A stretch of DNA of 38,088 nucleotides from a virus, in IMG/VR virus record IMGVR_UViG_3300024259_001156, positions 1-38,088 of that record. One strand, 5' to 3'. A model generated the notes under the pieces. That model saw nothing but the letters and a program-made list of their open reading frames with translations, was not told the DNA's origin and did not search any database. Shown here piece by piece: positions 1 to 38,088 of this stretch; positions within the stretch are counted from its first letter, which is position 1; the number at the start of each line of letters is the position of its first letter. Both the position numbers and the translations under genes were made by a program.

Positions 1-135
1 CTCAGGACGGCACGGCTCAGGTCGGCATCGCTCAGGACGGCACGGCTCAGGACGGCACCGCGCAGGACGGCACCGCGCAGGACGGCACCGCTCAGGTCGG
101 CATCGCTCAGGACGGCATCGCTCAGGACGGCACGG
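1..135 (-). repeat. 15-bp tandem repeats encoding pentapeptides
   Basis: Nine near-identical 15-bp units (plus strand CTCAGGACGGCACGG and variants such as CTCAGGTCGGCATCG, CGCAGGACGGCACCG) run from the window edge to about 135. The period equals five codons of the pentapeptide-repeat protein. Units differ by only a few bases, which suggests recent amplification by slippage or unequal recombination. Confidence 0.9.
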
Positions 136-200
136 CTACCTTTCTCACCATAAGTCTCTACCCAAATCTTATGCTCTGCGAGGATCTTTTTCAGGTCCAT
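1..200 (-). CDS. Pentapeptide-repeat protein, 3' end cut by window edge
   Basis: Reading leftward from an ATG at 200, about 22 ordinary residues (MDLKKILAEHKIWVETYGEK) are followed by uninterrupted five-residue units of the type SRAVL, SDADL, SGAVL and RGAVL. These match the A(D/N/V)Lxx pattern of pentapeptide-repeat proteins, which fold as a right-handed quadrilateral beta-helix. The reading frame is still open at base 1, so the protein is incomplete here. A good Shine-Dalgarno (GGAG) lies 7 bases before the start. It follows the 127-aa gene by about 10 bases and is probably co-transcribed from the leftward promoter at 622-650. Members of this family can mimic DNA (gyrase protection) or act as scaffolds, but nothing here fixes a function. 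Confidence 0.85.
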   Translation of the reverse strand, partial: MDLKKILAEHKIWVETYGEKGSRAVLSDAVLSDADLSGAVLRGAVLRGAVLSRAVLSDADLSRAVL

Positions 201-210
201 GATAATCTCC

Positions 211-594
211 TTAAATTGTGGTTTCGACCGTTTCGGCCCACTGCGGATATGTATCAGCCATCTCAGCCATCTTCTCTGCATAGATCAGCGATCCGACTTC
301 ATTAGGATGATAGCTCATCATTATATCAAAGAGGGCGTGGTAGGCTGCTTTGAACTCTGAGAAGGTCATTGTGATTCTCCTATTGAATGTGAGGTGGGTA
401 GAGTATTTGATTGTGATTGTGCCGTTTTCAAAAATCCCCATTATATCAGTAGATGTTTCAGGATAGCTGATAAGACCGTATTTGACTGCCGTTACTACAA
501 GGCCATCTCTCCGCGTATTGAGTATTTGCATTGGCTCTTGTTTGCTGCGCCTTTTGGCTTCTCTGATTGCTTCTTGTTTGGCTGTAAGTTTCAT
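211..594 (-). CDS. Hypothetical protein (127 aa)
   Basis: This 127-residue protein has a basic N-terminus (MKLTAKQEAIREAKRRSKQE), a central beta-rich part and a C-terminal half rich in aromatic and acidic residues. I do not recognise the family. The start is supported by its position just downstream of a strong leftward promoter (622-650). It is the first gene of a short leftward unit that continues into the pentapeptide-repeat gene. No membrane segment, signal peptide or catalytic motif is evident. The plus-strand reading frame at 394-612 is its shadow. Confidence 0.7.
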   Translation of the reverse strand: MKLTAKQEAIREAKRRSKQEPMQILNTRRDGLVVTAVKYGLISYPETSTDIMGIFENGTITIKYSTHLTFNRRITMTFSEFKAAYHALFDIMMSYHPNEVGSLIYAEKMAEMADTYPQWAETVETTI

Positions 595-621
595 TTTATT
601 ATCCTTTTTTAACCTACTTAT

Positions 622-650
622 AATATAGTAAATAGTTTTATATAGGTCAA
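622..650 (-). promoter_or_regulatory. Leftward sigma70-like promoter (TTGACC-17-TATATT)
   Basis: On the minus strand, TTGACC (645-650) is followed by a 17-bp spacer and TATATT (622-627), then ATAAGTAGG. It lies 28 bases before the ATG of the 127-aa gene. The spacer and downstream bases are shared with the other leftward promoters at 22758, 24977 and 25407. Confidence 0.75.
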
Positions 651-668
651 GAGTTATTTTAAAATAGT

Positions 669-696
669 TTGACTTTTTTTTATATCACCTTATATT
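669..696 (+). promoter_or_regulatory. Rightward sigma70-like promoter (TTGACT-16-TATATT)
   Basis: TTGACT (669-674), a 16-bp T-rich spacer and TATATT (691-696) lie 44 bases before the first gene of the rightward accessory block. It is arranged back-to-back with the leftward promoter at 622-650, only 18 bp apart, so one regulator could act on both. Confidence 0.65.
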
Positions 697-703
697 AATC
701 ACA

Positions 704-730
704 GGGGATAGACGCTTACCGTCTAAGCCC
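704..730 (+). promoter_or_regulatory. Leader hairpin before the first rightward gene
   Basis: Bases 709-714 (TAGACG) pair with 720-725 (CGTCTA) around a CTTAC loop. Below a 2x2 GA/AG internal loop, GGG (704-706) pairs with CCC (728-730). The hairpin is followed by TATTTTTAT and then the ATG at 740, with no Shine-Dalgarno between hairpin and start. The only AGGGG in the leader (703-707) lies in or at the foot of the stem. It may be an attenuator or a translational control element; this is inferred from sequence alone. Confidence 0.45.
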
Positions 731-739
731 TATTTTTAT

Positions 740-2890
740 ATGCCAACTATTTCTTTAGCGATGATCTGTCACAACGAGGGTGCTACCCTTGAGAAAGCCA
801 TCCAATCAGCATTGCCTTTTGTTGATGAGGTGGTTATTGGAGTAGATAAAAGCTCTACTGATAACACCGCTGAGATAGCCAAGATGTATGCTACGCCGGG
901 TAAATACTTTGAGTATGAGTGGCGGGATGATTTCTCATGGGCGAGAAATCAGGCTATCAAGCGATGTGAGATGAGCCTGGTATGCGTGGTCGATGGCCAT
1001 GAGTTTATCCCCGGCGACGATGAGCCTATAGGAGTCAACTGTGCCCGTATGCGGGGGACTGATCCTAATACGGTTCAGGTTCCCACCCCGATGGCTCTGT
1101 TTGATAATATCCACAAAGAGGGATTACCCGAGGGGATGGATGTAGCCTGTATCACCTTAGCAATGAACGTGGACGAGTGGGGCATACCACAACTATTCTT
1201 CCTACAACCACGGATATTCAGGAACACAGGCGAGATCTATTATCAGAACCCTGTCCATAATGCATTGATGGGATATGATCAAGAAAAGGCGATGGCTTAT
1301 CCCGAAGCGATAATTGTTCATAACATGCCACCACAGCGCGAAGCTAAAAGGAAGAAGCAACGTGGTAAGATGAACTTCTCTGGGCTAATGGCTGATGTGC
1401 GCGAGGAGCGCAAGAAGCCCATAGAGGATCAAAATGCGCGTCCCTTCTTTTACATGGGCAATTCTCATGCTGACTTAGGCAATCAAAAACAGGCTATTCA
1501 TTGGTATGAGCAGTATCTAAAACGATCCAAGTTTGGTGAAGAGCGATACCAAGCCCTTCAACAGTTGGCTGTCCTTGAGCATAGATACCATAAAGATCCT
1601 ATCAAGGCCCGAGAGTATGCCCGTCAAGCCTCTGAGACGCAATGGCGTCGGTGTGAGCCTCATGTATTGATGGGTGAGATATGCGCCCAGGAAGGCGATT
1701 GGGAGCAAGCGATTCATCACTTTGATGTATGCGACATCTATGAAGCACCCCTGACGGTTATGTTTTTGCAGGGATCTGTCTATTCTTATATGCCTGATTT
1801 CCAACGGGCACGTTGTTATGCCAATCTCAATAATTGGGGCAAGGCGTTAGAGTATATAGAGCGCGTCCTTACATGGCGTCCTGGCGATCCCGAAGCATTG
1901 GCTTTGTATGGCGAGTTTAAGAGCCATCTAAACCACTCAGAGGGACAACCCAACCTTCTTATGGTGGATAGAGTGGGTAGTTTTACCACCGACATCGGGC
2001 AGACGTTTACTGACAATGGCTTTTGCGTGTCGCGACAGAATGCTTGCGATAATCAGTGGAAGGCGTGGGCTGATCTGGCGTGGTTCGAGTGGTGCGATGA
2101 GAATATCGCCCACTGGTCAAGAGCCGATTGGGATTGTCCTGTCATCGTCCGGTTGCATTCCTATGAAGCGTTTGGCAATATGCCTGAAGCGGTCAACTGG
2201 CAAAACATCTCTCACCTCATCTTCGTCGCTCCTCATATACAGCAGCTCGTTCATCAGCGATGGCCCGAACTGGCTAAGGTGCCTCAGTCTGTTATACCTA
2301 ATGGAGTAAAACTAAATGGTTTGGAGTATAAGGAGCGTAGTCATGGTAAGAGGATAGGATACCTCGGATACCTCAATCACAAAAAGGGTATCGATCTACT
2401 GATACAGGCCATGTATTCATTCCCTGAGTATGAGTTCCATGTGGCTGGCTCCTTCCAAGACCCGCACCTTGAGTATTATGCTCTCAACTCATGGGCCGAG
2501 ATGAGCAATGTGTGGTTTCATGGATGGATAGATAACAAGGATGAATGGCTTGAGGAGGTTGATTATCTTATCAGTCCATCTATAGTAGAATCGTTTGGCT
2601 ATTCTATTGCAGAGGCGATGGTCAAAGGGATCAAGCCTCTGGTGCACCATCGTCCCGGTGCTATCTGGCCGCAGACATGGCGCACGATGGATGATTTAGA
2701 ATTGATGATTGATCCACATAGCGAATACAACTCTCAGGCTTATAGGGACCATATCGTCAATAACTACTCGCTGGAGAAGCAGATGAGCATGACGATGGAT
2801 TTGGTTCAAAGCCTTTTGGCGCATAAACAACAACGTGGCCCTCATCTTGAATTTGCACAGGAGGTAGTATGTCCGAAGATAGATATATAG
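740..2890 (+). CDS. Three-part glycosyltransferase: GT2 domain, TPR region, GT4-like domain
   Basis: This 716-aa protein opens with a GT-A family-2 domain: ISLAMICHNE at 4-13, the acidic VGVDKSSTDNT-type nucleotide-binding stretch around 32-43, and VVDGHEF near 83-89 in the place of the usual DxD. The middle (about 230-400) has helical repeats typical of TPR. The C-terminal part (about 430-700) resembles a GT-B family-4 enzyme, with IPNGV near 520 and the E-x7-E pair E617/E625 in ESFGYSIAEAM. It should transfer sugars from activated donors in the cytoplasm. A GT2-TPR-GT4 fusion suggests two sequential transfers on one scaffold. It is the first gene of the rightward block; its start has no obvious Shine-Dalgarno and sits just after a leader hairpin. 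The acceptor is unknown. Confidence 0.85.
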   Translation: MPTISLAMICHNEGATLEKAIQSALPFVDEVVIGVDKSSTDNTAEIAKMYATPGKYFEYEWRDDFSWARNQAIKRCEMSLVCVVDGHEFIPGDDEPIGVNCARMRGTDPNTVQVPTPMALFDNIHKEGLPEGMDVACITLAMNVDEWGIPQLFFLQPRIFRNTGEIYYQNPVHNALMGYDQEKAMAYPEAIIVHNMPPQREAKRKKQRGKMNFSGLMADVREERKKPIEDQNARPFFYMGNSHADLGNQKQAIHWYEQYLKRSKFGEERYQALQQLAVLEHRYHKDPIKAREYARQASETQWRRCEPHVLMGEICAQEGDWEQAIHHFDVCDIYEAPLTVMFLQGSVYSYMPDFQRARCYANLNNWGKALEYIERVLTWRPGDPEALALYGEFKSHLNHSEGQPNLLMVDRVGSFTTDIGQTFTDNGFCVSRQNACDNQWKAWADLAWFEWCDENIAHWSRADWDCPVIVRLHSYEAFGNMPEAVNWQNISHLIFVAPHIQQLVHQRWPELAKVPQSVIPNGVKLNGLEYKERSHGKRIGYLGYLNHKKGIDLLIQAMYSFPEYEFHVAGSFQDPHLEYYALNSWAEMSNVWFHGWIDNKDEWLEEVDYLISPSIVESFGYSIAEAMVKGIKPLVHHRPGAIWPQTWRTMDDLELMIDPHSEYNSQAYRDHIVNNYSLEKQMSMTMDLVQSLLAHKQQRGPHLEFAQEVVCPKIDI

Positions 2891-3198
2891 AGGTATTTAG
2901 AGAGTTGCAAATAGATCTCATCGATTCATTGAGTGCTTTTTATAACTGCGTTGATGAGGATTCTGAGATATGGATGGATGATGATAGGGCTTATCGTATC
3001 CTTGAGATCTGCCAGGGTGACTCCGATGGTTTTGTCTCTATACCGCTTACGTGGTGGGATCATTTTAAGATAGAGAAGTTGTCCTTTTTTAATTCCCTTT
3101 TGAAGCCACCTAAATATCGCAGGATCTATATAGGTAACTCAGGTCAAGATAAGTTCATTAGCGATAAGATGATCGCGATATGGAAATATAGCGCATGA
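2869..3198 (+). CDS. Hypothetical protein (109 aa)
   Basis: A 109-residue acidic protein that I do not recognise. It overlaps the end of the glycosyltransferase by 22 bases and is preceded by a strong AGGAGG 6 bases before the ATG. The N-terminal half is helical and rich in Asp/Glu (DEDSEIWMDDDRAYRILE); the C-terminus is basic and aromatic. The next gene begins inside its stop codon (ATGA), so the two are translationally coupled. Confidence 0.65.
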   Translation: MSEDRYIEVFRELQIDLIDSLSAFYNCVDEDSEIWMDDDRAYRILEICQGDSDGFVSIPLTWWDHFKIEKLSFFNSLLKPPKYRRIYIGNSGQDKFISDKMIAIWKYSA

Positions 3199-3521
3199 GG
3201 GTCTATATAGCCGGTCCCTACTCGCAGGGTGATAAAGAGGTCAATGTGCGTAGGGCCATTGATATGGCAAGCACACTGATGCGATTGGGCCATGTGCCTT
3301 TTTGTCCTCATCTTACTCATTATATCCATCTCATCCATCCTGAAGATTACGAGACATGGATGTCACAAGACCTTGAATGGCTCTCTGTTTGCGATTGTGT
3401 TATACGTCTAACGGGCGAAAGTGAGGGGGCAGACAGAGAAGTTCTTTGGGCGACTGCTAACGACAAGCCTGTCTATTTCAATCTTGCTGAATTCATGGAG
3501 GTGACACCTTGCCAGTGCTGA
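3195..3521 (+). CDS. DUF4406 / nucleoside 2-deoxyribosyltransferase-like protein
   Basis: The 108-aa protein starts MRVYIAGPYSQGD, the hallmark N-terminus of the DUF4406 and nucleoside 2-deoxyribosyltransferase superfamily. It ends with the family's GA-x-x-E-x-x-x-A element (GADREVLWA). These small Rossmann-like enzymes cleave or transfer N-glycosidic bonds of (deoxy)nucleosides or sugar nucleotides and are common in phages. VRRAIDMASTLMRLGHVPFCPHL is typical of the first helix and second strand. It is coupled to the previous gene by an ATGA overlap. A role in nucleotide or sugar-nucleotide metabolism is likely; the substrate cannot be read from the sequence. Confidence 0.75.
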   Translation: MRVYIAGPYSQGDKEVNVRRAIDMASTLMRLGHVPFCPHLTHYIHLIHPEDYETWMSQDLEWLSVCDCVIRLTGESEGADREVLWATANDKPVYFNLAEFMEVTPCQC

Positions 3522-3781
3522 TTTTCATTCTACTCAAGATTTTGGAGATAAGCCTTTTCATCTTAGGTCCGGTGTATGTATGTCGATGGGTGGGAATATT
3601 TGTGGAACGATACACCATTATGAGAGACGATGCAAGGGATTTATGTTTGTTCTTGCGGTGGTGTACAGGATGTGTTTTATCTATGGCAGGAATCATCACG
3701 ATGTATATTTTATGGCTTATTCTCTCCACCCTCATCTCTGTAAATTGGCAATGGGCACAGGAGATAGCCAATGCTCTCTAG
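3509..3781 (+). CDS. Small membrane protein (90 aa), TTG start
   Basis: It starts at TTG (3509) with GGAGG seven bases upstream, overlapping the previous gene by 13 bases. Two strongly hydrophobic stretches are visible: residues about 4-25 (ILLKILEISLFILGPVYV) and about 55-75 (VLSMAGIITMYILWLILSTL). They are separated by a charged loop with several Arg and Asp. It is probably a two-pass inner-membrane protein. It overlaps the following glycosyltransferase by 11 bases. It could be a membrane anchor for the sugar machinery, but no family is recognised. Confidence 0.6.
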   Translation: MPVLIFILLKILEISLFILGPVYVCRWVGIFVERYTIMRDDARDLCLFLRWCTGCVLSMAGIITMYILWLILSTLISVNWQWAQEIANAL

Positions 3782-4502
3782 CGCAATAATCCCAGTATAT
3801 AACCAAACACCCGCTTATCTCAGAGCGGCTATCCTCTCCGTTCGTGAGCAGACGGTCCCTTGTGAGATTATCGTGGTGGATGATGGCAGCAATCCACCCT
3901 GTCATACAATTGTATGTGATATACCAACAGACAAAGATCATCCCATCATTTATGTGCAGCAAGAGAATGGTGGCGTATCGTCTGCTATGAACAAAGGTCT
4001 TGAGTATGCTAATGGTGAGTATATACAATGGCTTTCCTCTGATGATCTTTACCGCGCAGAGAAGACAGAGATACAAACAAAGGCGCTCCAAGATTCCGGT
4101 GAGATGATTTGTTATTGCACTTATGAGGAGGGTATACCTACTATTCAGAATGTGTGGCCAGCGGCTCAATATCCGAATAGTAAGTCCCTTTTTGATGGAC
4201 TTAGGCAGCATAGTTTTATTAATGCCTGTACCGTCATGTGGCATAGAGATGTCTTTGATGAGGTGGGTGAGTTTGATATAAACATGCGTCATATGAACGA
4301 CACAGAGATGATTTTGCGATGTGCAGAGAGGTATAACTTTGTCGCTGTAGATGCACCTCTTGTTCGTCGGCGTATCCATCCTGGTCAGATGATCAATACA
4401 CTGCGGCAAGAGGACGAGGCTAAGTCCAAACAAGCCGATCTTGATTATGTAAATAAACGCTATGGTGCAACTCTAAAACTGTGGGTACCTAATGCCAACT
4501 AA
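3771..4502 (+). CDS. Family-2 glycosyltransferase (GT-A)
   Basis: The 243-aa protein has a textbook GT2 layout: SAIIPVYNQTPAYLRAAILS at 4-23, VVDDGS at 35-40 for nucleotide-sugar binding, ENGGVSSAMNKGL at 65-77, and WLSSDD at 87-92 supplying the metal-binding acidic pair. A later MNDTEMILRC segment fits the catalytic-base region. It is a soluble GT2 without membrane segments, so it probably acts on a cytoplasmic carrier or protein acceptor. It overlaps its neighbours on both sides. Donor and acceptor are unknown. Confidence 0.9.
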   Translation: MLSSAIIPVYNQTPAYLRAAILSVREQTVPCEIIVVDDGSNPPCHTIVCDIPTDKDHPIIYVQQENGGVSSAMNKGLEYANGEYIQWLSSDDLYRAEKTEIQTKALQDSGEMICYCTYEEGIPTIQNVWPAAQYPNSKSLFDGLRQHSFINACTVMWHRDVFDEVGEFDINMRHMNDTEMILRCAERYNFVAVDAPLVRRRIHPGQMINTLRQEDEAKSKQADLDYVNKRYGATLKLWVPNAN

Positions 4503-4671
4503 GATGCAATTCGCTAAATACCTCCGTCGATACAAGCTGGAGGATAATATCTGGAAAGCAACCAACAAGGTAGATCGCCTTCCCCGTAAAGAAGCACAGG
4601 ACAAGGTGGTAAAGTCGGGGGGAGAATGGCGATTTACTACTAAAGATATATGGGAGGTACTACGCAAATGA
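4492..4671 (+). CDS. Small basic hypothetical protein (59 aa)
   Basis: An ATG at 4492 opens 59 codons ending at TGA 4669-4671, overlapping the preceding glycosyltransferase by 11 bases and the next gene by 4 (ATGA). The product (MPTKMQFAKYLRRYKLEDNI... ending KDIWEVLRK) is basic and predicted helical. No family is recognised. The exact fit into an otherwise empty interval and the coupling at both ends argue that it is real. Confidence 0.6.
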   Translation: MPTKMQFAKYLRRYKLEDNIWKATNKVDRLPRKEAQDKVVKSGGEWRFTTKDIWEVLRK

Positions 4672-4847
4672 GATATGAGGTGCTACACTTAGAGTCTAAT
4701 TATCTTAACGTATATTGGGGTGTGTTTGATCATTGGGATGAGCGATTCATCTATGTGAGGATCAAGCATAAGATGGCTAAGAAGATATGTCGCCACCTTA
4801 ACAAAATAGAAGAGCATAACGAGAAGATAAGGGAACTATGGTCGTAG
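4668..4847 (+). CDS. Small hypothetical protein (59 aa)
   Basis: I place the start at ATG 4668 (MRYEVLHLESNYLN). GGGAGG lies about 10 bases upstream, and the ATG overlaps the previous stop as ATGA. An in-frame ATG at 4650 would put the ribosome site inside the gene. The protein has a short beta-like N-terminus followed by a basic amphipathic helix (KHKMAKKICRHLNKIEEHNE). No family is recognised. It overlaps the next glycosyltransferase by 10 bases. Confidence 0.55.
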   Translation: MRYEVLHLESNYLNVYWGVFDHWDERFIYVRIKHKMAKKICRHLNKIEEHNEKIRELWS

Positions 4848-5686
4848 CCGCTTTCTTACAAAATTACAACGGTGTCTTAAATAGCTACCTTCGCCAGTGC
4901 CTCACATCTATGTCGGTTGTAGCTGATGTTATATACGTCTATGATGATGGCTCAACGGAGGATGTTAAGTCCATCTATCAGGACTTCGATTGCGTGGTGA
5001 TATACGGGCGAGAAAATAACTTTCGCCATGAGCTTTTACATAAGCAGAAACTCCTATCTATCGCTCTGCGGAGCAATCCCACATGGCTCTGCTGGTTTGA
5101 TTCAGACGCCATTCTGGGCGCATGGTGGGAGGATAGGGATCGCACAGAGGATACCTTAGCAAGAGCCAGTCAGCAGAATATTGACCTCATCTTTTTACAT
5201 AACCTCAACCTTTGGAGAGATAGTTGGTGGTATCGTACAGATCAATCCTATAACGACCTATGGCATGGTGTCTTCTGGCGCAATACGGGGCAGTTACACT
5301 ACAAGCCTGTAGCCAAATTGCATCAGAAGCAATATCCTTTTTTCTATTATGATACACAGCACTCAACCAATACGACACAACTTCAGCAAGATGACGCGCA
5401 ACTATTGCACTTCGGCTTTGCCTCTGCCGATGAGATAGCCAAGAAGTATTTCACGTATAGAGACAACGGACAGACAGGATGGGCTTTAGATAGGTTGGTA
5501 TCAGAGCAAAAGATGATCAACCCACAGACGAATGAGGAGGAGGTGTTTACGCTTGAACCGGCTATGGGTAATTGGTTTCCCTCTTGGTATGATCACGGTA
5601 AACCCGCTGAAGAGCCGGAGCCTCTTTTTACTCCCGAAAGGATGATGCTCTATGGTAGCTACGAACAATGGAAAGCAGCCCAATAA
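4838..5686 (+). CDS. Glycosyltransferase family 2-like protein
   Basis: The 282-aa product resembles GT-A glycosyltransferases: VAAFLQNYNGVLNSYLRQCL at 3-22, VYDDGSTEDV at 34-43, a central KLLSIALRSNPTWLCWFDSD at 71-90 with the metal-binding DSD at 88-90, and a Trp-rich acceptor region (WRDSWWYR, WHGVFWR). The C-terminus is extended and acidic. It should use a nucleotide-sugar and a divalent metal. The aromatic richness of the second half suggests stacking against a sugar acceptor. Confidence 0.8.
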   Translation: MVVAAFLQNYNGVLNSYLRQCLTSMSVVADVIYVYDDGSTEDVKSIYQDFDCVVIYGRENNFRHELLHKQKLLSIALRSNPTWLCWFDSDAILGAWWEDRDRTEDTLARASQQNIDLIFLHNLNLWRDSWWYRTDQSYNDLWHGVFWRNTGQLHYKPVAKLHQKQYPFFYYDTQHSTNTTQLQQDDAQLLHFGFASADEIAKKYFTYRDNGQTGWALDRLVSEQKMINPQTNEEEVFTLEPAMGNWFPSWYDHGKPAEEPEPLFTPERMMLYGSYEQWKAAQ

Positions 5687-5807
5687 AACCGCATCAACGA
5701 TAGGTGCTATCATTGGCTTGTGGGTCGCTCTGTATGTGATATTCACCTTGGCTCTTTTCGCGTGGAATGGTGCAGATAAAACAGTTACCTGGATATTAGG
5801 AGGTTGA
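5652..5807 (+). CDS. Small single-pass membrane protein (51 aa)
   Basis: ATG 5652 to TGA 5805-5807, overlapping the end of the glycosyltransferase by 35 bases. The N-terminal 15 residues are polar and basic (MVATNNGKQPNKTAS), followed by one hydrophobic segment at about 17-38 (IGAIIGLWVALYVIFTLALF) and a short tail. An AGGA about 10 bases upstream supports the start. A small bitopic protein is likely; I cannot tell whether it is a holin-like, anchor or regulatory peptide. Confidence 0.5.
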   Translation: MVATNNGKQPNKTASTIGAIIGLWVALYVIFTLALFAWNGADKTVTWILGG

Positions 5808-5809
5808 TA

Positions 5810-6799
5810 ATGCGTATCGCCGTTGTGCATCCCGGCTCGGGCTGGATACTGTCTCATATAGCCAATCGATTAGCAGAGGCTTATCCTGATATTATTGAAT
5901 CCTATACACCCACCTATCTTACTGAACATATACTTGAAGACTTCAGTCATATTGATGCGTGGGTCTATTGCGATATTCAGAATTGTTATTATGCCATGCT
6001 GAAGGAGTATTACTCAAAAGCTATCCACGTAGGATTGTTTACTCATCTGGACAAAGATTCTCCCGAGTCATATCGTTTCCATTGGGGATCGTTGGATGGC
6101 GTAGTGCATATGTGCGAACGATATTATCAGATGTTCCTTGATAATCACTTTTTCCATGTTGATAGAATGACGATTATCCGACCCGGTGATGTATCGTCGT
6201 TTCCATTCCGTCAGGTGCGTTTTGGTATATGCCAGCGCGGTGAGCATATCGGTAAGGGAGCAGAATTCTTACCGGCTGTCATGGATAATCTTGCTGCTGA
6301 TGTGGCTGATGGTATTGAGTTGGTGACGTTAGGCAAAGGATGGGAGAATAAAGACTTTGGTGTCTCTCATACCTGTTGGCTTGATGAGTCGTATGATAAT
6401 TACCCTGCCTTTTATCACCATATAGATTATCTATTGATACCCTCACTGTGGGAGGGTGGTCCAATGGCATTGTTAGAGGCTATGGCGGCAGGTATTCCCA
6501 TCATCGCCCCTGATGTGGGGTGGGTGCCTGAGATCATGCGCGAGCTTACTACGCTCTTGGACATGGATGGCAAGGACATTGATAGCAATATCGAGGGTGT
6601 GACCTATTATCGTCCCTCTCACTTCTGGCTCTATAAGCCGGGAGACATTGATGGGCTTAGTCACATTATTGACTCTATCATGTCGGTTCGTTTAGCCAAG
6701 AGACAAGTCGTGGCTTCGATGAGCTATGAGAAGTATGGCCGCGACCTTATGAACTTCATCAATCATCTCAAAGGGCTGCGCGATGGTGCCTTCAGTTAG
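5810..6799 (+). CDS. GT4-like (GT-B) glycosyltransferase
   Basis: I choose ATG 5810 because AGGAGG sits 6 bases upstream; a TTG six bases earlier is also in frame. The 329-aa protein has a typical GT-B N-terminus (MRIAVVHPGSGWILSHIANRL) and a strong C-terminal GT1/4 signature: PSLWEGGPMALLEAMAAGIP with the E-x7-E pair E215/E223, followed by PIIAPDVGWVPEIM for donor binding. It retains sugar configuration by family knowledge. At 329 aa it is slightly short for the family, with a reduced N-terminal acceptor domain. Confidence 0.85.
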   Translation: MRIAVVHPGSGWILSHIANRLAEAYPDIIESYTPTYLTEHILEDFSHIDAWVYCDIQNCYYAMLKEYYSKAIHVGLFTHLDKDSPESYRFHWGSLDGVVHMCERYYQMFLDNHFFHVDRMTIIRPGDVSSFPFRQVRFGICQRGEHIGKGAEFLPAVMDNLAADVADGIELVTLGKGWENKDFGVSHTCWLDESYDNYPAFYHHIDYLLIPSLWEGGPMALLEAMAAGIPIIAPDVGWVPEIMRELTTLLDMDGKDIDSNIEGVTYYRPSHFWLYKPGDIDGLSHIIDSIMSVRLAKRQVVASMSYEKYGRDLMNFINHLKGLRDGAFS

Positions 6800-7004
6800 T
6801 CCTATCAACCCTTCTCCCTATGCTGCGCGGTGGCACTCAGGGCAGAGGGTAAGGGTAGTGGATGAGCATGATAAGAATATGGGTGATGGTAACATCTCAT
6901 ACTTGTATGGCATAGGGACAGGACGGCGCGTATCTGTTATGATGGAGTTTCCTGAAAAGATTTTGCTGGATGTATCTATTAAGCAACTGAGGAAAATCTA
7001 CTGA
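6783..7004 (+). CDS. Hypothetical protein (73 aa)
   Basis: A 73-aa protein overlapping the previous gene by 17 bases and the next by one (TGATG). It looks like a small beta-barrel: RWHSGQRVRVVDEHDKNMGDGNISYLYG is the kind of sequence seen in SH3-like or KOW-like folds. I do not assign a function. Confidence 0.55.
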   Translation: MVPSVSPINPSPYAARWHSGQRVRVVDEHDKNMGDGNISYLYGIGTGRRVSVMMEFPEKILLDVSIKQLRKIY

Positions 7005-7120
7005 TGAAGAGATACTGTCTGGGTGCTATCCTATTGCTCGGTATTTGCTCGCTTATTGCTCGGTTCTGTTATACACATAACGACGAATATTCAATAGAGA
7101 AATGGATAGATAATGCCTGA
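7004..7120 (+). CDS. Tiny secreted or membrane peptide (38 aa)
   Basis: ATG 7004 to TGA 7118-7120. The N-terminus MKRYCLGAILLLGICSLIAR is a basic residue pair followed by a hydrophobic core, like a signal peptide or single membrane anchor with two Cys, then a short polar tail. GAGGA lies about 9 bases upstream. It overlaps the next gene by 8 bases and the previous one by one. Function unknown. Confidence 0.45.
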   Translation: MKRYCLGAILLLGICSLIARFCYTHNDEYSIEKWIDNA

Positions 7121-7574
7121 GATAATCCTTGATCTGGGATGTGGAAGTCACAAGATCGACGGGGCCATCGGCATAGACTACTATCCCTTTGAAGGCGTTG
7201 ATATTGTCCGCGATCTGACAAGGGGCTTGCCCTTTGGTGATAGCGTAGTCGATGGCGTTATCGCTAAACAGGTGATGGAGCACGTAGACGGAACCGATCT
7301 CATATTCTTAGTCGAGGAAGTATGGCGCGTCTGTAAGCCGGGGGCGCAGTTCCTCGTCATCGTTCCTGATAAATCCTCATCAAATGCAGGGAAAGACTTC
7401 ACGCACAAAAAGAAGGACTGGGACGAGTTCAGTTTTGATATGTGGAAGAAGAATGATGGCGAATACATCATCCACCGAGGACCAGGGTATAATATCAAGG
7501 GCGAGTTTAAGGGGTATTCTGATTTGAATTATCAATCAAAGGATCGCACCTATAGATTGGAGGTGGTCAAGTGA
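7113..7574 (+). CDS. Class I SAM-dependent methyltransferase (methyltransferase-11-like)
   Basis: The 153-aa protein has motif I ILDLGCG at 5-11, an acidic end of strand 2 (IGIDYYP), and the typical post-motif order DGVIAKQVMEHVD followed by WRVCKPGAQFLVIVP. It is a short, core-only Rossmann methyltransferase. It probably caps a sugar or other small acceptor, given its neighbours. The substrate is not determined. Confidence 0.85.
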   Translation: MPEIILDLGCGSHKIDGAIGIDYYPFEGVDIVRDLTRGLPFGDSVVDGVIAKQVMEHVDGTDLIFLVEEVWRVCKPGAQFLVIVPDKSSSNAGKDFTHKKKDWDEFSFDMWKKNDGEYIIHRGPGYNIKGEFKGYSDLNYQSKDRTYRLEVVK

Positions 7575-7756
7575 TAATAAATGCCTCTACTCACAACGCA
7601 AGTTGTACATGGACTCATCCCACTATACCCAAAGAGAAGCGCAAAACCTGTAAGAAGTGTGGGCACGAATTATGGGAGGTCGCTGATGTGCGGTCAGGGT
7701 CAAAAAGATATGCTTGTGTCGTATGTGAGCCAGGATGGAAGTTCAACAGCCTTTAG
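7571..7756 (+). CDS. Small zinc-ribbon protein (61 aa), GTG start
   Basis: It starts at GTG 7571 with GGAGG about 8 bases upstream and overlaps the methyltransferase by 4 bases. The product carries two CxxC knuckles (CKKC and CVVC) about 20 residues apart, the layout of a zinc ribbon. Such small proteins often bind nucleic acid or a protein partner. No closer family is recognised. Confidence 0.6.
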   Translation: MIINASTHNASCTWTHPTIPKEKRKTCKKCGHELWEVADVRSGSKRYACVVCEPGWKFNSL

Positions 7757-7771
7757 AATGGAGATGATAGA

Positions 7772-8548
7772 TTGAGTAATATTACAGCCTATGTCTTGAT
7801 CAGCCACGACGTACCACTGTTAGAATGGTGTATCACCAATGCCCGAGAGAGAGCAGGGGTGGAGCATGATTGGCTTGTGGTTAATTGGATCAATGATCCC
7901 GAAGAAGCCAAGCCGGTAAAGAAGTGGTGTAAAGACAATGGAGTGCGCTATTGTAGTTTTAAGGCAACCGAGGGTGAAGGGACGGAGTGGTTTCTTGAGA
8001 ATTTATATTCGGGATGGAACGAGGGGTATAAAAAGGCAGAATCCAAGTGGGTAGTGCGACTTGGCTCCGATCAGTTCTTTAGCCAAAACTGGCTGGCGGC
8101 ACTGATGAACTGCCGCTCTCGTTGGGGTGATCGTGCTGTCTATCATACGTGGACAGTGGAAAGCCCTATCGCCAAGGGGTCGCGCCATGATGTGAGAGAC
8201 TTTGGCTCTGACTGGCAATCGTTTGATCCTGTTCAGTTCGATCAATACGCCGACCACCTCATCCATAAGTATGGCTCACGGTTGGCTCTTTCTACGCATG
8301 AATGTGGCTTGTGGTATAATCATCCCGCAAGGGGGCAGCAGTTGCGTCCTGATGGCTGCACATGGCTACAGACGAGGGATCTATGGGAGGAGTTCGGCCC
8401 GATGGATGATAAGCTCAATGATGAGAGCGTGACAGGCGATGTGGCGTATATGGATCGTATCTATGACGGAGGAGTGCCGGGATTCTTGGTGCCACCATCA
8501 TCGACCTTCCACCTTGTCAGATCGGAATCGAGGCATCTCCAAGAGTAA
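7772..8548 (+). CDS. Glycosyltransferase family 2-like protein, TTG start
   Basis: The 258-aa frame opens at TTG 7772 with GGAG upstream. It begins ITAYVLISHDVPLLEWCITN, with ESKWVVRLGSDQFF at about 90-103 in the DxD position, then a Trp/Tyr-rich acceptor half. The overall order fits GT-A proteins, although the classic VVDDGS is replaced by VVNWIND, so the match is weaker than for its neighbours. It closes the first run of sugar genes before the HNH gene. The alternative is a nucleotide-diphospho-sugar-fold protein of other activity. Confidence 0.6.
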   Translation: MSNITAYVLISHDVPLLEWCITNARERAGVEHDWLVVNWINDPEEAKPVKKWCKDNGVRYCSFKATEGEGTEWFLENLYSGWNEGYKKAESKWVVRLGSDQFFSQNWLAALMNCRSRWGDRAVYHTWTVESPIAKGSRHDVRDFGSDWQSFDPVQFDQYADHLIHKYGSRLALSTHECGLWYNHPARGQQLRPDGCTWLQTRDLWEEFGPMDDKLNDESVTGDVAYMDRIYDGGVPGFLVPPSSTFHLVRSESRHLQE

Positions 8549-8561
8549 CACTAAATGGTAT

Positions 8562-8589
8562 TTGACATATCTATCATAACTCCTATATT
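8562..8589 (+). promoter_or_regulatory. Rightward sigma70-like promoter (TTGACA-16-TATATT)
   Basis: A perfect TTGACA (8562-8567), a 16-bp spacer and TATATT (8584-8589) lie in the only real gap in this part of the block. They are 38 bases before the ATG of the HNH endonuclease. This suggests the endonuclease and following genes have their own transcript. Confidence 0.65.
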
Positions 8590-8627
8590 TTTAATAGCGA
8601 TTTTCTTTTTTAACCAAGGAGGATATG

Positions 8628-9299
8628 ATGGATGCAGTGGCGTATTGGAATAATGTCGAAAAGCATGACTTCTCACGGTGCTGGGTGTGGAAAAGGTGTA
8701 AGAATAAAAAAGGATATGGCCTTCTTCAATATGACGGGCCAGACGGCATGGAAAGACATCAGAAATCACATAGAATGGCATGGCGTTTGAGTTTTGGCCC
8801 GATTAAAAAAGGTTTACATATATGCCACAAATGCGATAATCCAAGCTGCTGTAATCCATCCCATTTATTCATGGGGACTAATCACGAAAATGTATTAGAT
8901 AAAATGGAAAAGGGGCGTATGCAGCGCGGAGAGAATACTTCCCGTGCAAAGCTAAATCCGACAAAGGTTCGTGAGATAAGAACAAAATACAAGGCCAATG
9001 AGTTTTTGAGTATGGAGACATTAGGTAAGGAGTATGGCGTAACTCCTGGTAGTATTTACAATGTCATTGCCTATATTTCCTGGTCCCATATTGACCCCGA
9101 GGGGATTACAGATGTGCCTCATAAGCCGATTGTTGGAGAGCGCACCGGGAAAAGCAAATTGACCGGAGAAAAGGTGCGCCAAATCAGAGAACTGCATGAT
9201 AACGGAATACCGCAGAATGATCTGGCCGTGAGATTCAAGGTTATTCGCCAAACAATAGCCAATGTCATAAGCAGAAAAACATGGAAACATATTATATGA
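8628..9299 (+). CDS. HNH homing-type endonuclease with two C-terminal HTH repeats
   Basis: ATG 8628 is preferred over 8625 because AAGGAGG then sits five bases upstream. The 223-aa protein has an HNH nuclease core at about 64-85 (HICHKCDNPSCCNPSHLFMGT), with the zinc Cys and the H-N-H residues intact. Its C-terminal half contains two related helix-turn-helix units, each beginning SRAKLNPTKVREIR or GKSKLTGEKVRQIR. This is the usual design of free-standing phage homing endonucleases, which cut an intronless allele and spread with flanking DNA. Its own promoter and strong ribosome site fit a mobile insertion in the sugar block. Confidence 0.9.
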   Translation: MDAVAYWNNVEKHDFSRCWVWKRCKNKKGYGLLQYDGPDGMERHQKSHRMAWRLSFGPIKKGLHICHKCDNPSCCNPSHLFMGTNHENVLDKMEKGRMQRGENTSRAKLNPTKVREIRTKYKANEFLSMETLGKEYGVTPGSIYNVIAYISWSHIDPEGITDVPHKPIVGERTGKSKLTGEKVRQIRELHDNGIPQNDLAVRFKVIRQTIANVISRKTWKHII

Positions 9300-9315
9300 T
9301 TAAGGAGATACAAGA

Positions 9316-9708
9316 ATGAGTGATCAGGTAATCAAATTTGACAGGCCGGAACCGCCTTGGTCTGATTTGATGAATAGTGATCCATGTTGGGATATGGACC
9401 AGTGTGTATATTTTTTCTGGGATAAATTTAATGTAGAGCCAACGCATTTTTATTGTAACCTCCAGACGCTTCGTCTACTCAGAAGCCACCCTGATTATCG
9501 GGATAGATGGATTTATTTAAAAGGGAGACATAAGGAGAAAATTCCGCGATGGCTTGGATTGGATGAGGTTGAACATGTGACGATTGATGATACGCTACCC
9601 GATGGGCGCATAAAATTACGTTATATGAATACGTTTAACGCACCACCGAAATGCGTTGACTCTTATGATAAGACCCCAGTATATGATGTTTATATGGAGG
9701 TATTATGA
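9316..9708 (+). CDS. Hypothetical protein (130 aa)
   Basis: A 130-aa soluble protein rich in Trp, Tyr and Cys (CVYFFWDKFNVEPTHFYCN, RWLGLDEVEHVTIDD). AAGGAG lies about 8 bases before the ATG. No family is recognised. It lies between the HNH endonuclease and the epimerase and overlaps the latter by 4 bases, so it is co-expressed with the epimerase. Confidence 0.65.
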   Translation: MSDQVIKFDRPEPPWSDLMNSDPCWDMDQCVYFFWDKFNVEPTHFYCNLQTLRLLRSHPDYRDRWIYLKGRHKEKIPRWLGLDEVEHVTIDDTLPDGRIKLRYMNTFNAPPKCVDSYDKTPVYDVYMEVL

Positions 9709-10826
9709 GACTACCTTGGGAGAAAGAGCCAATAGGGAACTGTGAATATGCTATTACCAGCGAATGTCCCGATCCACAGTGTGGATGTCATCCCAAGATA
9801 GCTCCCCGCTTGCTCCTATTAGGCGGTGCGGGATTCGTAGGTGCTAATCTGGCCGTCTACTTTGCCGAACGTGGCTATAACGTCATGGCGATGGATAACC
9901 TTGTACGCAGGGGGAGTGAGTTCAACCTGTCCCGCCTGAGAGATGCCGGTGTGGCTTTTAGGCATGGTGATGTCAGATGTGTAGAGGATTGGCCACAGAA
10001 TGATTTTGACGTAGTTTTAGATACGGCTGCCCAACCCTCTGCTATTGATGGATATGATAACCCGCTCTATGATCTCACCAATAATACAACGAGTGTTTTT
10101 AATACGATTGAATACTGCCGCACTCATAGGGCTGGATTGATCTTTTGGGCGACGAATAAAGTTTATCCTGCCTCTGCTATCAATGGGCGCGTCCTTACCT
10201 ACGAGCCTACGCGCATCATGTTGGATAAAGCCATTGATGAATCCTGTCCTCTGGATGGTGGCGATAGGAGCATCTATGGAGCTACGAAGGTAGCGGCGGA
10301 TCTCATCATACAAGAGTATGCAGATGCTTTTGATATACCCGCTGTGGTCAATCGCTTCAGTTGTTTATCTGGTCCTTATCAGTGGGGTAAGACGGAGCAG
10401 GGATGGCTTGCTTTTTGGGTCATAGCGCATAGATTACATATACCCCTTACTTACTTTGGGTATGAAGGTAAACAGGTCAGAGATGCGCTGTTCATGCCTG
10501 ATATTTGTACCCTTATAGAGAAGCAGATTGATGGTATCATCCGCGAAGGGAAAGGCGGTGTGTTCAATGTTGGAGGCGGTTGGGATAATGCTGTGTCGCT
10601 GGTCGAAGCTACTGAGATATGCCGTGAGATGACAGGGACAGGATTACCTATCACCCATGAAAGCATCCCACGGAGGGCTGATTTTGCCTGTTACATAAGT
10701 AATATTGATAAGGTATGCAAGGCGTATAACTGGGAGCCACGGGTGTGTATACGAGAAGGGTTTTATCAGATAGATAAATGGGTATGTGATAATATAGCAA
10801 CCATCGAAGAGGTGATTTCTCTGTGA
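9705..10826 (+). CDS. NAD-dependent epimerase, CDP-paratose 2-epimerase-like
   Basis: The 373-aa extended short-chain dehydrogenase has the Rossmann motif GGAGFVG at 40-46, an acidic strand-2 end (MAMDNL), WATNKVYP at about 148-154, the catalytic Y191-x3-K195 (SIYGATKVAADL), and FSCLSGPYQWG downstream. The STNKVYG-like and YGASKVAADLY-like segments are what I associate with CDP-paratose 2-epimerase (tyvelose epimerase). It carries an unusual N-terminal extension of about 33 residues with four Cys (13, 21, 26, 28), possibly a metal site. It would remodel a nucleotide-activated sugar for the neighbouring glycosyltransferases. The exact substrate is inferred. Confidence 0.85.
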   Translation: MRLPWEKEPIGNCEYAITSECPDPQCGCHPKIAPRLLLLGGAGFVGANLAVYFAERGYNVMAMDNLVRRGSEFNLSRLRDAGVAFRHGDVRCVEDWPQNDFDVVLDTAAQPSAIDGYDNPLYDLTNNTTSVFNTIEYCRTHRAGLIFWATNKVYPASAINGRVLTYEPTRIMLDKAIDESCPLDGGDRSIYGATKVAADLIIQEYADAFDIPAVVNRFSCLSGPYQWGKTEQGWLAFWVIAHRLHIPLTYFGYEGKQVRDALFMPDICTLIEKQIDGIIREGKGGVFNVGGGWDNAVSLVEATEICREMTGTGLPITHESIPRRADFACYISNIDKVCKAYNWEPRVCIREGFYQIDKWVCDNIATIEEVISL

Positions 10827-11116
10827 CTAAATCCGAGAAAGAATATCTTGACAGAGTAGCTCGTATAGGCTGTATTGTCTGTCGCAAGAATGGCTATCAT
10901 AGCCCAGCCACTATCCATCACTTGCGAGAGGGAATGGGAATGGGTATGCGTAACGATTACAAACATGCCATCCCTCTTTGCCCATACCATCATCAAGACG
11001 GCCCTATCGGAGAAGCCATCCATAAGGGTATTAAGTCCTTCGCTAAGAATCACGGGACAGAAAAACAACTATTGGGTCAGGTCATAGCAATGCTGGCCGT
11101 TGAGGAGAGAAAATGA
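10823..11116 (+). CDS. Ref-like RecA-dependent nuclease / HNH protein, GTG start
   Basis: A 97-aa protein from GTG 10823, overlapping the epimerase by 4 bases. It contains RVARIGCIVCRKNG, then ATIHHLREGMGMGMRNDYKH, then AIPLCPYHHQDG and AIHKGIKSFAKNHGTEKQLL. This order matches the small HNH-like 'recombination enhancement, RecA-dependent nuclease' (P1 Ref) family found in many phages. The zinc residues (Cys pair, His-His, CPYHH) are present. Its position inside a sugar gene block is odd for a recombination enzyme and may mark a module border. Confidence 0.75.
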   Translation: MTKSEKEYLDRVARIGCIVCRKNGYHSPATIHHLREGMGMGMRNDYKHAIPLCPYHHQDGPIGEAIHKGIKSFAKNHGTEKQLLGQVIAMLAVEERK

Positions 11117-11805
11117 ATCCACTGGAACCTTACCCACCTGTATCTATTGGGTTATGTATGGCGATGGATGATGAGTGGGTGGCTACTTGTACCAATATGC
11201 AATATGTAGGTAAGTATGCTGAGAAGATAGCAGTAGCACAAACGAATGATGATACCTTTGAACACCTCATAAAGATATGTGGTTCGCTGGACGCTGCCCA
11301 TGTGCGCTTGGCGCTAACAGAGGATAGCTTATGGCGCAAGCCCGTAGCTGACAAGGTGAAGGCCTATCAGACGCTTATAAACATAGCCTCCTCCTGGGAC
11401 GTGGATTTTGTTGTCTTTCTAACTGGGGACACTGTATTGCGTCATATCCACGGTATTTATGCTATCATTGAGCAGATGGCTAATGATGATACAAGGGTTG
11501 GATGTGCTAAGAATTATGGGGCCGAAGTCAACAAGGAAGAATGGACAGAGGAGGAGCTTATAGCGGGTAATGGCGGAGGGAGGATGCAAGATAATACCAT
11601 GTTCGATTTCATGCCGCATCTATTTATAATTAAGAAGAGTGCTATGTCGCTATTTATTCCAATCATAACGAACCCGTGGAGCATTGAACAATGCTTAGGT
11701 AATGCATCCAGTTTATCTCAGACTGTTTTTTCTGAGAAGCCCTTTGATTTTGCTGATGGGGTGATCTACAACGCCAACCAACAGATACAGGTATCAGGGG
11801 TATGA
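11113..11805 (+). CDS. Glycosyltransferase-like protein, paralogue A (230 aa)
   Basis: The protein is clearly paralogous to the one at 15159-15863. Both share a hydrophobic strand followed by TGDT, then E(W)T(R/E)EE, GGR(M/I)QD, DFMP(H/Q)(L/F)FI, and TNPW-x-(I/F)EQCLG, in the same order and spacing. The strand-TGDT element near residue 97 resembles the DxD region of a GT-A fold, so a nucleotide-sugar transferase is plausible but not proven. The last third (from base 11489) lies in an exact 431-bp duplication, and the truncated second copy follows at 12374. It overlaps the next gene by 4 bases. Confidence 0.6.
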   Translation: MNPLEPYPPVSIGLCMAMDDEWVATCTNMQYVGKYAEKIAVAQTNDDTFEHLIKICGSLDAAHVRLALTEDSLWRKPVADKVKAYQTLINIASSWDVDFVVFLTGDTVLRHIHGIYAIIEQMANDDTRVGCAKNYGAEVNKEEWTEEELIAGNGGGRMQDNTMFDFMPHLFIIKKSAMSLFIPIITNPWSIEQCLGNASSLSQTVFSEKPFDFADGVIYNANQQIQVSGV

Positions 11806-11919
11806 AAAAAAAGGGATACACGCCATTCGATCATACTAAGGGGCCATACCCGCTCTCCCATTCTATTGACGGTGAGAAGATGCCGCCCGAGGGCACCAAG
11901 CAGCCTAAGCATGATGGGG
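11489..11919 (+). repeat. 431-bp exact direct repeat, copy 1
   Basis: Bases 11489-11919 recur, apparently without mismatch, at 12374-12804 (offset 885 bases, a multiple of three). The repeat covers the last third of paralogue A plus the first 39 codons of the following gene. Confidence 0.95.
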
Positions 11920-12395
11920 ATTCAGGGATGATTGCAAAAATCAAGAACTGGCTGCTTGAAGATACTGAGAACGCTACCATAGAGGAACAGTTGGCTGCCT
12001 CTGTGGAGGAACACGCCAAGCTGGACGAGGAGCTTGATTCCCAGATCAATTCTGCCCTATATGGCCCCATGCAGACCAAGATTGACGAACTGACGAAGGA
12101 AACCGAAGCCTTGGAGGCACAAAGGGAAGCTGCCATACAAGAGCTTGCTGATATAGCCACTCTCAGAACAGATAAACTTCAATCATTGGCTAAATTGGAA
12201 AATGAACTGGAGCAAGCTCAACAACTCACAGAATTGGCCAAAGAGGATCTCCCCACAGCTATAAAAGTGATGGAGAATGCTCACAGCGCAGTCGTGGTAG
12301 CACTACAGGAGCAGATAAAATCAATACAAAATCCAGAACCACGGTGGGACGCTTACAGTAGCGGGATGCCGACATACAAGGGTTGGATGTGCTAA
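11802..12395 (+). CDS. Chimeric coiled-coil protein (197 aa)
   Basis: Residues 1-39 (MKKKGYTPFDHTKGPYPLSH...) are identical to the N-terminus of the methyltransferase at 12687, because both lie in the 431-bp repeat. From about residue 43 (MIAKIKNWLLEDTENATIEE) the protein is a long heptad-rich helix to about residue 175, with no enzyme motif. The last residues (YKGWMC, stop) are read from the second repeat copy in a different frame, so the native C-terminus was probably lost. An internal ATG at 11930, with GGGGA 7 bases upstream, may be the original start. The gene therefore looks like a recent fusion. Function unknown. Confidence 0.6.
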   Translation: MKKKGYTPFDHTKGPYPLSHSIDGEKMPPEGTKQPKHDGDSGMIAKIKNWLLEDTENATIEEQLAASVEEHAKLDEELDSQINSALYGPMQTKIDELTKETEALEAQREAAIQELADIATLRTDKLQSLAKLENELEQAQQLTELAKEDLPTAIKVMENAHSAVVVALQEQIKSIQNPEPRWDAYSSGMPTYKGWMC

Positions 12396-12690
12396 GAATT
12401 ATGGGGCCGAAGTCAACAAGGAAGAATGGACAGAGGAGGAGCTTATAGCGGGTAATGGCGGAGGGAGGATGCAAGATAATACCATGTTCGATTTCATGCC
12501 GCATCTATTTATAATTAAGAAGAGTGCTATGTCGCTATTTATTCCAATCATAACGAACCCGTGGAGCATTGAACAATGCTTAGGTAATGCATCCAGTTTA
12601 TCTCAGACTGTTTTTTCTGAGAAGCCCTTTGATTTTGCTGATGGGGTGATCTACAACGCCAACCAACAGATACAGGTATCAGGGGTATGA
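12374..12690 (+). pseudogene. Truncated duplicate of paralogue A (C-terminal fragment)
   Basis: This is the second copy of the 3' third of the gene at 11113-11805, in the same phase. It lacks the N-terminal two thirds. The longest remaining open stretch with a start is 12469-12690 (73 aa, MQDNTMFDFMPHLF...). It is probably not a functional enzyme, although the fragment could still be translated and its stop is coupled to the next start (ATGA). Confidence 0.75.
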
Positions 12691-12804
12691 AAAAAAAGGG
12701 ATACACGCCATTCGATCATACTAAGGGGCCATACCCGCTCTCCCATTCTATTGACGGTGAGAAGATGCCGCCCGAGGGCACCAAGCAGCCTAAGCATGAT
12801 GGGG
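12374..12804 (+). repeat. 431-bp exact direct repeat, copy 2
   Basis: Second copy of 11489-11919. The copies are separated by 454 bp of unique sequence (11920-12373) that encodes the coiled-coil region. Recombination between the copies would delete exactly 885 bp and join paralogue A directly to the methyltransferase gene. Confidence 0.95.
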
Positions 12805-13592
12805 GCAACCCTCCCCATATAGCATCCAAGGCTTTCGGTATCTGCAATCCAGCGGGTGAAGATTTTGGACCGCTGATTGATCATCTGGGTGAGGGTTTGT
12901 TTTCTTCCTTCAAGCTGGATTTTAGCAATACGATTCCCTTCTCTACGGGGGGTATTCATCCGCATACGGGATTGCTGTTGTTTGCCTTGGCCCTCAACAT
13001 GCGCCCCGATGTGATCGTAGAGACAGGGACATTCATGGGTTATTCAACCTTCTATCTTGCCAAAGTATGTGAGACATGGCGACAGGGTAAGGTGTATACC
13101 TTTGATCCCGATCAAAATATGATAGCGCCCGAGATTAAAAGAAACCCTTATGTGGAATGTATACCCGCCAGGAGCGATTCGGCCATCTTCAAGAACAAGC
13201 TGGAAGAGTTGGGCGAGATAGACTTTGCTTTTATTGACTCGTGGAAACGCTTGGCCCTTTTTGAGTTTGCTCTGATAGCTGATCATATTGTCGATGGTGG
13301 TATAGTTGTTTTTCACGATACGCAACTATTGAACACGGGACGTGAACTGTGGCAGATTATCAACGGATCATTCCAAGAGTTTGAGTCCATCTTTTTTTCA
13401 GGTATTCCCCATGAAGATAACCCTCATAATTTTCATGGCAATGCCGATCACCGTGGGTTGCTCGTCTTGCGTAAACGCTCTGAGGTATTACCCTTTCTCG
13501 AAGTTGCCGATGCTGGCACTGATGATTTTGGCAGCCGACAGGTGACGCCCAAAATGGAATACTTATCTATTGTTCCAAAGGAGATCGAATGA
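12687..13592 (+). CDS. Class I SAM methyltransferase (methyltransferase-24-like), 301 aa
   Basis: The first 39 residues come from the duplicated segment. The enzyme core follows: VIVETGTFMGYSTFYLA (motif I at about 112-121), VYTFDPD (acidic end of strand 2), FAFIDS at 181-185, and GGIVVFHDT at 204-212. This fits the Methyltransf_24 / cephalosporin-hydroxylase-like group common in surface-polysaccharide loci. It probably methylates a sugar hydroxyl or related acceptor in the cytoplasm. It is coupled to the next gene by ATGA. The Pro- and charge-rich leader (1-45) looks disordered and may serve as a linker or tag. Confidence 0.85.
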   Translation: MKKKGYTPFDHTKGPYPLSHSIDGEKMPPEGTKQPKHDGGNPPHIASKAFGICNPAGEDFGPLIDHLGEGLFSSFKLDFSNTIPFSTGGIHPHTGLLLFALALNMRPDVIVETGTFMGYSTFYLAKVCETWRQGKVYTFDPDQNMIAPEIKRNPYVECIPARSDSAIFKNKLEELGEIDFAFIDSWKRLALFEFALIADHIVDGGIVVFHDTQLLNTGRELWQIINGSFQEFESIFFSGIPHEDNPHNFHGNADHRGLLVLRKRSEVLPFLEVADAGTDDFGSRQVTPKMEYLSIVPKEIE

Positions 13593-14461
13593 AAGGATTC
13601 TCTGGTGGCACGGTTGAGGTGCGTGTGAGAAAGACGGCAGCAGATAAGTCTAAAAACACCCGCCTAGATTATGAGATAACGCGGTTGAATCATATAGGCC
13701 AAAACTACGGGCCACATATTTGCACCCCTACGATTTATCAAGATAGTCGTTTGATAAAGGACGGTGTGTTCTCCTATGAGATGGAATATATCCCTGGGCT
13801 TCGGTTAGAGGATGCGTTGCCTACTATGACGGTGAGTGAGATAGGTAAAACAGCCCAACGCCTTGCCTGTTTTATAATGGCTTGCTCGGATAACCTAGCC
13901 ATCCCGTCTCCACGGGGCATAGTCATAACACCCGAGGAACAGTTTATAAGAGAGAAGTTAGATTCGATAAGTCTTCACATTGATCCCGAGTGGCCCGAAT
14001 CAATAGAATACACCGATGTTGCCAAGTGGGTCGAGGTTGACACTCCTACTAAGAGCACAATGTGTCATGGTGATCTTGCTTTAGATAATATAATAGTAAG
14101 CGGTAATCGGCTTTATCTCATTGATGCCTTATGCCAAGGATTTGATAACTACCACTGGGACATAGCTAAGATACTACAAAGCTGCCTATGCCATTGGCCT
14201 ACGGTGCGCGATAATGATGAGATTTATCCTATGGATGAGTCATTCCCCATCTTAGGTAGCTTGCTGTTACGTGCATTAGACGAGCACTGTGATCATGCAC
14301 GAGTTGTCTTATATCTCGGGACCACTCTGGCGCGTATCATCCCCTATGCACCCACGGAACGACAAAAGAGGATGTTGCTATCCATGTCAACGTTTGTGCT
14401 CAAGGGCTATCTATCCAACTCATTTATCACTCAACCTGTTCCCCTGAGTGAGCCATGCTGA
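13589..14461 (+). CDS. APH/choline-kinase-fold phosphotransferase
   Basis: The 290-aa protein shows the APH kinase pattern: MEYIPGLRLEDAL at about 64-76 (hinge), MCHGDLALDNIIV at 158-170 with the catalytic H160-G-D162 and N167, and LYLIDAL at 175-181 with the metal-binding D179. It should phosphorylate a small alcohol, amine-alcohol or sugar with ATP. It is followed by an overlapping nucleotidyltransferase gene. A kinase beside a nucleotidyltransferase parallels the LicA/LicC pair that makes CDP-choline, so the two may make an activated headgroup. The substrate is inferred only. Confidence 0.8.
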   Translation: MKGFSGGTVEVRVRKTAADKSKNTRLDYEITRLNHIGQNYGPHICTPTIYQDSRLIKDGVFSYEMEYIPGLRLEDALPTMTVSEIGKTAQRLACFIMACSDNLAIPSPRGIVITPEEQFIREKLDSISLHIDPEWPESIEYTDVAKWVEVDTPTKSTMCHGDLALDNIIVSGNRLYLIDALCQGFDNYHWDIAKILQSCLCHWPTVRDNDEIYPMDESFPILGSLLLRALDEHCDHARVVLYLGTTLARIIPYAPTERQKRMLLSMSTFVLKGYLSNSFITQPVPLSEPC

Positions 14462-15165
14462 CGCTTGTTTTGCCTATTGCCGGTAGGGGACAGCGGTTTA
14501 TTGATAAAGGATACGAGATCCCCAAGCCCTTCGTTGATGTGGTGGGACAGCCCATGATACAACGGTGTGTGGATAACCTACCTCAAGCAGATAAAACAGT
14601 CATCATCCATCTCAATGACCATCAGAGATGGATAGACAGGTGGGCCGATTCGTCTTATATTTGCGAGGGCTTGGCCGATGTGACACCCGGAGCGGCATGG
14701 ACCGTCTTAGCGGCACGGCATCATATCGATCCTGAGAGCGAGTTGATCATAGCCGACTGTGACCAGTGGGTCGATTGGTCGCCTGGGCATTTCTTAGACT
14801 ATATCAGGCGACAGCAAGCCGATGGGGCCATGCCTGTTTTTAGGGGACACCGTTCGCACTGGTCCTATGCTCACTTTGATGCAGAGGGGAGGGTCGAATC
14901 AGTCATTGAGAAGGTGCCCGTTACTGCCGATGCTATATCAGGAGTCCGATACTTTGTACGCGCTGAGATGGCGTTCCAGGCTCTTGAGCGGCTTGTGGCA
15001 CAGCCTACCCTTGGCGAGTATCACCTTGGTCCTGTCTATAATGATCTGATCCAGCGAGAGTTTAAGATACTGGCGTATCCTGTGCCGAGGGTCTATTCAA
15101 TGGGAACGCCTGTTGAGTTAGAATACACGCTTAATAGTGGCATATTTCAGGAGGACACATGTTAG
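14455..15165 (+). CDS. Sugar-1-phosphate / alcohol-phosphate nucleotidyltransferase
   Basis: The 236-aa protein begins LTLVLPIAGRGQRFIDKGYE with the GxGxR nucleotide loop at 10-14 and the catalytic Lys in IPKPF (K24). A metal-binding DCD follows at 101-103 (LIIADCDQWV). This is the core NTP-transferase domain without the C-terminal beta-helix of larger pyrophosphorylases, similar in size to LicC-type enzymes. It would couple NTP to a phosphorylated sugar or alcohol made by the kinase just upstream (7-base overlap). Nucleotide and substrate preference cannot be read by eye. Confidence 0.85.
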   Translation: MLTLVLPIAGRGQRFIDKGYEIPKPFVDVVGQPMIQRCVDNLPQADKTVIIHLNDHQRWIDRWADSSYICEGLADVTPGAAWTVLAARHHIDPESELIIADCDQWVDWSPGHFLDYIRRQQADGAMPVFRGHRSHWSYAHFDAEGRVESVIEKVPVTADAISGVRYFVRAEMAFQALERLVAQPTLGEYHLGPVYNDLIQREFKILAYPVPRVYSMGTPVELEYTLNSGIFQEDTC

Positions 15166-15863
15166 ATTTCAAGTATAAGTTGGGTCTTGCTGTTACCATG
15201 TTTGATGAAGTGGATACGGTATGCTTTAACCTGAGACTGTGGGGGCATAAGCTATCTCATATAGAGGTGGTACAATCGGGCGTAGAGCCTTATAAAAGTA
15301 TCAGCGATTCTATAGATGCTCATCCTTCCGCAAACTATACACAATTTCCTAACTTAGATGATCGTACCGACGAGGAGAGAGCCAAAAGTAACGAGCGTTT
15401 TGACTTTGGGCAGCGATCAATGGCGCGTAATTACTCTGCTGCTATGCGGGGGATGGAGAAGGTTGACTACGTTATATGTATAACGGGTGATACCAAGCTC
15501 TATCATCTCTATGGCGTTGATCGTATCATTGCCAATATGGAGGAAGTGGCTTGCTCAAGGGCGATGGGACAAAACCTACATAAGGCCGAATGGACAAGAG
15601 AGGAGATGGCCGACGCCAACCATCCTAAGGGAGGACGTATTCAGGATGCTTCAAACAAAGACTTCATGCCACAATTCTTTATCGTTTCTTGGGGCATGGT
15701 GGAGCGATTGAGTAACATAGAAGTTACTAATCCTTGGTGTTTTGAGCAATGCTTGGGAGATGCTATTGGCGATGCCAAGCAGTATGTCTTTTCAGATACA
15801 GCCTATGGATTCAATGATGGTGTCCGGTATAACGTCCCTTCGCCCAAAGGATGGAAACATTGA
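15159..15863 (+). CDS. Glycosyltransferase-like protein, paralogue B (234 aa)
   Basis: Complete paralogue of the gene at 11113. The shared signature includes VICITGDTKLYHLYG, KAEWTREEM, GGRIQD, DFMPQFFIVSWG and TNPWCFEQCLGDA. The N-terminal half is more divergent and contains DDRTDEERAKSNERFDFGQ. The TGDT element after a hydrophobic strand resembles a GT-A DxD region. AGGAGG lies about 5 bases before the ATG. The two paralogues bracket the methyltransferase, kinase and nucleotidyltransferase, so they may use the product of those enzymes. Confidence 0.6.
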   Translation: MLDFKYKLGLAVTMFDEVDTVCFNLRLWGHKLSHIEVVQSGVEPYKSISDSIDAHPSANYTQFPNLDDRTDEERAKSNERFDFGQRSMARNYSAAMRGMEKVDYVICITGDTKLYHLYGVDRIIANMEEVACSRAMGQNLHKAEWTREEMADANHPKGGRIQDASNKDFMPQFFIVSWGMVERLSNIEVTNPWCFEQCLGDAIGDAKQYVFSDTAYGFNDGVRYNVPSPKGWKH

Positions 15864-17830
15864 AGATATATTTGTGTGATCTTACTCATACAACACAAGG
15901 ATATGGCTCAGAATTAGTGCCGTATGCCATTGGGTGTATTGCTGCCGGATTGGATGAATATGTATGCCTATTTAAAGATCCCGCTCTATTAAACGCCGCT
16001 TTTAAAGATGTCCGACCAGATATTGTCGGCTTCAGTAATTACATGTGGAATACAAATCTCTCTTGTGCTATTGCCAAAGAGATAAAGGATAAATACCCCG
16101 ATATACTGATCGTCTTTGGTGGCCCCAACTTCCCGCTACGAACAGATGGTCAACGCCAATGGTTGCGAGATAGACCCTATATTGACCTCTATATCGCCGG
16201 GGAAGGCGAGACACCTTTTGCACAAGTTGTCCAAGAGTTCAAGTGGCACCACGACATCGGCACTACACAGTTAAGTGATATTTATGGTGTATGCTCTGTT
16301 GTAGAGGGTGACTATCACAAGGTGCTTACTCAATGGCCAGATGGGACAGATAACCTTCCCAGAGAAGAAGACTTGGGCTTTGCCATATCGCCTTATCTCA
16401 ATGGCTCCCTTGATGAATTCTTAGCCGATCCTAAGTTGATCCCGATACTCGAATGCAATAGAGGTTGTCCCTTCACCTGTACGTTCTGCGTTGATGGCAC
16501 TAAGAGCCGTTGTAAGGTAGAGAAGCATACCACAGAGCGTATGCTGGCTGAGTTAGAATATATCGCTCGTCGCACCCAAGCAAAGACACTGTTTCTTGCT
16601 GATTGTAACTTTGGTATGTATGCGGAGGATGTAGAGTTTAGCCTTGGTGTTCAGAAGATAAAGGAGAAGTATGGCTATCCTCAATACATAAACGCTTCAA
16701 CGGGTAAGAATAAAAAAGAGCGTATCATAGAAGTTGCCAACAACTTACAAGGATCGCTCAGGGTAGCCGCCTCGCTTCAGTCAATGGATGAGGAGGTGCT
16801 TGAAAACATAAAACGAACCAACATTGATAAGGATACGCTCTCTGAGATCGTTTTAAGTCTACCAGATGCCAATACGTATAGCGAGCTTATTCTTGGTCTA
16901 CCTGGCGATACCGCAGAGAAGCACAAAAAAGCGATCTGCGAGCTGATCGACATGGGCTATGATCAGATACGGATGCACCAACTAACGCTGTTGCCGGGGA
17001 GCGTATTAGACACACAGAGAGAGGAGTTTGGGCTAAAAACAAATCACCGTGTTCTACAACGGTCCTTTGGTGTATACCCTTGGGGCGATAAATCCATACA
17101 AGCCATTGAGACGGAAGAGGTAGTTACTTCAAGTAATACTTTTAGCGGATACCGCACCTGTAGGATGTTTGCGCTCTCCGTCGTCTTGCTCCATAATGAG
17201 AGGGCTTTTTACGAACTGGCTCAGTTTATTCGTATGATGGGATATAAGTATAGCAGTTTTGTGTCTTTTGCCCACGATCACATTATGAAGATGCCTGTTT
17301 CTAATCCAATGGCCTGCCAGTATGATCGTTTTTATCAACAAATGGACGACGAGCTAATGGATAATCCAGAAGGGAATATGGATGATCTATTGGCTGGGAG
17401 GACAGGGAATAATTTACTATTCAACACACAAGGGCATATACTCTATCATCAGTACGCTGACCTCAACACATTGGTATATTATTTAACGCGATACTTTATT
17501 GCTCTGCGCGATCCTTCTTTTCCTTCTGCGGATGAGAGACAATACCTGGACGAATTGGGGCGGTATTGTGCCATGAAAAAAGGCCATCTATCTGATATGC
17601 ACAAGAGGGATTGGTCTGTTTTTGCTTATGACTTCATCCAGGCAGAGGAGGATAATTTCAAAGCAATGCCCGAAAAGAAGAATACTAAGATTGAGTTTTA
17701 TTACACACCCGAACAAATAGACCTCTTCGATAATCAGTTTTATCTGTATGGCCGCTCTGATCAGGCTCTTGGTAAGATTATTGCCAGAGCGCCGATGAAG
17801 GATACCTATAGAAAAGCTACTTATGGATAG
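15851..17830 (+). CDS. B12-binding-domain radical SAM protein (659 aa)
   Basis: The N-terminal part (about 1-130) looks like a cobalamin-binding fold (DIVGFSNYMWNTNLSCAIAK, LIVFGGPNFP, YIAGEGE). The radical-SAM cluster motif C206-x3-C210-x2-C213 (GCPFTCTFC) follows, then a TIM-barrel region with ELILGLPGDTAEKH and QLTLLPGS. The layout is that of class B radical-SAM enzymes, which often methylate unactivated carbons or rearrange substrates. A TTG at 15860 with AAGGA 8 bases upstream, overlapping the previous stop, may be the true start (MKIYLCDL). It is coupled to the sulfotransferase-like gene downstream. Substrate unknown, probably a sugar or lipid precursor. Confidence 0.85.
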   Translation: METLKIYLCDLTHTTQGYGSELVPYAIGCIAAGLDEYVCLFKDPALLNAAFKDVRPDIVGFSNYMWNTNLSCAIAKEIKDKYPDILIVFGGPNFPLRTDGQRQWLRDRPYIDLYIAGEGETPFAQVVQEFKWHHDIGTTQLSDIYGVCSVVEGDYHKVLTQWPDGTDNLPREEDLGFAISPYLNGSLDEFLADPKLIPILECNRGCPFTCTFCVDGTKSRCKVEKHTTERMLAELEYIARRTQAKTLFLADCNFGMYAEDVEFSLGVQKIKEKYGYPQYINASTGKNKKERIIEVANNLQGSLRVAASLQSMDEEVLENIKRTNIDKDTLSEIVLSLPDANTYSELILGLPGDTAEKHKKAICELIDMGYDQIRMHQLTLLPGSVLDTQREEFGLKTNHRVLQRSFGVYPWGDKSIQAIETEEVVTSSNTFSGYRTCRMFALSVVLLHNERAFYELAQFIRMMGYKYSSFVSFAHDHIMKMPVSNPMACQYDRFYQQMDDELMDNPEGNMDDLLAGRTGNNLLFNTQGHILYHQYADLNTLVYYLTRYFIALRDPSFPSADERQYLDELGRYCAMKKGHLSDMHKRDWSVFAYDFIQAEEDNFKAMPEKKNTKIEFYYTPEQIDLFDNQFYLYGRSDQALGKIIARAPMKDTYRKATYG

Positions 17831-18392
17831 GCTCATCTGTGTCATAGGACAACATAGGGGTGGCACCTCCGTTGCTTGTGATCTGGTGGCTGCTTGTGGA
17901 TACTCTTTTGGTGTACAAAGTCCCAATGATCTACGATTCAGCCGCCACGAGCATCCCATAAGAAAGGGACATCCTCAGATGACGGAAGAGGACGCCCAGG
18001 TAGCTCTCGTCACGCTGGAAGAATCGGGTGCTAACGCTGTCAAGCTCACAACCAATATAGCACCTTGGTTGCGTAACCTGAACGGCATCGTCAAAGATCT
18101 AAAGATCGTCGCCATGCTGAGATCGCCTCTGGCTATTTCTAATAGCCGATCATCAGGCGATAGTTATGCTTATGCTGAGGATGAGTCAAGCATCGAAGCC
18201 GTGTCCTATGAGCAAGGAGGTATTCTTACTCTACTGAATCGTATTGCTGTACCGACACTTATAATAGATTTTGAACAACTACTAAATGATCCCGTCAATC
18301 ACTTGCGCCATTTACCTCTATTTCTGAATAGTCAAGTGGATGCGAGCGACCTTAGTTCACTTATACACCCAGAGATAGTAATACATGGATGA
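17823..18392 (+). CDS. Sulfotransferase-like protein (189 aa)
   Basis: The N-terminus LICVIGQHRGGTSVACDLVA has the PAPS 5'-phosphosulfate loop of sulfotransferases (GxxRxGTS-like) at about 9-16. LKIVAMLRSPLAISNSR near 98-114 matches the 3'-phosphate-binding segment (RxP...S..R). At 189 aa it is shorter than usual (about 250-300), so it may be a minimal sulfotransferase or a related P-loop protein. It overlaps both neighbours by 8 bases. If active, it would add sulfate to the glycan made by this cluster. Confidence 0.65.
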   Translation: MDRLICVIGQHRGGTSVACDLVAACGYSFGVQSPNDLRFSRHEHPIRKGHPQMTEEDAQVALVTLEESGANAVKLTTNIAPWLRNLNGIVKDLKIVAMLRSPLAISNSRSSGDSYAYAEDESSIEAVSYEQGGILTLLNRIAVPTLIIDFEQLLNDPVNHLRHLPLFLNSQVDASDLSSLIHPEIVIHG

Positions 18393-19017
18393 TGAGCGTA
18401 TAGCCTTGTTCTCTGAAGCCATCAGAGAAAGGGGCGTGGGCGTGGTTGGTCGGTTAGATGTGACCATAACGGCTAACGATTGCTGGTGGATATACAAAAT
18501 ACTATCCTCCCTAAAAGACAATCCTACGGTCCTTGAGTTTGCTGGCGGTGCTGGCACTTCTACCTCTTGCGCCAAAGAGGCGCTGTGCGATAAGCCAGTA
18601 GACTTTTATACCATAGAAAGCGACACAAGCCTTTATGACGATCTACAGTCCATAATAAACGGCTGGGGCATTCTACTCCCTGGTGCTGCGGATGATCTGT
18701 TAGATGAGATACCTGACCAATTAGATGCTCTCATCCTTGATGCTTATCATCACTACTCATGCGCTCAGTGGTATATTACTAATCTCTGGCCCCGTGTGGT
18801 CCCAGGTGGCTATTGTATGATCCATGATATGTTTTACAGGAGTGATCTGGGAGATGAGTATAAAACCGTTCTGACGAGCTTGGATTTGATCAAGTGGAAC
18901 ATCGTCCATCAAACTAAAGATGAATCACCCACGCCTTCAGGTTGGTCATATCTTACGGGCTATCCATCTGGTATACAAAACTCATTATTGATTATAAGGA
19001 GAACAGATGCAAACTGA
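18385..19017 (+). CDS. Class I SAM methyltransferase (210 aa)
   Basis: Motif I TVLEFAGGAGTSTSCA lies at about 48-63, the acidic strand-2 end at YTIESD, strand 4 at LDALILDAYHHYS, and GGYCMIHDMFY follows. This is again the Methyltransf_24-like pattern, related in layout to the enzyme at 12687. It overlaps the sulfotransferase-like gene by 8 bases and the next gene by 11. It probably methylates a small acceptor in the same pathway. Confidence 0.75.
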   Translation: MDDERIALFSEAIRERGVGVVGRLDVTITANDCWWIYKILSSLKDNPTVLEFAGGAGTSTSCAKEALCDKPVDFYTIESDTSLYDDLQSIINGWGILLPGAADDLLDEIPDQLDALILDAYHHYSCAQWYITNLWPRVVPGGYCMIHDMFYRSDLGDEYKTVLTSLDLIKWNIVHQTKDESPTPSGWSYLTGYPSGIQNSLLIIRRTDAN

Positions 19018-19513
19018 CACCTTCGGGCAGATCATTGACAGGCTCATCATCACCAACCTCAAGCGGTATCACTATGAGAAGGACGATAACAAAGAAGCTG
19101 CCGAGTTGGCAGGGGAACAGGCAGACAGTCTCTCCAAGGCTCTGGAGGTTTATGATTGGGAGTGTCGCAATAAGAAGAGGCTCCCCCTTGTTCAGCATCA
19201 TCTGAGATTTCACAATCACAACGATGTGGAGGCTTTTCGCGTGGGCAAGAAAGTAACCCCCAATGTACCCGATACGATGGGCAAGTGTGTTGATGCCCTT
19301 GTGACCTGTCATTCTGATTACTGGCATAACCAGTCCCGGCTCCAGACGCTCAAGCAGATGATCGACTCAGCGCCCAAGGATAGCGCCGATCAAGCCCATT
19401 TTGAGAAGGAGTTTGTCCAGGCACAAAGGCTCACAGATATTCTGAACCAGTCAAGAAATGAAATCCTTGAGGGTATGGATGAACTATATGTCAAAGCGGT
19501 GGGCGATGAATGA
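19007..19513 (+). CDS. DUF4254-like protein (168 aa)
   Basis: An all-helical 168-aa protein. The start FGQIIDRLIITNLKRYHYE and the end LTDILNQSRNEILEGMDE resemble DUF4254, a family of unknown function commonly found in lipopolysaccharide and exopolysaccharide loci. This is by motif resemblance only. AAGGAG lies about 8 bases before the ATG, overlapping the previous gene. Its presence supports a glycan role for the block. Confidence 0.5.
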   Translation: MQTDTFGQIIDRLIITNLKRYHYEKDDNKEAAELAGEQADSLSKALEVYDWECRNKKRLPLVQHHLRFHNHNDVEAFRVGKKVTPNVPDTMGKCVDALVTCHSDYWHNQSRLQTLKQMIDSAPKDSADQAHFEKEFVQAQRLTDILNQSRNEILEGMDELYVKAVGDE

Positions 19514-19616
19514 TAAGCAATTACTTATTCATAGGGTATTGACAATACTAAGCAATCTAATCAAGAGAAAGAAGGAACTGGAATGGGATTACAAGATAAG
19601 AGCGCAGCATACATAG
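19506..19616 (+). CDS. Possible tiny basic peptide (36 aa)
   Basis: ATG 19506 to TAG 19614-19616 gives a basic helical 36-residue peptide (MNDKQLLIHRVLTILSNLIK...). It spans the small gap between the DUF4254-like gene and the radical-SAM gene, overlapping both. The ribosome site is weak and no family is known, so this may be chance. Confidence 0.25.
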   Translation: MNDKQLLIHRVLTILSNLIKRKKELEWDYKIRAQHT

Positions 19617-20599
19617 ACTCACGCAAGGCATCCTATACGGCGGCATCTGTCCTGCCGCTCAAGGTGATTCAGTCCAAAGAGATACAGGCAGCGGCTACTC
19701 TTAAGCGATACTTCCCTGTTCATGCTCAGTTTATCCCTACCGAAAGATGTAATCTAAATTGTTCGTGGTGTAGCTGCGCTAATGATACCCGGCGTATTAC
19801 TGCCAGCATTGAGATGGTAGAAAAACTGGTTGATGTATTGTCAAGATGGGGATGTAGAGCTGTCACGATCACGGGCGGCGGCGAGCCGTTGATGGCTCCC
19901 GATATCAAGCAGATTCTTACGCTTTTTAACGGGGCCAATATAAAGATTGGACTTGTATCTAACGGTTATCTATTCCCCAGCCGAACGGATACAGAAGATA
20001 TATCTAAGTTGACGTGGTGTCGGATATCCTGTAGTGATGATAGGGGGTTGGATACTAAGGGATTTGGCGATGCGATAACGTATGCTGTTGAGCGTGGTCC
20101 CAATGTTGATTGGGCTTTCAGCTATGTAGTCACCAGAGAGTTCAATTTAGATCGCTTCTGTGAGTATATCGAATATGCCAATAAATACGACTTTACCCAC
20201 ATGAGAGCCGTATCCGATCTGTTTGATCTGGACGGTGTAATTGATATGGATATCATTAAGCGAGATGTGAGAGAGCGAGGGATCAATGATAGCAAGGTAA
20301 TTTACCAAGGGCGCAAGGAATTTAGCCGGGGTGTCAAGGATTGCCTTATCAGCCTCTTGAAGCCTGTCATCGGTGCCGATGGTAAAATCTATCCATGCTG
20401 CGGGGCGCAATATGCCCTTGATGAACCCACCCGCAACATGCCCGATGAGCTTTGTATGGGAACGATAGATGACTTGGATGAGATCTTTGCCAAGCAACTT
20501 AACTTTGATGGGTCCATTTGTAGGCGATGTTATTATGGTGATTACAATAAAGCACTGAGCGGGTTGATTGTCCCTTTAGAGCATAGAGAGTTTGTATAA
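19583..20599 (+). CDS. Radical SAM enzyme with SPASM-like C-terminus (338 aa)
   Basis: The cluster motif C56-x3-C60-x2-C63 (ERCNLNCSWC) is followed by ITGGGEPLM at about 96-104 (SAM-binding GGE) and IGLVSNGY. The C-terminus has extra Cys groups, KIYPCCGAQYA and SICRRCYYGDYN, as in SPASM/twitch auxiliary-cluster domains. Relatives modify peptides, sugars or alcohols. It is the last gene of the rightward accessory block and is followed at once by a 14-bp perfect hairpin. GAAGGAAC lies about 8 bases before the ATG. Confidence 0.85.
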   Translation: MGLQDKSAAYIDSRKASYTAASVLPLKVIQSKEIQAAATLKRYFPVHAQFIPTERCNLNCSWCSCANDTRRITASIEMVEKLVDVLSRWGCRAVTITGGGEPLMAPDIKQILTLFNGANIKIGLVSNGYLFPSRTDTEDISKLTWCRISCSDDRGLDTKGFGDAITYAVERGPNVDWAFSYVVTREFNLDRFCEYIEYANKYDFTHMRAVSDLFDLDGVIDMDIIKRDVRERGINDSKVIYQGRKEFSRGVKDCLISLLKPVIGADGKIYPCCGAQYALDEPTRNMPDELCMGTIDDLDEIFAKQLNFDGSICRRCYYGDYNKALSGLIVPLEHREFV

Positions 20600-20601
20600 T
20601 A

Positions 20602-20637
20602 GTATAGGGCGATAGAATTTTACCTATCGCCCTATAC
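20602..20637 (+). terminator. Perfect 14-bp hairpin after the accessory block
   Basis: GTATAGGGCGATAG (20602-20615) pairs without mismatch with 20624-20637 around an 8-base loop. It starts 2 bases after the stop of the radical-SAM gene. No T-run follows, so it is not a classic intrinsic terminator; it may stop transcription weakly, protect the 3' end or act on both strands. Confidence 0.55.
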
Positions 20638-20639
20638 AC

Positions 20640-21862
20640 CAAAGCATTCCTAACCAGACCTCGCCAACCCAAGCCTTAGACTGCCCAACCCAAGCCCGCC
20701 GATCCCGAGCCTAATATACCACCGACCTTGCCTAAGCCCACCTTACCGTATTCCACCGGAGCATACCATTCATCACCCGACCGAGCTTGACCATACCAAA
20801 CCAGACCCATCCTTAATATACCTCCGACCTTACCAAAGCTAACCGCTGCCTATCTCTGCTCGATCCACCTTACCGTTCCCTACCCCACCATCCCTGACCT
20901 TAATTCACCTCTGACCTTGGCTCATCATGCAAAACCATGCCCGACCTCACCCGCCAAACCCCTCCTCGCCACACCAAGCCTAACCATGCCGTTCCCCAAT
21001 ATACCTCTGACCTTACCCTGTTTGACCGAACCATTCCAAAGCCGACCCAAGCATTCAACGCCCGACCAATCCAGACCCTGGCTTTCCATAGCAAACCTTA
21101 CCTTAAGATACCACCGACCCTAACTTACCAAACCAAACCTGACCGAAGCGAAGCAATCCCCGCCTAACCTGTCCGTAGCCTACCTATCCCAAGCAAACCT
21201 AAATATACCACCGACCTTAACTCACCCAACCTATCCCCACCTTGCTTGAGCAAACCCGACCCGACCTCACCGTTCCTTACCAGCCCGTACCTCGCCAGAC
21301 CCGAGCTTACCACTGCGAACCTTAATATACCACTGACCTTACCTCATCTCACCACGCCCCACCACACAAAGCTTGAGCCGACCATGCCTTACCAGACCAG
21401 CCCTTACCTCACCAAACCTTGATATACCACCGACCTTGCCCTACGTCACCACATTCAACCATGCCTGACCGCGCCGCGCCTTTCCTCTCCAAGCCTCTCC
21501 TCTCCAGGCCTCGCCGCATCCTAATATACCACCGACCTTATCTTGCCGTACCGGACCTCTGCCAACCTTAGCGATCCGTTCCATTCCTTGCCATACCGAA
21601 CCGAACCCTAATATACCACCGACCCTATCAAACCAGACCTCACCTTTACCTGCCCGGCCATACCAGACCCCACCTCTCAATACCTCTCCTTTGCATTCCT
21701 TGTCTTACCGAACCTAACCTTAATGTACCACCGGCCTTATCCTACCGCACCCAACCCGACTGGACCCATCCAGAGCCGACCCAGCCAAACCTTAGCCAGC
21801 CTATCCTATCCACACCTCACCTCAATGGGCTCGACCAGATTGCTCCAGCCGCGCCCATTCAT
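20640..21862. repeat. Composite repeat array: 18-bp core plus pentamer filler
   Basis: No credible gene lies in these 1.2 kb. An 18-bp core, TAATATACCACCGACCTT with few substitutions, recurs 11 times at 20712, 20814, 20901, 20997, 21104, 21201, 21323, 21420, 21522, 21609 and 21721. Between cores the plus strand is a run of degenerate NNNCC pentamers. Core-to-core distances are 102, 87, 96, 107, 97, 122, 97, 102, 87 and 112, nine of ten equal to 2 modulo 5, as expected if units change length by whole pentamers. The plus strand is strongly C-rich and G-poor. The array sits where rightward and leftward gene blocks converge. Confidence 0.9.
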
Positions 21863-22432
21863 TTACACTACCTCTACATCAAACCGTCCAAACCTGGGAC
21901 GCCACTCCAGCAATCCTACCTGTTGCCCTGCTGTAGTGATCCAATCATCTACCCTGGATTTATTGGTGATGGAGTCCTCATAACTCACTGTGATAGTGGA
22001 TTCCCATTTCGGGAAAACGGGGCGCATTCTCATAACTTTGCTTTGACCAACACGAACCGCCTTACTAAAACGATGCTCCTCAGTGGCCCAAAGTTCTTCG
22101 GGTTCTCGCGGTCCATCATACTCAAGCGATGCGTGGTCCTCCACGAACATTCCAGACTTAGCCACCATACCCTCCTTGAACTTCTTAGCTCCTCCGATGA
22201 TAGTAGCCTCAATAGCATCTGCTGCCAGCGTAGGGCCGTTAGCGTCGAGGTAGAGGCCTCCCAAGAACTCCAAGTGGGCAATCTCCTCTATGTCTGCGTC
22301 CGTCTTCTTGCGCTTGCCCGTTATCTCCTTGATCTTCTTGACGATGGGATTGGACGGATCGGCCAACTGTCCATTGTGCATCAGCAACGGGGCGCAACCT
22401 GTCAGCTTGTATTCCGCTTTCTGCCATGCCAT
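21863..22432 (-). CDS. Conserved-looking phage protein (189 aa), function unknown
   Basis: A 189-aa protein beginning MAWQKAEYKLTGCAPLLMHN. Later features are LEFLGGLYLDANGP, IIGGAKKFKEGM, LEYDGPREPEELW and a C-terminal GLLEWRPRFGRFDVEVV. I have an impression of similar proteins in other phage genomes, without a known role. The PLLMHN start faintly recalls RAMP-type folds, but that is not supported enough to assign. GAGGT lies about 7 bases before the ATG. It is the last gene of the leftward block; its first 194 bases overlap the HNH gene in another frame. Its stop borders the repeat array. Confidence 0.65.
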   Translation of the reverse strand: MAWQKAEYKLTGCAPLLMHNGQLADPSNPIVKKIKEITGKRKKTDADIEEIAHLEFLGGLYLDANGPTLAADAIEATIIGGAKKFKEGMVAKSGMFVEDHASLEYDGPREPEELWATEEHRFSKAVRVGQSKVMRMRPVFPKWESTITVSYEDSITNKSRVDDWITTAGQQVGLLEWRPRFGRFDVEVV

Positions 22433-22742
22433 AATCAGACCTCTTCTCTTTGGGCGTGAGTGCTACCATTGGGACATCCGTATGACGGCCCTGATAGCGT
22501 TCTGAACGGATTATGTCCGTCCATACATCGTGACATCTGCAACAAAAGGTAGTCAAGTCATCCTCTACTGACTCATTTGGAATACGTTTGTATGCTTCAG
22601 GCTTGTGGTGGACCTCCAGGCGATAATGCGATCCGTCATGTCCACAAGCCCTACATTCATTCTTATCAATTTCTAATCGCACCTTGCGTTTTTTGCGCCA
22701 TTCATTTGACGCTATGTATTTGTAATAGTCCGTAGGTTTCAT
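22239..22742 (-). CDS. HNH endonuclease-like protein with out-of-frame tail
   Basis: Residues 1-90 form a McrA-type HNH domain: SNEWRKKRKVRLEID, zinc knuckle CRAC at 30-33, LEVHH at 42-46, and FCCRCHD near 67-73. The remaining frame, from about residue 108 to 167, is read from the start of the next gene in another phase and has biased, low-information composition (Gln/Arg/Gly-rich), so it may be a readthrough tail after loss of the original stop. It has its own leftward promoter at 22758-22785. HNH proteins of this size act as nicking or packaging-associated nucleases in phages. Confidence 0.7.
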   Translation of the reverse strand: MKPTDYYKYIASNEWRKKRKVRLEIDKNECRACGHDGSHYRLEVHHKPEAYKRIPNESVEDDLTTFCCRCHDVWTDIIRSERYQGRHTDVPMVALTPKEKRSDYGMAESGIQADRLRPVADAQWTVGRSVQSHRQEDQGDNGQAQEDGRRHRGDCPLGVLGRPLPRR

Positions 22743-22757
22743 TTATTCCTTACTTAT

Positions 22758-22785
22758 AATATACTAAATAATTGATAATAGTCAA
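22758..22785 (-). promoter_or_regulatory. Leftward promoter (TTGACT-16-TATATT)
   Basis: On the minus strand TTGACT (780-785 of this kilobase) and TATATT (22758-22763) flank a 16-bp spacer, followed by ATAAGTAAGG. It lies 15 bases before the HNH start and matches the extended leftward promoter family. Confidence 0.7.
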
Positions 22786-22798
22786 CAGACAAAAGCAA

Positions 22799-23026
22799 CT
22801 ATTTCTCATTCAACACCTCCATCGCCAGCCACAGGCTAAAGATGCCCCATTCTTCGTGATAGGCGGCATCTTTTTTATACTTAACAGCCCACTCATCATA
22901 CCTTGGATGGAATTTATCATCCTTGGTGGGCAACTGTTGTCGTAGAGCATCCTCTAATACGGCTATTCTTGCCTGTAGTTCACAACACCGTTTTGTCAAT
23001 AGTTCTTCCACATTGCTCTGTTTCAT
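22799..23026 (-). CDS. Hypothetical protein (75 aa)
   Basis: I start at ATG 23026 (MKQSNVEELLTKRCCELQAR) because GGAGAAGGA precedes it; an in-frame TTG at 23041 would hide that site. The N-terminal half is a coiled-coil-like helix (CCELQARIAVLEDALRQQL); the C-terminal half is aromatic-rich. Unknown function. It overlaps the next leftward gene by 47 bases. Confidence 0.5.
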   Translation of the reverse strand: MKQSNVEELLTKRCCELQARIAVLEDALRQQLPTKDDKFHPRYDEWAVKYKKDAAYHEEWGIFSLWLAMEVLNEK

Positions 23027-23198
23027 CTTCCTTCTCCTCAAGTATAATATTTACTATGCGCTTCAGCTGATCGTCTGATAACTCTCTCTGTATGTTGATT
23101 ATCCGCTTGATTATAGGCCAACAATTCCCCCCTTTTCTGTGATCATATTGTAACTTCTCCGCGCAGTGGATCTGTATATCATGCATTATATCATCCAT
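22980..23198 (-). CDS. Hypothetical protein (72 aa)
   Basis: A charged helical protein (MDDIMHDIQIHCAEKLQYDH...). A start at 23186 (TAATG overlap with the upstream stop) is an alternative. It contains KRIINIQRELSDDQLKRIVN, an amphipathic helix pair. No family recognised; it belongs to the leftward series of small genes. Confidence 0.5.
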   Translation of the reverse strand: MDDIMHDIQIHCAEKLQYDHRKGGNCWPIIKRIINIQRELSDDQLKRIVNIILEEKEDETEQCGRTIDKTVL

Positions 23199-23635
23199 TC
23201 CTTGAGCTGCTTGAACTTATTAGGCCAATCTTTTTGACCTATATCCTTACTAATCATCCATATAAACTGAGCTACCAAAGCGCAGATAATCCACCATATC
23301 CACGGCAACGGCCATACAAAGACGAGCATCATGGGCCAGCGGAGAAAGCTGAATACGTGATACCAAGTGAACAGAGAGGGTAGTAGGCAGAAGTCCATCT
23401 TGGTTATGTGGGGATCTACGCCAAATTTAACCCGCCATCTATCAAGCATCCATCTACAGTAGGGAATCGTCCATACCTTATGGCTCCAATGGGTATGGTC
23501 AAAAGCCCTTAACGTATGCGTGAAGGATACGCTAATGCTGTTGAGCAGAAGGAATAGTATAATCACCCAGGACTGAGCGGTGAACCAATCCATCCACTGT
23601 ATAATAGGTAAGAGCGTTATACGTATAACATCCAT
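23186..23635 (-). CDS. Multi-pass membrane protein (149 aa)
   Basis: AAGGAGG lies 7 bases before the ATG at 23635. The protein has a hydrophobic segment at about 22-42 (SWVIILFLLLNSISVSF) and a cluster of Trp-rich hydrophobic segments at about 98-130 (WPMMLVFVWPLPWIWWIICA), so two to four membrane passes are likely. The loop between them is rich in His, Trp and Arg. No lysis family is recognised, and it is not positioned in an obvious lysis cassette. Confidence 0.6.
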   Translation of the reverse strand: MDVIRITLLPIIQWMDWFTAQSWVIILFLLLNSISVSFTHTLRAFDHTHWSHKVWTIPYCRWMLDRWRVKFGVDPHITKMDFCLLPSLFTWYHVFSFLRWPMMLVFVWPLPWIWWIICALVAQFIWMISKDIGQKDWPNKFKQLKEWMI

Positions 23636-23814
23636 TATTCATCCTCCTTATACTTCTTTGATTCCATTATGTGCATACCCTTAGGTCGCCGTATAACCAC
23701 CTTGAAAAACAACACCTCCGCGTCTTCATCAAATGCCTGTAAATCTTCCAACAAGAAACCGACTGCGGTTGTGATATATTGCTGCCTATATCTGCGTTCC
23801 CCCTTGATTACCAT
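23635..23814 (-). CDS. Hypothetical protein (59 aa)
   Basis: I start at ATG 23814, which overlaps the upstream stop (TGATG) and has AAGGAGG four bases before it. The protein (MVIKGERRYRQQYITTAVGF...) combines a basic N-terminus with an acidic and hydrophobic middle (LEDLQAFDEDAEVLFFKVV). Unknown function. Confidence 0.5.
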   Translation of the reverse strand: MVIKGERRYRQQYITTAVGFLLEDLQAFDEDAEVLFFKVVIRRPKGMHIMESKKYKEDE

Positions 23815-24020
23815 CACTCCTCCTTCATTTTGGTGCGGTCCAATTGTTTACATACATCCTCATGGCCCCTTGGGTAAATCCAATGATTTGTTGAAAAGTA
23901 GAATCCCCCAGGTTTCGAGGAGGCGATTTGGCGTATTGCTCCACAATCAGGGCACCACATTATACCCCATTGTGCGCTCATCCAAGGGAATGCTCTACTA
24001 TGTCTACACCTTGTATTCAT
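23814..24020 (-). CDS. Small Cys-containing hypothetical protein (68 aa)
   Basis: ATG 24020 is favoured because AGGAG then lies 7 bases upstream. One CxxC knuckle (WCPDCGAI) and further Cys and His residues (CRHS, HEDVCKQ) suggest a possible zinc site. It is coupled to the next leftward gene by a TGATG overlap. Not assigned to a family. Confidence 0.5.
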   Translation of the reverse strand: MNTRCRHSRAFPWMSAQWGIMWCPDCGAIRQIASSKPGGFYFSTNHWIYPRGHEDVCKQLDRTKMKEE

Positions 24021-24030
24021 GTTCATTCTC

Positions 24031-24198
24031 CTATCTGCACCAAGTAAGCCAGATAAAGACAGTTATGCCGATAGTCTGATAGATGAAATTCATAGCGGGT
24101 AGATTATGTCCGCGAAGTGTCCTTACAATATTGACCAACGTAAACAAAATCCCGAGAGATAAAGCACAGAACCTGATGCCCTCAACAATAGATTCCAT
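24031..24198 (-). CDS. Small two-pass membrane protein (55 aa)
   Basis: ATG 24198 (MESIVEGIRFCALSLGILF) is preferred because GAGG lies 5 bases upstream; a longer frame to 24231 exists. Two hydrophobic stretches (about 8-23 and 38-53) are separated by a basic turn (VRTLRGHN). It has the size and layout of small phage membrane proteins; no specific role can be given. Confidence 0.5.
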   Translation of the reverse strand: MESIVEGIRFCALSLGILFTLVNIVRTLRGHNLPAMNFIYQTIGITVFIWLTWCR

Positions 24199-24205
24199 TC
24201 CATCC

Positions 24206-24406
24206 TCACTTATAACGGGGCAGATGCCCACAGTGACGAGCTATAACCTCTCCGATGGTGATCTCTTCTACTTGTGCTTCCCTGCGTAGCTTCTTGATGA
24301 GCGAGGAGGGTAGTTCAATATCCAGCCATACACCTTTCTCGCTGTATTCGCTGCGCCCTCTTCCAATCATTTTGACCTTCTGGTGTCCCATTATTCTATC
24401 TGACAT
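24206..24406 (-). CDS. Small ribbon-helix-helix-like protein (66 aa)
   Basis: The start at ATG 24406 overlaps the upstream stop (TAATG) and has GAGGGG upstream. The segment GVWLDIELPSSLIKKLRREAQVEEITIGEVIARH resembles a ribbon-helix-helix DNA-binding fold: a beta-strand, then two helices. It would make a plausible small transcription regulator for this phage. The assignment is by pattern only. Confidence 0.5.
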   Translation of the reverse strand: MSDRIMGHQKVKMIGRGRSEYSEKGVWLDIELPSSLIKKLRREAQVEEITIGEVIARHCGHLPRYK

Positions 24407-24699
24407 TATCCCCTCTTTCTTATGACCCGCCACAACTCAGGAGGGCAACGGGCTATGATGGCTTGTGGTGGCACCTCTTTGGCAAGGCGGCTGCTCCATA
24501 CCTCCCTGATGTAATCACCCGCCTTGCGGTTGTGCTTGCGCCAAATGCGTATCTCACTATTTATCAGCGAGTAATAGACCTCGCCGTCCCTATAGATCCT
24601 CTTTTTGCTCGTCGTATTCGACCCCGATCTCAAAGGCAATGTCCCATATCTTGCTCGTTTCATCATCCAACCATTCATCGTGATGTAGTTCGTGGGCAA
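24406..24699 (-). CDS. Basic hypothetical protein (up to 97 aa), start uncertain
   Basis: The open frame is 97 codons, but it overlaps the upstream gene by 110 bases, so the real start is probably later; no good start codon with a ribosome site is visible near 24590. The C-terminal part is very basic and Trp-rich (IRIWRKHNRKAGDYIREVW). The stop overlaps the next start. Unknown function. Confidence 0.45.
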   Translation of the reverse strand: MPTNYITMNGWMMKRARYGTLPLRSGSNTTSKKRIYRDGEVYYSLINSEIRIWRKHNRKAGDYIREVWSSRLAKEVPPQAIIARCPPELWRVIRKRG

Positions 24700-24808
24700 T
24701 GGCTTCTGCGAGGGTGGTCATATTGACAGCATCCCATTCGGGTGTAATATGCTCAAGAAACAAGTGCCTTCCCATCTTATATGCTTGGGTAATTTGTTTA
24801 TTTGTCAT
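24590..24808 (-). CDS. Hypothetical protein with HExxH motif (72 aa)
   Basis: The 72-aa protein contains IAHELHHDEW with an HExxH arrangement (H39, E40, H43), the zinc-binding signature of metallopeptidases, but is too short for most such families and has a long acidic tail. It may be a degenerate or minimal metal-binding protein. A second HExxH protein lies at 25059-25364 in the same leftward block. Confidence 0.55.
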   Translation of the reverse strand: MTNKQITQAYKMGRHLFLEHITPEWDAVNMTTLAEAIAHELHHDEWLDDETSKIWDIAFEIGVEYDEQKEDL

Positions 24809-24809
24809 C

Positions 24810-24935
24810 TTAGTTCTCCAACAGGCGATGGATGCGCTGGCGACGTTCGGAGGCGAACTGATTCTTGAGGTTGTTATACATATAACGGGCGGCGGCGAAG
24901 GTTGCGGAGGTGATTAGGAGGGTTGCGAGTTCCAT
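24810..24935 (-). CDS. Small hypothetical protein (41 aa)
   Basis: ATG 24935 with AGGA about 8 bases upstream, ending at TAA one base before the next leftward gene. The N-terminus is hydrophobic (MELATLLITSATFAAARYMY), possibly a single membrane segment, followed by a basic tail (ERRQRIHRLL). It is the first gene after the leftward promoter at 24977-25005, which supports it being real. Confidence 0.55.
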   Translation of the reverse strand: MELATLLITSATFAAARYMYNNLKNQFASERRQRIHRLLEN

Positions 24936-24976
24936 TTTATTTTCCTGGTTGGGGTGAGGGTTAATTCTTACTTATA

Positions 24977-25005
24977 ATAATACAAAATTAAACTTTATAA
25001 AGCAA
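24977..25005 (-). promoter_or_regulatory. Leftward promoter (TTGCTT-17-TATTAT)
   Basis: On the minus strand TTGCTT (25000-25005), a 17-bp spacer and TATTAT (24977-24982) are followed by TATAAGTAAG. It lies just after the terminator of the 25059 gene and before the 41-aa gene, so it should start the long leftward operon of small genes. Confidence 0.65.
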
Positions 25006-25030
25006 GGATTATTTTAGGTATAATAAAATA

Positions 25031-25050
25031 AAAAAAGGGGCCGAAGCCCC
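25031..25050 (-). terminator. Intrinsic terminator with UUCG tetraloop (leftward)
   Basis: On the minus strand, GGGGC-TTCG-GCCCC (25037-25050) is followed by seven T (25030-25036), a classic rho-independent terminator. It sits 8 bases after the stop of the HExxH gene at 25059 and separates it from the next leftward promoter. Confidence 0.9.
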
Positions 25051-25058
25051 ATATTTTA

Positions 25059-25364
25059 TTAATTTGCTTGGTTATAGATTTTCCAAACCATCTCACAGTA
25101 GTAATTAAAACTCTTGCCATGCGACTGCTCTTTGCAGTAGGAATCAAAATCCATTTCGTAATGCGCGTGATGTGCAAATTCATGTAAAGCAGTTCTAATT
25201 TCATGGTGACCAAAAAAGAGAGTGATTTCGCCCATTGCTGGCTGGTAAATACCTGCCATTGAGGAGGAGCTTTTCGGATTGAAATGAACCATCGGCATAT
25301 CTATATTTAAGGTTCTGCTGATGTTTTTGAAGGTTTCGATTATGTTGGTTTGCCGGTTGGTCAT
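25059..25364 (-). CDS. SprT-like zinc metallopeptidase-like protein (101 aa)
   Basis: The protein has RTALHEFAHHAHYE with HExxH at about 61-65 and a downstream HGKSF about 20 residues later, the pattern of SprT-like and phage 'putative metallopeptidase' proteins (HExxH plus a third His). MGEITLFFG preceding the motif is the expected edge strand. Such proteins are common in phage genomes; the substrate is unknown. It is a single-gene transcription unit, with its own promoter at 25407-25435 and terminator at 25031-25050. Confidence 0.7.
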   Translation of the reverse strand: MTNRQTNIIETFKNISRTLNIDMPMVHFNPKSSSSMAGIYQPAMGEITLFFGHHEIRTALHEFAHHAHYEMDFDSYCKEQSHGKSFNYYCEMVWKIYNQAN

Positions 25365-25406
25365 TTTCTCATCTCCTGTGTGTGTCTCTCTCTACTCTCT
25401 ACTTAT

Positions 25407-25435
25407 AATATAATAAATAGTTTTCTATAAAGCAA
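25407..25435 (-). promoter_or_regulatory. Leftward promoter (TTGCTT-17-TATATT)
   Basis: On the minus strand TTGCTT (25430-25435), a 17-bp spacer and TATATT (25407-25412) are followed by ATAAGTAGAG. The spacer end AAAACTATTTA is identical to that of the promoter at 622-650. It serves the metallopeptidase-like gene. I see no comparable rightward promoter for the tail genes in 25364-25493. Confidence 0.7.
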
Positions 25436-25492
25436 GGACTATTTTCACTTATTTTAAAACCACCGCAAATTATTTCAGACAAGGAGGACTCC

Positions 25493-25993
25493 ATGAGCCT
25501 GAACGCCACAGCAGACATTGAGCTATCCGTAGACGGCTATTGCACATTTTCTCAGATACAAGCCCTATTACCTTATAGAACGCTCTCCAACGCATCGCAG
25601 CCTACCCGCCTGCAAGCCCTTGTGATGACGAGGGATGTCTTTGCACAGATCAATGGTATGCTGGATGTCCTGGGGTATGAGATAGCCGTAGCCAGTGCTA
25701 ATACAACCTCTATACGCATCCTGGGGCGTTTGAATAGCCTGGGGTCAGGAGCGCAGATAGAAGCCTCTGCTTACTCAGCGGGTAATGAGGTAAGGTCAGA
25801 GCATTCGGTGGATCTACAGGAGCAGTTTGATAACCTGATGGAGCAGTTTGCCAAGGGATTGATCTCCCTACCTAATGCAGCTCGTAAGCCTTCTTTCATC
25901 CATAGGGCTGATGAGCAAGAGGGATCGTATCGTTTCCATCGTCCTTTCGGTAATGAGGCAGGGCCAACCTTCACCAAGAATTTCAATTTTTAA
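25493..25993 (+). CDS. Head-tail connector or neck-like protein (166 aa)
   Basis: The first rightward gene of the tail module, with AAGGAGG before the ATG. It starts with beta-rich sequence and has ALVMTRDVFAQINGMLDVLGY (about 42-62), of the kind seen in phage connector or adaptor proteins that sit between portal and tail. The position just before the gpG-type and tail-terminator-like genes supports this. The C-terminus (HRPFGNEAGPTF) is not diagnostic. The assignment is mostly by gene order. Confidence 0.5.
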   Translation: MSLNATADIELSVDGYCTFSQIQALLPYRTLSNASQPTRLQALVMTRDVFAQINGMLDVLGYEIAVASANTTSIRILGRLNSLGSGAQIEASAYSAGNEVRSEHSVDLQEQFDNLMEQFAKGLISLPNAARKPSFIHRADEQEGSYRFHRPFGNEAGPTFTKNFNF

Positions 25994-26530
25994 ATGGCTA
26001 AACTATCTAATACAGGCGGGATGCTCGGCATCACCTTTGAGGTTGAGGGTGTGCCGCAGATGGCGCGTGTATTGGGTATCAGCTTCAAGCGCGTCAAGGA
26101 CTTACGGCCTGTATGGGATGATATAGCCGATGATTTTGTTAAGGGTGAGAAGAGCCTATTTAGTCGGCAGGGAGCAAAGCAGGGATGGGCAGCGTGGGCA
26201 CCGCTCAATCCTGACTATGTGAAGTGGAAGAAATCAAAAGGCTTTTCCACCCGAATTCTCCAGCGCAAGGGCGATCTAAAGGACTCACTCACTCGTCGCA
26301 GTGATAAGAACTTCATCTTTAAACCCCGCAAATTAGGGATGGAGATAGGCACAAAAGTCCCGTATGCCAAGTATCACCAGCGGGGCGTTCCAAAGAATAA
26401 GCTACCCAAGAGAGAGCCAATCAGGATAACCAATACGCAGAGAAAAACATGGGTCAAGTTGATACAGAAATATGTGATCGAATCGGGACAGTTTGAGCGT
26501 AGTAACTTTAAGAGTAGGATTAGACCTTAA
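25994..26530 (+). CDS. Phage virion morphogenesis / tail completion protein (Mu gpG-like)
   Basis: The 178-aa protein shows the gpG-like pattern: SRQGAKQGWAAWAPLNPDYV, LQRKGDLKDSL, MEIGTKVPYAKYHQRG and the late LPKREPIRITNTQRKTW. It is an established family of neck or tail-completion proteins. It follows the connector-like gene without overlap and overlaps the next gene by one base (TAATG). Confidence 0.75.
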   Translation: MAKLSNTGGMLGITFEVEGVPQMARVLGISFKRVKDLRPVWDDIADDFVKGEKSLFSRQGAKQGWAAWAPLNPDYVKWKKSKGFSTRILQRKGDLKDSLTRRSDKNFIFKPRKLGMEIGTKVPYAKYHQRGVPKNKLPKREPIRITNTQRKTWVKLIQKYVIESGQFERSNFKSRIRP

Positions 26531-27015
26531 TGGCTGGCAAGAAAGACATATCCTGGGTATCAGATAAGATAGCCATCGTGCTAAAAGCGGATCTCCCGGC
26601 CAAGCTGGATTTGTTGGATATAGAATATGGGGATAGTATCACCCTTGATGATATACCCAACGAAAACTATTTCATCAGCGAGCTACGCAAGCCACCGGGG
26701 TTTCCCATCTGTTGTATCATACCCGATACAACCAACCAATCGCCCTTCACAGGCGATCAGCGGTATGGTATAGAATACCATTCACTAACCATCTCTATTG
26801 CACTCACCGCCAATTTAGGGGAGGAGGATCTTAAGCGTCGAACGATCCGAACCATACGGGGTATCTCTGAAGTGCTGGACGCAGATCCGCAACTCAATAG
26901 CACCGTGGAGGATACTATACAAATGTCCAAAGAATATGGCGAGCTACAGTTCGGTGAACATGCGCTCTTGCAAGAGGCACAGTTGATCATTCAAGTTGAA
27001 ACATTAACAGAATAG
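26530..27015 (+). CDS. Tail terminator / completion-like protein (161 aa)
   Basis: A 161-aa soluble protein located between the gpG-like gene and the tail tube, the usual place of the tail terminator. It has helical N-terminus, beta-rich middle (HSLTISIALTANLGEEDLKR) and C-terminal strand (EAQLIIQVETL), consistent with that fold. The call is from position and pattern, not from a strong motif. Confidence 0.5.
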   Translation: MAGKKDISWVSDKIAIVLKADLPAKLDLLDIEYGDSITLDDIPNENYFISELRKPPGFPICCIIPDTTNQSPFTGDQRYGIEYHSLTISIALTANLGEEDLKRRTIRTIRGISEVLDADPQLNSTVEDTIQMSKEYGELQFGEHALLQEAQLIIQVETLTE

Positions 27016-27025
27016 GGGGATTAGA

Positions 27026-27208
27026 ATGCCCAAGTATCGTTATGAGGGGAAAGCACCTACGCGCATCGGCATAGGTGCAGTTGAATATGGGATGGTGGTT
27101 GAGCTGCCCACAGCGCCCAACCGTCTATTTGTTGAGATCAAAGAGGTAGTGGCTCCGGTGATCAAGCCGGTCAAGACATTGCCTAAAATCACCAAGGAGG
27201 ATCAGTAA
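27026..27208 (+). CDS. Small hypothetical protein (60 aa)
   Basis: GGGGGA lies before the ATG. The protein (MPKYRYEGKAPTRIGIGAVE...) is small, basic and Pro/Val-rich, with a possible beta-barrel N-terminus. It overlaps the tail tube gene by one base. Small proteins at this place are frequent in siphovirus genomes; the role is not known. Confidence 0.55.
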   Translation: MPKYRYEGKAPTRIGIGAVEYGMVVELPTAPNRLFVEIKEVVAPVIKPVKTLPKITKEDQ

Positions 27209-28413
27209 TGAGCACTCTATTTCCCGGTAGTCAAGTAGTTCTTTATGCAATGAAGGAAACGACCTATGGGACGCCACAAAAGGCCACTCCCACGGATGCT
27301 TTTCTGACGCTATCGGAGTCGTTCACTCCCGCACAGGAGCGCGAGAACAGGGATGATCGCACTGAGTCGAGCGACTTCCTTGAACAGGTGACAGGCCGCA
27401 AGTCGGCTGATTGGGAGATCACCAAGCTACTCTTACCATCGGGTAATGTGACGATACAACCTGATGATACGCACTTGCTGGAAGCTGCTTTTGGTCATCT
27501 CTCTTTTGGCACTACGGCTATTGAGTATCTCCAGGCAACTGCTCATACTACCTCGCTGACTATTCGGCGTGGTGTCAGGGGTGGTGGTGCCTCTCAGGCC
27601 AGTTTCCAAGAGCATGTCATGGGAGCCATATGTAACAAGGTAGAATTCTCCTGGGGTAATCAGGGCCATAATAACCAAGCACAGGTAGTCTATTCGGGTA
27701 TGGCTAAAGAGTGGGGCTTTACCGGCAATTCGACGTATAATCCCGACGCCGACTCTACTATCGCCACAGATGCCAATTATGTCACTATGCCTACCAATGG
27801 CGAGTATAACTTTACTCGTGGCTCGCAGTTGTATTTCAATACCGACGTTGTTGAGACGGCGGGTGGCTCTGGTATCATGGTTGATTCTGTCAACCTAACT
27901 ACCAACCAAGTTATCTTTACCGAGACGCTGGATAATACGCATAGCGGAGCCTCTGCTATGATTCCGTACAATCCCACAGGGACCACTACAGGCAGTCCTA
28001 TTCACGCCAGGATGGGTATGCTCTCGCTGGATGGCTCTGCTGTGGCTGTTAAACATCTGGGTGGACGTATCACCTTTGAGGATAACCGTGGGTTGCTCAA
28101 TGAAGAGGTGGGGACCGATTCGGCTTCTGAGGTCTTGAGGCAGGGCAAGCGCAATGTAACCTTCTCGCTCGATATGTATATGAAAAAGCTCAACACCAAT
28201 ATTCTGTTGGGTGGGATGTATAACAATACTGCTTCTGATATTCGCGTCAATATTGGTCAGAATACCGGGGCGACGGTCACATTCGTTATGAAGAAAGCCA
28301 AATGGGATATGGTCGGTCCCGACATTGCCGACAATGATATGGCTCGTATTACCCTGACGGGTAGGGCTTATGGAACTAATGGCAATGACTCGCTGCTGAT
28401 GCGTATCCGCTAA
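27208..28413 (+). CDS. Major tail (tube) protein (401 aa)
   Basis: The start SQVVLYAMKETTYGTPQ and FTPAQERENRDDRTESSDF are typical of siphovirus tail tube proteins, which begin with a hairpin and loop that stack hexameric rings. The body is beta-rich. At 401 aa it is longer than the minimal tube protein, so it may carry an extra surface domain in the middle, around 120-270. AAGGAGG precedes the ATG. It directly precedes the chaperone and tape-measure genes, as expected. Confidence 0.8.
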   Translation: MSTLFPGSQVVLYAMKETTYGTPQKATPTDAFLTLSESFTPAQERENRDDRTESSDFLEQVTGRKSADWEITKLLLPSGNVTIQPDDTHLLEAAFGHLSFGTTAIEYLQATAHTTSLTIRRGVRGGGASQASFQEHVMGAICNKVEFSWGNQGHNNQAQVVYSGMAKEWGFTGNSTYNPDADSTIATDANYVTMPTNGEYNFTRGSQLYFNTDVVETAGGSGIMVDSVNLTTNQVIFTETLDNTHSGASAMIPYNPTGTTTGSPIHARMGMLSLDGSAVAVKHLGGRITFEDNRGLLNEEVGTDSASEVLRQGKRNVTFSLDMYMKKLNTNILLGGMYNNTASDIRVNIGQNTGATVTFVMKKAKWDMVGPDIADNDMARITLTGRAYGTNGNDSLLMRIR

Positions 28414-28429
28414 CCACTGGGGATAGTGG
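28414..28429 (+). other. Small hairpin between tail tube and chaperone genes
   Basis: CCACT (28414-28418) pairs with AGTGG (28425-28429) around a 6-base loop just after the tail tube stop. There is no T-run. It could damp readthrough so that the abundant tube protein is made in excess over the chaperone; this is inference from a short stem. Confidence 0.3.
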
Positions 28430-28447
28430 CTCATTTAAAGGAGTTGC

Positions 28448-28918
28448 ATGGCTCTTAAGCTGTCGTTGAAAGATAAGAAGTATGTTCCTGAGTGGGGGGG
28501 CAATCGTGAGGTTGCTCCCTCCGAACAAATCGCTCTGACCTATGCTCCGTTGTCCGTAGAAGATCTTTTTGCTGTTCAGCGAGACACGAAGATAAATGTC
28601 ATGGCGGGGTTACAGTTTGATGTAGAAGACTTGGATGCCGTTGACCAGCACTGGGGTCTTATCAAGCATGTATTGGAGAAGTATACCAAGGATTATGAAA
28701 ACATCACCGTCGATGGTGAACCCATTACTGATGCGGTGAAACTGTTTGATGTGCTTGGGCCTTCTCATATGGAGCTACTTGCTGAGATCTTCGGCGCTGT
28801 ATTGAATGCTTCAACGGGGTCAGAGGAAGACGTAAAAAACTCACCCTCGGACTCAGGGCAAGAGAATCCGGCCAGCGATACGACTGCGGAGCCTGTGTCC
28901 GAGACGGAAGACAAGTAG
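28448..28918 (+). CDS. Tail assembly chaperone, short form (gpG-like)
   Basis: A 156-aa protein between tail tube and tape measure, the place of lambda gpG-type chaperones. AAAGGAG precedes the ATG. LSVEDLFAVQRDTKINVMAG and VKLFDVLGPSHMELLAEIFG are helical. The unshifted C-terminus is acidic and low-complexity (SPSDSGQENPASDTTAEPVS), as in other short forms. The slippery heptamer lies at codons 129-131. Confidence 0.75.
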   Translation: MALKLSLKDKKYVPEWGGNREVAPSEQIALTYAPLSVEDLFAVQRDTKINVMAGLQFDVEDLDAVDQHWGLIKHVLEKYTKDYENITVDGEPITDAVKLFDVLGPSHMELLAEIFGAVLNASTGSEEDVKNSPSDSGQENPASDTTAEPVSETEDK

Positions 28919-29289
28919 AGCGCAACTGCAAGGATGAGCATATCCCCATAGCTGAGAAGCTAAACAGTTTCCCGCTGTATGATTTAGGGGGAGAGAATGG
29001 ATCGTGGGAGTGCCCCTGTTCGGCAGTCCCACTTTCCATATGGGAGACATTGGATCTTTTCTTTATGTGCTATACAAGGGTGCCCGGTATGGCTGGATGG
29101 GGTTTACAGAGGACGGCCTATCCTATAGATGGGACGCCCTATGAGCAAGATAACTGGACGATGTGGGCCTTTAGTCTGATCGAGCAAGAGTTTTATCGTA
29201 TACAGTCAGAGCAACAAGATGAGAATAAACGAGCGCAAGAGTTAGCCAGATCGCATCAACAGGCGGTACAACAGGGTAAACAGGGGTAG
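28448..29289 (+). CDS. Tail assembly chaperone, -1 frameshift fusion (gpGT-like)
   Basis: Reading in frame to A AAA AAC (28834-28840) and slipping back one base continues the frame from 28840 to TAG at 29287-29289. It gives 131 + 149 = 280 residues. The second frame is fully open across the junction and contains PLYDLGGENGSWECPCSAVP and FMCYTRVPGMAGWGLQR followed by a Glu/Gln-rich helix. This is the arrangement established for lambda G/GT and related siphoviruses. The T part has no suitable separate start before ATG 29074. Confidence 0.8.
28834..28903 (+). promoter_or_regulatory. Programmed -1 frameshift site with downstream stem
   Basis: The heptamer A AAA AAC (28834-28840) is in the correct phase (X XXY YYZ). 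Five bases later CTCGGAC (28846-28852) can pair perfectly with GTCCGAG (28897-28903) across a 44-base loop that could hold further structure. Heptamer, spacer and stem match the usual stimulated frameshift design. Confidence 0.8.
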
Positions 29290-29290
29290 A

Positions 29291-32200
29291 ATGGCGAACG
29301 AGAATGTAACGATTACCATAGGTGCCAAGGATAATGCTTCTGCTGCTTTCCGTAAGGTATCTGATGCCCTAAAGGGCGTTGGCGATGAGGGCGAGAAGGC
29401 TAATAAGAAGCTTAAAAGTGCCGGTGATACTGCCAAGCAATTAAAAGGGGTCTTGGCGGGTGTTGTCACTGTGGCTGCCTTGAAGTTGCTCAGCGAGTAT
29501 GTTGATGTTTGGACTAATTTAAATAATAAACTAAAACTTGTTACCGATAGCGCGAACCAGCTTGCATCTACCCAGGCCAAACTCTTCAGATTAGCTCAGG
29601 AGACGCGACAGGATTTATCTAGTACCGTAGGCTTATATTCGCGCTTGGCACGAAGCACCAAGACGTTAGGGTTGACACAGAAACAGCTGTTATCTATTAC
29701 TAAAACGGTCAATCAGGCGTTCGTTATATCAGGTGCTGGTAGTTCAGAAGCAGCAAGCGCCATCACTCAGTTCGGCCAAGCATTGGCTTCTGGTACATTA
29801 AGGGGCGATGAGCTTAACTCAGTCATGGAGCAAGCACCCCGGCTAATGGAGGCATTGACCAGTGCTTTGGGAATCACCAGCGGCGAACTGAGGGAGTTGG
29901 CTGCGCAGGGTTTGATTACCTCCGAGATATTAGCTACTGCCCTACTGGAACAAGCGCCCAAGCTAACTGAGGAGTTCGGCAAGACGGGTGGTACCATAGC
30001 ACAGGGATGGACTGCTGTCACTAATGCATTCACGGTTTTTATTGGCAAGCTGGATGAGACATTTGACGCCAGCGGTAGGCTCTTTACCCTCCTTACGGAT
30101 ATCGCCAATGTTCTGGATGATCTCTCTGAGGTCGATCTGTCTTTCGGTTTCAAGGGACGCGAAGAGGCGTTAGGCACCGGGAAGAATCAAACCAAGGCAA
30201 AGTCTCAGCTATTCCAGGGCGTGAGGGGAACCGATGGTGGGGCAGGTCTTTGGGATAAGTTCAAGGGGTTATTGGATCGCGAAAAAGCAATCTCTAAGGC
30301 GATGGGCAATGAGTCTGTTATCAATATTCGCGAGTGGAGCAAGGCATTTAATGACGGATTCAATGATCTAAGAAGCGCTGCCGATATAATGGAGGACGAG
30401 GATTGGGAGTTGATATTTAATCCACCTCCTCCAAAGAAAACGGCGGCTGAACTACTTGCCGAGTCTATTGCCAAGGGTGCTGAAAAAGTACTGAAATTCA
30501 AAGACGTCCTAAGCGATTTCAATGCTGAGTCAGATCAATTGTTTTCTCGTTTTGGCGATGCGGCTGATTTCTTTGAGGATGAGGACTTCTTCCCTACGCA
30601 TATCTGGGATACTACTGATATGCGCGAATGGTTCGATGAGTTTGAGTACGGCTTTGAAAGAATACAAGAAGCCGATGAATTCTTTGAGGATGTCAACTGG
30701 GAGAAGGTATTTGACCCTCCTCCTGATGGTGCAGGAAGATGGGGGCTATTAGCGCACAATATAAAACAATTCTTCACGCTTCCTGGTTCGGGTGTGTTCC
30801 CTGCTATGTCGGCGGGTCTAAAGGAGTTCACTGATGCTATTGGCACCTCTTTTGATATAGTCAAACGCGCTACTACACAAGGACTCCAGACATTCAGAGG
30901 GGGCGTTCAGTCCGCTTTTGGTGATCTTCTCTTTGGTGATGAGGAGCGCAAGGAAGCTAATAAAGCAGCCAAGGAATTGGAAGACCTATTGGGACGCATC
31001 CCAGGCTTGGACCTTGGGACACTCACCAGAGGAGGAGGATTAGCAGAAGCATCCAAGGATGAGTTGAGTTCAATCTTTGATGCCGCATTAGCCAGGGATC
31101 TGCCTCCGTCTGCCGTGGTACAGATAGAGCGATTACGGGGAGAGATGTTCGGTGTCTTTGCTCAACCAACCTCTGAGGGTCAGGATGCCTTTGAGGAATC
31201 GCTGACGGATACTATTGCTTCCCTGACGCAGAAGCAGAGCTTGCTGAATAAGTTTAAGACCTTTGGCGATGATATGGGCGATAGTGCGGCAGAGGGATTG
31301 AAGGCTGCTATCACCAATGGCATGGCTGATTTTACGCTCAAGACACTTGAGCAGTTTGTTGAGTGGAACTATGAAACATGGGCTAAGGATGTATATCAGG
31401 GGCTTATCGGTATAGTAAAGCAGTTTGTGAAATGGAATTATGAAACATGGGGTAAGGAGGTTTATCAGGTACTCATAGCGCCACTGAAACAGTTTGTCGA
31501 GTGGAATTATGAGACTTGGGGGAAAGATGTTTACCAAGCATTGATTGGTAAACTGAAACAGTTTGTCGGTTGGGATTATGATCCGCTTGAGGAAGATACG
31601 GTTGTTGGCTTACTGCCGCCGAGCGTAGCACAAGGTGTCGATTGGTCGTTTGCGCAGTATCGTCCAGCCCTTGATAATCAGGGGTTTGGCGATGTGGGCG
31701 GTGGTCCATTCAAGGAAGATATATTGGCATGGCAACCGATGGACTACACCTTTGCGGGGTATTCGTTATCGGGGAAGGTGCCAGAATTTAAGGCCGATGG
31801 TACGTATGATATAAATGCGTGGCAGCCGATGGACTATAGTTGGTCTGGTGCTGATTATAGTGCTGCACGTAGGGGGCAGGGGTTTAGCATAGGTGGGATG
31901 TATGATACTGCTGCCAAGCAGCCGATGGGATATGATTGGTCCTTCGCTGATTACAATGCGGCCAGGCGGGGGCAGGGATTTAGCTTAGAGGGGATGTATG
32001 ATACTGCTGCCAAGCAGCCGATGGGATATGATTGGTCCTTCGCTGATTACAATGCGGCCAGGCGGGGGCAGGGATTTAGCTTAGAGGGGATGTATGATAC
32101 GGTAGCGGATCAACCAATGGGGTATGATTGGGCCAGTGCCGATTATGGTGCTTCGCGGATAGGGCAGGGATTTAGTATCACGGGGATGTATGATACCTTA

Positions 32201-33928
32201 GCTACGCAGCCAATGAAATATGATTGGGGTAGTGCTGATTATAGTCTTACGCGACGAGGACAAGGGTTTGATATAGGTGGAATGTTTGATACTCCTGCAA
32301 AGCAGCCGATGGACTATAGTTGGTCTGGTGCTGATTATAATGCTGCACGTAGGGGGCAGGGATTTAGCTTAGAGGGAATGTACGAAGCTGCGGCAAAGCA
32401 GCCGATGGGGTATGATTGGTCCTTTGCTGATTATAATGCTGCACGTAGGGGGCAGGGATTTAGCTTAGGTGGGATGTATGATACTGCTGCCAAGCAGCCG
32501 ATGGGATATGATTTTGAGACATACTCTCCTCCTGGTTTTACAGACGGCATATCAGATAGCCCGCTGATAGCAGAAATTAAACCCGAGATTAATATAGATG
32601 ATCAAAATGTATTTCAACAGGCATTTGGTCCTCTTGGTTCAATAGGACAAGGAATCGTTGAAAATGTTGGATCGCTGTTCGGGACTCAAGTTCTTGCCAC
32701 ATCCATTGCGGGTGCATTTGGGATAAGCGGTAGCATAGGTCGTGCAATGGCTGGTGGTGTAAAGGCTGTTTTTGAGTTTGCATCAGGTGACGCCATTGGG
32801 GGAATTATGGCGGCTATTGCTGCTGGTTTCAATATGTTCCAGGCGCTATCTAAGGGTGTTACCCCAGGCCGTCCAGAGGAACGAATGGATATTCTCGGCC
32901 AATTGCGGGACTCCATACTACAGGGAGATATATCAACTGTTTTTGAAGATGGCTTAGGCATGGGAGCCTTTGCGCGAACAACAGATACGCTTGACCGCGT
33001 TATGATAACAGCGGATCTTTTTGCTTCATCGCTTGGTATCGCAATGGAAGATGCTATTGACTTAGTTAACCTAATGAATAATGAGGATTTTTTAGAGGGA
33101 ACAACCGGGCCGCTTGCTGATGAGATAGCCCGATTGAACTTGCTTGTTGGAGGGGAAGAATACGCTGCCTTACGGGGGCGTGCAGCAACGGGCGCAGGTG
33201 GTGGCAGTGCGGTCGACCCTGGCTCCAGTTTTACAATAGTTCCCAGTGGTACGCCAGGGATCGACCCTGATGGGGCATCTAAGCCCGTTGTCCCGCCCGT
33301 CACTTCTCCTTCTACTACTCCTGCGGTAGGAGGACCGGATGATCCCGACGGCCCGGCTGGCAGTCCTGCGGCATCTTTGAATCAAGCAGTAACAACCCTA
33401 TCGAACGCGCTAGGCAGCAACAGTATACCCAAGGGCGTGATGCGGTCTGATTTCGTCAAGTCAAATTTTACCCAGATTTTTGATGAATTGTTTTCAAGGG
33501 GAATATCTGCTGGTAGTGAACCTGCGAGAGGATTGCTTTTGACTGTAGCTGGGAGTCCAGCCGCAGGGTCTTTTACGCAAGCGCAGAGTGATGCATTCTG
33601 GAACTTGAATATGATGGGCTATGGTTTTACGGCTCGTCGTGGATTAGATCGCGTGCCTGGTCCTGAGTCAGTAGGCGTTCCTGCTATGCTACATGGTGGC
33701 GAACGAGTATTGACCGCAGGGCAAGCCGATGCGATGGATAGAGGCGGTGGTGTTAGTATATCAAACACCTTCATCATCCAAGGCAATGGCGATGAGGGTA
33801 TCTTGCGTCTATTGCGCGAAGAGGCTGTCCCGGTGTTAGACACCCATATCCGTAACTTCTTATCAAGAGAGAGCCGTTATGGTCAGTTCCAGATGGATCA
33901 ACGAGTATTACGAACAGGGATAAACTAA
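29291..33928 (+). CDS. Tape measure protein (1545 aa) with internal repeats
   Basis: The N-terminal 250 residues match the tape-measure N-terminal domain (SSTVGLYSRLARSTKTLGLT, FGQALASGTLRGDELNSVME, ALTSALGITSGELRELAAQG). Two Pro-rich motifs follow near 370-480 (ELIFNPPPP and EKVFDPPPD after acidic DW helices). At 688-765 there are four 23-residue QFVEWNYETW-type repeats. At 813-1075 there are about eight 32-residue units (QPMGYDWSFADYNAARRGQG-type). A Gly/Ala hydrophobic region near 1120-1190 could cross a membrane. The C-terminus (LDRVPGPESVGVPAMLHGGE) is the conserved end. At about 0.15 nm per residue a tail near 230 nm is implied. Confidence 0.9.
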   Translation: MANENVTITIGAKDNASAAFRKVSDALKGVGDEGEKANKKLKSAGDTAKQLKGVLAGVVTVAALKLLSEYVDVWTNLNNKLKLVTDSANQLASTQAKLFRLAQETRQDLSSTVGLYSRLARSTKTLGLTQKQLLSITKTVNQAFVISGAGSSEAASAITQFGQALASGTLRGDELNSVMEQAPRLMEALTSALGITSGELRELAAQGLITSEILATALLEQAPKLTEEFGKTGGTIAQGWTAVTNAFTVFIGKLDETFDASGRLFTLLTDIANVLDDLSEVDLSFGFKGREEALGTGKNQTKAKSQLFQGVRGTDGGAGLWDKFKGLLDREKAISKAMGNESVINIREWSKAFNDGFNDLRSAADIMEDEDWELIFNPPPPKKTAAELLAESIAKGAEKVLKFKDVLSDFNAESDQLFSRFGDAADFFEDEDFFPTHIWDTTDMREWFDEFEYGFERIQEADEFFEDVNWEKVFDPPPDGAGRWGLLAHNIKQFFTLPGSGVFPAMSAGLKEFTDAIGTSFDIVKRATTQGLQTFRGGVQSAFGDLLFGDEERKEANKAAKELEDLLGRIPGLDLGTLTRGGGLAEASKDELSSIFDAALARDLPPSAVVQIERLRGEMFGVFAQPTSEGQDAFEESLTDTIASLTQKQSLLNKFKTFGDDMGDSAAEGLKAAITNGMADFTLKTLEQFVEWNYETWAKDVYQGLIGIVKQFVKWNYETWGKEVYQVLIAPLKQFVEWNYETWGKDVYQALIGKLKQFVGWDYDPLEEDTVVGLLPPSVAQGVDWSFAQYRPALDNQGFGDVGGGPFKEDILAWQPMDYTFAGYSLSGKVPEFKADGTYDINAWQPMDYSWSGADYSAARRGQGFSIGGMYDTAAKQPMGYDWSFADYNAARRGQGFSLEGMYDTAAKQPMGYDWSFADYNAARRGQGFSLEGMYDTVADQPMGYDWASADYGASRIGQGFSITGMYDTLATQPMKYDWGSADYSLTRRGQGFDIGGMFDTPAKQPMDYSWSGADYNAARRGQGFSLEGMYEAAAKQPMGYDWSFADYNAARRGQGFSLGGMYDTAAKQPMGYDFETYSPPGFTDGISDSPLIAEIKPEINIDDQNVFQQAFGPLGSIGQGIVENVGSLFGTQVLATSIAGAFGISGSIGRAMAGGVKAVFEFASGDAIGGIMAAIAAGFNMFQALSKGVTPGRPEERMDILGQLRDSILQGDISTVFEDGLGMGAFARTTDTLDRVMITADLFASSLGIAMEDAIDLVNLMNNEDFLEGTTGPLADEIARLNLLVGGEEYAALRGRAATGAGGGSAVDPGSSFTIVPSGTPGIDPDGASKPVVPPVTSPSTTPAVGGPDDPDGPAGSPAASLNQAVTTLSNALGSNSIPKGVMRSDFVKSNFTQIFDELFSRGISAGSEPARGLLLTVAGSPAAGSFTQAQSDAFWNLNMMGYGFTARRGLDRVPGPESVGVPAMLHGGERVLTAGQADAMDRGGGVSISNTFIIQGNGDEGILRLLREEAVPVLDTHIRNFLSRESRYGQFQMDQRVLRTGIN
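31352..31575 (+). repeat. Four 69-bp (23-residue) tandem repeats in tape measure
   Basis: Units start with codon CAG at 31352, 31421, 31490 and 31559 and encode QFVEWNYETWAKDVYQGLIG-type sequence. Each has Trp at fixed places. The fourth unit is cut after QFVGWDYD. Confidence 0.9.
31727..32515 (+). repeat. Eight-plus 96-bp (32-residue) tandem repeats in tape measure
   Basis: Units of about 96 bp run from 31727 to about 32515 and encode A-x-QPM-x-Y-(D/S)W-x2-ADY followed by RRGQGF and GMYDT. Units near 31930-32100 are almost identical in DNA, which suggests recent duplication. The first unit is 30 residues and divergent; a last partial unit ends in AKQPMGYDF. Confidence 0.9.
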
Positions 33929-34707
33929 TGGCTGAGAAGGTTCGGTTTATTGTCACAGATGTGCTGAAGAGCGGCACCGTTACCGCCTCTGCTGCAACTG
34001 CTGGCTTGCCTGTTACTAATGTGCAAGATGATCTGGTGCGTAAGGTATACCGCAGTACCACTGCTTCTAATGAGTGGATCAAGTTTGATATGGGATCAGC
34101 GACTACCATAAACGCTCTTGGGATCATCAACCATAATATCACATTGGGATCAGTGGTGAAGTGGCAGGGGAACGCCTCTGATAGTTGGGCTTCTCCCTCT
34201 CTCAATACTAATCTCACTGTAGCAACTGATTCGTTGGGTGCTAACGTCCTCAAGATAGGGCATTACTATGTGACCAATCAATCTTATAGATGGTGGCGGC
34301 TTTATGTTGAGCCGGGAACAGGCAACGCTTCTCCGGTAGATATCGGGCGCATCATGGCGGGACGGTATATTGAACCATCGCGCAATATAAGAGATGGATT
34401 TTCTATCACCGTGAAAGATCCATCAAGGGGGATGCCCACGGTAGGGCGGCAAGCCTATTGGACCACACGCCGATCCTTCAGCGAGTTGAATTACAACGTG
34501 GCAAGGGTCGATGAGCAACAGGCCGATGAGTTCACGGCGCTCTATAATCAGGTGGGGCTGCATACGCCTTTTATTATATCGTTAGATCCTACGACACGCC
34601 CATCGCATAACACTTTCTATGTGCAATTCATGGGCAGTGTAGGACGCACACAGCAGATCCTCCGCGATTACAATATTGACTCTGTGCGGTTAGAGGAAAA
34701 GATATAA
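33928..34707 (+). CDS. Distal tail protein-like with discoidin-type domain (259 aa)
   Basis: It overlaps the tape-measure stop by one base. Residues about 40-130 resemble a galactose-binding (F5/8-type) beta-sandwich: NEWIKFDMGSATTINALGII early and SYRWWRLYVEPG at its end. The position after the tape measure is that of the distal tail (Dit) protein, which joins the tube to the tip. A carbohydrate-binding fold here could help adsorption. Confidence 0.65.
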   Translation: MAEKVRFIVTDVLKSGTVTASAATAGLPVTNVQDDLVRKVYRSTTASNEWIKFDMGSATTINALGIINHNITLGSVVKWQGNASDSWASPSLNTNLTVATDSLGANVLKIGHYYVTNQSYRWWRLYVEPGTGNASPVDIGRIMAGRYIEPSRNIRDGFSITVKDPSRGMPTVGRQAYWTTRRSFSELNYNVARVDEQQADEFTALYNQVGLHTPFIISLDPTTRPSHNTFYVQFMGSVGRTQQILRDYNIDSVRLEEKI

Positions 34708-36362
34708 TGGCGTTCAACCCGACATGCCAATCAGGAGACTTTCACTATCTGGTAGAGTTCGCTTTAGACTCAACCACCATCCGTTATGCTGATGAGGGAC
34801 TGAGTGTGCGCGATGGGGCTGTCACGGGTTACTTCTACCAAGGGCGGCTCAGTTCACAGGTGTCGCTCAGGAGGACGTTAGGCACCTTTCTGGAACCAAG
34901 GGAGACTATTGATACGTTCAATGTGGTGGTCGATAACAACGATGGTGCGTTGACTACCTTGGTTCAGGCGAACACTTTTTCAAACAGAACCGTCAAAGTA
35001 TTTCTGGGAGAGGGAGAGAACAAAAGCGATTACTCAGAAGTCTTCAGGGGGTATATAGCTCATCCCAATGGCTATCGCCTGGATGAATCACAGGCCACCT
35101 TCACCGTCATTGATAAGCGCGAGAAAGACCGTCGCATCCTACCGCTCGTTGATAGCAAATATACTACAGATGCTTATCCCAATATTGAGAAGAAGGCACG
35201 GTCTACTCCTATCTCTATTGTCTATGGTAACTGGTCCTCTGCTGCCGCCTCTGGCCTTTCTATCCCTTGTGTATGCACCGATCAAAGGGCAACGGGCGCA
35301 TCCTTTAAGGTAGCATCTCATGGTATACTGAGCGTTGATCGTTATCTAAAGAATGCCTCCGTCTTGGCGGGTCGCTCGGGTGCTGCCAACTCCATCCGCT
35401 CAACCACGTTGACTGATGCCACCTTTGACATTTCCGGTTATGCGTATAACGCCACTTCCGATACGGTATCGGTTAACTGTAAAGGACTATACACAGCCAA
35501 CAGCACTCTTATAGAAAAACCCGCTGATGTATTACAGAGCATCCTGACCACCTACATAGGCTTGACAGGAGAGGATATGAATGGGACGGCCTTCCATTCA
35601 ACCAATACTAATACAGGGCCATTCACCTGTCGGAGAGTAATCAATACAGAGACAAGCAGCGAGGTGCTTATCTCTGAACTACTCAACGAAAACTCTATTG
35701 ACCTACGCTTCTCGCGTGGACAGTATAGCCCTAAGTTTCGGCAGTTAGATACATCAGGACGCATCACCATGCACGATACGGATATAGTCCTGGCTGATGT
35801 GGATAGGGAGAGAGCTGACTTTGCTATTGAGTATGATCCGGACAGGTTCTACGCCAATCAGGTGCGTGTGCGCTATCAGTATGATCCCATTGATAAGGTC
35901 TTTTACAACGCCTCGGCCTCCTCAGACAGCATAGCTATTGCGCGTGATCTGGCAACGACAGAGCGGCAGATGGATTTCTACTGGTTATATAATAAGGCTG
36001 ATGCAGAGGCGCGTATGGATAGAGAGCTGTATCTATTCAGCGAACAGCCCGCCGTGGCTAATGTGATGCTAACACGAAGGGCAATGCTTAAGGATTTAGC
36101 CGATCAAATTGATTTAGATTACTCCATCTTTACTAATAAGACATTGCAGATCCGTTCAGTAGAAACCAATCTGCACACCATGACTACAAGGGTACAAGCC
36201 TACGATATTTTCACCGATACGTTTGGCAAGTGGATGGCTCCTGGCTCACCCAACTATGCAGCGGCTACCATCTCACAGCGTCAAAACTCGGGGTTCTGGT
36301 GCGATGCCTCTGGCTTGGCCGATCCCACCGACCCACAATCTGACTACTCACATTGGTTTTAG
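34707..36362 (+). CDS. Tail tip / hub-like protein (551 aa)
   Basis: A 551-aa beta-rich protein directly after the distal-tail gene. LSSQVSLRRTLGTFLEPRET and NRTVKVFLGEGENKSDYSEV are of the kind seen in hub and tail-tip proteins with a gp27-like start. The region FDISGYAYNATSDTVSVNCK and the later VLISELLNENSIDLRFSRGQ also fit. It is coupled to the Dit-like gene (TAATG). The assignment rests mainly on order and size. Confidence 0.6.
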   Translation: MAFNPTCQSGDFHYLVEFALDSTTIRYADEGLSVRDGAVTGYFYQGRLSSQVSLRRTLGTFLEPRETIDTFNVVVDNNDGALTTLVQANTFSNRTVKVFLGEGENKSDYSEVFRGYIAHPNGYRLDESQATFTVIDKREKDRRILPLVDSKYTTDAYPNIEKKARSTPISIVYGNWSSAAASGLSIPCVCTDQRATGASFKVASHGILSVDRYLKNASVLAGRSGAANSIRSTTLTDATFDISGYAYNATSDTVSVNCKGLYTANSTLIEKPADVLQSILTTYIGLTGEDMNGTAFHSTNTNTGPFTCRRVINTETSSEVLISELLNENSIDLRFSRGQYSPKFRQLDTSGRITMHDTDIVLADVDRERADFAIEYDPDRFYANQVRVRYQYDPIDKVFYNASASSDSIAIARDLATTERQMDFYWLYNKADAEARMDRELYLFSEQPAVANVMLTRRAMLKDLADQIDLDYSIFTNKTLQIRSVETNLHTMTTRVQAYDIFTDTFGKWMAPGSPNYAAATISQRQNSGFWCDASGLADPTDPQSDYSHWF

Positions 36363-36367
36363 AATAA

Positions 36368-36715
36368 ATGGATGATCTAAGGACGTATGAACAGATAATC
36401 AAGGAGATAACCCTTGGCCCTATTGATAGCGAAGAGGAAAGCAAAGCGGTTCAGAATACGATGGTGTTGCGGAGTAGGATGATAGAGCGTATCACGCTGA
36501 TAAGGAAGTGCGCTGCGCTTCGCACCCGAGCAGAGGCAGGGTTGATGCAGATAGAGGAGAGCATGGCAAGCGATTGCAAGGAGTGGCAGAAATTAGATAT
36601 GGTGGGTAGGCGCTTGGATGGCATAGCGCAGATAAAGAACTGTGATATGATGACGGAGCAATATATGATGGAGTTAGATATGTATGTAGCTATGTTACAT
36701 GAGGATATGAAATAA
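36368..36715 (+). CDS. Helical hypothetical protein (115 aa)
   Basis: A 115-aa largely alpha-helical protein with charged heptad-like sequence (MDDLRTYEQIIKEITLG...). It lies between the hub-like and fibre genes and its stop overlaps the fibre start (TAATG). It might be a fibre chaperone or connector, but no family is recognised. Confidence 0.6.
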   Translation: MDDLRTYEQIIKEITLGPIDSEEESKAVQNTMVLRSRMIERITLIRKCAALRTRAEAGLMQIEESMASDCKEWQKLDMVGRRLDGIAQIKNCDMMTEQYMMELDMYVAMLHEDMK

Positions 36716-38088
36716 TGGCATTTACGAGCGGGGCTACAGTGATAGTGGGCTCGGCAACTTTGAAATCAGACTACGACCTTTTGGGCGCATCTGATGACTG
36801 GTTACAGACCACGAGCGACGTTGAACATAATTTCGATGTATCCACCGGGACGGGCTTACATAAGGCGGTGTCAGCCACGGGGGTAATATCTACCTCGGAT
36901 GCAACAGAGGCCACCGATACGACTACTGCCTCTCTAAAGACGGCGGGCGGTATCGCATGGGTGAAGGATTGCTATGTAGGCGATGATATGTTCTTCACCT
37001 CTGGTGCCGTCCTCGACTTTGGTGCTGCCAACGCAAAGATCACCCATAGTGCGGGAGCGTTTGGATTCGGAGCGGCGAACCTACTGACCACGGGCACCCT
37101 CGGCGCAGGGGCAACGACCGTTACCGATCTTACATCCACCGGCAACACGACCATTGGCAATGCCACTGGAGATGCGCTGACGTTTCATCCAAGCGCGTGG
37201 ACGCTGACGAATGCAGTATCTATTACGGGCACGTGGACCGATCTTGGAACGGTTACTACGGCTGATATTAATGGCGGTACGCTGGATGCGGTAACAATCG
37301 GCGCGACGACTCCCGCAGCGGCGACGGTGACGACGCTGAATACCAGCGACGACGTTCAGATCGGCGCGGCGAATGGAACCTTTAAGCTTAATGTAAACAC
37401 CGATGTTACAGTTGAAGGTTCGGTGCAGTTTGAAGGCTTTGGCGTTAGTGCGGCAGGACCAGAGATGTATTTCAATAAAACCCGTGGCGCGACGGCTGGA
37501 TCGCATACTATTGTTGCCGATGATGATGAGTTAGGGCAAATCAGTTTTTATGGATCGGATGGAAGTGCCTTCCGCGAGGGAGCGCGGCTAACGGCAGAAG
37601 TTGATGGAACGCCCGGTGCAAGTGATATGCCGGGTAGATTTAGTATCTGGACTACCGCAGATGGGGCGGCAAGTCCTACGCGAAGAGTGACAGTTCTTCA
37701 GGACGGCAACGTCGGCATCGGCACGGCGAGCCCCTATAGCAAGATGCACTTGTGGGAGGCATCATCCGGTGCAAGTGGTCGCGGTGCGGTTTTGCTTACG
37801 CTGGAGTCAGACGCGAATGAAAACCAGATTGAATTTATAAACGCTGCTACTTCTGGTGCTGCTGGTATTTTCTGGAGCGATCAGAACGCAAACGATCAGG
37901 GATTTCTGTATTACGATCACTCCAATGATGATATGCTCATAGGGGTTAATGGCGGCACTGCTATGCGCCTCGACTCCAGCGGCAATCTCGGGTTGGGCGT
38001 GACGCCGCAAGCAACGTGGCACGGAGATGTATCTGCGTATCAGATCGGCGGCAACGCAACGATGTGGGCAAATACGTCAGCGGGTGCT
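36715..38088 (+). CDS. Tail fibre-like protein, 3' end cut by window edge
   Basis: The frame opens at ATG 36715 and runs 458 codons to the window end without a stop. The first 100 residues are Ser/Thr/Asp-rich. A repetitive beta region follows (LTTGTLGAGATTVTDL, TTIGNATGD, GGTLDAVTIG). Then come QDGNVGIGTASPYSKMHLWE and SSGNLGLGVTPQATW, motifs common just before the C-terminal chaperone (peptidase S74-type) of phage fibres. The C-terminus is missing, so the chaperone is not seen. The second half uses far more GCG, ACG and GGC codons than neighbouring genes, pointing to separate origin. Confidence 0.75.
   Translation, partial: MAFTSGATVIVGSATLKSDYDLLGASDDWLQTTSDVEHNFDVSTGTGLHKAVSATGVISTSDATEATDTTTASLKTAGGIAWVKDCYVGDDMFFTSGAVLDFGAANAKITHSAGAFGFGAANLLTTGTLGAGATTVTDLTSTGNTTIGNATGDALTFHPSAWTLTNAVSITGTWTDLGTVTTADINGGTLDAVTIGATTPAAATVTTLNTSDDVQIGAANGTFKLNVNTDVTVEGSVQFEGFGVSAAGPEMYFNKTRGATAGSHTIVADDDELGQISFYGSDGSAFREGARLTAEVDGTPGASDMPGRFSIWTTADGAASPTRRVTVLQDGNVGIGTASPYSKMHLWEASSGASGRGAVLLTLESDANENQIEFINAATSGAAGIFWSDQNANDQGFLYYDHSNDDMLIGVNGGTAMRLDSSGNLGLGVTPQATWHGDVSAYQIGGNATMWANTSAGA

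Follow-up and report, generated by a model that had tools for sequence, protein, structure and literature searches.

The window analysed here is the entire 38,088-nucleotide IMG/VR virus record IMGVR_UViG_3300024259_001156. Between positions 740 and 20599 it carries at least 17 genes (approximately 15.7 of 19.9 kb) that code for sugar enzymes or for proteins conserved alongside them. They comprise six or seven glycosyltransferases (GTs) of the GT-A and GT-B types, an SDR epimerase, an APH-type kinase with a sugar nucleotidyltransferase, three methyltransferases, two radical-SAM enzymes (a B12-dependent methyltransferase and one of the SPASM type), a DUF4254 protein and a weak candidate for a sulfotransferase. 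A sequence-only reading of this DNA had proposed a glycan-pathway block here, and the proposal holds. Every gene it named is an intact ORF where it had been placed, profile and structure searches mostly uphold the enzyme labels, and a motif check found the catalytic motifs retained in most copies. The genes named g01 to g24 below and the neck and tail module lie on the plus strand.

Phage genes unrelated to this chemistry are also present in the block: HNH endonucleases at 8625 and 10823, a gene at 3195 of the DUF7768/nucleoside-deoxyribosyltransferase-like kind, and at 9316 an MCP-like fragment. A perfect 431-bp duplication lies at 11.4–13 kb, and a repeat array at 20.6–21.9 kb. Promoter-like sites occur in the block at chance level, with no excess. 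The sole signal to stand out is a perfect 14-bp-stem hairpin directly 3′ of the last gene, g24 (20602–20637, plus strand; −24.8 kcal/mol, z = −7.95), which is the probable end of the block's transcript. Farther right is a neck and tail module (25493–38088) comprising t1, the Neck1-like t2, the tail protein t4, a tape measure and a tail fibre. A near-identity search of a phage collection with the block DNA returned no match, nor did a search of genome contigs (host or prophage) with t4.

The leftmost enzyme, g01 (740–2890), is a fusion of GT2, TPR and GT4 regions (Pfam 4e-13, 1.6e-13 and 3e-12). Its GT2 domain is closest to the protein/peptide GTs GmaR (1e-9) and SunS (1e-8), in matches that span only about 90 residues of that domain. 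Both of these enzymes add sugar to proteins or peptides within the cytoplasm, and g01 is the first sugar gene after the MCP gene in three related contigs (G006, L129 and L133). It is a candidate for the first GT acting on a virion protein.

Four genes had been called clear GTs at the outset, and Pfam agrees for three: g01, g04 (3771–4502; GT2 4e-26, DDGS and SDD motifs, relatives at 50–53% in G003, G006 and G009) and the GT4-type g06 (5804–6799, ORF 5804/5810; 1e-12). The fourth, g05 (4838–5686), is a core gene of the lineage and a divergent GT2-like protein; its own GT2 match (0.006) falls below the gathering cut-off, and GmaR emerges as best match (3.6e-4) only through its family profile. 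Among the further GT-like proteins, g19 (15159–15863; TGDT motif) has an AlphaFold model (pLDDT 74.7) that shows a GT-A fold by Foldseek (2e-6), and VIA gives a Z of 13.7 over 170–185 residues with an rmsd of 3.6–4.0. Pfam matches neither g19 nor its paralogue g13 (11113–11805; 33% identity), to which the fold is assigned by this homology. The remaining one, g08 (7772–8548), is conserved in the lineage and reaches GT2 only below the gathering cut-off (0.024).

Three genes could supply nucleotide sugars. The first, g11 (9705–10826), is an extended SDR of the CDP-tyvelose (CDP-paratose) 2-epimerase type (Pfam SDR epimerase 2e-27; motifs GGAGFVG, TNKVY and YGATK). Its family profile matches CDP-tyvelose 2-epimerase at 2e-68, against 2e-32 for the next family, and the GxxGxxG and YxxxK motifs of SDRs are present; a CDP-sugar is its predicted substrate. 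The APH-type small-molecule (sugar or alcohol) kinase g17 (13589–14461; APH 8e-7, HGDLALDN), which has no match in the PDB, is paired in the window with the sugar nucleotidyltransferase g18 (14455–15165; NTP_transferase/NTP_transf_3, with GRGQRF...PKPF and DCD). Relatives of g18 in viral contigs were recovered with an alignment query and not with a single-protein scan; in G004 and L138 a HAD gene lies near the nucleotidyltransferase. RfbF and RfbH found no match in the phage contigs at hand, where an RfbG query only cross-matched g11-type SDRs. Because equivalents of RfbF and RfbH are not encoded in these contigs, the host probably provides some of the precursors. The early description of the pathway as near-complete therefore holds only in part.

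The product of g20 (15851–17830) is predicted to be a cobalamin-dependent radical-SAM C-methyltransferase of the TokK/CysS/KedN5 group. It matches Radical_SAM and B12-binding and carries CPFTCTFC, and the B12-binding domain together with CxxxCxxC places it among the class-B cobalamin radical-SAM methyltransferases. At 188 bits against a curated 700 bits, it is not a member of the KedN5 subfamily (NF033712). Its closest bacterial relatives (44–45%) lie within operons of the order RfbF, RfbG-like, RfbH and B12 radical-SAM. The second radical-SAM enzyme, g24 (19583–20599), is a conserved right-hand gene with Radical_SAM and weak SPASM matches. Natural-product enzymes abound in the g20 family (TokK, CysS, KedN5), and pairs of APH-type kinase and nucleotidyltransferase also make CDP-choline-like headgroups. 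Together with the radical-SAM enzymes and the methyltransferases, g17 and g18 might accordingly make a diffusible small molecule, such as a natural product, or a modified lipid, with no link to a surface glycan. We see only a slim chance of this: the block encodes six or seven GTs yet no lipid or product assembly enzymes, and the relatives of g11 and g20 indicate nucleotide sugars. A lipid headgroup pathway was rejected because lipid enzymes were not found in the block, and the headgroup biosynthesis suggested at the outset gained no specific support.

Three methyltransferases complete the conventional enzymes: the core gene g07 (7113–7574; Methyltransf_11 1e-6, DLGCG motif), the CmcI/rhamnosyl O-methyltransferase-like g16 (12687–13592; Methyltransf_24 5e-14, relatives at 56–58% in G003 and G006) and g22 (18385–19017; Methyltransf_24). 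Pfam matches back their original labels, as they do those of the epimerase, the kinase and nucleotidyltransferase, both radical-SAM enzymes and the all-helical DUF4254 protein g23 (19007–19513; 7e-10). Among solved structures g23 has no sequence match and a best Foldseek E of 0.16; PF14063 was not found in six genomes with g20 relatives. The sulfotransferase label of the P-loop protein g21 (17823–18392) is weak because Sulfotransfer_3 matches only at E = 0.14; the motifs read in its sequence are GQHRGGTS and RSPLAISNSR. A PDB search with g21 found nothing, and a BLAST search found no relative of g21 or g22 in other contigs.

In approximately eight related but divergent phage lineages, a co-occurrence survey found these genes again, in unchanged order and directly ahead of the same neck and tail genes. 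The conserved block measures 10–20 kb across this group of uncultured bacterial viruses and is joined in the relatives to the counterpart of the module at 25493–38088. Each related contig that extends left of t1 has the module's sugar genes there, in conserved order, while the right-hand genes differ between lineages and the core is kept. Such conservation of order and adjacency from lineage to lineage takes the clustering beyond chance. In G006, L129 and L133 the block begins a few genes downstream of protease, scaffold and MCP; in G003 and G009/G010 it is flanked on the left by genes of replication type instead of head genes, and no head genes occur in the window itself.

A bacterial polysaccharide locus fused to a phage tail module by faulty assembly could in principle produce such a window. 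The near-identical contigs L003 and L004 begin inside the repeat array at 20.6–21.9 kb and so leave the join unconfirmed, and the block contains the perfect 431-bp duplication. However, the same join recurs in independent, divergent contigs from other samples, and we put the likelihood of an artefact close to nil. Synteny in related phages rules out mis-assembly or a bacterial island for the lineage. Together with the mostly intact catalytic motifs, it answers the objections that the sequence-only reading had raised against itself, inactive enzymes included.

We consider it probable, if well short of certain, that the block is a glycan module carried by the phage and probably expressed late, and that its product would be attached to a virion protein. 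What the contigs show is a conserved set of soluble sugar enzymes that lies between the genes for the capsid and those for neck and tail, or just ahead of the neck and tail genes; such linkage to structural genes supports assignment to virion-glycosylation systems. The arrangement in the podovirus MW202524, the matches of g01 and of the g05 family to GmaR and of g01 to SunS, the relatives of g11 and g20, the retained catalytic motifs and the mycobacteriophage reports described below also speak for this reading. Against it stand the replication-type neighbours in G003 and G009/G010, the window's lack of head genes, the short span of the GmaR and SunS matches, the BLAST search that found g21 and g22 in no other contig, and cyanophage clusters of similar content that do not adjoin MCP in the regions examined. 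None of the block enzymes was a convincing integral membrane protein in a hydropathy scan, and no initiating glycosyl-phosphotransferase was found in the block. The GtrA flippase (PF04138) was absent from the contigs, which are partial, while positive controls matched in seven genomes.

These results bear on a different target, the host surface, where LPS, capsule or a lipid-linked O-unit would be altered in infection, for instance to keep out superinfecting phages or to let progeny escape. Soluble GTs can work at the inner membrane leaflet without membrane segments, and those of the block may act there on host lipid-linked glycans. Bacterial relatives of g20 reside in CDP-dideoxyhexose operons, and cyanophage clusters of a similar kind include heptose/LPS-type genes. 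Nevertheless, no GtrA-type flippase, initiating transferase or membrane GT was found, a position beside MCP and tail genes would be odd for host takeover, and the GTs most closely related to g01 have proteins as their substrates. We judge remodelling of the host surface unlikely, though it deserves to be taken seriously.

Phage GTs are also known to glycosylate DNA with diverse glycans (Pyle et al. 2024, as cited in PMC12619734), and the nucleoside-deoxyribosyltransferase-like gene at 3195 lies inside the block. It is still very improbable that the GTs add sugar to a modified base in the phage DNA. No thymidylate-synthase/hydroxymethylase homologue was found in the window, six related contigs, the complete podovirus MW202524 and the 236-kb G005 (9 records, mostly genome fragments), a Tet_JBP search run without a positive control found nothing, and MW202524 has no annotated base modifier. 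Virion, host surface and DNA had been offered as possible targets; the evidence favours the first and disfavours the last.

If a virion protein is indeed the acceptor, g17 and g18 would produce a nucleotide-activated sugar, probably CDP-linked, and g11, g20 and the SPASM enzyme g24 would remodel it into a C-methylated sugar. The SunS/GmaR-like g01, or perhaps g05, would start the chain by attaching a sugar to a virion protein in the cytoplasm, g04, g05, g06, g08, g13 and g19 would extend it, and the methyltransferases g07, g16 and g22, possibly with g21, would cap it. Variable right-hand genes beside a constant core are the pattern expected for a diversifying coat. More tentatively, and with real doubt, we suggest that a siphophage-like lineage itself makes the oligosaccharide of its virions, that one of the sugars is C-branched and C-methylated and is formed on a CDP-sugar by the cobalamin radical-SAM enzyme, and that the right-hand cassette is swapped between phages to change the coat, as a phage counterpart of autonomous glycosylation in giant viruses.

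Phage virion glycosylation has so far been based on few described cases. Here, a capsid-to-tail glycan locus is conserved in an uncultured lineage and recurs in an otherwise unrelated podovirus, and its genomic signature (MCP, SunS/GmaR-like GT, sugar enzymes, neck) opens the question to testing in metagenomes at large. The block points, in addition, to cobalamin radical-SAM sugar chemistry in phages. On our reading, the most likely outcome is a virion that the virus itself has coated with a methylated sugar chain of an unusual kind.

Several known systems share parts of this design. Prophage gtrABC serotype-conversion operons, as defined in PMC3688519, have phage-borne GTs, but the block has many more enzymes, and a gtrABC-type operon was rejected because GtrA (PF04138) and a membrane-embedded transferase were not found. 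Bacterial CDP-3,6-dideoxyhexose pathways (ascarylose/tyvelose type) share the g11 epimerase family and have g20 relatives within RfbF/G/H operons; unlike the phage contigs, they possess the RfbF, RfbG and RfbH set. Chloroviruses and mimiviruses encode the sugar supply as well as the GTs that glycosylate their own particles (PMC4691112), although they are large DNA viruses of eukaryotes with different enzymes and the particle is the presumed target here.

Closer parallels come from phages. The complete, otherwise unrelated podovirus MW202524 (ctKR88) likewise has a sugar cluster between MCP and a neck gene, in the order MCP, hypothetical, three GTs, further genes, methyltransferase, GT, methyltransferase and neck. 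It includes g01-like and g07-like members, the former a weak match (21% over 57%), but its annotated enzymes are only GTs and methyltransferases, with no epimerase, kinase, nucleotidyltransferase or radical-SAM homologue detected. In the mycobacteriophages Che8, Corndog and Myrna, phage-encoded GTs are reported to place glycans on capsid and tail tube (PMC12363180, PMC12619734). The block shares such GTs, for which a virion target is likewise predicted; the available text of those two sources describes the systems through their GTs and does not mention nucleotide-sugar or radical-SAM genes. In the phage collection, g05 had no match.

The sequence-only reading knew of scattered phage GTs but not of this combination, which is partly wrong, as marine T4-like cyanophages (S-SM2, Bellamy, B23, S-CAM9 and SynMITS9220M01) have comparable 10–25 kb runs of GTs, epimerases, g18-family nucleotidyltransferases, kinases and methyltransferases. 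In SynMITS9220M01, a radical-SAM gene resembling g24 also lies next to genes for a methyltransferase and a GT. Unlike the block, these clusters belong to 144–244 kb genomes, include heptose-type genes, had no detectable g20 relative and, in the regions examined, do not adjoin MCP or neck genes; some of their g18 relatives are fused to a HAD phosphatase (B23), whereas the window's g18 is not. We conclude that the block is a new variant beside the phage glycan clusters known in cyanophages and mycobacteriophage virion glycosylation.

Within the 38,088-bp virus record, the genes from 740 to 20599 lie on the plus strand, and many of them overlap. Seventeen of them, covering 15.7 of the block's 19.9 kb, are sugar-related or conserved partners of sugar genes. 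A perfect hairpin with a 14-bp stem closes the block. Between it and the neck, tail, tape-measure, and tail-fibre genes, which occupy the window from 25493 onward, are some genes on the minus strand and a non-coding, C-rich array of repeats. The array (20620-21860) has approximately 11 units that recur about every 100 bp and share a conserved TAATATACCACCGACCTTA core, and 5-nt-periodic NNACC sequence fills it. Its GC skew is strong. Within it lie the starts of two near-identical contigs that come from other samples. The motif TTATAATATANTAAATAGTTT occurs at 618, 22754, and 25403 (mismatches 0, 2, and 0; none expected by chance), each time closely upstream of one of three minus-strand genes, and is possibly an early-promoter element. 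At the contig end (1-281), 15-bp tandem repeats read on the minus strand as pentapeptide-type repeats of a gene truncated there. The tape-measure gene contains seven 96-bp tandem repeats (31822-32513); because the alignment to the near-identical contig L004 is offset here, repeat number, and hence tail length, may vary.

Clear glycosyltransferases (GTs) are encoded by g01 (740; GT2-TPR-GT4), g04 (3771; GT2), and g06 (5804; GT4). The products of g05 (4838) and g08 (7772) are GT2-like with Pfam scores under cut-off, and the g05 family profile matches GmaR. Genes g13 (11113) and g19 (15159) form a paralogous pair with no Pfam match; modelled with AlphaFold, g19 adopts a GT-A fold. A wide margin places g11 (9705) nearest the CDP-tyvelose 2-epimerases. 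The block also encodes an APH-type kinase (g17, 13589), a sugar nucleotidyltransferase (g18, 14455) whose family spans at least 594 viral-contig stretches, methyltransferases (g07, 7113; g16, 12687; g22, 18385), a DUF4254 protein (g23, 19007), and a radical-SAM protein with a weak SPASM match (g24, 19583). The g20 product (15851) is a class-B cobalamin radical-SAM methyltransferase, matching TokK at 1e-48 and the KedN5 model at 2e-55, yet under the latter's cut-off. Assignment of g21 (17823) as a sulfotransferase is only weakly suggested. In the families checked among relatives, most copies retain their catalytic motifs; the exact searched pattern is missing from some nucleotidyltransferase, g08, and GT-A copies.

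Inside the block, a perfect 431-bp direct duplication (11489-11919 and 12374-12804) leaves g15 as a 3' copy of g13, and the 454-bp insert between the copies codes for a coiled-coil tail (g14) fused to g16 residues 1-39; it is either a recent event or an assembly artefact. A 130-aa ORF in the block (9316-9708) is similar to part of the major capsid protein (MCP) of a related contig, G006 (25% over 99 aa, pairwise E 6e-9; phrog_29 E 0.003).

A profile of the tail protein t4 retrieved the related contigs G003, G004, G006, G007, G008, and G009/G010, and g05 and g19 profiles added L129, L133, L134, and L138. Identities in t4 are 49-75%, except between G009 and G010, members of a single species; L134 is near G009 (about 82% in t4). 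L129 and G004 share a sample, as do L133 and L138, and each pair may be halves of one phage. Conserved co-occurrence in related phages, a check named in the sequence-only reading, is borne out: every contig extending left of t1, a gene of the neck/tail module, carries sugar genes there, in the order g04-g05-g06-g07-(g08)-...-nucleotidyltransferase-(g19)-(B12 radical SAM)-DUF4254-radical SAM-(epimerase)-t1-t2-t3-t4. For the lineage, this ordered join rules out a mis-joined bacterial island. The right-hand part of the module differs between contigs: the kinase occurs in the window, G003, and G006, a HAD gene in G004 and L138, and the B12 enzyme in the window, G003, and G006, with a remnant in G008.

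In G006, L129, and L133, protease, scaffold, and MCP genes precede the module, whose first sugar gene is g01. This adjacency is not universal, as G003 and G009/G010 have helicase, ParB, and HNH genes on the left. The complete, circular genome of an otherwise unrelated podovirus, MW202524, runs from MCP through one gene, three GTs, methyltransferases, and another GT to a phage stabilization gene. Among the genomic evidence, this recurrence argues most strongly for a virion target. The nearest matches of the g01 GT2 domain are GmaR, which glycosylates flagellin, and SunS, which glycosylates the peptide sublancin; both act in the cytoplasm. We infer that the product is attached to the virion. A self-contained host-surface system is disfavoured because a hydropathy scan found no convincingly integral membrane protein among the block enzymes, and searches of these partial contigs found neither GtrA nor an initiating transferase family. 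DNA modification is likewise disfavoured by the lack of a thymidylate-synthase homologue in nine records, mostly genome fragments (the window, six related contigs, MW202524, and a 236-kb phage, G005); a Tet_JBP search, run without a positive control, found nothing.

Bacterial relatives of g20 (44-45% over full length) occur in two alphaproteobacterial MAGs, where their operons also encode a glucose-1-phosphate cytidylyltransferase (TIGR02623, 292 of 300 bits in L110), a CDP-glucose 4,6-dehydratase-like SDR, and RfbH (695 bits; cut-off 423). Together with g11, these operons point to a CDP-linked, C-methylated sugar as the likely product. RfbF and RfbH were absent from the phage contigs searched, so the phages would draw on host intermediates, or g17 and g18 would serve another entry sugar. 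Phage g20 proteins share 48-53% identity with one another and 42-45% with the alphaproteobacterial ones, so g20 was not acquired recently. Two Clostridia/Oscillospiraceae MAG records (L119 and L120) carry, at about 7.9-15.0 kb, four B12-radical-SAM paralogues in tandem, 28-34% identical to phage g20.

Parts of the set move jointly between unrelated phages: the 236-kb phage (G005/L048) has the g24 radical SAM (47%) and epimerase (48%), plus a g19-like gene, HAD, nucleotidyltransferase, and GTs, and the 735-kb phage LR756501 has a radical SAM, a DUF4254 match, and an epimerase inside about 7.5 kb. Phage sugar clusters are already known in cyanophages, and two papers (PMC12363180, PMC12619734) report virion glycosylation in mycobacteriophages. 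The novelty lies in a conserved locus in an uncultured lineage whose tail protein has no match in the phage collection, in the placement of the module from MCP to tail, and, within it, in the predicted cobalamin radical-SAM and CDP-epimerase chemistry.
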